Source of the DNA: Cyanobacteria bacterium FACHB-DQ100
GTDB lineage: Bacteria; Cyanobacteriota; Cyanobacteriia; Leptolyngbyales; Leptolyngbyaceae
Reading direction: 5' to 3'
DNA: 50,586 bases
Assembly (NCBI GenBank): GCA_014695195.1
Contig: JACJNW010000008.1
Span: 1 to 50,586 of the forward strand
Position 1 is the first letter of the stretch; every line of letters begins with the position of its first letter. A program made the translations under genes and the position numbers. Positions 1-50,586 of this stretch are shown one piece after another. Under the pieces are notes generated by a model. It searched no databases. It had not been told where the DNA came from and saw nothing but the letters and a program-made list of their open reading frames with translations.

Positions 1-136
1 AGCGATAGTTCTGTTTGCCGTTATGGATTCTGCCATTTTTGACCGTGTGTTTTGGCTCGCAACTGGGACAGGAAAGCATGACAGCGAGAAAAACCTAAAC
101 ATCGCTTATCATTTTATCCTTACTTGTTTAGGACTA

Positions 137-366
137 CCCGCAATGTTAATTGGAGCGAGTAAGCATTTGAGATCGCGATCGCAACTGCTGTCGTTCTATT
201 TGGCTTAACCTCTGGCGCAGCACTGGCAACAGTGGTAGGTGTCTCGATTGAAGTTCCGGTGATGCTAATGCGGGTCGCAGTCTATAAACGGACAGCAGCC
301 TGATTTCCCCGTGAACCCGAAAAAGCGACCCTGCCCCATCTGCGCTGTGTTGGGTCACGCCGCTAG
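137..366 (+). pseudogene. ACR3-type arsenite efflux pump, decayed C-terminal remnant
   Basis: Read in two frames, this stretch matches the C-terminus of ACR3/ArsB arsenite permeases: [10 protein letters not shown] in one frame, then [23 protein letters not shown] and IEVPVMLM in the next. Family members usually read GASNHFE at the junction, so one T has probably been lost near 167-168. A second lesion is the TGA at 301-303, which interrupts a tail that continues as FPREPEKATLP and ends with the TAG at 364-366; a Trp codon is expected there. Two independent lesions argue for a true pseudogene rather than a sequencing error. Sequence before 137 (from the window edge) is open but I could not match it to the family, so the 5' part is either more decayed or unrelated. 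No arsenic regulator or reductase lies nearby in this window. Confidence 0.7.
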
Positions 367-1187
367 ATATGAGACTTCGATTTTGGCGAATCTCGGTCTA
401 GACGTGGTGTACTACTGTTCAACTCCTTGATTGCAGAATCGTTGAATAGGAGCGCAGGAGATTGCAATTGAGCGAGCGGAGCCTGATTTGTTTTTGTGTT
501 GCTTGCGAGTCGATGCGGACAAACTCGTTGCACATAAGCTAAAGCTTTTGGATAGCGGGTATGGTGGATCGATCTCGCTCCATCGATGCCCCACGCTGCT
601 TCAAAACTCATCCCAGGGACTCCATTCCGTTTTTGAATTCCTAAGCGATCGTAGATATCAATTCGCGTTCCATCCTGGGTGTGCGTTGTTCCATCGCCAC
701 AGTAATCGGCACGAATCATCCGTACACAAGCTTGATGATACTCTTTGAGCGATTGCCCTTTGATCGTTTGCCAAGGTCTATAGCCTAAGCGAACACACTT
801 TGCTAATGCACCACTTAGGCAGCTAAACGTGATGCGGTTTTCGTTCCCTTGGTAAGTGCCGCTGCGATCCCAGGTTCCTCGAAGTGCAATTGCTTTCGCC
901 GCAAAGTGATCCGTGGCTCGACAGTAGTTTTGCCAAGCCTGGTTTTTGGTTTGATAGAACACGGTGTAAAGGTAAGTTTCTTGCTGTGGATCTTGCGGAT
1001 CGAGTTCAATACTGCGAATTTGAAACTTCAAGCGATGTCCTTGGGCATCGAAGCCAACGATCGTAGTTCCCGGTGCTAGAGCACTGATCGCGGTGGCAGA
1101 ACTCGGTTGAGATTTAGCAAAATTAACAATGCTAATATTAATCGCGATCGACAGGCAAAATAGAGAGCTAAACCAAGATTGTTGCAT
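363..1187 (-). CDS. Secreted ADYC domain-containing protein
   Basis: A 274-residue protein with an N-terminal signal peptide (residues about 1-26, hydrophobic FSSLFCLSIAINISIV followed by a small-residue region). The body contains the motif IRADYCGDG (around residue 160) that names the ADYC family. Family members are secreted proteins of unknown biochemical role. Further features are a Cys/Trp-rich centre (YCRATDHF, SCLSGALAKCVRLGYRPW) and a line of Cys residues that could form disulphides in the periplasm. The gene lies 107 bases downstream of the repeat protein at 1295-1642 on the same strand, so it may be read from the promoter at 1706-1750. The tail after about residue 235 is low-complexity Ser/Asn/Lys and the stop abuts the ACR3 remnant. 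Family assignment rests on the motif; function is unknown. Confidence 0.75.
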   Translation of the reverse strand: MQQSWFSSLFCLSIAINISIVNFAKSQPSSATAISALAPGTTIVGFDAQGHRLKFQIRSIELDPQDPQQETYLYTVFYQTKNQAWQNYCRATDHFAAKAIALRGTWDRSGTYQGNENRITFSCLSGALAKCVRLGYRPWQTIKGQSLKEYHQACVRMIRADYCGDGTTHTQDGTRIDIYDRLGIQKRNGVPGMSFEAAWGIDGARSIHHTRYPKALAYVQRVCPHRLASNTKTNQAPLAQLQSPALLFNDSAIKELNSSTPRLDRDSPKSKSHI

Positions 1188-1294
1188 AAGCTAGGATTGC
1201 GTAAAGCGATTCAGCAGCCCATGCCTCGAATAAATCAAGACACGGGCTTAAGTCATGAGTGACAAGTCTCAAGCAGATCGCTTGAAACTGAAAA

Positions 1295-1642
1295 CTAGAG
1301 ATTATTCAATTGAAGAGACGACTGAGCCCGATCGACGGTAGAACCATCCAATGATGTGCCGTTTAGGTTAGATCCATCCAAGTTTGAACTAGAAGGCTCG
1401 TCAGATTGAAGAGACAGTTGGGTGTGATCGACGGTAGAACCATCCAATGATGTGCCGTTTAGGTTAGATCCATCCAAGTTTGAACTAGAAGGCTCGTCAG
1501 ATTGAAGAGACGGTTGGGTATGATCGACGGTAGAACCATCCAGTGATGTGCCATTTTGGGTGAGTCCGGCTTTTGCGATCGATGCAAAAGACAAAACACC
1601 CAGAGTTGTCAGGATAGCAACAGTGCAGAATTGACGCTTCAT
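1295..1642 (-). CDS. Small secreted Ser/Asp/Asn-rich tandem-repeat protein
   Basis: A 115-residue protein. Residues 1-25 form a clear signal peptide (KRQF then a hydrophobic core, ending SIAKA). The rest is almost entirely a 32-residue tandem repeat: two full units and a third of 21 residues. Each begins GTSLDGSTVDHTQ and ends DGSNLN. The mature protein is acidic, has no Cys, and carries regularly spaced Leu (SLDGS, NLDGS, NLNGT), the spacing seen in solenoid-like beta structures; that is inference. It starts with ATG, and AGGACAATT before it gives a plausible ribosome site. It has its own promoter of the shared type at 1706-1750 and is divergent from the response regulator at 1855. I do not recognise a characterised homologue. 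The link to that regulator is inferred from the shared promoter element. Confidence 0.7.
   Translation of the reverse strand: MKRQFCTVAILTTLGVLSFASIAKAGLTQNGTSLDGSTVDHTQPSLQSDEPSSSNLDGSNLNGTSLDGSTVDHTQLSLQSDEPSSSNLDGSNLNGTSLDGSTVDRAQSSLQLNNL
1298..1552 (-). repeat. 96-bp in-frame tandem repeat (2.66 units)
   Basis: Three consecutive units of 96, 96 and 63 bp (1457-1552, 1361-1456, 1298-1360) inside the secreted repeat protein. The two inner copies differ by only a few bases, so the expansion is recent. Unit length is a multiple of three, so copy-number change keeps the reading frame. Confidence 0.9.
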
Positions 1643-1705
1643 AATTGTCCTCTTGTTGTGGTCATAAAGTTGAGATTTAGCGAAGCTTGAATGTAAGCTG
1701 TTCGC

Positions 1706-1750
1706 TTGATGTTTCTCAAGATAGAGAATAATCGGGGAGAACTAGAGGAG
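1706..1750 (-). promoter_or_regulatory. Shared-type promoter with tandem TCTCCCCGAT box (copy D)
   Basis: Read on the minus strand this 45-base segment aligns without gaps to four others in the window. It carries TTCTCCCCGAT, preceded 11 bases earlier by a weaker CTCCTCTAG half, then TATCTT at 1718-1723 as a candidate -10. It shares TCTCCTCTAGTTCT exactly with the copy before the lanthipeptide precursor. It lies 64 bases upstream of the repeat-protein start and in the gap shared with the divergent OmpR-type regulator. Promoter activity is inferred. Confidence 0.6.
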
Positions 1751-1854
1751 AAAAACTAATTTATGCCTGCTCGATTGTTGCGTTCTTGTAAGAATGCTTT
1801 AAGACGCGGGATGAATTACCTTACAATCGCTTTACGGCTAGGTGAGCGATAGAT

Positions 1855-3768
1855 ATGAGGGTTCTAGTAGTTGAAGATGATTTGATCGTGACAGACGCGA
1901 TTGCACGATCGCTGAGTGAACACCATTACGCAGTAGACACAGCAGAGGACGGCGCGATTGGGTGGGAATGCGTTGAGAGCACAACTTATGACCTGATCCT
2001 GATTGATGTGGGATTGCCTAAATTGGATGGGATCACGCTCTGCCAGAGAATTCGCGATCGCGGTTGTGGAACCCCAATCTTATTGATGACCGCCAAAGAT
2101 GACAGCACCTATCGGATTCGAGGCTTAGATTCAGGGGCAGATGACTATTTAGCAAAGCCATTCGACTTGGGAGAGCTTCAAGCCCGAGTTAGAGCCTTGT
2201 TGAGACGGGGAACGGTAGCAGCAAGCCCAGTTTTGACCATTGGAAAATTACAGCTCGATCCGCGATCGTGCCAAGTCACCTATGCTGAGAAACTACTGCC
2301 GCTGACACCGAAAGAGTATAGTTTGCTCGAATTGTTTCTACGCCATCCTAGTCGCGTTTTTAGCTGTGGAGACATTATCGAGCATCTTTGGACGTTTGAC
2401 GATCCACCCCAGGAAGAGAGCGTCAAATCCCACATCAAAGGATTGCGGCAGAAGCTAAAAGCAGGCGGTGCAGTCGATTGGATTGAGAACGTGTATGGGT
2501 TAGGATATCGATTGCGCGAAGGCATTGAAGCCAATCAGGAACAATCCGCACAGTCCTATGACAATCAGGTTGCACAGCTTTGGGAGCAGTATCGTGGGTT
2601 AATGGCAGAACGATTTGCGGTGCTGCAACAATCGGCCCATACTTACCCCTTACCAATTGAACTGCGAGAAGCAGCAGAACGCGCTGCTCATAAATTAGCG
2701 GGGGTTTTAGGGATGTTCGATCGAGATGAAGGAACACAGATTGCTCGACAGCTTGAAAAACAGTTTGAAGGACAAGCCGAATTACCAGCGGAAGAAGTGC
2801 GATCGCTGGTTCGACGCTTGGGTGATATTCTGAATCTTTCGGCTCCGGTCGAAACGAGTGGAAGCCCCCTAAATCTTCCAAAAATAGATGAGTTTGAATC
2901 TGAAGTCCCCCGCGATGGGAAAGATTCTAAATCATCTCTCCGCTCTTGGACGGTTCTGGCAGTCGATGATGATCCGATCGTTCTTGCCACCTTGAAACAG
3001 CTTCTTGAACCTTGGGGAATGTGCTTAACAGGAATCGATAATCCACTGCAATTTTGGACGGTTTTATCAGCGATCAATCCCGATCTGCTGATTCTGGATG
3101 TCGAAATGCCGCAGATGAATGGGGTTGCACTTTGTCAGGCGATTCGAGCAAATCCAGCTTGGCAAAGTTTACCGATCGTCTTTCTCACTGCTCATCAAGA
3201 TACTGCAACCGTTCAACAAATCTTTGCAGCCGGAGCCGATGACTATGTTGTCAAACCGATTGTTGGGCAAGAATTACTTTCACGGCTCACCCAACGGTTA
3301 GAACGATTGCGCCTGCTACAAACACTGAGCACCAAAGATTCGATTACCGGACTGGCAAATCAGTTTTATTCGAGTCAAGCGATCGAAGCTCAATTCCGCA
3401 ACCATCAAACAACTTACCTTGCAATTCTCTACATTCCCATGCTAAGACAAATCAACATTCAGCAGGGACACACGATTGGAAATCAGATTCTCAAGCAAAC
3501 TGGGCAATGCTTGCAAGCTAGTTTTTGTAACGGCGAAATTCTCGGCTATTGGAGAAACGGTGAATTTATAATTGCCAGTTCTCAAACCACAAAAGCAAAG
3601 TTTCATGAGCAGTTATCAGAAGTCATCGCAATGCTGCAACGACAACCGTTTGAAGCTCCGAATCTGATTTATCGTTCTGCCGTAGTGAACTATCCAACCG
3701 ATGGACTCACGCTACGATCGCTCTATCAAACTGCAAGTCTCTGCTTAGAAGGATCAATTCATGAGTGA
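1855..3768 (+). CDS. OmpR-type response regulator with HPt, second REC and degenerate GGDEF
   Basis: A 637-residue multi-domain regulator. REC1 occupies residues 1-115 (VEDD acidic pocket, phospho-acceptor Asp51 in LILIDVGLP, Lys in AKPFD). A winged-helix DNA-binding domain of the OmpR/PhoB type follows at about 128-222 (LTPKEYSLLELFL, VKSHIKGLRQKL, YGLGYRL). An HPt-like helical segment at about 235-325 has His279 in AAHKLAGVLG. REC2 lies at about 365-485 (VDDDP, Asp415 in LLILDVEMP, Lys in VVKPI). The C-terminus (500-637) has a GGDEF fold, but the signature is RNGEF instead of GGDEF, so cyclase activity is unlikely. One chain therefore combines DNA binding with phosphorelay parts. Its last 8 bases overlap the kinase start at 3761 (ATGAGTGA), implying coupled translation and a cognate pair. 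GGTGAG at 1841 can serve as ribosome site. Confidence 0.9.
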   Translation: MRVLVVEDDLIVTDAIARSLSEHHYAVDTAEDGAIGWECVESTTYDLILIDVGLPKLDGITLCQRIRDRGCGTPILLMTAKDDSTYRIRGLDSGADDYLAKPFDLGELQARVRALLRRGTVAASPVLTIGKLQLDPRSCQVTYAEKLLPLTPKEYSLLELFLRHPSRVFSCGDIIEHLWTFDDPPQEESVKSHIKGLRQKLKAGGAVDWIENVYGLGYRLREGIEANQEQSAQSYDNQVAQLWEQYRGLMAERFAVLQQSAHTYPLPIELREAAERAAHKLAGVLGMFDRDEGTQIARQLEKQFEGQAELPAEEVRSLVRRLGDILNLSAPVETSGSPLNLPKIDEFESEVPRDGKDSKSSLRSWTVLAVDDDPIVLATLKQLLEPWGMCLTGIDNPLQFWTVLSAINPDLLILDVEMPQMNGVALCQAIRANPAWQSLPIVFLTAHQDTATVQQIFAAGADDYVVKPIVGQELLSRLTQRLERLRLLQTLSTKDSITGLANQFYSSQAIEAQFRNHQTTYLAILYIPMLRQINIQQGHTIGNQILKQTGQCLQASFCNGEILGYWRNGEFIIASSQTTKAKFHEQLSEVIAMLQRQPFEAPNLIYRSAVVNYPTDGLTLRSLYQTASLCLEGSIHE

Positions 3769-6700
3769 AGCACTAACCCCTCAAGCTCAACACCTGCAAC
3801 GTGAAGACTTAATTACGGTTTTAGAAACCGCTGTGGATTTAATTGGTATTGCTGACGCAACAGGACGCACTCTCTATTTCAACCAGGCTGCACGTCGAGT
3901 ATTAGGATTTGGGGATACCGAAGACTTATCGCAAAAAACTATTTCAGAATATCATCCGCCCGAAGTCGCTAAAGTTTTGTTGGAAGAAGCTTTTCCGATC
4001 GCGCTTCGAGACGGAATCTGGGCTGGAGAAACAGTTCTTCTCACACGAGATCAACGAGAAATTTCAGCTTCTCAAATCATTGTCACGCACAAAAATCCAG
4101 ATGGATCGCTCAAATTTGTCTCCACGATTTTGCGAGATATCACCGAGCAGAAAGCCATTGAAGAACAACTGCGTCGTAGTAATGCTCTACTGAAAGCACA
4201 ACAAGAAGCGTCGATCGATGGCATCTTGGTGGCAGATGAACATCGCAATATCGTGGACTACAATCAAAAGTTTTGCGAAATCTGGCGACTGCCTCAGATT
4301 TTACCAACTCAAAATTCTCGGCGGGTTGCCGAAATGGTTGCAAATCAGCTTGAAGACTCAGACGCTTTTTTAGCACGCATCGAAGCGCTTTATCAAAACT
4401 TAGACGAAGTTCTTTACGATGAGCTTTCGTTGAAAGATGGGCGGACGATCGAACGTCACAGCAAAGCTGTCAAATCTTCTACTGGCGAGTACTATGGACG
4501 CATTACATTCTTTCGAGATATTAGCGATCGCAAACAAACCGAAGCGGCTTTGCAACGCAGCGAACAACACTTTCGCAACATTGTAGAAAACGCAAATGAT
4601 ATTTTATTTGTCAATACACCAGAGGGAATTTTTAGCTACGTTTCGCCAAACGTCATCAACGTCATGGGCTACTTGCCCGAAGAAATGATTGGGAAACCAT
4701 TCCCTCAATTTCTGCATCCTGACGATGCTGAACTGTGTTTTAAGCTGAACCAACAGATGGTCGAGACCCGTGAACCGCAAGCCGGGATTGAATGTCGATC
4801 TCTTTACAAAGACGGCAGTTACCGATGGCAAGTCGTCAACGTTGCACCGACTCTTGGAGTGGACGGAGAATTACAAATCATTGGCGTAGCGCGAGACATT
4901 CACGATCGTAAATTAACTGAAGAAGCCTTGCGTCTGAGTGAAGCGCGATATCGGGCTTTTGTGACGGCAACGGCTCAAGCTGTTTGGATGACCAACGCGG
5001 TCGGAGAAGTGGTCGAAGATATTCCGCTTTGGTGTGCGTTAACTGGACGCAGCCAAGCCAGCGCAAATGGATGGGGATGGCTCGAGAGCATTCACCCAGA
5101 CGATCGAGCAACGACCGCAGAAGTTTGGCTAGAAGCAGTTCGCTCTGGGAAAGTTTACGAAGTAGAGCAACGCATTCAAGTGGCATCCGGCGAGTATCGA
5201 TTGTTTTCAGTTCGGGGCGTGCCCATCCTCGATGAGCAAGGCAACATTCAAGAATGGATCGGAACCAAAACCGATATCACGGAACAAAAACAAGCTGAAG
5301 CAATATTGCTTCAGCAGAATGGGCTGTTGCAAGCTCAACAAAAAGCTTTACAGGAGAAAGAAGCACAATATCGCACGATCTTTGAGGCAATTACTGATGC
5401 CTTGTTCATCCTAGATCTTGACACAATCACTGTGGTCGAAGTGAACCCTGCTACTTGCCAAATGCATGGGTACTCATACGAGGAGTTTTTAACGTTACAT
5501 CCATCGGAGTATATTCATCCAGACAGTATATCGGTATTTCATAGCTTTCTCGAAGCAATGACCTTAAAGCAGCCGTTCTGTGGTGAAGCAGTTGATGTTC
5601 GCAAGGATGGCAGCCTGGTTGATGTTGAAGTTAAAGGAACCACTTGTTTTTACAATGGAAAACCGCATGTTTTAGCGATGGTGCGTGATATTAGCGATCG
5701 TAAAGGTGCCGAAAGAGCGCTGCAACGTCGAGCGAGGTTAGATCATTTACTCAGCTATCTTTCTCGGCAGTTTATTGACCAGGATGCAGAAACCGCGATT
5801 CATCTTGCTTTAGAATCGATCGCGCGTCATATTGGCGCAGAACGAGGCACAATCTTCGAGTACAACGCTGACCAGACGAGATGCCAATTAGTGTACGAAT
5901 GGTGTGGTGATGGAATTACGCCGCTCACTCCCGAAGCAAGAGTGTCGAGCGTGCCTGAGCATCCACATTTGCATCAGCACTTTTTATCGGGACAAGCCTT
6001 GCATACGGTTGATGTTCAGACGATGCCAGAAACACCAGAGCGAGAGCTATTTACCCGTCAGTCGATTCAATCGGTGCTGGGAGTTCCTGTGATCTATCGA
6101 GGGCAGGTGACTGGCTTTTTGGGAATAGACACGGTTCATTTTCAGAAAGATTGGGGCCAGGAAGATATCAACTGTCTTAAGCTTGTGAGCGAACTGATTG
6201 CGATCGGACGAGCAAGACACAAAGCCGAAACCGATTTACGCATTGCTAAGGAAGCGGCTGAGGCAGCAAATCTAGCAAAGAGTACATTCTTAGCTAACAT
6301 GAGCCATGAGTTACGCACACCCTTGAATGCAATTCTAGGCTTTTCGCAGCTGATCGAACGCGATGCTACCCTTCCTGATCGCCAACGCGATTCTCTTGCC
6401 ATTATCAATCGCAGTGGTGAACACTTGCTGAATTTAATCAATGATGTGTTAGAGATGTCAAAGATCGAAGCAGGACGAACAACCTTGAATGTAGTTTCTT
6501 TTGATCTGCATCATCTTTTACAGACGATACAAGAGATGTTCTTGATTCGAGCGAAAGCAAAGAAACTCGCGCTGAACTTTGCGATCGCGCCCAATCTGCC
6601 TCAGTACATTCAAACCGATGAAAACAAACTGCGCCAAGTCCTAATTAATTTGCTGAGCAATGCCCTGAAATTTACAGACAGTGGCAGCATTACGCTAGAA

Positions 6701-7636
6701 GCTACCGTGCAGTCAGAATTAACGCTGCAATTCAAAGTTCAAGATACGGGACAGGGAATTGCTCCAGAAGAATTTGAGCAGCTATTTCGCCCATTTATCC
6801 AAACCAGTAGCGGTTCTCAACTACGAGAAGGCACAGGGCTTGGATTAACCATTAGTCGCCGATTTGTGCGATTGATGGGCGGAGAGATGCACATTGAATC
6901 AACTGTGGGACAAGGATCAACGTTTTCCTTTGAAATTCAAATCGCGATCGCGAATCCGGCAGAAGTTGCACCTACCTCGACTTCAAAGCGAGTGCTGCAA
7001 CTAGCACCAGAGCAACCCCAATATCGAATTTTAGTCGTTGACGATCGCTCTGAGAATCGAGATTTCGTCGAGCAATTGTTAACAATGGTGGGATTTGAAA
7101 CCCAATCAGCCGTGAATGGAGAAGATGCGATCGCACAATGGCAGCAATGGCAACCTCACCTGATTTTGATGGATATGCGAATGCCGATCGTGAATGGTTA
7201 TGAGGCAACTCGGCAAATCCGGGTGCTTGAATCGGCTCAAACTCGACCTAAGATTCTGGCATTAACCGCCAGTGCCTTTGAAGAACAACGCGCTTCAGTT
7301 CTGGCGGCTGGCTGCGATGATTTTCTAGCAAAACCCTTTCGAGAAGCTCACTTATTTGAGAAACTCGCGAAGCATCTTGGGGTGAACTATCTGTATGAAG
7401 AAGATAACGAACATCCAATTGATTCATCGCCTGAGTTAACGTTAACTCGTGTAATGCTTGCGACAATGCCTCAAGATTGGATTGCACAACTGCATCAAGC
7501 CTCGCTTGCTGTCGATGCTGACCGAATCCTGCAATTGGTTCAGCAAATCCCAGAGACGAATCAACGAGTTGCGATCGCACTAACGGAGTTAGTTCAAAAG
7601 TTTTGTTTTGACGAAATTACTGAGCTTTCTCAATAA
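3761..7636 (+). CDS. Five-PAS, GAF hybrid sensor histidine kinase
   Basis: A 1291-residue sensor kinase with no membrane segment, so probably cytosolic. In order it has PAS domains near residues 14-130, 142-262, 266-385, 392-512 and 534-655, several ending in the DITEQK or DISDRK linker typical of PAC motifs. A GAF domain follows at about 660-815, then HisKA with His848 in [15 protein letters not shown], HATPase at about 950-1075 (NLLSNALKFTDSG, DTGQGIAP, GTGLGLTISRRF), and a receiver at about 1087-1205 (LVVDDR, Asp about 1136 in LILMDMRMP, Lys in LAKPF). The last 70 residues are a helical tail often found on cyanobacterial hybrid kinases. The start overlaps the regulator gene by 8 bases, so the HPt in that regulator is a natural acceptor for the receiver here (inference). 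The ligand sensed is unknown. Confidence 0.93.
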   Translation: MSEALTPQAQHLQREDLITVLETAVDLIGIADATGRTLYFNQAARRVLGFGDTEDLSQKTISEYHPPEVAKVLLEEAFPIALRDGIWAGETVLLTRDQREISASQIIVTHKNPDGSLKFVSTILRDITEQKAIEEQLRRSNALLKAQQEASIDGILVADEHRNIVDYNQKFCEIWRLPQILPTQNSRRVAEMVANQLEDSDAFLARIEALYQNLDEVLYDELSLKDGRTIERHSKAVKSSTGEYYGRITFFRDISDRKQTEAALQRSEQHFRNIVENANDILFVNTPEGIFSYVSPNVINVMGYLPEEMIGKPFPQFLHPDDAELCFKLNQQMVETREPQAGIECRSLYKDGSYRWQVVNVAPTLGVDGELQIIGVARDIHDRKLTEEALRLSEARYRAFVTATAQAVWMTNAVGEVVEDIPLWCALTGRSQASANGWGWLESIHPDDRATTAEVWLEAVRSGKVYEVEQRIQVASGEYRLFSVRGVPILDEQGNIQEWIGTKTDITEQKQAEAILLQQNGLLQAQQKALQEKEAQYRTIFEAITDALFILDLDTITVVEVNPATCQMHGYSYEEFLTLHPSEYIHPDSISVFHSFLEAMTLKQPFCGEAVDVRKDGSLVDVEVKGTTCFYNGKPHVLAMVRDISDRKGAERALQRRARLDHLLSYLSRQFIDQDAETAIHLALESIARHIGAERGTIFEYNADQTRCQLVYEWCGDGITPLTPEARVSSVPEHPHLHQHFLSGQALHTVDVQTMPETPERELFTRQSIQSVLGVPVIYRGQVTGFLGIDTVHFQKDWGQEDINCLKLVSELIAIGRARHKAETDLRIAKEAAEAANLAKSTFLANMSHELRTPLNAILGFSQLIERDATLPDRQRDSLAIINRSGEHLLNLINDVLEMSKIEAGRTTLNVVSFDLHHLLQTIQEMFLIRAKAKKLALNFAIAPNLPQYIQTDENKLRQVLINLLSNALKFTDSGSITLEATVQSELTLQFKVQDTGQGIAPEEFEQLFRPFIQTSSGSQLREGTGLGLTISRRFVRLMGGEMHIESTVGQGSTFSFEIQIAIANPAEVAPTSTSKRVLQLAPEQPQYRILVVDDRSENRDFVEQLLTMVGFETQSAVNGEDAIAQWQQWQPHLILMDMRMPIVNGYEATRQIRVLESAQTRPKILALTASAFEEQRASVLAAGCDDFLAKPFREAHLFEKLAKHLGVNYLYEEDNEHPIDSSPELTLTRVMLATMPQDWIAQLHQASLAVDADRILQLVQQIPETNQRVAIALTELVQKFCFDEITELSQ

Positions 7637-7672
7637 ACTATCTCGATCGCAACCATCCAGCCGATGTTCTTC

Positions 7673-7953
7673 CTAACGAGATTCAGCACGATAAACTGTT
7701 TCAACAGTTTTGTCGTAGAGTTGATTGATTTGTTGAAAGAGTGGATTGTTAGGATCGATCGCGGATTTGCAATCTGAAATTTCTTCAACGGTCTGTTTAA
7801 TAAGGAAGCGGTACAACGTTAAGGATCTTTAATCGGTTCAGCCTTGGTGCTTTGAATCAGAGAGAGTGCTGTGACGGACTGAACCGAGGTTGAAACTACA
7901 CCGCCGAAGAGTAGCAAACTGATAGTCGCTCGAAGGAAAAGAGAAGCATTCAT
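7673..7953 (-). pseudogene. Frameshifted small secreted protein gene
   Basis: On the minus strand an ATG at 7953 opens MNASLFLRATISLLLFGGVV, a good signal peptide, and reads to AEPIKDP and a stop near 7820. In the next frame, directly adjoining, an equally gene-like stretch runs LYRFLIKQTVEEISDCKSA, then FQQINQLYDKTVETVYRAES, to a TAG at 7673-7675. The total span of 281 bases is one short of 94 codons, so a single missing base around 7820-7826 explains both halves. The intact product would be about 93 residues, exported, with one Cys after the signal peptide. This may be a real frameshift or one sequencing error. I do not recognise the family. It sits convergently behind the kinase at 3761-7636. 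Confidence 0.55.
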
Positions 7954-8013
7954 AATGATTGAATCTGTGGCGATGGATTCAGTGTAGCGATCGCACTCCG
8001 ATTCATTCGGCTA

Positions 8014-8115
8014 ATACCAGATTGATTTGTGGATGCGACAGATTCTCGCCCCCTAAATCCCCCAGAATGGGGGACTTTGAGTATGATCTGTCGCATTCTA
8101 TGTTTAATTCGGTAT
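8014..8115. repeat. 102-bp inverted-repeat element, CCCCCTAAATCCCCC type (copy 1)
   Basis: Imperfect terminal inverted repeats (ATACC...GATGCGACAG against CTGTCGCATTC...GGTAT) flank a central hairpin CCCCCTAAATCCCCCAGAAT followed by GGGGGACTTTGA. A second copy of exactly the same length is at 25255-25356, and a truncated one at 39721-39801. Short size, no coding capacity and inverted ends are the hallmarks of a MITE-like element. The 7637-8208 gap otherwise holds only the frameshifted small gene and no other feature I can support. Confidence 0.75.
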
Positions 8116-8208
8116 AAGTTGCAGAAATTGCAACATCGACCTAAAAAATGAATGCTAGGACGGTGTTCTAGCATTCATGTCTATGCTGCACAGGTTTAAA
8201 CGTAAGGG

Positions 8209-8733
8209 TTAAGCACTCCGCCAGCGACGAGCGAATTCAGTTAAAGTAGCCGTCGAAATTTGGGTTTGCAGCCAATCTAAAGCGCGGGTTTGATGCGGCT
8301 TTTCAGTCGGATTGTAAGCATCGAACATCTTCCACAAGTAGCGTTGATCGACTAATTTTCTGAGAGTTGCCCAAGTGAGGTTGCCCACAATGCCATCTGT
8401 GGTTAAAGCATTGTTGCGCTGGAACTGGATCACGGCTGCCTGTGTTTTCGCACCAAAACTACCATCGACAAGCAGCTTCGCTCCGGTTTTATTTAATAAT
8501 TGTTGCAAATCGTAGACGGCTGCACCTGTGCTATTGAGTCGTAGCACTGGATCAGGAGAAACGGCTTGATTTTCCCACCGTTGAGTGAAGGCGCGAAAAG
8601 TCGGATAGGACAGTTGGGTTTCTAACCAGTTGACAGCTCCGGATTGATGCTGGTATTTGAACGGCTCGAAATAGCGGCAAACTGCTTTGAGATCGATCGC
8701 AGAGGCTTGTAAGTTCACTTGAGTTGATTCCAT
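8209..8733 (-). CDS. Peptidoglycan-binding domain protein with duplicated flanking modules
   Basis: A 174-residue protein taken from the ATG at 8733, which has AGGAAG eight bases upstream. The longer open frame from 8787 would place that site inside the gene. The centre (about residues 70-135) is a PG_binding_1 domain: VLRLNSTGAAVYDLQQLL, VDGSFGAKTQAAVIQFQ, DGIVGNLTWATL. On each side is a related helical module: QSGAVNWLETQLSYPTFRAF before and RALDWLQTQISTATLTEFAR after, each ending with a conserved RW pair. No signal peptide is evident, so how it would reach the wall is unclear. It is the last gene of the minus-strand run 11517 to 8209. The binding role follows from the family; the flanking modules are not recognised. 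Confidence 0.8.
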   Translation of the reverse strand: MESTQVNLQASAIDLKAVCRYFEPFKYQHQSGAVNWLETQLSYPTFRAFTQRWENQAVSPDPVLRLNSTGAAVYDLQQLLNKTGAKLLVDGSFGAKTQAAVIQFQRNNALTTDGIVGNLTWATLRKLVDQRYLWKMFDAYNPTEKPHQTRALDWLQTQISTATLTEFARRWRSA

Positions 8734-8793
8734 GATTTGCTTCCTTGGTGTTGTACACCGGATAGTTGAGTGAATGTGAAAGGACAATAGCGG

Positions 8794-9993
8794 CTACTTG
8801 AGCCAGGACAACGATCGCACAATCTTCGTTGCTTCATTTGGCGTAATCGTATTGCGGCACTGAGCAGATGCACCTTTGTAATAAGACTTCTGTACTATTT
8901 CAGCTCCGCTAATGCGATAGAACGGACTCACTCCCGCCCAATCTGTTAATAAATTGGGCTGTGGCGAGTTAAGCTGCTGCGATGAGGGCATTTTGAATTC
9001 GCCATTCTGCTCACCAAACAAGAGTGAAGTTTCACCAAATAATTGAGTATTGATTTTGACTTCATATTCGGCTGGAACCCCACCGATACCACCACCGGTG
9101 GCTTCGATCGCAAAACAGCGATCTTGTTGCGCGTTACGATAAACAATGCCGTATTGCGGCCCAAATCGACACGTGCCTTTATCCGAACGAGGTGCATTGG
9201 CAGGGCAAGGTTTAACCTCGACTTTGCTAACGGTGTAACCCGCAGGGATGAAGCTGGGGACTGCGATCGCGATTCCTAATGACTTCAATGAGGCTTGCTG
9301 CTTCGGGGTTAGGCTTCCTGATTGATTCGCAGGCTGACCGAAAGCAATCCCCACGCCCGGAGAAATTTGATCAGCGACGATCGCAGTTCCATTCACGATG
9401 GTTCCGGGTGCAACTTCTGGAGCCGTCGAAGGATTACTCGGATAAGCTGAACCATCAAATTTCAAGCTGTGGTAGCTTGGCTTTCCACCCCCGCCTCCGA
9501 CAAACAGCACGATATCCCGCCAACCTTTCGTTTTTTGGGTGCTAACGACGATCGGGTTATTGACGATCGTATGTCGTGAAATCAGGCTGTAACCCTGTCC
9601 CGTTGTTCTGAAAATCAGCATCGTACAGCCACCCGTGCCACAAGTTGTTGATCCAACGAGATATACGATCTTTTCATTGCGTCCATCACCATCTAAGTCG
9701 ATCGAGTTGTAAAGATAGCGAATAGTCGTAACATCTCCGCTTAGCTCTCGACGAATGGCTTCTTCTAACCCTGGGTGGGATTGAGTTTCTGAAAATTTAT
9801 AGTTCAACGCTCGAAAGCGAATTCCATTGACGTTTGGCAGAGCTTGCATCGGTCGATCTAAGCGCTGTGCAACCTTAAGCGCATGATTGCCTTCAGAAAG
9901 TTGCGCTTGTGCTAAAGCAGGAATTTTTGGAGATTCATTCAAGCCTAAACCAAGCGCAACGGTAAACGACATCAGAAAGCGGTATAGTTTCAT
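8794..9993 (-). CDS. Secreted protein with Ca-binding-like loop, function unknown
   Basis: A 399-residue exported protein. Residues 1-29 look like a signal peptide (MKLYRFLMSFTVALGLGLN, cleavage near ALAQA). Around residue 100 is SIDLDGDGRNEKIVY, an Asp-rich loop like those of EF-hand or FG-GAP/VCBS repeat proteins, followed by a Cys/Gly-rich strand (TTCGTGGCTMLIF) and a Gly run (VGGGGGKPSYH). The second half (from about 230) has a different character: SFIPAGYTVSKVEVKPCP, CRFGPQYGIVYRN, and a final helical TPNEATKIVRSLSWLK. I do not recognise a family for this half. It is the third gene of the operon starting at 11517, 27 bases after the methyltransferase-like gene, which suggests co-transcription. 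Confidence 0.7.
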   Translation of the reverse strand: MKLYRFLMSFTVALGLGLNESPKIPALAQAQLSEGNHALKVAQRLDRPMQALPNVNGIRFRALNYKFSETQSHPGLEEAIRRELSGDVTTIRYLYNSIDLDGDGRNEKIVYLVGSTTCGTGGCTMLIFRTTGQGYSLISRHTIVNNPIVVSTQKTKGWRDIVLFVGGGGGKPSYHSLKFDGSAYPSNPSTAPEVAPGTIVNGTAIVADQISPGVGIAFGQPANQSGSLTPKQQASLKSLGIAIAVPSFIPAGYTVSKVEVKPCPANAPRSDKGTCRFGPQYGIVYRNAQQDRCFAIEATGGGIGGVPAEYEVKINTQLFGETSLLFGEQNGEFKMPSSQQLNSPQPNLLTDWAGVSPFYRISGAEIVQKSYYKGASAQCRNTITPNEATKIVRSLSWLK

Positions 9994-10020
9994 AGCGATT
10001 TTTAAGAGAGTGCAGAAGGC

Positions 10021-11025
10021 TTACCGTTTTACTGCTTCAATGATGCTAAGCATTGAGGGTGTTGGGATTACGCGCGTAAGTTCAAAGCCGTTTGATCGTA
10101 ACAACGATCGATACTCTGCTTCAGTGCGTTCCCGTCCGCCCGTCATCAACAGCATAATCACGTCAATGAGTTTTACTGGAGCAGGTTCATTTCCGGGTGG
10201 AATAATGCCTTCAACCAGCAGCAGCTTGCTCTGATCGCTCATCGCGCGATGACAATTTCTCAGAATGATCGAGGACTTTTCATCGTCCCAATCATGAATG
10301 ATCCATCGCATCAGGTAAGCATCGCCCCCCGTTGGCACAGACTCAAAGAAGTTTCCGGCAACGGGTTGAATATTCTCATCTACACTGACAGTCGCAATGA
10401 TTTCGGACAGATCAAATAAGATGCCTTTGAGGTGAGGATGTGAGCGCAAAATCGCCGAAATCAAACTTCCTTGCGCTCCACCCACATCGACGATCGTTCT
10501 AAATTCAGAAAAGTCATAGCTTGCAGCGACCGCTTCGGCGATCGCAGTCCCCATACTGGTCATCGATTGCGAGAATACCCTCCCCGCCTCAGGATGTTGA
10601 GCATAGTAATCCCAGACCGGCATTCCTGCTGCGGCATCAAACGCAACCTCGCCCGTTTTCAGGCTGTGCAACCCGTTGCTCCAGCCTAAAGAATGGTCAT
10701 CTCCCATCTGTGCCATTGCAGCATATCGCATTGAGCCAGGACTATCGCTCTTGAGTGTTGCACCCAACGGAGTCAGTGCAAAACATTGATCCGAAACTTC
10801 GGTAAAGATGCCGACACTGGCCAAGGCGCGTAGGAGTCGGTAGAGCGATCGCGGATCAGTCTGTGTTCCTGCTGCAAGTTGAGCAATCGTTTTCGGCTGA
10901 TCATCAAACAAATCCGCAACGCCTAACTTTGCAGCAAGATGAATCGATCGAGCAACCCAAAAGCCACCGATCAAACTCAGCATTGTCTCTTGCGGAGCAA
11001 CTTCTACTCTTTCCATCGTCATCAT
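10021..11025 (-). CDS. SAM-dependent O-methyltransferase (Methyltransf_2 family)
   Basis: A 334-residue protein of the class II small-molecule O-methyltransferase family. An N-terminal dimerisation/winged-helix part (AAKLGVADLFDDQPKTIAQL, SLYRLLRALASVGIF) is followed by the SAM-binding fold: motif I reads DVGGAQGSL, where most members have DVGGGxG. LFDLSEI matches the acidic loop, and MRWIIHDWDDEKS carries the general-base His and the conserved acidic pair. Length and order are normal. The usual substrates are phenols, hydroxyindoles or polyketide hydroxyls; here the substrate is unknown. It follows the VOC gene by 24 bases and uses GGAGCG before the ATG. Being under the same promoter type as the lanthipeptide genes hints at a shared physiological programme, but a tailoring role is only a possibility. 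Confidence 0.85.
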   Translation of the reverse strand: MMTMERVEVAPQETMLSLIGGFWVARSIHLAAKLGVADLFDDQPKTIAQLAAGTQTDPRSLYRLLRALASVGIFTEVSDQCFALTPLGATLKSDSPGSMRYAAMAQMGDDHSLGWSNGLHSLKTGEVAFDAAAGMPVWDYYAQHPEAGRVFSQSMTSMGTAIAEAVAASYDFSEFRTIVDVGGAQGSLISAILRSHPHLKGILFDLSEIIATVSVDENIQPVAGNFFESVPTGGDAYLMRWIIHDWDDEKSSIILRNCHRAMSDQSKLLLVEGIIPPGNEPAPVKLIDVIMLLMTGGRERTEAEYRSLLRSNGFELTRVIPTPSMLSIIEAVKR

Positions 11026-11049
11026 GATTCTTTTCGCTCCAGTTAATTC

Positions 11050-11517
11050 CTAAGCTTCAACAAGTTGGGACGCAGCCTGATTCAGGAATGCCTCATAGCT
11101 AGCAGCGAATTGTAGGTATTCCTTTGCCATTTCGGGAGTGAGCAATTCGAGCATAAATTTGTTTTCTACCCAAAATTCCATCACTTTAAAGGGACCGCGA
11201 TCGCACAATCGCACCAGCCATCCTTCGCGATCAGCGATTTGTGTAATCTGTGCTTGCGAGACCGTGACCGAAAGAGCAGCATGAACAGACGTAAAGGTTT
11301 GAGCATTTCCTGAAGAGAAGCCAACTTGGTCTAGCTCTGGAGTCAATTGAGTATCAGCCGGATAAAGCTCGATTCCGGTTCCGAAGCCATCATCGACGAT
11401 AACGATATAGCTTCCTTCATGAGGAGGGAAGGGAAAACAACGACCCTGCAACACTTCTGCTAGAACATTAGCAACATGCAACGGATGATTCACAGCGATT
11501 GAAATGTGATGAAACAT
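11050..11517 (-). CDS. VOC (glyoxalase-fold) superfamily protein
   Basis: A 155-residue protein beginning MFHHISIAVNHPLHVANVLA, the typical opening of vicinal-oxygen-chelate proteins in which an N-terminal His on the first strand can bind a metal. A second acidic ligand is plausible in GTGIELYPAD and another in FWVENKFMLELLTPE near the C-terminus. The VOC family covers dioxygenases, isomerases and resistance proteins, so the reaction cannot be named. It is the first gene of the minus-strand operon. AGAGG precedes the ATG, and a promoter of the shared type lies 24 bases upstream (11541-11585), giving a short leader of about 30 bases. Confidence 0.75.
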   Translation of the reverse strand: MFHHISIAVNHPLHVANVLAEVLQGRCFPFPPHEGSYIVIVDDGFGTGIELYPADTQLTPELDQVGFSSGNAQTFTSVHAALSVTVSQAQITQIADREGWLVRLCDRGPFKVMEFWVENKFMLELLTPEMAKEYLQFAASYEAFLNQAASQLVEA

Positions 11518-11540
11518 AGTAACCTCTTACTTCTGGTTTA

Positions 11541-11585
11541 CTGATGTCTCTTACAGTAGGCAACGATCGAGGAGAAGTCGGGGAA
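11541..11585 (-). promoter_or_regulatory. Shared-type promoter with tandem TCCCCGA boxes (copy A)
   Basis: On the minus strand it reads TTCCCCGACTTCTCCTCGAT, two boxes 11 bases apart, then TACTGT at 11553-11558 as candidate -10. A third box, TTTCCCCGATT, lies 32 bases further upstream (about 11606-11616), close to three helical turns, so a second binding site on the same face is possible. It drives the VOC, methyltransferase-like, secreted and peptidoglycan-binding genes. Confidence 0.6.
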
Positions 11586-11631
11586 TTTTCAACTCGTTTC
11601 GTTCATGAATCGGGGAAATCCGTTTTTTTGC

Positions 11632-11660
11632 TGAGATTACTTTAGAGACTGGTAATCTCA
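11632..11660. promoter_or_regulatory. Perfect 9-bp inverted repeat upstream of REC-PAS kinase
   Basis: TGAGATTAC and GTAATCTCA are separated by 11 bases, 38 bases before the kinase start at 11698. No T-run follows on either strand in the right place for a terminator (seven Ts precede it at 11623-11629). An operator or a leader hairpin fits better than a terminator. No regulator can be assigned. Confidence 0.4.
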
Positions 11661-11697
11661 CCTTAAGATCTAGTGAGAGTTCCAATGAAATTCTGCA

Positions 11698-13197
11698 ATG
11701 CCTGAGCCTACACCAAAAGCCGACATTCTAGTCATTGACGATACGCCGGAAAATCTCAATCTGTTATCAACCCTGCTGATTGAACACGGCTACAAGGTTC
11801 GCAGCGTTACGAAGGGTTCGACGGGCATTCGAGGCGCTCAAGTAATGCCGCCGGATTTAATTCTGCTCGATGTGAATATGCCGCAGATGAGCGGATACGA
11901 AGTTTGCCAACATCTTAAATCCGACGATCGTACCCGTGATATTCCCATCATTTTTATCAGTGCTTTAGAAGCCGTGAGCGACAAAGTAAAGGCGTTTCAA
12001 GCAGGCGGTGTCGATTACATTACAAAACCGTTTCAGATCGAAGAAGTCTTGGCTCGAATTGAAACCCATCTCACGTTGAGACGACTTCAGAATCAACTGC
12101 AATCTCAAAACGAACAACTTCAGCAAGAAATTCGCGAACGCTTGCGCGTCGAAGACGAACGCAAACACGCAGAGGAAAAATTTGCCACCATTTTTCAACA
12201 AAGCCCTAATCCGATCGCGATCGTGACCGTTCCTGAAGGGCAATTAATTGAAGTAAATCCTAGCTTTCTCAGCATTAGTGGTTACACACGAGATCAAGTC
12301 ATCGGCAGTTCGATTACAAAGCTACATTTAGGTCACGATTCAGCCACTTTTCTGCGTCGTCTTCAAACCACAGAAACCTTTCATAACTTAGAATTTGAAC
12401 TGCTTACCCACTCCGGCAATGTTAAAAGTATTTTGCTATCCTTCGATCGCATTGAACTAAATGGAACAACTTGCGCTTTACTGATTGCAAACGACATCAC
12501 CGAGCGTAAACGTCTCGAAAACGAATTTATTTCCTTAGTTAGCCATGAGCTACGCACTCCTTTAACCTCAATGATGGGAGCGCTTGATTTACTCAGTAGT
12601 GGACAGTTAGGCAGCTTGACTGAGCAAGGGCAGCAAGTTCTTAATATCGGCATAAAAAATGCAGAACGCTTGATCCGGTTAATCAATGACATTCTCGACC
12701 TCGAACGGATTCGCTCTGGCAAAATTACGATGAATCGGCGATCGTGCAATCTCGCTGACTTGATGACTCAGGCAACTGAAGAAATGCAAGCAATGGCGGA
12801 TCGCTCTGAGATTCAATTGAGTACAGAACCAATGTCGATTTTGCTCAATGCTGATCCCGATCGCATTGTGCAAACCTTGACCAATCTTCTGAGTAATGCA
12901 ATTAAGTTCTCATCTGCCCAAACAACAGTTCAGATGCGGGCTTGCAGTTCAGATCACGCTTCAAGTGTCTGTATTAGTGTTTGCGACCAAGGGCGAGGCA
13001 TTCCCTCCCACCAGATCCAGACTATCTTTGAGCGATTTCAGCAGGTAGATGCCTCGGATGCTCGTCAAAAAGGCGGAACCGGACTTGGACTTGCCATTTG
13101 TCGTAATATCATCGAGCAGCATGGGGGCAGAATTTGGGTAGAAAGCACCGAGAACCAGGGCAGCACATTCTATATTGAATTGCCGCTTGACATTTAA
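11698..13197 (+). CDS. REC-PAS sensor histidine kinase
   Basis: A 499-residue kinase. A receiver opens the protein (residues 5-125: VIDDTP, Asp58 in LILLDVNMP, Lys in ITKPF). A coiled coil follows at about 128-160 (LQNQLQSQNEQLQQEIRERL), then a PAS domain at about 165-275 ending DITERK. HisKA carries His283 in [15 protein letters not shown], and HATPase shows NLLSNAIKFSS, CDQGRGIP and GTGLGLAICRNI. Having an N-terminal receiver means another kinase controls it. No membrane segments are seen. The gene is 76 bases before the lone receiver at 13274, which has its own shared-type promoter in between. The two probably form a pair, and they sit directly upstream of the lanthipeptide genes. Confidence 0.92.
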   Translation: MPEPTPKADILVIDDTPENLNLLSTLLIEHGYKVRSVTKGSTGIRGAQVMPPDLILLDVNMPQMSGYEVCQHLKSDDRTRDIPIIFISALEAVSDKVKAFQAGGVDYITKPFQIEEVLARIETHLTLRRLQNQLQSQNEQLQQEIRERLRVEDERKHAEEKFATIFQQSPNPIAIVTVPEGQLIEVNPSFLSISGYTRDQVIGSSITKLHLGHDSATFLRRLQTTETFHNLEFELLTHSGNVKSILLSFDRIELNGTTCALLIANDITERKRLENEFISLVSHELRTPLTSMMGALDLLSSGQLGSLTEQGQQVLNIGIKNAERLIRLINDILDLERIRSGKITMNRRSCNLADLMTQATEEMQAMADRSEIQLSTEPMSILLNADPDRIVQTLTNLLSNAIKFSSAQTTVQMRACSSDHASSVCISVCDQGRGIPSHQIQTIFERFQQVDASDARQKGGTGLGLAICRNIIEQHGGRIWVESTENQGSTFYIELPLDI

Positions 13198-13212
13198 TTA
13201 ATTCAACCGTGT

Positions 13213-13257
13213 TTCCCCGACTTCTCCCCGATTCAGCGATACCTTATAAGCATTAGG
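13213..13257 (+). promoter_or_regulatory. Shared-type promoter with tandem TCCCCGA boxes (copy B)
   Basis: The clearest copy: TTCCCCGACTTCTCCCCGAT gives two boxes at 11-base spacing, then TACCTT at 13240-13245 (overlapping TATAAG) as candidate -10. It ends 16 bases before the receiver gene, whose ribosome site AGAGGA starts at 13262. Confidence 0.65.
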
Positions 13258-13273
13258 TTGTTAGAGGATTGCG

Positions 13274-13648
13274 ATGCATAAGCAAATTTTGATTGTGGAT
13301 GACGAAGAAGATGTGCGAGCGATCGCAACACTCGGTCTCCAAATGGGAGCGGGCTGGGAAGTTCTCACTGCTAGCTCCGGAGCACAAGGAATTGCGATCG
13401 CAGCTCAACATCACCCCGATGCAATTCTGCTCGATCTGATGATGCCGAATATGGACGGTCGCGCCACTTTACAGCACCTCAAGCAACAACCTGAAACTCA
13501 ATCCATTCCTGTAATTCTAATGACCGCTAAAGTGCAAGCCTCAGAGCAGCACAATCTCTATGATTTAGACGTTGCAGCTATTTTTACGAAACCCTTTCGT
13601 CCGCTTACCCTTGCCCAACAGATTATTGATGCTTTGACTTGGCGCTAA
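13274..13648 (+). CDS. Single-domain response regulator
   Basis: A 124-residue stand-alone receiver with every catalytic position present: DDEED near the N-terminus, phospho-acceptor Asp54 in AILLDLMMP, Thr in ILMTAK, and Lys in IFTKPF. There is no output domain, so it acts by protein contact or as a phosphate shuttle. It lies just after the REC-PAS kinase, carries its own shared-type promoter, and is followed by a strong terminator at 13676-13720. It is therefore a separate transcription unit directly before lanM. Partner choice (the kinase at 11698 or the relay at 1855-7636) cannot be told from sequence. Confidence 0.9.
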   Translation: MHKQILIVDDEEDVRAIATLGLQMGAGWEVLTASSGAQGIAIAAQHHPDAILLDLMMPNMDGRATLQHLKQQPETQSIPVILMTAKVQASEQHNLYDLDVAAIFTKPFRPLTLAQQIIDALTWR

Positions 13649-13675
13649 GTCGTTTGAGTACCTTCGCATACTAAC

Positions 13676-13720
13676 AGCCCGGTTTCGAGATCAGTCCGAA
13701 ACGACGGGCTTTGTCTGTTT
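13676..13720 (+). terminator. Rho-independent terminator after receiver gene
   Basis: The stem AGCCCG plus GTTTCG pairs with CGAAAC plus CGGGCT (two unpaired bases on the 3' arm) and is followed by TTTGTCTGTTT. It separates the receiver from lanM. Confidence 0.7.
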
Positions 13721-13755
13721 AGCCCCAAATTTCAGTCATCACGACCCTAACCAAT

Positions 13756-13800
13756 CACCCCGATTTCTCCCTGATCTAGCGCTAATCTGTCAGCATTTAC
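13756..13800 (+). promoter_or_regulatory. Shared-type promoter (copy C) for lanM
   Basis: CACCCCGATTTCTCCCTGAT gives two boxes 11 bases apart, then TAATCT at 13783-13788 as candidate -10. The lanM ribosome site AAGGAG (13807-13812) and the ATG (13820) follow at normal distances. Confidence 0.6.
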
Positions 13801-13819
13801 TTTCTCAAGGAGTACTGTA

Positions 13820-16800
13820 ATGAACCATGCTGACTTCATGCAAATTGCATTTCAAGCAAGCTCTTTATGGGAGCAATTCAATCATCATTGGGGGCAACCT
13901 TCCCTAGACCATCAAACTCAGCAGACCGATGCAATTTTACAACGGTGGTGTGAAACTGCCGCTCAAGGGAATTGGGAAAAGTTTGAGAAACGGTTAGCGT
14001 GGGATGGGTTAGACAGCGCAACTGTAAAGGCTGTTTTGGCAGCATCCACAATCAATCCAAAGGACGAACCAGCAAACCCTTTACCTAACTCCGGCTGGAT
14101 AGAAACACTCCAGGCGATCGTCCGAATGGCTTTAGAACAAAGCTTGAACGATCGTAAAACCATCGCACTTCCTATAGAGCCAGAAAAACCGCTCCCGTTT
14201 GAAGATATTTTGCTCCCTGTTCTTTTAGCTGCTCGTCAAAAGCTATGGGCACAGATAAACCCAACCGCCATGCAGGTTCTATCCGAAGGTGCTTATCTTC
14301 AGATAGAACGCCAATTTTTGCAACAACTAATCGCACTTTGCACTCCTACCTTGGATGCTGAGTTTTCGCGCTTTCGTCCACTCGGACAGACCTTACTGAA
14401 TCGATTCATCACGCCTCAAGAACAGCTCAGTACAACTTATTACCGTGCCTTTGTTGAAAAGCAGTTATCAGATGGACTGCTCACTCTGTTCCAAACCTAC
14501 CCTGTTTTAGGGAGATTGATTGCGACAACGGTTGATTTTTGGGTGAGTGCGATCGCGGATTTTCTTCAGCACCTCAATACCGATTGGGCTGATTTGCAAC
14601 ATACCTTCGCAGATTCAGCACCCCTCAGACAAGTGACGCAAGTGGAATCGTCGCTTTCTGATGCCCACCATCAAATGCGAACAGTGATCGCGCTGACCTT
14701 TGATTCAGGATTAAAACTAATCTATAAACCGAGAGATCTAGGATTGGAAGTTGCCTATCAACACCTCCTCGCTTGGTGCAATGAACAGAGTGAATTACTT
14801 CCGTTCAGAGTGTTGCGCGTTCTCGATCGCACCACTCATGGTTGGGTCGAATATGTAGAGCAGTTACCGTGTCAGGACGAACTTGCTGCCCAGCGTTTTT
14901 ATCAGCGATCGGGAATGTTGCTCTGTCTGCTCTATGTCTTACGAACGACCGATTGTCACTATGGTAATTTGATCGCGAGCGGAGAGCATCTCGTTTTAGT
15001 TGACATGGAAGCATTGATGCATCCTACTGCTGATCCCTTGGTTGAAAGCTGGAACTCAACCAATGCTCAGAATGGCAGTGATCAACGGTTTTGGGATTCG
15101 GTGCTGCGAACAGGACTTTTGCCTCAGTGGGAACTCAATAAGCAAAATCGAGTTGCCTTTGATATTAGCGGTTTGGGCAGTGTTGATCCTCAACAAGCAC
15201 CACGAAAGATGCCTTGCTGGAAAGCAATTAATACCGATGATATGCGGCTAGTATATGAATCCGTGACCTTGCCGCTAGAAGCAAATGTGCCAGTTTTAAA
15301 TGGGACACCGCTCTCCCCTAACAATTATCTTCCCCAATTGCTCGAAGGGTTTGAGGAAATGTATCGTTTCTTGCTACAGCAACGCGCATCATTGCTGGAT
15401 AGTGATTCGCCTTTAAGCAACTTAAAGCACCAACGGGTAAGATTTGTCTTCCGCGCGACTCAAATTTACGATGCGATTAAGCAAAAGTCGCTATCTCCTC
15501 AGTTTCTCCGCAACGGCATCGATCGTAGTATTGAACTAGATGTTCTTAGCCGTGCTTTTTTAGTATCACCGACTAAGCCAAAAGCATGGGCGATTCTACA
15601 GGCAGAACGGAAATCATTAGAACAGCTTGATATTCCCCATTTTGAAGTAAGAGCAGAAGACGTTGCGTTAATGTCGGGTTCGCAAACTGTTGTAGAACAA
15701 TACTTTCAGCATTCTAGCTTTAGCGAGGTAGAAGCGCAGCTTCAGCAACTGAGTGAGGGTGATCTAGCGCGGCAAGTAACATTGATTCGGGGTGCCTTTT
15801 GTGCGCGAATTGCCCGTGTTCCAAACCGCGATCGCACGTCTCCGATCCAGACGATCAACAATATTGCATCTCCTACGGCTGAATTGTTTTTACGCGAGGC
15901 AGAAGCGATCGCAGCGGAAATCGAGAATGCTGCGCTGCTCGAACCAGATGGCAGTGCCAGTTGGATTGCCCTAACCTATTTGCCTGAAGTCGAGCGATTC
16001 CAGTTCCGTCCTCTGGGAGACACACTGTACGATGGCAGGAGCGGAATTGCCTTATTTTTGGCGGCAATGAGTATGATAACAGGACGATCGCGGTATCGTT
16101 CCTTGGCACTCAGCGCACTAGGATCTCTGCGATCGTGGATGCATCATTCCGATATTGAGCTTTCTCAAAAAGTCGCAAACAGCTTGGGAATCGGTGGCGC
16201 AACAGGTTTAGGGTCTTTGATCTACGCCTTAGTTCGGATCAATCAATTCTTGCAAGAACCGACGCTGTTAGAAGATGCAGAGCGGATTGCGCGCTATATC
16301 ACTCCAGAACTGATCGCAACAGATCATCAACTAGACATTCTTGGAGGTGCGGCGGGTGCAATTTTGGGATTGCTCACACTATACGAGGTCAGTAGCGATC
16401 CGAAAGTCTTAGCAGCAGCAGAATACTGTGGTCATCACCTCCTCACGCATCAAGTTAGCATCAATGACTTGCCTAAAAGCTGGAAAACAATTAGTGAAAC
16501 ACCGCTGACTGGCTTTTCTCATGGAGCAGCAGGCATCGCCTATGCTCTGCTAAGGCTTTATCGCGTCACCCGAAATCGCTGCTATTTTGAGGCTGCCCAA
16601 GAAGGGATAGCCTACGAGCGGCATCACTTCTCCGCACAGGTGAGAAATTGGGCAGATCTGCGGCACAAGCAGCCCAACTTCATGACGAGTTGGTGTCATG
16701 GCGCTCCAGGAATTGGATTGGCTCGGATGGGAAGCTTATTGATGCTAGAAACCGATTCAGAACGGAATGAGGCACAGCAAGAGATTAGAATTGCACTAGA

Positions 16801-17095
16801 AACGACAATGAACTATCCACAGGCGATCGATCATCTTTGCTGTGGCAATTTTGGTCGAGTTGAGGCACTATTGCTAGCTGAACAACTTGATGCCCGATCA
16901 GGCTGGAAAGAGAAAGCTAAGCAACAGGCAGCTTGGACAATCTCAAAATCAGAGCAAGCTGGCGGATATCAGCTATTTTTAGATTTGCCAACGATGTTTA
17001 ATCCTGGTTTCTTCCAGGGAACGGCTGGGATTGGCTACCAGTTGTTGCGCTTAGCGAATCCAGAAGCATTGCCATCAGCGCTACTGTGGCACTGA
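13820..17095 (+). CDS. lanM: Class II lanthipeptide synthetase LanM, CCG type
   Basis: A 1091-residue bifunctional enzyme that dehydrates Ser/Thr in a precursor peptide and adds Cys thiols to form lanthionine rings. The N-terminal dehydratase has the lipid-kinase-like active site: Lys303 in LIYKPRD, Asp378, His380 and Asn383 in TTDCHYGN, and Asp395 and Glu397 in VDMEAL; the 17-residue spacing between the two Asp residues matches known LanMs. The C-terminal LanC-like cyclase has the catalytic His901 in FSHGAAG and zinc ligands Cys959 (SWCHGAPG) and Cys1007-Cys1008 (LCCGN). The CCG triplet instead of CHG marks the three-Cys zinc group that includes the promiscuous ProcM of marine cyanobacteria. 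The gene has its own promoter (13756-13800), AAGGAG before the ATG, and its own terminator. The two precursors at 17352 and 17763 are the evident substrates. Confidence 0.95.
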   Translation: MNHADFMQIAFQASSLWEQFNHHWGQPSLDHQTQQTDAILQRWCETAAQGNWEKFEKRLAWDGLDSATVKAVLAASTINPKDEPANPLPNSGWIETLQAIVRMALEQSLNDRKTIALPIEPEKPLPFEDILLPVLLAARQKLWAQINPTAMQVLSEGAYLQIERQFLQQLIALCTPTLDAEFSRFRPLGQTLLNRFITPQEQLSTTYYRAFVEKQLSDGLLTLFQTYPVLGRLIATTVDFWVSAIADFLQHLNTDWADLQHTFADSAPLRQVTQVESSLSDAHHQMRTVIALTFDSGLKLIYKPRDLGLEVAYQHLLAWCNEQSELLPFRVLRVLDRTTHGWVEYVEQLPCQDELAAQRFYQRSGMLLCLLYVLRTTDCHYGNLIASGEHLVLVDMEALMHPTADPLVESWNSTNAQNGSDQRFWDSVLRTGLLPQWELNKQNRVAFDISGLGSVDPQQAPRKMPCWKAINTDDMRLVYESVTLPLEANVPVLNGTPLSPNNYLPQLLEGFEEMYRFLLQQRASLLDSDSPLSNLKHQRVRFVFRATQIYDAIKQKSLSPQFLRNGIDRSIELDVLSRAFLVSPTKPKAWAILQAERKSLEQLDIPHFEVRAEDVALMSGSQTVVEQYFQHSSFSEVEAQLQQLSEGDLARQVTLIRGAFCARIARVPNRDRTSPIQTINNIASPTAELFLREAEAIAAEIENAALLEPDGSASWIALTYLPEVERFQFRPLGDTLYDGRSGIALFLAAMSMITGRSRYRSLALSALGSLRSWMHHSDIELSQKVANSLGIGGATGLGSLIYALVRINQFLQEPTLLEDAERIARYITPELIATDHQLDILGGAAGAILGLLTLYEVSSDPKVLAAAEYCGHHLLTHQVSINDLPKSWKTISETPLTGFSHGAAGIAYALLRLYRVTRNRCYFEAAQEGIAYERHHFSAQVRNWADLRHKQPNFMTSWCHGAPGIGLARMGSLLMLETDSERNEAQQEIRIALETTMNYPQAIDHLCCGNFGRVEALLLAEQLDARSGWKEKAKQQAAWTISKSEQAGGYQLFLDLPTMFNPGFFQGTAGIGYQLLRLANPEALPSALLWH

Positions 17096-17123
17096 ACTCA
17101 ACCAAGTAGCATTTCTTCAAATG

Positions 17124-17153
17124 ACCCGAATAGCAAAGCTATTCGGGTTTTCT
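17124..17153 (+). terminator. Rho-independent terminator after lanM
   Basis: An 11-base perfect stem ACCCGAATAGC / GCTATTCGGGT with an AAA loop is followed by TTTCTATT. It uncouples lanM from the precursor genes, which then start from their own promoter. Confidence 0.88.
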
Positions 17154-17215
17154 ATTGCAGTAGTGCTTTCGGGGCTTATTGCCTCCCCCAGAACTACTCT
17201 TTTTAACTGAATTAT

Positions 17216-17260
17216 CTCCTCTAGTTCTTCCCTTTCCTTCTCTATTGTTAAAAGCATCGA
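17216..17260 (+). promoter_or_regulatory. Shared-type promoter (copy E) for lanthipeptide precursors
   Basis: It aligns without gaps to the other four copies and is closest to copy D (TCTCCTCTAGTTCT identical). The inner box is weaker (TTCTTCCCTTT). TATTGT at 17243-17248 is the candidate -10, giving a leader of about 95 bases before the first precursor. Confidence 0.5.
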
Positions 17261-17351
17261 AGCCAAGAGGTTACGCAACAGACAAAAACCATCTGCAACT
17301 CAAACGTTTCGATATTCACTTACACACACATTCTGTACAAGGAGTTTCATC

Positions 17352-17657
17352 ATGGCAAAGAGCCTAGAACAGTTCAATCAAGTTCTTCTGAACGACTCGA
17401 CGATTCAAGAGCAACTGAAGGTTTCAATTGACCAAGCAGGGTTTGCAAAGCTGATGGTTAAGCTAGGAGCAGAAAAAGGCTATAGCTTCACCACTGCTGA
17501 TGTAGAAGAACAGATTTCTGCGGGTCAAGCGCTAGGAGTACGAGATCTCTGCAACGAGGAGTTAGAAGCAGTTGCCGGAGGACTGCAAGCTGCCTATACC
17601 GGAGGCTGTGATGGTCGGGGCTGGACAAGTTTGTTTGGTTGGTGCCGCGAAAACTAA
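17352..17657 (+). CDS. Lanthipeptide precursor 1, Nif11-type leader
   Basis: A 101-residue precursor. Residues 1-77 form a Nif11-like leader (SLEQFNQVLLNDSTIQEQL, GAEKGYSFTTADVE, then NEELEAVAGG), ending in the double-Gly site cut by C39-peptidase exporters. The 24-residue core (78-101) reads LQAAYTGGCDGRGWTSLFGW then CREN. It holds Cys86 and Cys98 and three hydroxyl residues (Thr83, Thr92, Ser93), so at most two thioether rings, for example Thr83-Cys86 and Thr92 or Ser93 with Cys98. AAGGAG lies seven bases before the ATG. The leader has a Cys (67) outside the core. LanM upstream and the C39 ABC exporter downstream supply the modification and export steps. Ring pattern and activity are inferred. 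Confidence 0.92.
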   Translation: MAKSLEQFNQVLLNDSTIQEQLKVSIDQAGFAKLMVKLGAEKGYSFTTADVEEQISAGQALGVRDLCNEELEAVAGGLQAAYTGGCDGRGWTSLFGWCREN

Positions 17658-17665
17658 TTGATCGA

Positions 17666-17700
17666 AGATCGAGCAGTAGATATCCCTCGATCTTTCCTTT
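17666..17700 (+). terminator. Hairpin between precursor genes
   Basis: AGATCGAG and CTCGATCT pair across a 12-base loop, followed by TTCCTTT. It could stop some transcripts after the first precursor and so set the ratio of precursors to the export genes. A related hairpin follows the second precursor. Confidence 0.55.
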
Positions 17701-17762
17701 CTCCCCAAGAAGCTTGTTTATCTAATTGACTGACATACCCATTCTGTACAAGGAGTTTCATC

Positions 17763-18068
17763 ATGGCAAAGAGCCTAGAACAATTCAATCAAGTTCTTCT
17801 GAACGACTCGACGATTCAAGAGCAACTAAAATTTACGGCTGATCAAGCAGGATTTGCAAAACTCATGGTTGAGCTAGGAGCGGAAAAAGGCTATAGCTTC
17901 ACCACTGCTGATGTAGAAAAACAGATTTCTGCGGGTCAAACGGTAGAAGTGCGAGATCTCTGCAACGAAGAGTTAGAAGCAGTTGCCGGAGGATTGCAAG
18001 CTGCCTATACCGGAGGCTGTGATGGTCGGGGCTGGACAAGTTTGTTTGGTTGGTGCCGCGAAAACTAA
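17763..18068 (+). CDS. Lanthipeptide precursor 2, identical core
   Basis: A second 101-residue Nif11-leader precursor. The 24-residue core after AVAGG is identical to that of the first gene, and only one base differs across the core region (CTG against TTG for Leu78). The leader differs at several positions: KFTADQAG for KVSIDQAG, VELGAEKG for VKLGAEKG, VEKQ for VEEQ, and QTVEVRD for QALGVRD. The ribosome site and the upstream ACATTCTGT/ACCCATTCTGT context are copied too. The two units lie 411 bases apart, so this is a recent tandem duplication that has kept the core fixed while the leader drifted. It is read with the first copy or from a weak box-like sequence at about 17699-17724. Confidence 0.92.
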   Translation: MAKSLEQFNQVLLNDSTIQEQLKFTADQAGFAKLMVELGAEKGYSFTTADVEKQISAGQTVEVRDLCNEELEAVAGGLQAAYTGGCDGRGWTSLFGWCREN

Positions 18069-18076
18069 TCGATCGA

Positions 18077-18104
18077 AGATCGAGGGGTATCTACTCCTCG
18101 ATCT
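18077..18104 (+). terminator. Hairpin after precursor 2 (weak terminator or processing site)
   Basis: AGATCGAGG pairs with CCTCGATCT around a 10-base loop. The T-run after it is poor (CTTCCC), so readthrough into the downstream unknown gene and exporter is likely. It may instead protect the precursor mRNA 3' end. Confidence 0.4.
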
Positions 18105-18158
18105 CTTCCCAAGAAACCTGCCTATCTATTGGAGACTTAATCGAAGAGGATCTGACCT

Positions 18159-19202
18159 ATGCCCTGCTCTATGGAAGACTATTTAAATGTTGTCGTTCCC
18201 TATCTCCCGTCGGAGTTGGTTTCTGCCTCAGCACTCTCTAATATTCGAGCATTATCCAAAGTGCTTCCACCCTTTTCCCTTGCGGGATTTGAGTCACGCT
18301 TAGGAACTGCCCAACCTGTTGTAGATCTATTAGTCAGATTTCCTCGATTGAAGTTGCCGCTACCGCAAGCGTTTCTAGCTCATTCTGCTTGGCGATCGCT
18401 GCACAATCTCTGTCAAGACTGGGTGCAACCCACCTCTGAACTCTACGATCAACTGCAACACATTTGGTTAGAATTTGACCTTGATCGGCCTGCTGCATCA
18501 GTTCCTATTCCCTGCCTATTTCTATCTCTCAGCGATACTGTTCAAGATGCGCGATCGCTCGTTAAGTTAGCTCACCGCCTTCCAGAACACACTATTTCCG
18601 CTAGCATTGCTGCAAATCTCACCCGATGCGCTCATGCCTTGCCCACTAATGCCCGAATTGAACATTTAGGAGCAATGTTATCTCGTCCCAACCAGGCAAT
18701 TCGCGTTGTTGTAAGCGGAATTCGGCTCCAGCAAATCCCAGAGTATCTTACCAAGATTGGCTGGCATGATTCCACAAACCGTTTGACAGCATTAATTTCA
18801 AATCTACTGGAACAAGTCGATTCTGTTGCAATCCTTGATCTCGATGTAGGTGAGCAAATCTTGCCAAAAATCGGCATTGAGTGTTTTAATCGTCAACCCT
18901 CGCCGCACCCTAGACAACAACAATTTCTAGACTATCTGGTTGGACAAGAACTATGCACCCCGGAGAAACAAGCTGCGATCGCACAATGGACTGGTCTCTC
19001 TCAAAACATTCCTCAAAACGATGCTGCACCCACCAACCTCATGTGGGGAGATTTATTCTTGCGGGGTAAAGCACACAGCATTTTCTGGCGCAGCGTTAGC
19101 CATATTAAATTGAGCTATCAACCTGAACAGCCACTAGATGCCAAGGCATATCTTGCTTTTGGTCACAATTGGTTCGATGCTAGCGTCCCCCTCTCTGCCT
19201 GA
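18159..19202 (+). CDS. Unknown protein inside lanthipeptide cluster
   Basis: A 347-residue protein that I do not recognise. It has no signal peptide and no membrane segment. It is largely helical, with several Leu/Pro-rich stretches (VVVPYLPSELVSA, ALSKVLPPFSLAGF, RFPRLKLPLPQAFLAHSAW). The middle reads CLFLSLSDTVQDARSLVKLA and IRVVVSGIRLQQIPEYLTKI, and the C-terminus has LMWGDLFLRGKAHSIFWRSV and LAFGHNWFDAS. The GAGGA at about 18144 supports the first ATG. It lies between the precursors and the exporter on the same strand, 10 bases before the exporter start, so it is likely translated with the export genes. Its position suggests a role in maturation, precursor delivery or immunity; this is inference from context only. 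Confidence 0.75.
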   Translation: MPCSMEDYLNVVVPYLPSELVSASALSNIRALSKVLPPFSLAGFESRLGTAQPVVDLLVRFPRLKLPLPQAFLAHSAWRSLHNLCQDWVQPTSELYDQLQHIWLEFDLDRPAASVPIPCLFLSLSDTVQDARSLVKLAHRLPEHTISASIAANLTRCAHALPTNARIEHLGAMLSRPNQAIRVVVSGIRLQQIPEYLTKIGWHDSTNRLTALISNLLEQVDSVAILDLDVGEQILPKIGIECFNRQPSPHPRQQQFLDYLVGQELCTPEKQAAIAQWTGLSQNIPQNDAAPTNLMWGDLFLRGKAHSIFWRSVSHIKLSYQPEQPLDAKAYLAFGHNWFDASVPLSA

Positions 19203-19212
19203 GCTTCAATCT

Positions 19213-21396
19213 ATGAAATACTATAACGTTCGTCAGCATAGCCAGGAAGACTGTGGAGCCGCTTGTCTTGCCTCGATCGCCAAAGTCTACGGTAAAACTT
19301 TCACTCTTGCACATGTGCGGGAAGCGGTTGGGACAGGACAGTTGGGAACAACGCTCTTGGGCTTAAAACGGGGTGCTGAAACGCTAGGATTCAAAGCACG
19401 AGCTGTTCAAGTCCAACCCGAATCGCTCCGCTCGATCGGAACATTCCCCTTGCCTGCGATCGTGCATTGGAAGGGGTATCATTGGGTGGTGCTGTACCAG
19501 CAGCGCGGCAAGCGATTTGTCATTGCCGATCCTGCGGTAGGCATTCGCTATCTTTCCCAATCCGAACTCAGATCGGGCTGGACTGATGGAGTGATGTTAC
19601 TGCTAGAGCCAGATTTAGAACATTTCTTGGCGCAGTCCGATGATGCAACAGGGAGCTGGAATCGTTTTCTCAAAAATACTTGGGAACATCGCCAGTTGAT
19701 TGCAACAGTGCTAGTGATGAATCTCTTTTTAGGTATTCTCTCGCTCTCAGCCCCGTTCCTGATGCAGATTCTTACCGATGATGTGTTGATGCGAGGAGAC
19801 CTGAAACTACTCGCGATCGTCGCGATCGCAGTCATTGTTCTCAACTGTATTAGCAGCAGTTTAGGATACATTCAGTCCTTGCTGATTGCTCACTTTACTC
19901 AGCGGCTAGAACTGGGGTTAGTGCTAGATTTTAGTCGACAACTGTTGCGGTTACCTTTGCAGTATTTTGAAACTCGGCGGAGTGGAGAAATTGTGAGCCG
20001 CTTGCGCGATATTCAAGAGATTAATCAACTCGTTGGGCAAATTGTTGTGGGGTTGCCAAGCCAGTTATTTATTGCGATCGTCTCTCTCGGATTAATGTTG
20101 CTCTATAGTGCAAAACTGACAGCCGTTGCCTTGGGTCTTGCGGTAGTCATGATTCTTTCAACGGTAATGTTAGTTCCACTGTTACAGGAGAAAACGCGCA
20201 GTCTATTGGTGCTGGAAGCAGAAAATCAAGGCATTCTTGTCGAAACATTCAAAGGGGCGCTGACCCTGAGAACGCTCAATGCTGCTCCTCAATTTTGGGA
20301 TGAATTGCAAAGCCGATTCGGGCGACTCGCAAATCTAACATTTCGGACACTTCAAATTGGAATAATTAATCGCGCACTCTCTGGTTTTGTCTCTGCTGTA
20401 AGTAGCATCATCTTACTCTGGTTTGGCAGTTCATTTGTAATTGCGAATGAACTAACTATTGGGCAACTCATTGCTTTTAATAGCATGAACACTAATTTCC
20501 TCGCATTTATTGCTGCATTGCTGGGAGTGATTCATGCTTTGGTTCAGGCACAAACAGGTGTGCAGCGCTTAACCGAAGTCATTGCAGCCACTCCTGAAGA
20601 TTTTGATGCGTCTAAAAAACCTGCTGCAACGCTCTCGTCCACAGCAGATATTGTTTGTAGCCATCTCACATTTAACTATCCAGGTCGGCTAGAGCTATTA
20701 GAAGATTTCTCACTGACTATCCCAGGCGGGCAAACGATCGCGCTCATCGGCAAATCAGGCTGCGGCAAGAGTACGCTTGCAAAACTGATTGCCGGACTCT
20801 ATCCAGTGCAATCGGGCAACTTACGCATCGGCTTATACAATCTGCAAGATCTATCGCTCGCCTGTGTGCGGCAACAGGTTGTTTTAGTGCCTCAAGATGC
20901 CCATTTCTGGAGTCGCTCCATCTTAGAAAATTTCCGCCTTGCGGCTCCTCAGGCGACCTTTGAGCAGATTGTGCAAGCTTGCCGCATTACCGAAGCCGAT
21001 CAATTTATCAGTCAACTCCCGGATAAATACCAAACGGTGTTGGGTGAGTTTGGTGCCAATCTTTCTGGAGGGCAACGGCAACGACTCGCGATTGCACGCG
21101 CCTTGTTAAGTGATCCGCCGATTTTGATTCTAGATGAATCAACCTCTGGACTCGATCCAGTCAGTGAGTCGCAAGTATTAGATCGCCTCCTGCTGCATCG
21201 AACTGGCAAGACGACTATCTTAATTAGCCATCGTTCCAAGGTCATTGATCGCTCAGCCTGGATTGTTTTTTTAGAGCAAGGCAAGCTCAAACTGCAAGGC
21301 TCACTCAATCGCTTGCGATCCACACCAGGCAGTCATCTAGAGTTTTTATCCTCTGCTGAAAAAAGTATTGAATTGATGAATGGAGTCCTCCGATGA
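19213..21396 (+). CDS. lanT: Peptidase-containing ABC exporter (C39 protease, LanT/PCAT type)
   Basis: A 727-residue exporter that cuts the leader after the double Gly and pumps out the mature peptide. The ATG at 19213 gives the usual C39 opening MKYYNVRQHSQEDCGAACL; a longer open frame from 19138 overlaps the previous gene and is unlikely. The protease triad is Cys14, His90 (YHWVV) and Asp106 (IADPA), with the His-Asp spacing of 16 seen in characterised PCATs. A membrane domain of about six helices (roughly 165-450) is followed by the ATPase: Walker A GKSGCGKST, Q-loop LVPQDAHFW, signature LSGGQRQRLAIARAL, Walker B ILILDEST, and H-loop ISHRS. The stop overlaps the HlyD start by ATGA. Its substrates are the two precursors upstream. 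Confidence 0.94.
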   Translation: MKYYNVRQHSQEDCGAACLASIAKVYGKTFTLAHVREAVGTGQLGTTLLGLKRGAETLGFKARAVQVQPESLRSIGTFPLPAIVHWKGYHWVVLYQQRGKRFVIADPAVGIRYLSQSELRSGWTDGVMLLLEPDLEHFLAQSDDATGSWNRFLKNTWEHRQLIATVLVMNLFLGILSLSAPFLMQILTDDVLMRGDLKLLAIVAIAVIVLNCISSSLGYIQSLLIAHFTQRLELGLVLDFSRQLLRLPLQYFETRRSGEIVSRLRDIQEINQLVGQIVVGLPSQLFIAIVSLGLMLLYSAKLTAVALGLAVVMILSTVMLVPLLQEKTRSLLVLEAENQGILVETFKGALTLRTLNAAPQFWDELQSRFGRLANLTFRTLQIGIINRALSGFVSAVSSIILLWFGSSFVIANELTIGQLIAFNSMNTNFLAFIAALLGVIHALVQAQTGVQRLTEVIAATPEDFDASKKPAATLSSTADIVCSHLTFNYPGRLELLEDFSLTIPGGQTIALIGKSGCGKSTLAKLIAGLYPVQSGNLRIGLYNLQDLSLACVRQQVVLVPQDAHFWSRSILENFRLAAPQATFEQIVQACRITEADQFISQLPDKYQTVLGEFGANLSGGQRQRLAIARALLSDPPILILDESTSGLDPVSESQVLDRLLLHRTGKTTILISHRSKVIDRSAWIVFLEQGKLKLQGSLNRLRSTPGSHLEFLSSAEKSIELMNGVLR

Positions 21397-21986
21397 CCCA
21401 GGAACAATTAAATGAAAAATACAATGGGTTACGACCTGCTTACAGTGACGAATTTCTTCCTCCCATTGCACGATCGCTGAAGTTTGGTGCATTCATATTG
21501 CTGGGACTGTTGAGTGTTGCAATCGCTCTAGCAGCAACCGTTAAGTACAGCGTTGCGATCAAAGCTGAGGGAACAGTTGTGCAGCAGAAAACGCGGAGCG
21601 CAGGTCAGAGGCCCTCTTCTTTAAGAATCAAAGCTTATATTGCAGCCCAAGATCGCTATGGCGTGGCGGTGGGTCAGGCGGTACAACTGCGGGTGAATGC
21701 CTGTCCTTACTCCGACTATGGACTGCTAAAAGGAACAGTTCAGTCGCTATCCTCTGATGAAGTTTCGATTGCACCCCGCAATGCTGAAGAAACTGCTCAA
21801 CCTAGCTACTTTGAAGTTACGATTCTACCGTCAGCAACTTCTTTGACGCGGCGCAACTCCGTCGAAGTTGTGCAAGCTGCTAGTCGAGCTTGTTCAATTC
21901 GATCAGGCATGAAGGTAAAAGCGAGCATTCTAGCCCGTGAGGAGACAATCTTAGAATATGTGATGCGTCGAAATGGGTGGTTCTGA
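21393..21986 (+). CDS. Unusually short HlyD-family adaptor
   Basis: A 197-residue membrane-fusion protein whose start overlaps the exporter stop by 4 bases. Residues 1-55 match the usual HlyD N-terminus (FLPPIARSLKFGAFILLGLL, one membrane helix, KYSVAIKAEGTVVQQ). Residues 75-197 match the usual end: IAAQDRYGVAVGQAVQLRVN, ACPYSDYGLLKGTVQSL, FEVTILPS, RSGMKVKASILAREETILEY. The coiled-coil hairpin and lipoyl region that normally lie between these blocks (some 200 residues or more) are missing, apparently by a clean in-frame loss at QKTRSAGQRPSS. It may still clamp the ABC exporter, but it should not be able to reach an outer-membrane TolC. It is the final gene of the cluster and converges on the lycopene cyclase. 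Confidence 0.85.
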   Translation: MTQEQLNEKYNGLRPAYSDEFLPPIARSLKFGAFILLGLLSVAIALAATVKYSVAIKAEGTVVQQKTRSAGQRPSSLRIKAYIAAQDRYGVAVGQAVQLRVNACPYSDYGLLKGTVQSLSSDEVSIAPRNAEETAQPSYFEVTILPSATSLTRRNSVEVVQAASRACSIRSGMKVKASILAREETILEYVMRRNGWF

Positions 21987-22019
21987 ATCTGGTATAGAGT
22001 CAGAACCTACACCTCATTC

Positions 22020-23252
22020 TTACCCAACCAATACTTTCCAAAGCAACGCTCGATCGCTCCAGGCAGAGCGCATTAAATTCCAGCGAACTTCATGGGTGGT
22101 GTGACCGAATAAGTTCATCATCGTTTGCAACATTTCAGGCGTAGAAAGGGTATTTGCCAGAAAAGCGCTCCACTGAGATCGTGGCAACTGAAAGAAGGAA
22201 GCAAAGAAAGCCTGTAGCGTTTGCTCATCAAACCGCATCAGATTTTCTAAACCAAATAAATAGAGGGTGCGTTTACGCATCTCATCGCTTGACCACAGCG
22301 TTTGCCATGCAGATGTAGCAATTCTCGCGGGAGGATCGTTCAGATTTTCTACAGCGTGGGCGATCGTCTTCGCGACTCCCGGCGCACGTCGTAGCAGCGC
22401 ACCCACCATGTACCCGGATGCAGGATGCACCATACTCGCTGCCCCACCGAACCCGATTACTGATTGTTCGAGAGACGGTAACGGCAAATTCATGGGAAAC
22501 AGACAGTATTCAACGTGCTGTATCTCTTTCACCTGCACATCCCGAAAGGCAAGCCGCTTCTCTAACCGCTGCTGCAACACCTCAAACGTCACAGCAGGAC
22601 TGTTTGCCAATGAAGTCTCTTCTACAAAAAAGACATCATTTCCTAGATCCATCGCATAAAGGAAGGTAGGAGGCGCTTTTCGTTCATCAGATGACAGGTG
22701 ATCTGCCCGATAGTCCATCAAGACAAACTGCTGGGATTCGATCGGCGGCGAGGAGAATCTGCCGACGATGCCGTAGGCTGCCTGGTAAGCGATGCGGTCG
22801 CTTTTGGGTCTTTTTAATAGGGCAGGTTTGTGCCCACTCGCATCAACCACAATTCTGGCGGATAAAGCAATTCCTTCTGGGGTTGTGACACAAGAGCGAT
22901 CAGCGAAATGCTCCAGGGCGGCAGCAGTACCCTGATGCCAAACCATCTTGCCGCGATCGCAGCGTTCCAACCAGTAGTTTTGAAGTTTGACGTTATCGAA
23001 TAAGCCATATTCTCGCCCAAGCGCGATTTTTTGTTGAGCTGCATAGGCCACACTATTTTGCCAACGGTGGCTCAAAAGATGCGTTAAGTTCATCGGCTCT
23101 AATTCATCGCACCAAATCCCATAGGTATTTGACCACGCAACCGGAGGCGGGACGGGCGCTAAACCTGCAACGTTTAACCCTTCATCACAAAGCGCGGCAG
23201 CGATCGCCAGTCCTGCGGGTCCAGAGCCAATGACTAGAGCATCAAACACCAA
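22020..23252 (-). CDS. crtL: Lycopene beta-cyclase (CrtL type)
   Basis: A 410-residue flavoprotein that closes both ends of lycopene to beta-ionone rings, giving beta-carotene for photosynthetic membranes. The N-terminus has the dinucleotide-binding fold DALVIGSGPAGLAIAAALCD, then SNTYGIWCDELE, the central FLYAMDLGNDVFFVEETSLA, and VIGFGGAASMVHPASGYMVG, all conserved in plant and cyanobacterial CrtL. Length is normal. There is no ATG at the start: TTG at 23252 has GGAGG seven bases upstream, and GTG at 23249 is the alternative, giving a start close to MFDALVIG as in relatives. It follows purT by 43 bases on the same strand and may be co-transcribed with it. Confidence 0.93.
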   Translation of the reverse strand: MVFDALVIGSGPAGLAIAAALCDEGLNVAGLAPVPPPVAWSNTYGIWCDELEPMNLTHLLSHRWQNSVAYAAQQKIALGREYGLFDNVKLQNYWLERCDRGKMVWHQGTAAALEHFADRSCVTTPEGIALSARIVVDASGHKPALLKRPKSDRIAYQAAYGIVGRFSSPPIESQQFVLMDYRADHLSSDERKAPPTFLYAMDLGNDVFFVEETSLANSPAVTFEVLQQRLEKRLAFRDVQVKEIQHVEYCLFPMNLPLPSLEQSVIGFGGAASMVHPASGYMVGALLRRAPGVAKTIAHAVENLNDPPARIATSAWQTLWSSDEMRKRTLYLFGLENLMRFDEQTLQAFFASFFQLPRSQWSAFLANTLSTPEMLQTMMNLFGHTTHEVRWNLMRSAWSDRALLWKVLVG

Positions 23253-23295
23253 AATCTAACCTCCACTTCCCGGAACAGAGCTACTTCAATATAAT

Positions 23296-24510
23296 TCAAG
23301 CCTGCGATACTAAAACTGTGACAGCCGCCGCGCTTGCTTTCGCTCGCTCTCTAGCCTGCTCCACAGTATCGCCCAGCGCCAAAGCAACCCCCATCCGACG
23401 ATTCCGATAGGCGCGAGGCTTGCCGAACAGACGGACTTTACTGGTCGGCACCTGCAGCGCTTCGCTAATTCCGCTAAACCGGGGATTATCGCCCGCCGTA
23501 CTGGCTAGAATCACAGCCGATGCCCCGGGTTGGATCAGGGTAATCTCGCCAATGGGAAGCCCGGTGATGGCTCGCACATGCAACTCAAACTCAGACATAC
23601 TCTGGCTTATCAGAGTCACCATCCCGGTATCGTGGGGGCGGGGACTGACTTCACTGAAGTATACGGTTTGTGCTGTTTCGCTAGTTCCTTGAATGAAGAG
23701 TTCAACGCCAAAGAGGCCCCATCCTCCAAGGGCGGTCGTAATCTTCTCGGCAATCTCCTGACACCGTTCTAGAGTCTGGGGGTGCAGAGCGCAGGGTTGC
23801 CAAGATTCTCGGTAGTCACCACCCACCTGAATATGACCAATGGGTGGACAGAAGTGAGTCCCAGAAGCCGAACGAACCGTCAGCAAGGTAATCTCGGTGT
23901 CAAAGGGGACAAATCCTTCGACAATGACTCGCCCGCCTTTGGTGCGTCCCCCGGCTTGGGCATACTCCCAGGCAGATTGAATTTCTGCCTCAGTGCGGAC
24001 GGTACTCTGACCTTTGCCGGAGGAACTCATAACAGGTTTAACGACACAGGGTAAGCCCAACTCTACGATCGCCTGCTGGTATTCGACTTCTGTTTCAGCA
24101 AAGCGATAGGGCGAGGTTTTCAGCCCTAGCTCCTCGGCGGCTAGACACCGAATCCCCTCTCGATTCATGGTGAGCTGAGTTGCCTTCGCGGTGGGAACGA
24201 CTCGCCAGCCTTCCTGTTCTAGCTCAACTAGGGTCGCTGTAGCGATCGCCTCAACTTCCGGCACAATCAGCCCCGGTTTTTCCTGCTCAACAATTCGCCG
24301 CACTTGGGTTCCGTCCAGCATATTGATCACATGCGATCGGTGGGCGACCTGCATCGCGGGCGCATTTGCATAGGCATCGACCGCAATGACTTCTAACCCC
24401 AGACGCTGGGCTTCAATTGCAACTTCTTTGCCCAGTTCGCCGGAGCCAAGCAAGAGAAGCCGTTGAGCAGTGGGGGTCAGGGATGTACCCCAAGACGACA
24501 GATCGGTCAT
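23296..24510 (-). CDS. purT: Formate-dependent GAR transformylase
   Basis: A 404-residue ATP-grasp enzyme that uses formate and ATP to formylate glycinamide ribonucleotide in purine synthesis. The N-terminus [17 protein letters not shown] and [20 protein letters not shown] bind the nucleotide. The ATP-grasp core shows [33 protein letters not shown], and [11 protein letters not shown] with the metal-binding [15 protein letters not shown]. Length agrees with bacterial PurT, which is slightly under 400 residues. The gene reads into crtL and appears more GC-rich in its codons than nearby genes, an impression not measured. No other purine gene is nearby. Function is confident. Confidence 0.94.
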
Positions 24511-24681
24511 GATGAAACACTGAAGAAGGTTTGCTTTCTCTTCATTATCTAGTAAAGGGGGAGGTCAGTGGACAATCGCCGCATATGGTTTGAGCAGAAT
24601 TAGATCGGTGCTGAGGTTTGCTACGCTTTCCGAGCGCGATCGACCATGGCTGGAGACACTCTTAAATTGCAAGCTGTCAGG

Positions 24682-25080
24682 CTAATCTAAGAGCTGAGAC
24701 TGCCTTTTGTGAGACTGCCTTTTGTAGGCGAAATAGCGACCTAAATCTTTGCTGCTGATTATATAAATCACAATCATTGTGCTAAGAGCAGACAGGATCA
24801 AACTCCCAATTAGCAGAGCAGTAGAAAGCTTTGAACTCAGTGCCACCACCATTGCAATTAGAAGCACAACCAGCACACTACAAATTCCAATCAGCAACCA
24901 CTTTGCCCATTTTCGTCCTTGTAGAACAAAGTACATCACGACAAGCGTAAATAAGATGCGACCAATCGCCCATCGATCCTTTGCCAGGATCACTAAGGCA
25001 CCATCCAAAATGCAGAGCAGTACGAACATTACGAGTAATCGATTGCGAGCTTGCAGTGCAGGTTGATCAAGCTGGAGCAT
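24682..25080 (-). CDS. Small four-helix membrane protein, unknown
   Basis: A 132-residue protein from the ATG at 25080; a TTG start at 25095 would add five residues. Four hydrophobic helices are visible: LLVMFVLLCILDGALVIL, AIGRILFTLVVMYFVL, WLLIGICSVLVVLLIAMVVA and ALLIGSLILSALSTMIVIYI. A basic tail follows (YKRQSHKRQSQLLD). The tail KRQSHKRQSQ comes from a perfect 15-bp tandem duplication in the DNA (24695-24724), so the C-terminus is probably variable. I do not recognise the family and no neighbour suggests a role. Confidence 0.6.
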   Translation of the reverse strand: MLQLDQPALQARNRLLVMFVLLCILDGALVILAKDRWAIGRILFTLVVMYFVLQGRKWAKWLLIGICSVLVVLLIAMVVALSSKLSTALLIGSLILSALSTMIVIYIISSKDLGRYFAYKRQSHKRQSQLLD

Positions 25081-25254
25081 GGTTTTAGTAACCAAAGTGA
25101 GGACATTGATCGTTACTGTACGACAGGATGAGTCTCCTGATCGTGCTGCCGATCAAAAATGATCCTTCAGGTGAGTAAAGCGATCTAAATAGCTCAAGTA
25201 AGGGATCATCTTGAACATTATGGACTGTGGAGTAGAGCCGAGGAACATCAACTC

Positions 25255-25356
25255 ATACCAAATTGATTTGTGGATACGACAGATTCTTGCCCCCTAAATC
25301 CCCCATTCTGGGGGACTTTGAGTATGATCTGTTGTGTTCTATGTTTAATTTGGTAT
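25255..25356. repeat. 102-bp inverted-repeat element (copy 2)
   Basis: Same length and orientation as copy 1 at 8014-8115, differing at a handful of positions. It starts ATACCAAATTGATTTGTGGA, carries the hairpin CCCCCTAAATCCCCCATTCT plus GGGGGACTTTGA, and ends in GGTAT. It lies in the 25081-25784 gap upstream of the fatty-acid operon. Confidence 0.78.
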
Positions 25357-25426
25357 CACACAGCTTTACAGCAGTCGGAGTTTAATAGTGCATTCGATCG
25401 TTAATTAGTTTTTAGCAAGTTAAATT

Positions 25427-25560
25427 ATGATTCAATTCACCACGCATTTCTAAGCATTCCGTTTGAGCAATGGTCTGAGACTTGTTGCAGAATTCAAACA
25501 GTCTTAGAACACCACTACCTGCCACCGTTGACGGTTGACTTAGGCTATATCAAAGGGTAA
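25427..25560 (+). pseudogene. Possible frameshifted 44-codon gene
   Basis: MIQFTTHF stops after eight codons. The adjoining frame, entered by one missing base near 25449-25451, reads LSIPFEQWSETCCRIQTVLE then HHYLPPLTVDLGYIKG and a TAA at 25558. The span of 134 bases is one short of 45 codons. The composition looks coding, but there is no clear ribosome site and I do not recognise the product, so this is tentative. Confidence 0.3.
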
Positions 25561-25687
25561 ATCCGATGACAATTGTTAAAAATTAACTCAGAAACTTGAT
25601 GGTGACTGTCTAATTAACTAAAGTGAAGTTAACGATTCTATGAGCGATTTTGGAGATATGTAAAGTTGTACTGGATACGATAACAAG

Positions 25688-25707
25688 TAATATTGTTCTC
25701 AATATTA
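25688..25707. promoter_or_regulatory. Candidate operator of the fatty-acid operon
   Basis: TAATATTG and CAATATTA form a perfect 8-bp dyad with a 4-base centre, 78 bases before the first gene of the degradation operon. Dyads of this shape are typical of TetR-, GntR- or MarR-type repressors, the families that govern fatty-acid degradation in other bacteria. A second, looser dyad (TTAACT...AGTTAA) is at 25614-25632. No regulator gene is adjacent, so the assignment is inference. The rest of 25561-25784 shows nothing else. Confidence 0.4.
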
Positions 25708-25784
25708 GTTTAACCCGATCGCCTCAGGATCATTGCTTCGCGCTTCACCTACAAAAGTGACCTGTGAGATAAGGATTAAATGCT

Positions 25785-26654
25785 ATGAAACATCGAGAAG
25801 GAACTCTTGCCGGGTGGCAGGGGGTGAATCTCTATTATCAAAGTTGGCATCCTGACGAACCGAGTCAGGCAGTTGTAACGTTAGTTCATGGATTGGGTGG
25901 ACACAGTAATGTGTTTCAGACTGCGGTGGAGTATTTACTCCCTCAAGGCTATGAAGTCTATGCTTTCGATTTACGTGGGCATGGACGATCGGCGGAACAA
26001 CGAGGACATATCAATGCTTGGGCGGAGTTTCGAGAAGACTTACGCATCTTTCTGCGCTTTGTGCGATCGCAGCGTACAAGTTGCCCGCTCATTCTATGGG
26101 GACATAGCTTGGGGGGAACGATCGTGCTGGATTATGTCCTGCGCTCTCCCGACGAAATTCAAGGCTTGATTGTGACGGCTCCTGCATTGAGCAAAGTCAG
26201 CGTTTCTCGCACGAAACTCGCGATCGGGCGATTGATGTCGCGATTTGTGCCGAGATTTAGCTTACGGCTTGGGATTCACCACTATGTTGGATCACGCAAT
26301 CCAAAAGTCGTCGAAGCTTATCGACAAGACCCGTTGCGGCATGAGTATGGCAGCGCTCGACTTGCAACCGAGTATTTCTCAACGGTTCGCTGGATTTATC
26401 GTCATGCGTCTGAATTGAAAATTCCGCTGTTGATTCTGCATGGAAGTAGCGATCGGGTCACTTTGCCTGAAGGCAGTCGTCTCTTTTTCCAAGAGGTGAT
26501 TTTTCCAGATAAAGAACATCGGGAATATCCGGGGAGTTATCACGATCTATTCGTGGATACGGACTATGAACTGGTGTTTTTAGATCTCGAAAACTGGTTG
26601 AAGCGGCATTTGATTGGGGCAAAGACCTGTCAGCCGTTTTTAACTGAAGCTTAA
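25785..26654 (+). CDS. Alpha/beta hydrolase, monoacylglycerol lipase-like
   Basis: A 289-residue hydrolase of the Hydrolase_4 (monoacylglycerol lipase) type. The oxyanion region is VTLVHGLGGHSNVFQ, the nucleophile elbow GHSLGG has Ser at about residue 108, an acid is available in LHGSSDRVTLPEGS, and the catalytic His is in YPGSYHDLFVD. No signal peptide is seen, so it acts in the cytosol or at the membrane face. AAGGATT precedes the ATG. It is the first of five close genes (gap 47 bases to the next) that otherwise encode fatty-acid activation and beta-oxidation. A role in releasing fatty acids from glycerides therefore fits both family and context. Confidence 0.86.
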   Translation: MKHREGTLAGWQGVNLYYQSWHPDEPSQAVVTLVHGLGGHSNVFQTAVEYLLPQGYEVYAFDLRGHGRSAEQRGHINAWAEFREDLRIFLRFVRSQRTSCPLILWGHSLGGTIVLDYVLRSPDEIQGLIVTAPALSKVSVSRTKLAIGRLMSRFVPRFSLRLGIHHYVGSRNPKVVEAYRQDPLRHEYGSARLATEYFSTVRWIYRHASELKIPLLILHGSSDRVTLPEGSRLFFQEVIFPDKEHREYPGSYHDLFVDTDYELVFLDLENWLKRHLIGAKTCQPFLTEA

Positions 26655-26701
26655 GCGTGATTCACTGATGGAGGAGAAGAATTGTTTTCTTCTTGGAGAC
26701 G

Positions 26702-28555
26702 ATGATTGATGCTGAGAAACTTAATCCAGAAACCGCTCTGTTAGGACATACTTTACCATCATTGTTATCAGATGCCTGCAATCTGCGCCCGAATGCAACT
26801 GCCTTAAATCAATGGACAGATGCAGGATGGCGATCGCTCTCGAATCGAGCTTTTCAGATGCAGGCGGAATCTTTAGCGCTGGGCTTGCTCGATCTCGGAT
26901 TGGAGCGGGACGATCGAGTGGCGTTGTTAATGTCGAGTGATGTGAACTTTGCGATCGCAGATATGGCATGTGCGATCGCCGGATTGATTGATGTCCCGAT
27001 TGATCTGACTCAAACCCCGGAAACGATTGTTTTAATTTTGAAACAAAGCGGCTCAAAGGCGTTGATCGTTTCAAATCTAGATTTGCTTCAGCAGGTGATA
27101 CCTTACCTTGATCCGCTGAAATATATTCTTTTAGCTGAAGTTCCCGAAGGCTGGCGATCCAATGATCCACAGCGCCTCTACTCGTTTGATCAAATCAGTT
27201 GCGTGACGCATTCGATCGATCGAGTCAATGCACTGTATCGATTGCTTTCTCCCCAAGACTTAGCAACGATCGTGTATGTCCCTGGAGCCGATGGAGAATG
27301 GCTCGGAGTCATGCTCACGCATGAAAGCCTTGCTGGAAACGCCTTGGCTGCGTTCGCAGCTTTATCGCGGCTGCAATGGGGAACAGCAGAAATTTCTCTT
27401 TCATTTCTGCCTCTAACTCATGTGTTCGCTCGATGCCTGATTTATGGTCATTTTTACTATGGACATACAATTTATTTCTCGACTGCCAATCGCGTGTTTA
27501 AACATCTGCAAGAAGTCAAGCCGACGATTCTGGCAACTGTTCCTTTATTGCTAGAGCGGCTTTATAGCAAAACGTTGGAACAGTCGGAGAAATTGACTTC
27601 TAAGCGGGAACGAATTGCATTTAAGCTGGCATTGCAGCTAGCAAAACGACATCAGCTTGGACAGTCAAGAATTGATCCGCTCTTGCAGAAATTTGTAGCT
27701 CGGTTTGGGTTTTCACGGTGGCGATCGCTGTTTGGAAATCGATTAAAGTATGTGCTTTGTGGTGGGGCAGCGTTGAAGCCAGAGCTAGCGACCGTGTTTG
27801 CGGCAGCGGGCATTGATATCTATCAGGGGTATGGGTTGACACAGGCAAGTGCAGTCGTGAGTTGTAATCGCGATCGTGCGAATCGTGCTGGAACAGTCGG
27901 GAAAGTGATTCAAGGCGTGGAAGTCGCGATCGCGCCTGATCACGAGATTCTAGTGCGGGGAGCTTATCTGATGCGCGGGTATTATCAAAATCCCAAAGCA
28001 ACTGAAGCAGCGATCGATCCTGAAGGTTGGCTACATACGGGAGATTTAGGAACGTTGTCAACCGATGGATTTTTGCAAGTGACTGGACAGAAAAAAGCGC
28101 TGTTTAAGTTAGCGAATGGAAAGTATGTTGCACCGCATCCGATCCAGGCACGATTAAAACGATCGCCGTTGGTGAAAGATGCGATCGTGGTTGGAGCAGG
28201 ACAAAAGGTGTGTGGAGCGCTAATTGTTCCAAACATTGAAGCATTGCAGCATCAGAAATTAGTAGGCGATCCAGCAACATTACTTAAGCATCCTTGTGTG
28301 CAGCGATTGATGGGCGCAACCGTCGATGAAGCGAACTGTCATCAGCCTTATTGGGCAGCCGTGAAGCGGTTTCGATTAATCAGTGATGCGACGAATTTAA
28401 CTGAACTGACCAAAGAAACTCGATTGTTGTACAGTGAAGATAAGACTCAAGACGCTTCAGACTTCAATCTTCAAGAGTTAGACTGTCCGATCCTTGCGGT
28501 TGAAGCTTGTCCAACCTTTGCTCGATCGCTGAATCCTCGATTTACAACCTCTTAA
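26702..28555 (+). CDS. Acyl-CoA synthetase-like protein with altered ATP-binding motifs
   Basis: A 617-residue member of the AMP-forming long-chain acyl-CoA synthetase family. Hallmarks present include LPLTHVFARC, GGAALKPELATVF, LHTGDLG and the C-terminal hinge TGQKKALFKLANGKYVAP with the catalytic Lys. Two motifs are unusual. The phosphate loop, normally TSGTTGxPKGV, reads VPGADGEWLGVMLTH at about residue 190 and lacks both the hydroxyl residues and the Lys. The YGxTE motif reads YGLTQAS. It may still bind acyl-AMP or act with changed kinetics, or it may be non-catalytic. The ATG at 26702 is chosen; a TTG at 26693 is possible. It lies between the lipase and the FadN-like gene, where an activating enzyme for beta-oxidation is expected. 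Confidence 0.85.
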   Translation: MIDAEKLNPETALLGHTLPSLLSDACNLRPNATALNQWTDAGWRSLSNRAFQMQAESLALGLLDLGLERDDRVALLMSSDVNFAIADMACAIAGLIDVPIDLTQTPETIVLILKQSGSKALIVSNLDLLQQVIPYLDPLKYILLAEVPEGWRSNDPQRLYSFDQISCVTHSIDRVNALYRLLSPQDLATIVYVPGADGEWLGVMLTHESLAGNALAAFAALSRLQWGTAEISLSFLPLTHVFARCLIYGHFYYGHTIYFSTANRVFKHLQEVKPTILATVPLLLERLYSKTLEQSEKLTSKRERIAFKLALQLAKRHQLGQSRIDPLLQKFVARFGFSRWRSLFGNRLKYVLCGGAALKPELATVFAAAGIDIYQGYGLTQASAVVSCNRDRANRAGTVGKVIQGVEVAIAPDHEILVRGAYLMRGYYQNPKATEAAIDPEGWLHTGDLGTLSTDGFLQVTGQKKALFKLANGKYVAPHPIQARLKRSPLVKDAIVVGAGQKVCGALIVPNIEALQHQKLVGDPATLLKHPCVQRLMGATVDEANCHQPYWAAVKRFRLISDATNLTELTKETRLLYSEDKTQDASDFNLQELDCPILAVEACPTFARSLNPRFTTS

Positions 28556-28574
28556 TCGGGAGGATTTTAATCTT

Positions 28575-30821
28575 ATGTTTCAACCATTCCGAACAGTCGC
28601 AGTATTAGGCGCAGGTGTGATGGGAAGTCAGATCGCAGCACATCTGGCAAATATTGGATTATCTGTGCATCTTTTAGACATTGCTGCTCCAACTGGAGCG
28701 AAAAATGATGTCGTTGAAGGTGCATTTAAAAAGGCATTGAAACTATCACCACCGATTTTATTTACGGAAAAGACTGCAAGAAAAATTACGCTGGGTAACT
28801 TTGATGAGCATTTCGATCGACTTCGTTCGGTTGATTGGATCATCGAAGCCGTGATCGAGGATTTGCAGATCAAGCAACAGTTAATGGAACGCTTAGAATC
28901 AATTATTCAGCCTGAAACGATCGTTTCGACAAATACCAGTGGATTGCCGATTCGCTGGATTGCTAAAGGACGCTCAGAAGCATTTCGCAAGCGATTTTTA
29001 GGAACCCACTTCTTTAATCCACCGCGCTATCTAAAACTGCTAGAACTGATTCCAACTCAAGACACGGATGCGGCAGTCCTCGATCGCATGAAATGGTTTG
29101 CTGAGTTGTACTTAGGAAAAGGCGTGGTGATTGCCAAAGATACACCGAACTTTATTGCGAATCGGATTGGCATCTTTGTCACGCTATTGGGATTGAAGGC
29201 TTGGACTGAGCAGGGTTATTCGATCGAAGAAATCGACACGTTAACCGGAACCCTGATTGGTAGACCTAAATCAGCCACATTTCGGACAGCAGATTTAGTT
29301 GGGCTAGATACCTTAGTCGCAGTTGCCGATCATCTCTACCAAGCTGCACCGAAGGATGAGCATCGCGAGATGTTCCGTGTGCCGGATGTGTTGAGAAAAA
29401 TGGTTGCAACTGGGACATTAGGCGCGAAAAGTGGACAGGGATTTTATAAAAAGCAGCAGGGACAGATTTTATCGATCAATCCAAAGACGTTTGCTTATGA
29501 ACCTGCTCAGCCTTTGAACTTGGGTGAATTGGATCAGATTAACGCTTTACCTTTGCACGATCGCATCCGCAGGCTTTACACCAGTCCAGGACGCGCTGGA
29601 GACTTCTTCCGACAAAGCACATTAGAGATGCTGAACTATGGCGCACATCGGATTCCTGAGATTGCCGATGATCCGCATGAAGTCGATCGAGCCATGCGCT
29701 GGGGGTTTGGTTGGGAGATTGGGCTGTTTGAACTTTGGGATTTACTTGGATTTGAAACGGTGTTAGCAGATATGCAAGCTGCACAAATGACAGTGCCTGA
29801 TTGGGTTAAACACTCTTTTTATCCAAACGTTGTGATTGAGGAGAAACAACCCGTTTGGCAGAATGCGGAAGCTGCTTTGTTAGACATGGGCGATCAAGTG
29901 CTATTGTACGAATTTCGATCGAAAGGAAATACACTAAGCAACAAAGTGCTCGAAGGCTTTGCAGTGGCGCTATCAATGCTAGAGACTACCGACTACAAAG
30001 GATTGGTGATCGGGAACAATAGCGATCATTTCTCAGGCGGAGCAAATCTCGTAGAGATGGCAACGATCGCACAAACCGGAAACTGGAGCGCGATCGAGAC
30101 TTTAATCTCAGAGTTTCAAGCATTGCTTCAGCGAATTCACTACTCGCCGAAGCCGATTGTTGCAGCAATTCAGGGGCGCGTGTTAGGAGGTGGATGTGAG
30201 TTAGTTATGGCTTGCCCGAAAGTCGTTGCAGCGGCTGAAACCTACATTGGACTGGTGGAAGTTGGAGTGGGATTGATTCCGGGGGCGGGGGGACTGATGC
30301 GAATGGTGAGTCGAGCCGCAGAACGGTCTGCAACAGAAACGCCAAGCCAGGTTTTACCTTTTTTGAGAACTGCGTTTGAAACGATCGCTACAGCTAAAGT
30401 TTCCACCAGTGCCGCAGAAGCACAAATGCTAGGTTTCTTGCCGTGTGATGCGCAAATTTTGATCAATGGAGAACATCGATTAGAAGTTGCAAAAGCAGAA
30501 GTCTTACATCTTGATCGTATTGGCTATGTTCCACCTGCTCAGAACTGTTCAATTTTCGTACTTGGACAAGCCGGACGAGCCGCATTAGAACATACGGCCT
30601 ATGTGTTTGAACAAGCTGGATATGCGAGTGAATACGATCGCTATTTAGCCTCTCGACTAGCGTTTGTGATGACAGGCGGAGAACTAACTGCACCTGCCTT
30701 TGTGTCTGAGGATTATCTATTACAACTCGAACGTGAATCATTTGTGCCGCTGCTTCATCAGGCAAAAACTCAGGCACGAATTGCACATTTGCTCAAAACG
30801 AAAAAGCCGCTCCGCAATTGA
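28575..30821 (+). CDS. fadN: 3-hydroxyacyl-CoA dehydrogenase / enoyl-CoA hydratase (FadN-like)
   Basis: A 748-residue two-activity enzyme that hydrates enoyl-CoA and oxidises 3-hydroxyacyl-CoA. The dehydrogenase comes first: VAVLGAGVMGSQIAAHLANI binds NAD, GTHFFNPPRYLKLLELIP and KDTPNFIANRIG form the active site, and LGAKSGQGFY closes the helical domain. The crotonase part follows from about residue 435, with HFSGGANLVEMA (oxyanion loop), GGGCELVMAC and LVEVGVGLIPGAGG; both catalytic Glu positions are present. This order (dehydrogenase then hydratase) is that of Bacillus FadN and opposite to E. coli FadB. It starts 19 bases after the synthetase gene with GGGAGG as ribosome site, and its stop precedes the thiolase by 10 bases. 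Confidence 0.92.
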   Translation: MFQPFRTVAVLGAGVMGSQIAAHLANIGLSVHLLDIAAPTGAKNDVVEGAFKKALKLSPPILFTEKTARKITLGNFDEHFDRLRSVDWIIEAVIEDLQIKQQLMERLESIIQPETIVSTNTSGLPIRWIAKGRSEAFRKRFLGTHFFNPPRYLKLLELIPTQDTDAAVLDRMKWFAELYLGKGVVIAKDTPNFIANRIGIFVTLLGLKAWTEQGYSIEEIDTLTGTLIGRPKSATFRTADLVGLDTLVAVADHLYQAAPKDEHREMFRVPDVLRKMVATGTLGAKSGQGFYKKQQGQILSINPKTFAYEPAQPLNLGELDQINALPLHDRIRRLYTSPGRAGDFFRQSTLEMLNYGAHRIPEIADDPHEVDRAMRWGFGWEIGLFELWDLLGFETVLADMQAAQMTVPDWVKHSFYPNVVIEEKQPVWQNAEAALLDMGDQVLLYEFRSKGNTLSNKVLEGFAVALSMLETTDYKGLVIGNNSDHFSGGANLVEMATIAQTGNWSAIETLISEFQALLQRIHYSPKPIVAAIQGRVLGGGCELVMACPKVVAAAETYIGLVEVGVGLIPGAGGLMRMVSRAAERSATETPSQVLPFLRTAFETIATAKVSTSAAEAQMLGFLPCDAQILINGEHRLEVAKAEVLHLDRIGYVPPAQNCSIFVLGQAGRAALEHTAYVFEQAGYASEYDRYLASRLAFVMTGGELTAPAFVSEDYLLQLERESFVPLLHQAKTQARIAHLLKTKKPLRN

Positions 30822-30831
30822 GGAGAACATT

Positions 30832-32007
30832 ATGCAACCTGCTTATATTGTTAGTAGTGTAAGAACTGCGATCGCTAAAGCACCCCGCGGAAAGCTGCGG
30901 AACATGCGATCCGATGACTTGGGCGCGATCGTACTCAAAGCCGCACTCGAAACAGTTCCTGATCTCGATCTCAATCAGATTGAAGATGTGGTTTTTGGGT
31001 GTGCCTTTCCCGAAGCAGAACAAGGATTCAATTTAGGGCGAGTGATTGCTCAACGGGCTGGATTACCTGACTCTGTAGCAGGAGCAACCGTAAATCGATT
31101 TTGTGCATCGGGACTGCAAGCGATCGCACTGGCACATCAAGCAATTGTGACCGAACAAGCAGCGGTAATGGTTGCGGGTGGTGCAGAGTCGATGAGCTTA
31201 ATTCCGATGGGCGGGCATGATTTGTTGCCGAATCCAGCTTTAATGTCAGAGCTACCTGAAGTGTATTGCACTATGGGAGCGACAGCAGAAAACGTCAGAC
31301 AGCAGTATGATGTTTCTCGCGCCGATCAAGATGCGTTTGCACTGCGATCGCATCAACGCGCCATTCAAGCAACCCAAACAGGGCGATTTCACGATGAGTT
31401 GATTCCGGTTCCCATTCACGAAACGATTTATCAGGATGGTAAGCCTGAAGTTGTGGAAAGTATTCTGCAAACCGATGAAGGACCGAGACCAGATACTAGT
31501 CTAGAAGCGCTCTTAAAGTTACCTGCGGTGTTTCGGGTAGAAGGAACAGTCACAGCCGGAAACTCTTCTCAAACTTCGGATGGTGCAGCAGCGACGATTT
31601 TAGTCAGTGAAGCGAAGCTGAAAGAATTCAAGCTTCAGCCTTTAGGACGAATGTTAGGATTTGCTGTTGCAGGTGTCCCGCCTGAAGTCATGGGCATGGG
31701 GCCGGTCTTGGCGATTCCTAAGGTTTTACAGCAAGTCGGTCTGGGACTAGAAGACATCGGATTGATTGAGTTAAACGAAGCATTTGCCGCACAATCCTTA
31801 GCCGTGATTCGCAAGTTAGGGCTGAATGAGGAGATTGTGAATGTGAATGGAGGTGCGATCGCATTAGGACATCCTTTGGGATGTACGGGAGCGAGGGTGA
31901 CAGCAACCTTACTACATGAGATGAAACGCCGAGGTGTTCGTTACGGATTGGCTTCGATGTGTGTCGGTGGTGGAATGGGCGCGGCGGCAGTATTTGAAAG
32001 TCTGTAG
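30832..32007 (+). CDS. fadA: Acetyl-CoA acyltransferase (thiolase)
   Basis: A 391-residue degradative-type thiolase that cleaves 3-ketoacyl-CoA with CoA. The nucleophile is Cys91 in [13 protein letters not shown]. The catalytic His is in [13 protein letters not shown] and the second Cys in [22 protein letters not shown] and [12 protein letters not shown] are further signatures. The start is the ATG at 30832, with GAGGAG immediately after the previous stop; the open frame extends further upstream inside the FadN-like gene and is rejected. Together with the FadN-like enzyme it forms the usual trifunctional set, and it is followed 24 bases later by the acyl-CoA dehydrogenase gene. Confidence 0.94.
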
Positions 32008-32031
32008 CGCCTCTGATTCGGAGAATAAACT

Positions 32032-34476
32032 ATGCTTCTCTTACAATTTGCACTCCTGATTGTCTTGCTACTGACGCTCGGATTTATCGGTGTGCCGCTT
32101 TGGATGTGGTTAGGATATGGCGCGATCGCGCTTTTTATCTTCAATGCATCACTCTGGCTCTGGGGCATTTATGCTGCGATCGGGCTAATTCTAGCAGTGC
32201 CTCAAATTCGGCGACGAGTGCTAACAACACCAATCATGAAAGTAATGCGTGTCCCTAAAATTTCGGACACGGAGCGTGCCGCGATCGAGGCTGGAACCGT
32301 CTGGATCGAAAGAGAATTCTTTTCAGGTGCGCCGGATTTTGAACGCATGAATCAGGCTATCTATCCTGAAGTCACACCCGAATTGCAGACATTCTTGGAT
32401 ACGCACGTTGAGCAAGTTTGTCAAATGGCAACAGATTGGGACATTCATCAGCGCAAGGATTTACCTGTCGCAGTGTGGGACTATCTCAAGCAGGAGCGAT
32501 TCTTTGGCATGATGATCCCGATCGAATATGGCGGCTTGGGATTCTCGAACTTTGCCTATAGCAGTGTGATGGCAAAACTTGCTTCTCGATCGTTTATCTA
32601 TACTGCGACTGTTGGTGTCACGAACTCTCTCGGTCCCGCTAAGCTATTGCTCAATTATGGAACTTCAGCCCAAAAAGATTACTACCTCCCTCGACTTGCA
32701 AAGGGTGACGAAATTCCTTGTTTTGCTTTAACCGAACCCACTGCGGGATCAGATGCCGCAAGTATCACCGCTAAAGGCATTGTATTTCGAGGAGATGAGG
32801 GTCAACTGTGGGTGCGATTGAACTTCCGCAAGCGTTATATTACCTTGGGCACGATCGCAACTTTAATCGGACTCGCCTTTAAGCTCTATGACCCAGACAA
32901 TCTACTCGGCAAAGGGGAAGAGGTCGGAATTACCTGCATTCTGATTCCAGCGAATACAGAGGGCATGATTCTAGGAAAACGACACGATCCGATGGGAGTT
33001 CCGTTCTACAATTCCCCGGTTGAAGGTCGAGATGTGATTGTTTCAACTGATCAAATCATTGGAGGTGTAGAGCAAGCTGGACAAGGTTGGAAGATGCTTA
33101 TGCAAACCTTAGCGGCAGGGCGAGGCATTAGCTTTCCGGCAAGCTGTACGGGAGTTGCGAAGTTAGTTGCTCGTGTCACAGGTGATTATGCCAAAGTCAG
33201 ACAGCAATTTGGTCGATCAATTGGTCAATTTGAAGGCATCGAAGAACCGCTCGCGAGAATTGGCGGACTGACTTATCTACTAGATGCGACTCGAATCTAT
33301 ACAGCGGGTGCGGTTGATGCGGGTGAAAAACCAGCGGTTGTTTCTGCGATCGCGAAGTATCAATTCACCGAAATCACGCGCAAATTAGTCAACGACGGCA
33401 TGGACATTCTTGGCGGCTCAGGTATTTGTCGCGGGTCAAGAAATCTCCTAGCAAACTTCTACACTGCGATGCCGATTCCGATCACAGTCGAAGGCTCGAA
33501 CATTCTCACGCGCACCTTGATGATCTTTGGACAAGGTGTGATTCGCTGTCATCCTTATCTCTATGCGGAAGTGATAGCAATTGAAGCGGGAGATGCGATC
33601 TCATTTGATCAAGTCTTGTGGAAACACATTGGTTCGATCGTTCGGAATAAAGTTCGATCAATTCTACTCAGTTTATCTCGTGGCTATCTTGCTCTAGTAC
33701 CAGGAACCAAATTCACAAAGCGCTACTATCAAAAGCTGGCTTGGTCTTCTGCCATGTTTGCATTTCTCACTGATCTCTTATTAGTCGGTTTGGGGGGTAC
33801 GCTCAAACGCCATGAGAAACTGACCGGAAGACTTGCGGATTGGCTATCTTGGATGTATCTCAGCATGGCAACATTAAGACGATTTGCAGCCGAAGGAGAG
33901 CAGCCAGCAGATTTGATCTTTGTACAATGGGCAATGAACTATAGCTTTGCTCAAATGCAACAAGCTTTAGAAGGGATTCTAGCGAACTTGCCAATTCCGA
34001 CGATCGCCCGATCAATTCTCCTGAGCTTCGTTAGAATCAATCCGCTCAGCACCATTCCGACTGATACACTCGGAAGTCAAGTTGCACAAGCATTACAAAC
34101 GACCGGAGAAAGTCGTGACCGGCTCACGGCTGGCGTTTACATTCCCACGCATTCTGATGAAGCATTGGGACGATTAGAGCAAGCATTTCAGCTTTGTGAG
34201 CAGGCTGAAGCCGTGATCAAGAAGGTCAAGCAAGCAAGCCGCTCAGGACAGTTCCCCCAAGAAAAAGGAGAAACATTAGTCGAGACAGCGCTGAAAATCG
34301 GAGTGATCACGCAAGCAGAAGCAGACTTAATGCGTTTGGCAGAATCTGCACGATTCGATGCCATTCAGGTTGATGCTTTTACCCTGCCGGAATATCAGGG
34401 AAATGGCGCAGCATTCGCAAGCAGTTTCTCTTCGCACGTGAAGACCGCAGATTCCGCTAAACTCTCACTCACGTAA
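32032..34476 (+). CDS. fadE: Acyl-CoA dehydrogenase, FadE type
   Basis: An 814-residue protein, the same length as E. coli FadE. It begins with hydrophobic segments (LLLQFALLIVLLLTLGFIG, IALFIFNASLWLWGIYAAIG) that anchor it in the membrane. The flavoprotein core has MIPIEYGGLGFS, LTEPTAGSDAASI, YNSPVEGRDVIVS, GRGISFPASCTG and ILGGSGICRGSRN. A long C-terminal extension of the DUF1974 kind follows (VPGTKFTKRYYQKL to the end). It does the first oxidation of acyl-CoA and passes electrons via ETF or directly to the respiratory chain; no ETF genes are in this window. It is the last gene of the operon and converges on the membrane-protein gene, 9 bases apart. A decayed copy of its 3' end lies at 35331-35475. 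Confidence 0.94.
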   Translation: MLLLQFALLIVLLLTLGFIGVPLWMWLGYGAIALFIFNASLWLWGIYAAIGLILAVPQIRRRVLTTPIMKVMRVPKISDTERAAIEAGTVWIEREFFSGAPDFERMNQAIYPEVTPELQTFLDTHVEQVCQMATDWDIHQRKDLPVAVWDYLKQERFFGMMIPIEYGGLGFSNFAYSSVMAKLASRSFIYTATVGVTNSLGPAKLLLNYGTSAQKDYYLPRLAKGDEIPCFALTEPTAGSDAASITAKGIVFRGDEGQLWVRLNFRKRYITLGTIATLIGLAFKLYDPDNLLGKGEEVGITCILIPANTEGMILGKRHDPMGVPFYNSPVEGRDVIVSTDQIIGGVEQAGQGWKMLMQTLAAGRGISFPASCTGVAKLVARVTGDYAKVRQQFGRSIGQFEGIEEPLARIGGLTYLLDATRIYTAGAVDAGEKPAVVSAIAKYQFTEITRKLVNDGMDILGGSGICRGSRNLLANFYTAMPIPITVEGSNILTRTLMIFGQGVIRCHPYLYAEVIAIEAGDAISFDQVLWKHIGSIVRNKVRSILLSLSRGYLALVPGTKFTKRYYQKLAWSSAMFAFLTDLLLVGLGGTLKRHEKLTGRLADWLSWMYLSMATLRRFAAEGEQPADLIFVQWAMNYSFAQMQQALEGILANLPIPTIARSILLSFVRINPLSTIPTDTLGSQVAQALQTTGESRDRLTAGVYIPTHSDEALGRLEQAFQLCEQAEAVIKKVKQASRSGQFPQEKGETLVETALKIGVITQAEADLMRLAESARFDAIQVDAFTLPEYQGNGAAFASSFSSHVKTADSAKLSLT

Positions 34477-34485
34477 AGCTGCCGT

Positions 34486-35103
34486 TTAGCTCCTAAGGCG
34501 TTTAGGTTTTACCCAGGCTACATAGCCCAAAATCAAAAGTCCAATTGCAGAAGCAGGTCCCACAAACAGATGAAGTACTTGCTGACCGGTCGCGATCAAA
34601 GCAACGCCAAATCCCAGGGCAAACACATTGGAGAAGAGTAGAAACAAAAAGACTCGCCAATCTCGCATCACTACGTACCAGTTATAAACAAAGATGATTG
34701 TAGGAATGAGCGAAATGAGTAGCATGAGACTTTTGCTGTCGTTCACCCCATAGCTCAAAGGTACAGCAATCAGGCTAGCAATGAGTAGGACATCCAGGAG
34801 CCGAGATTTTCTCAGCCCTAGTGCAATCAGACATATTCCTGCTGTAGTAAATGTGTAGAACAGGTGGTTAAGCGGAGAAATGTGGCTTTTGTAGAGCCAG
34901 TCATCGCCAATGTGTTCAGCAATTTCGTAGGACGTAGAGATCGCAAAGCAGGCAAACCCGCAGTAGATCAGCGGTAGCGATCTCAACTTAACAACGGTTC
35001 TATAAAATTCGCTGCGTTGAGAAAAGATCCAAATATTGATGGCAGCCACCAAATAGATAAAAAAATGCGCCGCAATGATGGCGACTTTTAAGGCTGTGGA
35101 CAT
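34486..35103 (-). CDS. Multi-pass membrane protein, unknown
   Basis: A 205-residue protein from the ATG at 35103, which has AGGAGG nine bases upstream; the open frame begins further up at 35160, but that start lacks a ribosome site. About seven hydrophobic helices are visible, among them VAIIAAHFFIYLVAAINIWI, LPLIYCGFACFAISTSYEI, GICLIALGL, LLIASLIAVPLSYG, IIFVYNWYVVM, FLFLLFSNVFALGFGVALI and GLLILGYVAWV. A His/Tyr/Glu cluster (YEIAEHIGDDWLYKSHISPL) between helices 2 and 3 could face the membrane surface. Family not recognised. It is convergent with fadE, so it is not in that operon. Confidence 0.7.
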   Translation of the reverse strand: MSTALKVAIIAAHFFIYLVAAINIWIFSQRSEFYRTVVKLRSLPLIYCGFACFAISTSYEIAEHIGDDWLYKSHISPLNHLFYTFTTAGICLIALGLRKSRLLDVLLIASLIAVPLSYGVNDSKSLMLLISLIPTIIFVYNWYVVMRDWRVFLFLLFSNVFALGFGVALIATGQQVLHLFVGPASAIGLLILGYVAWVKPKRLRS

Positions 35104-35330
35104 GGGTTGGCCTCCTAACCTCGCAAAATTCTTCCAAAAATGCACATGATAAAGCCCCAACTAGAGATATTTACAAAAGGCTTCTGATAATCAGTGTGAA
35201 GAACAGTGATGTTCTGAGTTAATACAGCTAAAGCAGAGGAGATACAAAGCTATCCATCATTGTAAAGGACTTTTAGGAACCGCAAGATTAATTTATGCCC
35301 TTCCTTGAAGTTGGTATGTCACTATCGTTG

Positions 35331-35475
35331 CTCGGAGTGATAACGCAAGCAGAAGCAGACTTGCAGACTTAATGCGATCGGCAGAATCGGCGCGATTCGA
35401 TGGTATTTAGGTCAATGCTTTTACACTGCCGGAATATCAAGGAAATGGTGCAGCATTCGCAAGCGATTTCTCGCC
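35331..35475 (+). pseudogene. Remnant duplicate of the fadE 3' end
   Basis: This stretch is clearly homologous to about 34299-34433 of fadE: GTGATnACGCAAGCAGAAGC, CGATTCGATG, CCGGAATATCA and AAATGGnGCAGCATTCGCAA are shared. It differs by an 8-bp tandem duplication of GCAGACTT that shifts frame, an in-frame TAG and many point changes. Just downstream, 35474-35553 reads as a short hydrophobic peptide without a start (NLQIVGVAVLGIVLHLV), possibly another coding scrap. The rest of the 35104-35658 gap shows no gene. Confidence 0.8.
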
Positions 35476-35658
35476 AATTTACAAATCGTTGGTGTAGCTG
35501 TTCTCGGTATCGTTTTGCACTTAGTTCATGTTGCTATCGCTAACGGTTTTTAGACTCAATTCTACCGATCGACAACAATAGCTCTGCCCAATTACAGACC
35601 AAGCTGCTAAATCAAGTGCGTTAGGCTTTACAAAAGTTTATACAACGCCTTTCATTTT

Positions 35659-35922
35659 ATGAATCCGAATTTGTTAGAAGCAACGCATGAGTATTGGCAC
35701 AAACTGAATGAACTCGAAGCCGCTTACCAACGAGGGGAAGTCCCGATTGAAGAAGTCGATGCCAAAGTTAAAGGATTGATGGCAGAGTTGGGGCAATCGC
35801 GACGAGCAGCGTTCAGCCATTTTTTCAGCGGAGTTCGTCGGCTGTGGGATGAGCAGCGAGAGACGATCGTGGGCGTTTTGGGATTGGGCGTTTTGACTTA
35901 CGGGTGGATTGTTGCGCGCTAA
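35659..35922 (+). CDS. Small tail-anchored protein, unknown
   Basis: An 87-residue protein. Residues 1-50 form charged helices (NLLEATHEYWHKLNELEAAY, VDAKVKGLMAEL). Residues 68-84 form one membrane helix (TIVGVLGLGVLTYGWIVA) ending in a single Arg, so a tail anchor with the helical part in the cytoplasm is likely. It contains many basic residues before the helix (SRRAAFSHFFSGVRRLW). No ribosome site is obvious before the ATG. It is a well-formed short gene but I do not recognise it. The upstream sequence is the degenerate fadE remnant region. Confidence 0.6.
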   Translation: MNPNLLEATHEYWHKLNELEAAYQRGEVPIEEVDAKVKGLMAELGQSRRAAFSHFFSGVRRLWDEQRETIVGVLGLGVLTYGWIVAR

Positions 35923-36051
35923 AAGGCTGGCGATATCGAATAGCAGACTTCTGACATCAGATTTCTGACATAAGGGGGATGAAGAAAGTGAGCCTAGTTG
36001 CGAATGATTAAACGGCTACCGTTTGAATTCACCTCCCAGGCTCTTTGCTGA

Positions 36052-37155
36052 ATGACCAACTCAAATCAATACGTTCGCTACTCCCACGATGTAGAAGTCA
36101 AGCAATCGGATGAAGATAAACTCATCCGCCAAATTATGGACTCCGTTGCTCGGCAAGGACAAAAGGTGTTCGACAAACATCGTCATGCCATGCGCGGCGC
36201 TCATGCGAAAAGTCATGGCGGACTGAAGGGGGAACTGCAAGTTTACGACAACTTACCTACTCATCTTGCTCAAGGGTTATTCCGCGAACCCCGCACTTAT
36301 CCGGTGATGATTCGCTTCTCAAGTGTTCCGGGTGACATTCTACCGGATAGTCTTTCGACCTTTCGTGGCATGGCAATTAAGGTGATTGGTGTAGAAGAGC
36401 CGAAGCTTCTTGCTACTGAACCCGATGCTGTGACTCAAGATTTTCTGATGCTCAGCAGTCCGGTTTTTCCGTCAGGGAATCTTGCTCGCTTTCTCCCTGA
36501 ACAGTTGCTTCAGGAAAAGGTAGTGGTCAGTGCTCCAGAGGAGGCGCAACAACTGTTAGGACTGACTGCCCGCACAGTGAATGCAGTCACTCAGAAAGTA
36601 GGCATCAACCTTTATCCGACTGCATTGGGAATTACGCAACCTGAAACTCATATTTTAGGAGAGACGTACTATACCTCTGCTGCCCTGCGCTATGGAGACT
36701 ACGTTGCTAAGTTAAGCGCAGTTCCCCTCTCTGCAAGTCTCCAGATGCTGATCGACAAAAGAATTGAGATGCAGAGTGCTTCTACTCTGCGCGATTTGAT
36801 TGTGGAGTTCTTTCGAGAACAGTCGGCTGAGTATGAGTTGCGTGTCCAGCTTTGCACTAATTTGAAGACCATGCCAATCGAAGATACTTCGGTGCAGTGG
36901 TCAGAGCAGGACAGTCCTTATCAAGCGATCGCTAAAATCACAATTGGGATGCAGGAAGCTTATAGTCCAGCCCGTCAGGTGTATGTAGATGAAGTGCTGT
37001 CTTTCAGCCCCTGGCATACCATTGCCGAGCATCAACCGCTAGGAGCAATTCAGCGCCTTCGCAGGGAGGTTTATGAGGCTTCAAGTCGTTACCGACATGA
37101 GATGAACCAACAGCCAAAGGGAGAGCCACGTAGTATTGAGGAGATGCCCGATTAG
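36052..37155 (+). CDS. Catalase-fold haem protein (y4iL/SrpA-like)
   Basis: A 367-residue member of the catalase superfamily, shorter than true catalases (about 480 or more). MRGAHAKSHGGLKGEL carries the distal His region, then FREPRTYPVMIRFSSVPGDI and DSLSTFRGMAIKVIG match the haem-pocket strand pattern, VTQDFLMLSSPVFP follows, and LRREVYEASSRYRHEMN is the C-terminal helix where the proximal Tyr lies in this group. Such proteins are thought to be peroxidases or allene-oxide-synthase-like rather than strong catalases; the substrate may be an organic or lipid hydroperoxide. It lies near the beta-oxidation genes but with a separate start, so a link to fatty-acid peroxides is only suggested. Confidence 0.82.
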   Translation: MTNSNQYVRYSHDVEVKQSDEDKLIRQIMDSVARQGQKVFDKHRHAMRGAHAKSHGGLKGELQVYDNLPTHLAQGLFREPRTYPVMIRFSSVPGDILPDSLSTFRGMAIKVIGVEEPKLLATEPDAVTQDFLMLSSPVFPSGNLARFLPEQLLQEKVVVSAPEEAQQLLGLTARTVNAVTQKVGINLYPTALGITQPETHILGETYYTSAALRYGDYVAKLSAVPLSASLQMLIDKRIEMQSASTLRDLIVEFFREQSAEYELRVQLCTNLKTMPIEDTSVQWSEQDSPYQAIAKITIGMQEAYSPARQVYVDEVLSFSPWHTIAEHQPLGAIQRLRREVYEASSRYRHEMNQQPKGEPRSIEEMPD

Positions 37156-37320
37156 AAAGGATGCCTTCGAGGGATTACTTTGATTGGCGATCGCATCTGG
37201 ACTTTCTTGTAACAACAATCCTGCAAACTCCGACGACCTTGAAAAGAACATATTCAAAGTTAGGAAACTGCAAAAGCGAGTGATGCGATCGACAGCTAAG
37301 ACAAGATAGGAGGTGCCGTG

Positions 37321-37410
37321 GGTTGAGCTTTAGAACTCAGGTATCAGCTTTGGGAGTTCGTGAATCAGCTTTAGAGGATCAAGGGTGAGCTTCGGACGGT
37401 TGTTAGAAGA
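37321..37410. repeat. About 21-bp tandem repeat array (TCAGCTTTnG type)
   Basis: AGCTT anchors occur at 37326, 37346 and 37367, with a diverged AGCTTC at 37388 and a faint unit at about 37410. Read on the minus strand the repeat encodes heptads (PKLTLDP, LKLIHEL, PKLIPEF) in an open frame of 61 codons, 37330-37515. That frame has no convincing ribosome site, so I list the repeat rather than a gene. The 37156-37829 gap holds this array, the hairpin array that follows and no supported gene. Confidence 0.55.
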
Positions 37411-37508
37411 GTGCAATGGGGTTGCTCCAGAGTTAATCAAGATTTTCGAAGAAATGAGAATGACTTTTGGGAGTAGGGATATTATATGGGCATTAATCTG
37501 TATAACTC

Positions 37509-37733
37509 GCTGCACAGGCGTTTTATACAGAAGACACTCTACCTAATCTCTAACTTGAGGGTGTTATGTAGAAGTCAATCTGCCTAATCCTCTAATTGCG
37601 AGTGTTAGACAGAAAATAGTCTGTCTAATCTATCGATTTGAGGCATTAGATGCGGCTTTTCTCTATCTAATCCATCCAATTGGGAGAGATAGACAGAATG
37701 GAAGAAAGCACATTCCGTCTAATAACAAGTTAT
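37509..37733. repeat. 41-bp tandem array of hairpin units
   Basis: CTAATC anchors at 37543, 37584, 37625 and 37667 give a period of 41, 41 and 42 bp; a fifth, CTAATA, is at 37719. Each unit runs CTGTCTAATC, then an AT-rich centre, then GTGTTAGACAG, and can fold on itself. Units vary most in the loop and keep the paired arms. The period is not a multiple of three, so the array is not coding. It ends about 100 bases before the membrane-protein gene at 37830. Confidence 0.7.
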
Positions 37734-37829
37734 ACTGCTTAACCCTCGGCAAGAGTTTGTTTAAGGGTTTCGTTTCTTGTTTTCAGCAACTAGTGGGATA
37801 ATTGAGAATTCAGCAGCTAATATGTCAAC

Positions 37830-38423
37830 ATGAACATGGATGAATTACACAAGGATTTACAACTCTTGGAATATTTATATAAAGAGTATGTTCGTTTAGG
37901 TGACTTGTGTGATTCTTATGCTAAGAGTTCATTTGATGACTTCAAGCTGCTTAGCGCGATTGGTGTTTTACTTGTTTGGAAGCCTATTGCCGAGCTAACA
38001 ACAGCTTCCTCTTTCATTGTTCTTCTAGGCTTTCTTGCTATTCTTTTTATTGTCGCAATTATTGGCACAAGAGATTTGCTAAAGCAATCCCTTATCAACT
38101 ACTACTTGTCTCAAATTCAGCTTTATGAAGAGGAAATAAGAAGAATTCTAGCTCAACCTGATACACCCATTTTTAACTTTGCTACTAATTGGGAGTACTG
38201 GCACAAACAAAAACATTTACCAGTTGCGGCTCGATTATATCTGTTAATTGCACTTACTGTTACAGTACTACCTAGTATTATATTGGCACTGCAAAAGCCG
38301 CATTGGTATGCTGCTATTTACGCATTAGTTGCATTGTTTGCACTAGCTATTTACCTAAACGCTACTCAAATCCTATTTAGAAAATCAAAACGCATTCTAC
38401 CAAGTTCAAGAGGTCAAAATTAA
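37830..38423 (+). CDS. Four-helix membrane protein, unknown
   Basis: A 197-residue protein. An N-terminal charged helical part (LHKDLQLLEYLYKEYVRLGD) precedes two membrane helices (LLSAIGVLLVWKPIAELT, SFIVLLGFLAILFIVAIIGT). A cytoplasmic segment with a coiled-coil look follows (YYLSQIQLYEEEIRRIL), then NWEYWHKQKHLPVAARL and two more helices (YLLIALTVTVLPSIILAL, WYAAIYALVALFALAIYL). The tail is basic. The layout resembles small stress or effector membrane proteins, but I see no family signature. Codons are more AT-rich than in neighbouring genes, and the gene sits between three different tandem-repeat arrays, so it may have been acquired. It is followed by a tiny open frame with a strong ribosome site. 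Confidence 0.65.
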   Translation: MNMDELHKDLQLLEYLYKEYVRLGDLCDSYAKSSFDDFKLLSAIGVLLVWKPIAELTTASSFIVLLGFLAILFIVAIIGTRDLLKQSLINYYLSQIQLYEEEIRRILAQPDTPIFNFATNWEYWHKQKHLPVAARLYLLIALTVTVLPSIILALQKPHWYAAIYALVALFALAIYLNATQILFRKSKRILPSSRGQN

Positions 38424-38438
38424 CAGGAGATAAGAATT

Positions 38439-38495
38439 ATGGGATGCAGTATAACAATTCAAATGCAACGGACGGTTGAGGGATGCTGTTGCTAA
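38439..38495 (+). CDS. Possible 18-residue Cys-ended micro-ORF
   Basis: ATG at 38439 has AGGAGAT eight bases upstream, better than most genes here. It encodes MGCSITIQMQRTVEGCCC and a TAA. It starts 15 bases after the membrane-protein stop. Four Cys in 18 residues is unusual. It could be a real micropeptide, a leader or chance. Confidence 0.22.
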   Translation: MGCSITIQMQRTVEGCCC

Positions 38496-38560
38496 GTTCA
38501 AGGTTGTCTATTGCCGCTGATTTGAACCGTTAATACGATCGCACCCCACCTTCTTAAAAA

Positions 38561-38890
38561 TTCACTTTCCACTGAGTGAGGGTCACTTCGAGAATGAGGT
38601 CACTTTGCTCCTAGAGTCAGTGAGGTTCACTGCTGAAGTGAACTGTGTTCACCGCTGAACTGAATTAAGATCGCTTCTGGAAAAAAGGTCAGTTTGCCTC
38701 CCGCATCAGCAAAGTTCAATGCTGGAACTAACTCAGTTCACCCCTGTCCTAAATCCGGTTTATTGCTGAAGTCAAACCAGTTCACTTCCAACATGAGTCC
38801 AGTTCACTGCCGAGACGAGTGAGAGTGATCTCTAAAGTGAGTAGGGTTCATTTCCAATGGGAGTCCGGTTCGCTGCCGAAGTCTTTCTGA
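38561..38890. repeat. Degenerate 22-bp tandem repeat array, about 15 units
   Basis: Units start at about 38561, 38582, 38604, 38626, 38648, 38670, 38693, 38715, 38737, 38759, 38781, 38803, 38825, 38847 and 38869; the last eight are spaced exactly 22 bases. The consensus is close to TTCACTGCTGAAGTGAgtcc, with a dyad TTCACT...AGTGAA inside the unit. The period of 22 is not a multiple of three and is near two helical turns. The array fills most of the 38496-39004 gap; the remainder shows nothing. Confidence 0.75.
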
Positions 38891-39004
38891 TCAAGGTCGC
38901 ACCAAACCCTCGCCCTTTGTAAATCCTGCAATCTGCTAAGCAATGTTCTCTTCACGATCGCACCTGGGCAAGCTGAAAGCAGTCTCGCAATCAACTTCTA
39001 CAGT

Positions 39005-39601
39005 ATGTCCACGAGAAAAAGCACCAATGGTACAAGTAATGGCAATGGGTCTGCGGTTCCTGCGAAGTTACGCTCTGCGCTAACCACATCCACCCCAGTC
39101 ACCTTTCTATCTGAAACCTCTCTGTCTGCTGACGTAAGTTCCTTGAGTCAAATCAACCGTGATGAAATTCTGCAACTGCTCACACTCCTGCGAGACAAGT
39201 TACCCCCCTTGCGCGATCTCACCGCAGAAGAACGTCGATCGCTCTCCGGCATGGGCGACAAAAACCGCAGCTTTGCGGGCAAAGTCCTAGAAGTGATTCT
39301 GCAAGACCCAGAATTCTTGCCCCGCTCCTTTGATGTGAATCAATATCAACGCGATTTGGCAACCTTCGATGATCTCTCTACGATCGCGCTTGCCCTCACC
39401 CGATTGCTCGATCTGGTCAACGCGACTGCGACCGCAATCGGTTCAGAAGTCTACGACGATGCCCTGTCTGCCTATCGCTATGCCAAAGCCAGTGGTCAAG
39501 GGGCAAGCCTAGAAGCCATGATGACCGAGATGAAGCAACGGTTTGCCCAACAAGGCAAGAAGAAAGACAAAGAAGCTGAAAAATCAAAAGTCAAAGAGTG
39601 A
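39005..39601 (+). CDS. Conserved-looking cytosolic protein, unknown
   Basis: A 198-residue soluble protein. The N-terminal 45 residues are Ser/Thr/Asn-rich and disordered (STNGTSNGNGSAVPAKLRSA). The core is helical: INRDEILQLLTLLRDKLPPL, LTAEERRSLSGMGDKNRSF, LQDPEFLPRSFDVNQYQRDL and LALTRLLDLVNATATAIGSE. The C-terminus is a Lys-rich tail (QQGKKKDKEAEKSKVKE). I do not recognise a named family; the core looks like a compact helical bundle. The gene follows the 22-bp array directly and is closed by a terminator at 39648-39678, so it is a single-gene unit. Confidence 0.7.
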   Translation: MSTRKSTNGTSNGNGSAVPAKLRSALTTSTPVTFLSETSLSADVSSLSQINRDEILQLLTLLRDKLPPLRDLTAEERRSLSGMGDKNRSFAGKVLEVILQDPEFLPRSFDVNQYQRDLATFDDLSTIALALTRLLDLVNATATAIGSEVYDDALSAYRYAKASGQGASLEAMMTEMKQRFAQQGKKKDKEAEKSKVKE

Positions 39602-39647
39602 GCGCGAACACCCAGAGCACCGCGATCGCACACTTACATTATTTAGA

Positions 39648-39678
39648 GGAGCCAGAGACTGATCCCTGGCTCCTTTTT
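39648..39678 (+). terminator. Rho-independent terminator
   Basis: The 8-base perfect stem GGAGCCAG / CTGGCTCC with a 10-base loop is followed by TTTTT. It ends the transcript of the helical protein gene. Confidence 0.8.
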
Positions 39679-39720
39679 GTTGGAACTGCGATTACCCGAA
39701 GGGGAACTTGCTTCGCAAAC

Positions 39721-39801
39721 GCGATAGATCATACTCAAAGTCCCCCATTCTGGGGGATTTAGGGGGCGAGAATCTGTCGCATCCACAAATCAATCTGGTA
39801 T
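39721..39801. repeat. Truncated copy of the 102-bp inverted-repeat element (copy 3, reverse)
   Basis: Reverse orientation: GATCATACTCAAAGTCCCCC, then ATTTAGGGGGCGAGAATCTG and TCCACAAATCAATCTGGTAT match copies 1 and 2. The left arm beyond GCGATAG is not recognisable, so the element is truncated or rearranged there. Confidence 0.7.
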
Positions 39802-39862
39802 CAAATTGTGGGATGTACCCATGCCAAGCTAATTCATCTTTTCATTCAGTAACACCGCAAAA

Positions 39863-41083
39863 TTAGATAGGAATGGCGATCGTCATCCCCGCGCGGCGCA
39901 ATCGTTCTGCTAAAACATTCCCTAGACCTGTCGCTGGCGTGAGAATGCCTCCTCTCGACAAACCGCCAGGTAACTCATCGATTTGAAGCGCCAGGCTCAA
40001 AGCAGCTTCACAGACGAATTTGACAGTCGCTCGATTGCCAGGGTCGCCTTGATCTCGAATGATGCCTCGCACTTTGCGTCCATCAGATGCAGTGCCGACT
40101 AATTCACAGGAAAACCATCCCTCGTTCATCGTTTGCTCAGAGGGCCCACTTCCCGGCTGAGGCAAAATCGGTTGGATCAGCGATCGTAGAGCAGATTGCT
40201 GCACTGCTCCCATCAATAACGCAAACCCTGTCGTCAAACCAACTGCTTTCAGCCCTGCGAGGGGTTCGTCCAGTTTGAGATACTCTTGATAAGCGAAATC
40301 GACACCATAAGGTTCTTGCCATTCCTCAAGCAAAGCGCAACTCCGACGAACAATGCGGGTGTTGACAGGTGCCATAAAGAAGGGAGCAATCCAAGTGTTG
40401 AGATCTGGATCAAAAGAGGGAAGTTGTGGGTCACGATTGCGCTCGATCTGAGGTTGAGTCTGATTTTGAGATGGATTCAGCAAGAAGGGTTCATTCATCT
40501 GTGTTAGCCTTCGTGAATCATAGAGGTTGAACGCAGACGCTAGTGTGCCTCCATTGAAGCCTCCAACCACCTGAAAGTAAGCGTTCACCTGCTGACAGGG
40601 CAGATGCAATACCTGTTGGATGTAGCGAACAATCAAGTAAGTGCCCAAATCGGATGGGACAGAATCAAAGCCACAGCAGGGAATAATGCGGGTGCCATCG
40701 AGTGCGGCTTGAGCATGGTAGCGATCGATGAGCGTTCTCACCCAAGGCGTTTCTCCAGTGATGTCAACATAGTGCGTTTTGAGTCGCACACACGCATCCA
40801 CCAGGGCATTCCCGTAGAGTGCAAAGGGGCCAGCCGTGGTAAGAACGACCCGTGTTTGAGATGCGATCGCATCAATTGCCTGCTGATCTTGACTGTCAGC
40901 AACTAGCACATCCACGGTTACGCCGATTTCATCTCGAACTGCTTCTAACTTTTGGCGATTTCGCCCTGCGATCGCCCAGCGCACCGATTCAGAAGTAGCA
41001 TACCTGGCAAAATATTGCACAGTCTGTTTGCCAACAAATCCACTTGCACCATACAGAACAACATCATAGGAACGTTCAGACAT
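39863..41083 (-). CDS. Saccharopine dehydrogenase-like oxidoreductase (trans-enoyl reductase group)
   Basis: A 406-residue NAD(P)-binding protein. YDVVLYGASGFVGKQTVQYF is the nucleotide-binding start, AIAGRNRQKLEAVRDEI follows, TTAGPFALYGNALVDACV and THYVDITGETPWVR are typical of the saccharopine-dehydrogenase-like group, and PCCGFDSVPSDLGTYLI is a strong signature shared with trans-acting enoyl reductases of lipid synthesis. No lysine-pathway neighbour is present, so a lipid or polyketide reductase role is more likely than saccharopine chemistry. The ATG at 41083 is preferred over the GTG at 41086. It follows the peroxiredoxin-like gene by 30 bases on the same strand, suggesting an operon. 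Confidence 0.85.
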   Translation of the reverse strand: MSERSYDVVLYGASGFVGKQTVQYFARYATSESVRWAIAGRNRQKLEAVRDEIGVTVDVLVADSQDQQAIDAIASQTRVVLTTAGPFALYGNALVDACVRLKTHYVDITGETPWVRTLIDRYHAQAALDGTRIIPCCGFDSVPSDLGTYLIVRYIQQVLHLPCQQVNAYFQVVGGFNGGTLASAFNLYDSRRLTQMNEPFLLNPSQNQTQPQIERNRDPQLPSFDPDLNTWIAPFFMAPVNTRIVRRSCALLEEWQEPYGVDFAYQEYLKLDEPLAGLKAVGLTTGFALLMGAVQQSALRSLIQPILPQPGSGPSEQTMNEGWFSCELVGTASDGRKVRGIIRDQGDPGNRATVKFVCEAALSLALQIDELPGGLSRGGILTPATGLGNVLAERLRRAGMTIAIPI

Positions 41084-41113
41084 CACAAAAACCCTCAGCA
41101 GCAGGACTTCAAA

Positions 41114-41920
41114 CTATAAAGGTGGCGCTAGATCAGGTGGCGCTAGATCAGGCAGCGAGTCAAGAAACGAGAGCGGTCGGCTCATCTGCTTCGCAAACCC
41201 CAGAATTGCCTGATCTCGATGTTCATAAAGCAACTGACCCTGAGTATCAAACAAAAACGTTGCACCGCGCTGCGTGAGATATGCCGAGTCAGGGACATAA
41301 GTTTTCCAATGGCTCAGCACTTCTGTCATATTTCGCAGTCGCAAAGTGGCGAGTTCAAACGGACGCTGGAAACCGCTACCCCCCGCCCATCGAAAGGTAG
41401 AGCCTTTAAGCGGTGGGAGCGGTGGCGCTTTGACAGTCTCTTCATCTGCGATCAACTGTGGGGCTTGTCGATCGCCTCGATAGCCTCGAAAGACTTCCGC
41501 TAGGGTTCCAGGGCTACCTATGCCAGCACACATCAGCCATAGATTGAGCCAAGCGTTTTGTGATGGAGAGAGCCAGGAAAGCTTGAGCGACAATCCAGGG
41601 GATAGCTCAAGTTGCTGATGTAGTTCCGCTGTCGGATCGACAAAGAGGCAATCGGGAGAAAAACCTGTATATGCACAGAACTTCTCGCCGGATTTAAGAT
41701 CGCCGATTCCAACAGCACGAACCACGATTCCACCTGTTTGGAGTAATTGCGCCTCTCGCTGTATCCACCAAGCGTATTCGAGACTGTCGAAATCCCCCAG
41801 TTGTGACCAGAGCAACACAAGTGTTCGAGGAGTGGAATCACATCCCTCTAGGATCGGAACAGTAGCTCCATCACTGATGCGTTGGCGTTTGGTTTGGCTC
41901 AAGCGATCGTATAAGTCCAT
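41114..41920 (-). CDS. Peroxiredoxin-like (AhpC/TSA, PRXL2-type) protein
   Basis: A 268-residue protein from the ATG at 41920 (an upstream TTG at 41929 is possible). TLVLLWSQLGDFDSLEYAWW and VVRAVGIGDLKSGEKFC fit the first half of a thioredoxin fold, and FLFDTQGQLLYEHRDQAILG fits the end. The usual peroxidatic Cys context (PTxxC) is absent: the loop after LLW reads SQLGDFD. A Cys is present later (EKFCAYTGF, SPDCLFVD), so a redox role is uncertain. The C-terminus ends in a small duplicated DLAPPDLAPP from a 15-bp tandem repeat in the DNA. It is the first gene of the two-gene unit with the oxidoreductase. Confidence 0.7.
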   Translation of the reverse strand: MDLYDRLSQTKRQRISDGATVPILEGCDSTPRTLVLLWSQLGDFDSLEYAWWIQREAQLLQTGGIVVRAVGIGDLKSGEKFCAYTGFSPDCLFVDPTAELHQQLELSPGLSLKLSWLSPSQNAWLNLWLMCAGIGSPGTLAEVFRGYRGDRQAPQLIADEETVKAPPLPPLKGSTFRWAGGSGFQRPFELATLRLRNMTEVLSHWKTYVPDSAYLTQRGATFLFDTQGQLLYEHRDQAILGFAKQMSRPLSFLDSLPDLAPPDLAPPL

Positions 41921-42177
41921 AGTGAGCAAATATACAAATAACAGTGCGTTAAGTCGTCAGAGAAACCTCTTCACTCGCCTAATCTTGGCACTTAGGCAAC
42001 CAGGGAGACTTTTTTAATCGGTAGATCGGCAAGTGGAACTTTAATTGCTTCTGAAAAAATTGCCTACTGATCCAGCATCATCGACGGTTCTGCATCTCCT
42101 CGCTCCCATTAACGTAACGATGGTCGGACTCATGAGCAGTATTATCGCCTGTCTCACCCAGTTCGGTCTTCCTCTTT

Positions 42178-42240
42178 CATTCTGGGGGATTTAGGGGGCG
42201 CGATCAACTACGCATCTCACAAATGACTTAGGATTGCTAT
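42178..42240. repeat. Degenerate fragment of the CCCCCTAAATCCCCC element
   Basis: CATTCTGGGGGATTTAGGGG matches the core of copy 3, and CGCATCTCACAAAT recalls its right arm, but both ends are lost. The remainder of the 41921-42308 gap shows no gene; the ribosome site GAGAGGAAA for the macrodomain gene lies at its end. Confidence 0.5.
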
Positions 42241-42308
42241 ATGTAGTAAATCGGTAAAGTTCTAATGCAGGTGAAGCCTCTATATCGCTGCATTGAGAGG
42301 AAATCAAG

Positions 42309-42830
42309 ATGACTGTAATCGACAAACTTGAAATCAGGATTGCGGATATTACTAAACTCGAAGTTGATGCGATCGTGAATGCTGCAAATAGCTCTCTTTT
42401 AGGCGGTGGTGGCGTTGATGGAGCGATTCACCGCGCCGCAGGTTCACAATTGGTTAAAGAATGTCGGATGCTGAGAGGCTGTCAAACTGGGCAAGCTAAG
42501 ATCACCAAAGGCTATCAACTGCCTGCAAAGTTTGTGATTCATGCAGTCGGCCCTGTTTGGCAAGACGGCAGAAAGGGTGAACCAGAACTCCTAGCCTCTT
42601 GCTATCGCGAAAGCCTGAAATTGGCAATTCAACATGAAGTGAGAACGATCGCATTTTCGGCGATTAGTTGTGGCGTTTATGGCTATCCGATCGAGCAAGC
42701 TTGTGAGATTGCGCTCCGAGAAACAATCAGCTTTCTGCATGAGAATGACGCGATCGAAAAAGTAGTTTTCGCTTGCTTCAGCTCCGAAGTCTACAGCGCG
42801 TATCAAACTGCTTTGACTACGATCGAGTAA
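42309..42830 (+). CDS. Macrodomain protein (O-acetyl-ADP-ribose deacetylase type)
   Basis: A 173-residue single macrodomain of the MacroD/YmdB class. [36 protein letters not shown] and [20 protein letters not shown] are the standard ADP-ribose-binding blocks, and [18 protein letters not shown] closes the pocket. These enzymes remove ADP-ribose from proteins or deacetylate O-acetyl-ADP-ribose. The catalytic Asn/Asp positions are present. Length is normal, and GAGAGG precedes the ATG. No ADP-ribosyltransferase is visible next to it. It is monocistronic, with the small gene at 42894 converging on it. Confidence 0.92.
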
Positions 42831-42893
42831 CTGGTCTATCTTTTCAAAGCACTTGTCAGAAACATCACAATTAAAGCAGAAAGAGCCAGAGAA

Positions 42894-43214
42894 CTAGCTC
42901 GATTGCAGATCCGCCAATAGGAGGTTTATTCGCTCTGCTACATCTGCTTTACCTTCTGCTGGAGCATCGCGCAGAAAAACATCAATAATAAACCAGCGAC
43001 ATAAGAGCGGATCGACCGACACAAGATGTAGCATCACCTGATTGAGAACTTCGGTGAGTAGTGCATCCGGCAGACGACGCAGTTCATTGCGAATTACGAT
43101 CGCTTCTTCCAGGTTTTGGCTCTGACCCACTTTCAGCACAGCTTTGACGACAGAATCGACTAAGCGATTGAAATCTTCGGCGTTGGGTTCTTGGTTGAGC
43201 GACTGACCTTTCAA
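42894..43214 (-). CDS. Small helical protein, unknown
   Basis: A 106-residue, mostly helical cytosolic protein: NRLVDSVVKAVLKVGQSQ, NLEEAIVIRNELRRLPDAL, LLTEVLNQVMLHLVSVDP, then CRWFIIDVFLRDAPAEGKA and a final helix. No Cys pairs, no membrane helix. It has a regular helix-turn pattern that could form a small repeat fold. Family not recognised. It is divergent from the HAMP kinase at 43498, with the two hairpins at 43331-43391 in the gap between them. Confidence 0.6.
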   Translation of the reverse strand: MKGQSLNQEPNAEDFNRLVDSVVKAVLKVGQSQNLEEAIVIRNELRRLPDALLTEVLNQVMLHLVSVDPLLCRWFIIDVFLRDAPAEGKADVAERINLLLADLQSS

Positions 43215-43330
43215 AAGCTGATTCCTTTCTTCGTTAAATTAGCAGGATCTAGGCTATCAATTTAGCGAAATGCTAAGCGAGACGCTACAGTCCTCCCTGA
43301 GAAAACTTTAACTGATAGCAGGAAGTTATC

Positions 43331-43391
43331 CTCTATCTAAGGATAGAGAACAAGATAGAAAGCAGCAAAAACTACCTCTATTGGTAGAGGT
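43331..43391. promoter_or_regulatory. Two hairpins in the leader of the HAMP kinase gene
   Basis: CTCTATC TAAG GATAGAG (43331-43348) and ACCTCTA TTGG TAGAGGT (43374-43391) are two perfect 7-bp stems with 4-base loops, 107-167 bases before the kinase ATG. Their stems share CTCTA. No T-run follows, so operator or mRNA leader structure is likelier than termination. The kinase itself has no visible ribosome site. Confidence 0.4.
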
Positions 43392-43497
43392 CATATATAG
43401 ACATGGAAGATGGATAATGAGTTCGGAATACGTCTCTGGTATCGAATTGAGGCAGAGAAAATTCTGATTTTGGCTTAAACTACCTGCCTACCTTGCC

Positions 43498-46400
43498 ATG
43501 ACAACCGCACCTCTCACCAGCGAACCGGATAATCTTGACCTTCAGCAGCTTCTCAGAACGCTGGTTGAAGTGAAAAAGGGCAACTTCTCTGTCCGAATGC
43601 CGATCGACCAAACCGGAATTGCAGGGAAAATTGCCGATACGCTCAATGACATCATCGAGATGAATGAGCAAATGGCAACCGAGCTAGAACACATCAGCAC
43701 CGTGGTTGGCAAAGAAGGCAAAATTAGCGAACGTGCTGCGATCGAGAATGCGCGGGGAGCATGGAAGGCATCGATCGGCTCTGTGAATACGCTGATCACA
43801 GACTTAGTGCAGCCTATGACCGAGACGACGCGGGTGATTCGGGCAGTAGCAACCGGAAATTTGACTCAAACGATCGCGACTGAGATTGAGGGCAGACCCC
43901 TACAAGGGGAATTTCTGCAAACGGCTCAGATCGTCAACACCATGGTCGATCAGCTTAATTCCTTTGCTTCGGAAGTAACGCGGGTGGCGCGGGAAGTGGG
44001 AACCGAAGGAATGTTGGGGGTGCAAGCAGATGTGCCCGGAGTCGCGGGTACATGGAAGGATTTGACCGATAGCGTGAACTCGATGGCGGGCAATCTCACA
44101 GCACAGGTACGGAATATTGCAGAAGTGACGACTGCGGTGGCAAATGGCGACCTATCCAAAAAGATTACGGTCGATGTCAAAGGTGAAATCCTAGAGTTGA
44201 AAAACACGATCAATACGATGGTGGATCAGCTTAATTCCTTTGCTTCGGAAGTAACGCGGGTGGCGCGAGAAGTGGGAACCGAAGGAAAGTTGGGCGTGCA
44301 AGCAGATGTCCGAGGGGTTGCTGGGACGTGGAAGGATTTGACCGATAGCGTGAACTCGATGGCGGGCAATCTCACAGCACAGGTACGGAACATTGCAGAA
44401 GTGACGACTGCGGTGGCAAATGGCGACCTATCGAAGAAAATTACGGTCGATGTCAAAGGTGAAATTCTAGAGTTGAAAAACACCGTTAATACAATGGTGG
44501 ATCAGCTTAATTCTTTCGCTTCGGAAGTAACGCGGGTGGCGCGCGAAGTAGGAGCAGAAGGAAAGCTTGGCGGTCAAGCGCAGGTCAAGGGAGTTGCCGG
44601 AACTTGGAAGGATCTCACTGATAGCGTGAACTTTATGGCGGGGAGTTTAACCGCGCAAGTGAGAAACATCGCAGAAGTGACGACTGCGGTGGCAAATGGC
44701 GACCTATCGAAGAAAATCACGGTCGATGTCAAAGGCGAAATTCTTGAACTGAAGAATACCATCAACATCATGGTGGATCAGCTCAATTCTTTTGCTTCGG
44801 AAGTGACGCGGGTAGCGCGGGAAGTGGGAACTGAAGGGAAGTTAGGGGTGCAAGCTCAAGTGCGTGGCGTTGCCGGAACCTGGAAGGATCTGACCGACAG
44901 CGTGAACTTCATGGCAGGTAATTTGACCGCACAGGTAAGGAACATTGCTGAAGTAACCACAGCCGTTGCAAATGGAGATCTGTCCAAGAAAATCACGGTC
45001 GATGTCAAAGGCGAAATTCTCGAACTTAAGAACACGATCAACACAATGGTGGATCAGCTGAGTTCATTTGCCTCAGAAGTGACGCGGGTGGCGCGGGAAG
45101 TGGGTTCCGAAGGAAAACTTGGTGTCCAGGCAGATGTACGTGGCGTTGCCGGGACGTGGAAAGATCTCACCGACAGTGTGAACTTCATGGCGGGGAGTTT
45201 AACCGCACAAGTGAGAAATATTGCAGCCGTGACGACTGCGGTTGCGAATGGTGACCTATCCAAAAAGATTACGGTCGATGTCAAAGGTGAAATCCTAGAG
45301 TTGAAGAACACCGTTAATACAATGGTGGATCAGCTTAATTCTTTTGCGTCAGAAGTCACCCGCGTGGCGCGGGAAGTGGGATCAGAAGGAAAACTAGGCG
45401 TACAAGCAGAAGTCAAGGGCGTTGCAGGGACGTGGAAAGATCTCACCGATAGCGTGAACTTTATGGCGGGGAGTTTAACCGCGCAAGTGAGAAACATTGC
45501 TGAAGTGACAACGGCGGTGGCAAATGGCGACCTATCGAAGAAAATTACGGTCGATGTCAAAGGTGAAATCCTAGAGTTGAAAAACACGATCAATACGATG
45601 GTGGATCAGCTTAATTCCTTTGCTTCGGAAGTGACGCGAGTGGCGCGAGAAGTGGGAACCGAAGGAAAGTTGGGCGTGCAAGCCTATGTCCGAGGTGTGG
45701 GTGGCACCTGGAAGGATTTGACCGATAACGTCAATTTGATGGCGGGCAATCTCACAGCACAGGTACGGAACATTGCAGAAGTGGCAACTGCGATCGCGAA
45801 TGGCGATCTATCCAAAAAGATCACCGTCGATGTCAAAGGTGAAATCCTCGACCTGAAAAACACCATCAACACAATGGTCGATCAGTTGAGTTCCTTTGCC
45901 TCGGAGGTGACACGGGTCGCCCGTGAAGTAGGGACTGAAGGGAAGTTAGGCGGTCAAGCGCAAGTCGTTGGAGTCGCTGGAACCTGGAAGGATTTGACCG
46001 ATAACGTGAACTCGATGGCAAGCAATCTCACAGCTCAAGTGCGAGGCATTGCAAGAGTGGTCACTGCGGTTGCTAACGGAAACTTGAAACTCAAGTTAAT
46101 GCTCGATGCCAAAGGTGAAATCGAAACGTTAGCCGACACGATCAACGAAATGATTGATACGTTGGCAACGTTTGCAGAACAAGTGACCACCGTAGCGCGA
46201 GAAGTAGGAAGCGAAGGCAAACTGGGAGGACAAGCGAAAGTTCCGGGGGCATCGGGGACGTGGCGCGATTTGACCGACAACGTGAATGAACTCGCAGCCA
46301 ATTTGACAACGCAAGTAAGAGCGATCGCTGAAGTCGCAACGGCGGTTACGAAGGGAGATTTAACGCGATCGATTTCCGTTGAAGCAAAAGGAGAAGTCGC

Positions 46401-49332
46401 GGTTCTCAAAGACAACATCAACCAGATGATCGCTAACCTGCGCGAAACGACGCAAAAGAACACTGAACAAGACTGGCTCAAAACCAACTTGGCGAAGTTC
46501 ACTCGAATGCTGCAAGGTCAGCGCGATCTGGAGACGGTCTCCAAACTGATTCTGTCGGAGTTGGCTCCCTTGGTTTCGGCGCAACACGGGGTCTTTTATC
46601 TGATGGAAGCGAGCGAGAATCATGCGCCTTATCTCAAGCTACTTAGCACCTATGCTTATCGAGAACGCAAGCACTTAGGCAACCGCTTCCAACTGGGAGA
46701 AGGACTCATCGGACAATGTGCGTTAGAAAAAGAGCGCATTTTGCTCACCGAAGTCCCGCCCGAATACATCAAGATTAGTTCGGGGTTGGGCGAAGCGTCT
46801 CCATTCAACGCAGTTGCGCTACCTGTGTTATTTGAAGGGCAGGTGACGGCTGTGATCGAGCTTGCCTCGTTCTCTCGGTTTAGCGATATTCACTTGACCT
46901 TCTTCGACCAGTTAACTGAGAGTATTGCGATCGTACTCAATACGATCGCGGCTAGTATGCGAACCGAGGAACTCCTCAAACAGTCGCAATCTTTAGCAGA
47001 AGAACTCCAAAGCCAGCAGAAAGAACTCACAGAAACCAATCAACGATTAGAACAACAAGCACAATCGCTGAAAGCTTCTGAAGAACTCCTCAAGAATCAA
47101 CAGGAGCAACTCCAACAAACCAATGAAGAACTCCAGGAAAAAGCAGAACTGTTAGCGGTACAAAACCGAGAAGTTGAGCGCAAAAATCAAGAGATTGAGC
47201 AGGCGCGTCGATCGTTGGAAGAAAAAGCCGAACAGCTCGCCCTGAGTTCTAAATACAAGTCTGAGTTTCTGGCGAATATGTCACACGAGTTGCGAACGCC
47301 GCTCAACAGTCTATTAATTCTTGCCCGTCTCTTTGCCGATAACACTGAGGGCAATCTAACGGATAAGCAAATCGAGTATGCCCGAACCATTCATTCTTCT
47401 GGAAACGATTTGCTGGGGCTAATTAATGACATTCTGGATCTAGCGAAAATCGAATCGGGAACAATGTCGCTTGATCCAGAACCAATGACATTTACTGACC
47501 TGCGTAACCATCTCGATCGTACCTTCCGGCAAGTTGCCCAAGATCGCAGTCTTGATTTCCAGATGCACTTTGATCCGCAGTTGCCGCGCAGTTTGTACAC
47601 CGATGCGAAACGGCTGCAGCAAGTGCTGAAAAACTTGCTCTCGAATGCCTTCAAGTTTACTGAACAAGGTCAAGTGAGCTTCAGAGTAAGTCTTGCATCT
47701 GGGGGCTGGAGCTTTGATCAAGACACCCTGAATCGTGCCGATCGTGTGATTGCCTTTGCCGTTTCTGACACTGGAATTGGCATCGCTCCGAACAAACAAC
47801 AGGTGATTTTTGAAGCATTTCAGCAGGCAGATGGGACGACCAGCCGTAAGTACGGTGGTACAGGCTTAGGCTTATCGATCAGTCGGGAAATTGCTCGATT
47901 GTTAGGTGGCGAAATTCGATTGCAAAGCGAACTAGGGCGGGGGAGTACTTTTACGCTATATCTACCCCAAAGTGATAGCGGACGTTGGGATTCATCCAGG
48001 TCTGAGTCAGCGCTCTCCGCTTCCCAACCTTCGGTAGCTCGGTCTACGGCAATGCGATCAGCCTCCGAAGCTCCAACCCCTATCAGCAATCAGTCAGAAA
48101 CAGCGATTACGGTGTTTGAGCGTGCGATCGAAGATGACCGAGACAGCATTCAGCCGGAAGACCTGACCCTGCTGATTATCGAAGACGATGTGAATTTTGC
48201 TCGAATTCTACTGGATTTAGCACGGCAGCAAGGCTTCAAAGGCATCGTTGCAACACGTGGCAATGTTGGTCTAGAACTAGCACAACAGTTCAAACCTACG
48301 GCAATCATGCTCGACATTCGCCTGCCCGTTCTGGATGGATGGATGGTGTTAGATCGGCTGAAACACCACAATGACACTCGCCATATTCCCGTTCACATCA
48401 TGTCCGTTGAGGAGGGCTTACAACGGAGCTTACGGCAGGGTGCGATCGCTTACCTGCAAAAGCCAGTGAACAGTGAATCTCTACTCAATGCTTTGGCAAG
48501 CATCAAAGAATTCGTCGAGCGACCAATGAAGAGTTTGCTCATTGTGGAAGATGATGACGTGCAACGTCGAAGCATTGTTGAGTTGATTGGCAGTACGGAT
48601 GTAGTCAGTACGGCTGTAGCAACTGGGGCAGAAGCGCTAGAAATGCTGCGATCGCAACGCTTTGACTGTCTTGTTCTAGATCTAGGGTTGCCCGATATGG
48701 ATGGATTTGCCTTCCTTGAGCAAGGCAAGCAAGAACAGAGCCTCGCCCATTTACCCATTATCATCTACACCGGAAAAGAGCTTACCGCTCAAGAAGAACG
48801 AGAACTGCGGCGCATTTCAGACACAATCATTCTCAAGGATGTACGATCGCCAGAACGCTTGCTTGATGAAACTGCCTTGTTCCTGCATCGCGTGCAAGCG
48901 AACTTACCGGAAATGCAGCGACAGATGCTAGAGCGATCTCAGCAACAGGATACTACACTTGCAGGCAAGAAAATTCTCATCGTGGATGATGATATTCGGA
49001 ATATCTTTGCCTTGACGAGTGTACTAGAGCGTTATCAGATGGCAATTCTCTACGCAGGAAATGGTCGAGAAGGCATTACGATGCTGCAAGAGCATCCAGA
49101 TGTTGATTTAGTGTTGATGGATGTGATGATGCCGGAAATGGATGGCTATGAAACAACACGAGCGATTCGACAGGTCAACCAGTTTCGAGACTTGCCGATC
49201 ATTGCGCTGACTGCAAAAGCGATGCGGGGCGATCGAGAAAAATGTATGGAAGCCGGAGCATCAGACTACATCACTAAGCCTGTCGAAACTGATCAACTCC
49301 TCTCCGTACTTCGAGTTTGGCTTCAGCGCTAG
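43498..49332 (+). CDS. HAMP-array hybrid histidine kinase with GAF and three receivers
   Basis: A 1944-residue soluble kinase resembling the fungal group III (NIK1) kinases. The first 990 residues are about eleven units of 92 residues, each with a HAMP-type helix pair; seven contain the sequence [20 protein letters not shown] and are nearly identical. A GAF domain lies at about 1000-1160, and a coiled coil ([20 protein letters not shown] onward) leads to HisKA, His1263 in [14 protein letters not shown]. HATPase follows ([34 protein letters not shown]). Three receivers close the chain, with Asp1606 (MLDIRLP), Asp1728 (VLDLGLP) and Asp1875 (LMDVMMP). There are no membrane helices. Such kinases typically respond to osmotic or cell-envelope stress, though that is family knowledge from fungi. 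The gene stands alone. Confidence 0.94.
43930..46200 (+). repeat. 276-bp in-frame tandem repeat (HAMP units)
   Basis: The DLSKKI codons start at 44149, 44425, 44701, 44977, 45253, 45529 and 45805, an exact 276-bp period. Long blocks are base-for-base identical between non-adjacent units (for example around 44041-44220 and 44317-44490), which points to recent copying or gene conversion. The flanking units are more diverged. Confidence 0.93.
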
Positions 49333-49539
49333 TTCTATTCTTTCCGTGAAACTCCCCTATGTCTCCTGCACTCATACACTAGGAAAAACAAAGACAGACA
49401 ATAAAAATAACTAAAGCGATCGCTTGTCCTGTTCTCATAATGGTTTTTCCTATTCGGGTTGTTCTTTTCGAGCAGGACAGGTAGGGGTTAGGGGTTGATC
49501 GATCGACCAAATCGGCAATTGATTAACCTGCTCTATAAA

Positions 49540-49690
49540 AAACCAACGACCCTACTACAGTGGCAAGCAAAAATGGCACACACTCAAAGCTCAAGTCGTC
49601 GTAGACTATCTCAGTGAACTGATTGTCTGTACTGCGTTTGGCAAAGGGCGACAGCATGATTTCCGTTCATTGCAGCACCCAGCAATCGCA
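49540..49690 (+). mobile_element. IS5-family transposase fragment
   Basis: In the frame entering at about 49536 the sequence reads QRPYYSGKQKWHTLKAQVVV, then DYLSELIVCTAFGKGRQHDF, which matches the YSGKKKRHTLK / KGREHDF core of IS5-type DDE transposases. There is no start and no end, and the frame stops soon after 49700. Upstream (49333-49539) I see no gene. This is a relic, not a working element. Confidence 0.75.
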
Positions 49691-49704
49691 ACGAGGCGCC
49701 CCTG

Positions 49705-50019
49705 TTGAAGACCGCCCTGCCACAAGTCACCCGCATCGCTCAGCAGGTCGGACTCGACCTGAACCAGATGATCGTCAGCTTGGATAGCGTTTACGATAGC
49801 CGAGCCAACCGCAAAGCCATTTTCAATCGCGGCAGGGTTCCGAATATTCCTGCAAATCCGCGCAGCAGAAAAATTCCGAAGCGGGCACGCAAACCGATTT
49901 TCGACCCAGCCATCTTTCAGGAGCGCTTTCGCACCATTGAGCGCATCTTTGCTTGGGAGGATAAGTTCAAGCGCTTACTGCTACGTTTTGAACAGAGACC
50001 CAGAATGGTCATGCCTTGA
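49705..50019 (+). mobile_element. Second transposase fragment, C-terminal part
   Basis: Open from a TTG at 49705, 104 codons: VSLDSVYDSRANRKAIFNRG, then NPRSRKIPKRARKPIFDPAI and FQERFRTIERIFAWEDKFKR. These are the last motifs of a DDE transposase of IS4/IS5 kind (typically GVYDxRANRKAIFNRG), including the final Glu of the catalytic triad in RTIERIFAWE. It differs in type from the fragment just upstream, so two insertion sequences have decayed at the same site, or a frameshift splits a mosaic. Confidence 0.75.
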
Positions 50020-50029
50020 AATCAGAAAT

Positions 50030-50230
50030 ATGGGCAAAAGTAGCAGGAAGCCGATCCCAATCGATCGTTCTGTTCCTGTGAAAGCTCAATCTGACCTTGC
50101 GATTCAATCTCTCCTGTTAACTTTTATGCAAAATCCGCAACCAGTTGAAGGACAAGTGAAAGGAGTTCACAAAGAGGACAGTGTGTCTCAAGCGAGATTC
50201 ATCGAAGAAATCTTTGGAGTGAGCGCTTAA
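50030..50230 (+). CDS. Possible small protein, unknown
   Basis: A 66-residue open frame from the ATG at 50030: MGKSSRKPIPIDRSVPVKAQ, then a helical middle (SDLAIQSLLLTFMQNPQPVE) and SQARFIEEIFGVSA. No ribosome site is clear. The amino-acid composition is gene-like, and the stop is directly followed by a 12-bp duplication (AGTGAGCGCTTA twice, 50218-50245). I do not recognise it; it may be a truncated remnant beside the transposase debris. Confidence 0.35.
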   Translation: MGKSSRKPIPIDRSVPVKAQSDLAIQSLLLTFMQNPQPVEGQVKGVHKEDSVSQARFIEEIFGVSA

Positions 50231-50295
50231 GAAGTGAGCGCTTAAGATAACGTGAGTTCGACGCAAATTCTTGACTACGTTTAGATCTGCGCGTT

Positions 50296-50402
50296 GCCCC
50301 CTAAATCCCCCACGGGTGGGGGACTTGGAGAAGCAAAATTCCCCAATCTCATGAGTTCTCCCGACCGTCAAAGTCCCCCACCCGTGGGGGATTTAGGGGG
50401 CA
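50296..50402. repeat. Perfect 32-bp inverted repeat of nested hairpins
   Basis: The arm 50296-50327 and its exact inverse at 50371-50402 are separated by 43 bases. Each arm also folds on itself (CCCCCACGGGTGGGGG). It shares the CCCCCTAAATCCCCC core with the 102-bp elements but not their ends. A MITE-like element or two facing single hairpins are both possible. Confidence 0.75.
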
Positions 50403-50493
50403 GGATCGAGCCTAAACGCAGCGAGGAAATCCGTCGAGCTGACGTTAAGATAATACGATTGGTACAGTTCGTTACAGAGATGATATTAAGCGC

Positions 50494-50586
50494 ATGAATT
50501 CAAAGCCCCCCTTTCGAGAACTCGGACGGAAATCCCAAAAGCACAAACTCAAGTCTGGAATCAAACAACGATTCAATGGAGCCTGT
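50494..50586 (+). CDS. Start of an open frame running off the window
   Basis: From ATG 50494 the frame reads MNSKPPFRELGRKSQKHKLK and remains open to the last base (31 codons). It is basic and Pro-poor after the start, with no strong ribosome site. Too little is visible to judge; it may be the beginning of a real gene. Confidence 0.25.
   Translation, partial: MNSKPPFRELGRKSQKHKLKSGIKQRFNGAC

Follow-up and report, generated by a model that had tools for sequence, protein, structure and literature searches.

PhoB of Escherichia coli is the closest solved relative, by sequence, of the DNA-binding domain described here (3t72, 1qqi and 1gxp, E ~1e-14). Its Pho box is summarised in a review as two 11-nt direct repeats on which PhoB is bound in tandem, head-to-tail (PMC4415409). 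Val197 of PhoB is reported as one of four base-contacting residues (PMC3264566) and as contacting thymines in both half-sites (PMC3973317). Among cyanobacterial OmpR-family regulators with known boxes, RpaB (HLR1), SphR, CcaR and ManR belong to the same DNA-binding fold family. The regulators of this family listed for Synechocystis in one source have lengths of 224-262 aa (PMC4361706). The SigJ J-box of Nostoc punctiforme is described as a conserved promoter element class in filamentous cyanobacteria (PMC6495340). Nif11-leader class II lanthipeptides of the prochlorosin type combine a Nif11 leader, a double-Gly site, a LanM synthetase and a C39 transporter. How lanthipeptide genes are switched on in cyanobacteria is, to our knowledge, poorly understood. 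Regulators are noted near some lanthipeptide clusters, and no more than that is said in the available part of one source (PMC10783134).

The window analysed here is the whole stretch of 50,586 nucleotides from Cyanobacteria bacterium FACHB-DQ100, whose genome (5.5 Mb) is designated G000; other G numbers denote comparison genomes and L numbers denote loci. The initial annotation had singled out five similar segments and proposed that they are promoters of one regulon, read by the regulator that starts at 1855. The segments and the genes around them are as follows; functions are predicted.

1295..1642, minus strand, secreted repeat protein (weak pentapeptide match), putative target of site 1706
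1706..1750, minus strand, predicted operator/promoter before the secreted repeat protein 1295-1642, divergent from regulator 1855
1855..3768, plus strand, response regulator REC-wHTH(Trans_reg_C)-Hpt-REC-degenerate GGDEF, 637 aa, proposed reader of the operators
3761..7636, plus strand, hybrid histidine kinase (PAS repeats-GAF-HisKA-HATPase-REC), overlapping the end of the 1855 gene by eight bases, proposed cognate kinase
8209..8787, minus strand, PG_binding_1 protein, end of the VOC/methyltransferase gene run
10021..11025, minus strand, O-methyltransferase, next gene in the VOC run
11050..11517, minus strand, VOC-like protein (name from the initial annotation, no Pfam match), first gene of the putative target operon
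11541..11585, minus strand, predicted operator/promoter before the VOC gene 11050-11517, 35 bp from the 32-bp site to the ATG
11698..13197, plus strand, REC-PAS-HisKA-HATPase kinase, second signalling protein of the set
13213..13257, plus strand, predicted operator/promoter between kinase 11698-13197 and receiver gene 13274, 28 bp to the ATG
13274..13648, plus strand, single-domain receiver, putative target of site 13213
13756..13800, plus strand, predicted operator/promoter before lanM 13820, 31 bp to the ATG, found in G004 and G037 too
13820..17095, plus strand, LanM class II lanthipeptide synthetase (DUF4135 + LANC_like), putative target of site 13756
17216..17260, plus strand, predicted operator/promoter before Nif11 precursor 17352, 103 bp to the ATG, second half-site degenerate
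17352..17657, plus strand, Nif11-leader lanthipeptide precursor with a double-Gly site, putative target of site 17216
17763..18068, plus strand, second Nif11 precursor, its core peptide identical to that of the first
19138..21396, plus strand, C39-peptidase ABC transporter, probably for the lanthipeptide

This locus departs from the described systems in several respects. The box reads TCCCC or, in its second form, TTCCC, compared with CTGTCAT in the Pho box of PhoB, the recognition helix is SVKSHIKGLRQ rather than TVDVHIRRLRK, and 1855 has Hpt, REC and degenerate GGDEF domains beyond those of PhoB. In contrast to a Pho regulon of the PhoB/SphR kind, the own-genome targets are not recognisably a phosphate set, no phosphate genes being found among those scanned; one T-type target of another genome (L204 in G025, below) points weakly the other way. 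With 637 aa and an internal phosphorelay, 1855 also differs from the shorter Synechocystis regulators. The SigJ J-box (GGGAATACT) is an extended -10 element, whereas the element here is a tandem upstream repeat, and unlike in the prochlorosin-type description, the lanthipeptide synthetase and precursor here carry a defined shared operator.

Re-extraction and alignment confirmed the five 45-bp segments at the coordinates and strands listed, aligned without a gap. All share a direct repeat of 11-bp period followed by TAnnnT, with TA at columns 28-29 and T at column 33 in 5/5, that is, 27 bases after the start, as the initial annotation had described and far above chance. The pattern TCCCCGANTTCTCCCCGAT with up to 3 mismatches gave 4 matches in the window, every one a listed segment, compared with a mean of 0.02 in shuffled windows, and 0/100 shuffles reached 4. 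A position weight matrix (PWM) built from the five segments scored its members at 46-55 bits and the next-best window position at 10 bits, and in the leave-one-out analysis every omitted segment ranked 5th, directly after the four training segments. The weakest second half-site belongs to segment 17216 (TTCCCTTTC), which was missed by the TCCCCGANTTCTCCCCGAT pattern and by the genome-scan patterns; it is kept at the same place in two relatives (L104 in G004; L109 in G037), and site 1706 is present at the orthologous place in G004 (L103) and G007 (L105). Beyond ~45 bp no evident likeness between the segments was found, which argues against a longer dispersed repeat. The repeat occupies the expected -35 position at a fixed 27-base distance from TAnnnT in the five segments, which are, as a sequence-based prediction, very likely the operators of one two-component regulon.

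The element occurs in two forms, TCCCC-N-CTCC (C-box) and TTCCC-N-CTTC (T-box), and the varying bases are columns 2 and 13, the equivalent place in either half-site. A strict pattern (TCCCCKANTTCTCCYCGATTN6TANNNT, <=3 mismatches, control: the reversed pattern) matched the own genome 10 times against 0 control matches, and one of the ten (G000:C6:33166) is a TACCC repeat of a different kind. Over 8 same-genus genomes it gave 31 matches against 1 in the control, distributed over G000 (10), G001 (4), G004 (10) and G007 (7), with none in the other four. TACCC triple repeats picked up with 3 mismatches at G000:C6:33166, G004:C102 and G007:C75 were assigned to another class than the five-segment element. 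A first loose pattern matched the own genome 13 times against 2 reversed-control matches; loci L010-L013 from this search were dropped as targets, L011-L013 having no box by eye and L010 being a TACCC repeat. The combined C/T pattern (<=2 mismatches) gave 67 matches in 12 of 42 family genomes against 1 control match, and the class-wide search of 291 genomes gave 141 matches in 51 genomes against 5, the 141 including second-family repeats (see below), several of them without TA at -10. T-form patterns with <=3 mismatches were too noisy for counting (9 control matches over the 42 genomes). The PWMs were trained on some sites later counted; the pattern counts (67 in 42 genomes, 141 in 291) are independent of them and come from a pattern written after the family sites had been seen. 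The element is widespread in cyanobacteria. The 141 class-wide matches also span families other than that of the window.

The scan of the genome and its relatives proposed in the initial annotation found the sites mostly outside ORFs and upstream of genes. Among 110 unique sites >28 bits over the fetched regions, 22 overlap an ORF >=120 aa, compared with 79% of random positions. For the VOC promoter, the footprint over 10 sequences gave an identity of 0.91 within the site, 0.81 immediately after it and 0.60-0.61 in the far flanks, and the receiver-promoter footprint (13 sequences of both box types, including four T-box genomes) had 0.86 in the site and 0.53-0.62 outside. Behind the -10 and beyond the PWM, A36 (0.68 in C-type and 0.63 in T-type sites) and A40 (0.59 and 0.62) are weakly conserved. 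TAnnnT stands at equal columns in both site classes, the sites being picked by a PWM that includes those columns. Unlike flanks and conservation centred on the site also ruled out a dispersed repeat or MITE.

The gene content downstream of the sites supports a regulon that includes a lanthipeptide and extends beyond the window. The window holds a class II lanthipeptide cluster, with a LanM (dehydratase + LanC), a precursor with a double-Gly leader and a C39 transporter, and sites stand before lanM and the Nif11 precursor. Beyond the window, sites of the own genome precede the genes of a 79-aa peptide carrying a GG motif, a FeeM N-acyl amino acid synthase, a CarboxypepD_reg-domain protein, a Coq4-like protein and a 293-aa protein that has a signal-like start and adjoins a fragment of a second regulator; a Nif11-like gene with an early stop codon is likewise preceded by a site. 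Pfam matches among the targets of other genomes comprise a protein kinase (L199), a PG_binding_1 protein (L197), an RTX repeat protein (L275) and a glyoxalase/VOC protein (L187); the T-type target L204 of G025 has a weak PhoD-like phosphatase match (30.2 bits, cut-off 27). Proteins that resemble 8209 by eye have a site of their own in G024, G025, G032, G150, G162 and G221, the one in G024 being L197. The small targets L244, L254, L260 and L182 have no Pfam family, and L254 and L260 end double-glycine-like by eye. Mixed as it is, this target set suggests a link to secreted peptides and small molecules, and to the cell surface.

The signalling genes recur together with the regulator. In each of the ten C-type stretches examined (L100, L103, L105, L106, L107, L109, L150, L151, L152 and L277), the regulator has a kinase 3761 homologue as its neighbour, with 36% identity in L277 of G150. 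Homologues of both kinase 11698 and receiver 13274 are found on the regulator's stretch in eight of these ten; they are absent from L103 (G004), where the receiver promoter is on another contig, and L106 holds only a partial kinase 11698 homologue. Behind the regulator of the T-type genome G033 (L110) stand a kinase with 57% identity to 11698 and a receiver with 66% identity to 13274. Since the receiver gene is a target in both C-box and T-box genomes, where its homologues stand behind a site, feedback of the system on one of its own components is suggested.

Regulator 1855 has a receiver and a winged-helix Trans_reg_C domain, as expected of an OmpR/PhoB-type regulator, and its recognition helix is SVKSHIKGLRQKLK, with Ser192. 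Its GGDEF signature (GG[DE]EF) is replaced by RNGEF, and by GNGEF, ENGEF or GEGEF in five relatives; 1855 is therefore probably not a cyclase. The initial annotation had called it the only regulator of its type, which holds among 24 window proteins scanned with Pfam, a set that left out several window ORFs including a 1944-aa one at 43498. It had also placed 1855 divergent from one of the promoters, and this is site 1706, whose 32-bp site lies 105 bp from the 1855 start codon.

The distribution of sites follows the clade of 1855, here called clade R. Among 42 family genomes, six (G000, G001, G004, G007, G027 and G037; table reading) have sites with C at both columns and TA at -10, and the same six are those with a full-length regulator >=68% identical to 1855 among the candidates scored (29 per genome). 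In a protein-search-only test, regulators were chosen without reference to sites, and a site was sought in the 450 bp upstream. Results showed an upstream site in 9/13 close homologues (>=62% identical over the N-terminal 225 aa) and in 0/40 more distant paralogues (Fisher 1.6e-7), and the site was divergent from the regulator in all nine. Seven further regulators were reached through sites, six with a divergent site and one (G292) with a same-strand site, and the clade-R regulator of G118 lies ~1.5 kb from its site. Four close regulators (G037, G027, G133 and G188) had no site in the upstream stretch, which spans only ~210 bp in G133 and G188, and six genomes with T-type sites (G032, G171, G212, G221, G102 and G148) had no clade-R regulator among the candidates scored. 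Protein searches scored 4 or 29 candidates per genome and missed the regulators of G024 and G025, which were found later beside sites; because few candidates were scored and known ones were missed, absence of a regulator weighs little in either direction. Genome-wide and cross-species tests support the proposal that a direct-repeat operator of OmpR/PhoB type takes the place of the -35 element. The best-supported reader of the tandem box is 1855, which very probably reads it.

The two half-sites change together. Columns 2 and 13 agree in 136/141 class-wide matches (CC 44, TT 92), and mixed halves occur in 5/141 (CT 3, TC 2), under a search pattern that allowed C or T at each column (Fisher 2e-30, sites taken as independent). 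Such agreement would follow from the reading of both halves by a homodimer. Among clade-R regulators, 11/11 with C-boxes have Ser at residue 192 and 9/9 with T-boxes have Ala; the neighbouring site gave the box type, except in G037, G027, G133 and G188, where other sites of the same genome gave it. Because the C group is one branch of the tree, this link within clade R counts as one event and the counts are not independent; columns 34, 68, 69, 103 and 171 also separate the C and T groups, making six with 192, and Ala192 occurs in site-less paralogues too. By sequence alignment, S192 takes the position of PhoB Val197. An Ala facing the thymine methyl and a Ser facing cytosine would fit the box/residue pairing, and operator specificity follows the recognition helix as a correlation.

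The same pairing was found in a second paralogue family of ~230-aa OmpR-type regulators, to which a TACCC repeat after the stop codon of one such paralogue in the own genome had led. Two or three 11-bp repeats lie within ~165 bp after the regulator gene in G000, G007, G019, G021, G023, G029, G198, G233 and G256, and begin ~400 bp after it in G060. In this family, regulators with Ser accompany TACCC or TCCCC repeats (G233 is a Ser case beside TCCCC), those with Thr accompany TCCCC or CCCCC, and the Ala regulator of G060 accompanies TTCCC. Ala had been predicted beforehand for the homologues near TTCCC repeats in G053, G281 and G291 and was seen in 3/3; the homologue near TTCCC repeats in G137, outside the written prediction, has Ala too. 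In these four genomes the repeats are 2.1-2.7 kb from the regulator, which in G053 is cut by the end of the stretch. No second-family homologue was found within the fetched stretch around the T-repeat regions of G183, G135, G217, G204 and G103. The second family obeys the same residue-box rule as clade R, and a 22-sequence tree (G053 not included) places two separate switches, one in clade R and one in the second family.

From the repeat, the -10, the placement before genes, the linkage to the regulator clade and the two covariations (between half-sites, and between box and residue 192), we infer a course of events from signal to transcription start. A signal would set off a phosphorelay that most probably starts at hybrid kinase 3761, with kinase 11698 and receiver 13274 as possible participants, and that phosphorylates and activates 1855. 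Two 1855 subunits would bind head-to-tail to the 11-bp direct repeat, which would span ~-38 to -20 and substitute for a -35 element, and the dimer would bring RNA polymerase carrying an ordinary sigma factor to the -10 (TAnnnT). The receiver, the VOC/methyltransferase operon, the lanthipeptide synthetase and precursor, and the secreted repeat protein would thereby be expressed, and elsewhere in the genome FeeM, another Nif11-like gene, the GG-containing small peptide and others.

Repression by 1855, with the boxes as operators that block polymerase, is the least improbable of the alternatives, and we consider it unlikely. The repeat does overlap the -35 region, and some response regulators repress from positions overlapping the -35; against this, the spacing resembles that of activator-dependent promoters, and the -35 region is taken up by the repeat itself. 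It is somewhat less likely still that another OmpR/PhoB paralogue, a distant one or the ~230-aa regulator, reads the repeat and that 1855 is a mere neighbour or target. The own genome has many paralogues (17 matches in G000), and similar repeats follow the ~230-aa regulators or lie close to them, so that boxes of a related type may be read by related domains. However, the sites follow clade R and not other paralogues (0/40 above), and the repeats next to the ~230-aa paralogue in the own genome have the TACCC form instead of TCCCC. Moreover, G002, G003, G005 and G006 have other paralogues, no clade R and no matches with the strict or the combined C/T pattern, a looser pattern giving four 3-mismatch matches against two controls.

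A promoter of an alternative sigma or ECF-type factor, with the upstream block as its -35 element and no activator, would account for a conserved block in the -35 position at a fixed distance from TAnnnT. That half-sites 11 bp apart switch base jointly in nearly all sites, and that the base in the box tracks a residue of the wHTH helix in both regulator families, make this reading very improbable, and the J-box consensus GGGAATACT, as described in PMC11407516, is absent from the five segments by inspection. Activation by 1855 from the tandem repeat remains the preferred reading.

The literature searched was mostly without subscription journals. Within it, no published match for the box string CCCCTAGTTCTCC was found, a further box string matched one unrelated paper, the string TTCTCCCCGA returned unrelated subjects only among the matches listed, and topic searches gave no description of this regulator/box system among the matches listed. 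Literature listings for the far-red regulator RfpB and other cyanobacterial systems were without this box or architecture. An OmpR/PhoB-type regulon is of a known kind; the interest of this one lies in the joint change of box and helix residue across two families and in the connection with lanthipeptides. A wider proposal, which we rate as possible but somewhat short of probable, is that of an undescribed, widespread OmpR/PhoB-type operator family in which Ala at the PhoB Val197 position would read T and Ser or Thr would read C (or A), at the equivalent base position of both half-sites. This specificity would have switched at least twice, once per paralogue family, with the boxes changing along, in clade R across the whole regulon. 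The clade-R regulon would be dedicated to secreted peptides and surface products (lanthipeptides, double-glycine peptides, N-acyl amino acids, repeat proteins) and driven by one phosphorelay.

With box and helix residue changing in step in two families, the system offers a natural experiment in the joint shift of specificity of a response regulator and its binding-site set. In the cyanobacteria examined, this joint change ties lanthipeptide and other secreted-product genes to one signalling system. The motif predicts targets from sequence alone, including small secreted peptides without a Pfam family. For the control of lanthipeptides in cyanobacteria, it provides a concrete candidate regulator, a predicted operator and a target list.

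A family of OmpR-type paralogues of about 230 amino acids was linked to 11-bp repeats (NNCCCGATTTC), present in two or three copies either directly behind the regulator gene or at most 2.7 kb off. The stretches concerned were as follows.

FACHB-DQ100, repeats by the paralogue: G000:C6:33166-33197 (L095:4167-4198)
Other stretches with paralogue family and repeats: L037, L082, L076, L075, L078, L238, L239, L240, L299 and L290-L293

In some genomes the next gene there encodes a substrate-binding protein (Bmp/PnrA-like in L240; the rest judged by eye), and no obvious gene followed these repeats in FACHB-DQ100.

Recurrent targets in genomes with T-type boxes (TTCCC-N-CTTC) were small proteins of about 95-125 aa that share, by eye, an EP-x-W/R...W-x-YDP-type region.

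Small proteins of this type: L178, L179, L182, L195, L203, L211

The L182 protein matched no Pfam family. At L096:5220-5296, a pair of sites spaced 45 bp apart lies upstream of a protein whose N-terminus resembles the secreted repeat protein at window 1295-1642 (minus).

The two Nif11 precursor genes of the window (17352-17657 and 17763-18068) encode identical core peptides; a clear site is present for the first gene but not for the second. Elsewhere in the genome (G000:C20, about 35750-35936; L099:7700-7937), a Nif11 precursor-like gene behind a site carries an early stop codon within its leader. Window segments 34369-34413 and 35411-35455 (minus) are nearly identical, with about 1 kb between them, and are perhaps a tandem duplication.

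The same-genus genome G004 contains an apparent remnant of a T-type cluster.

G004:C160:1-5000 (L305): T-type boxes, kinase and receiver homologues, and a C-terminal fragment only of the regulator

Outside this remnant, the boxes in G004 are C-type (TCCCC-N-CTCC).

Behind the -10 element (site columns 33-42), A36 and A40 were weakly conserved with both box types, and CAT at columns 39-41 occurred mainly in C-type sites. These features lie near the predicted start of transcription.
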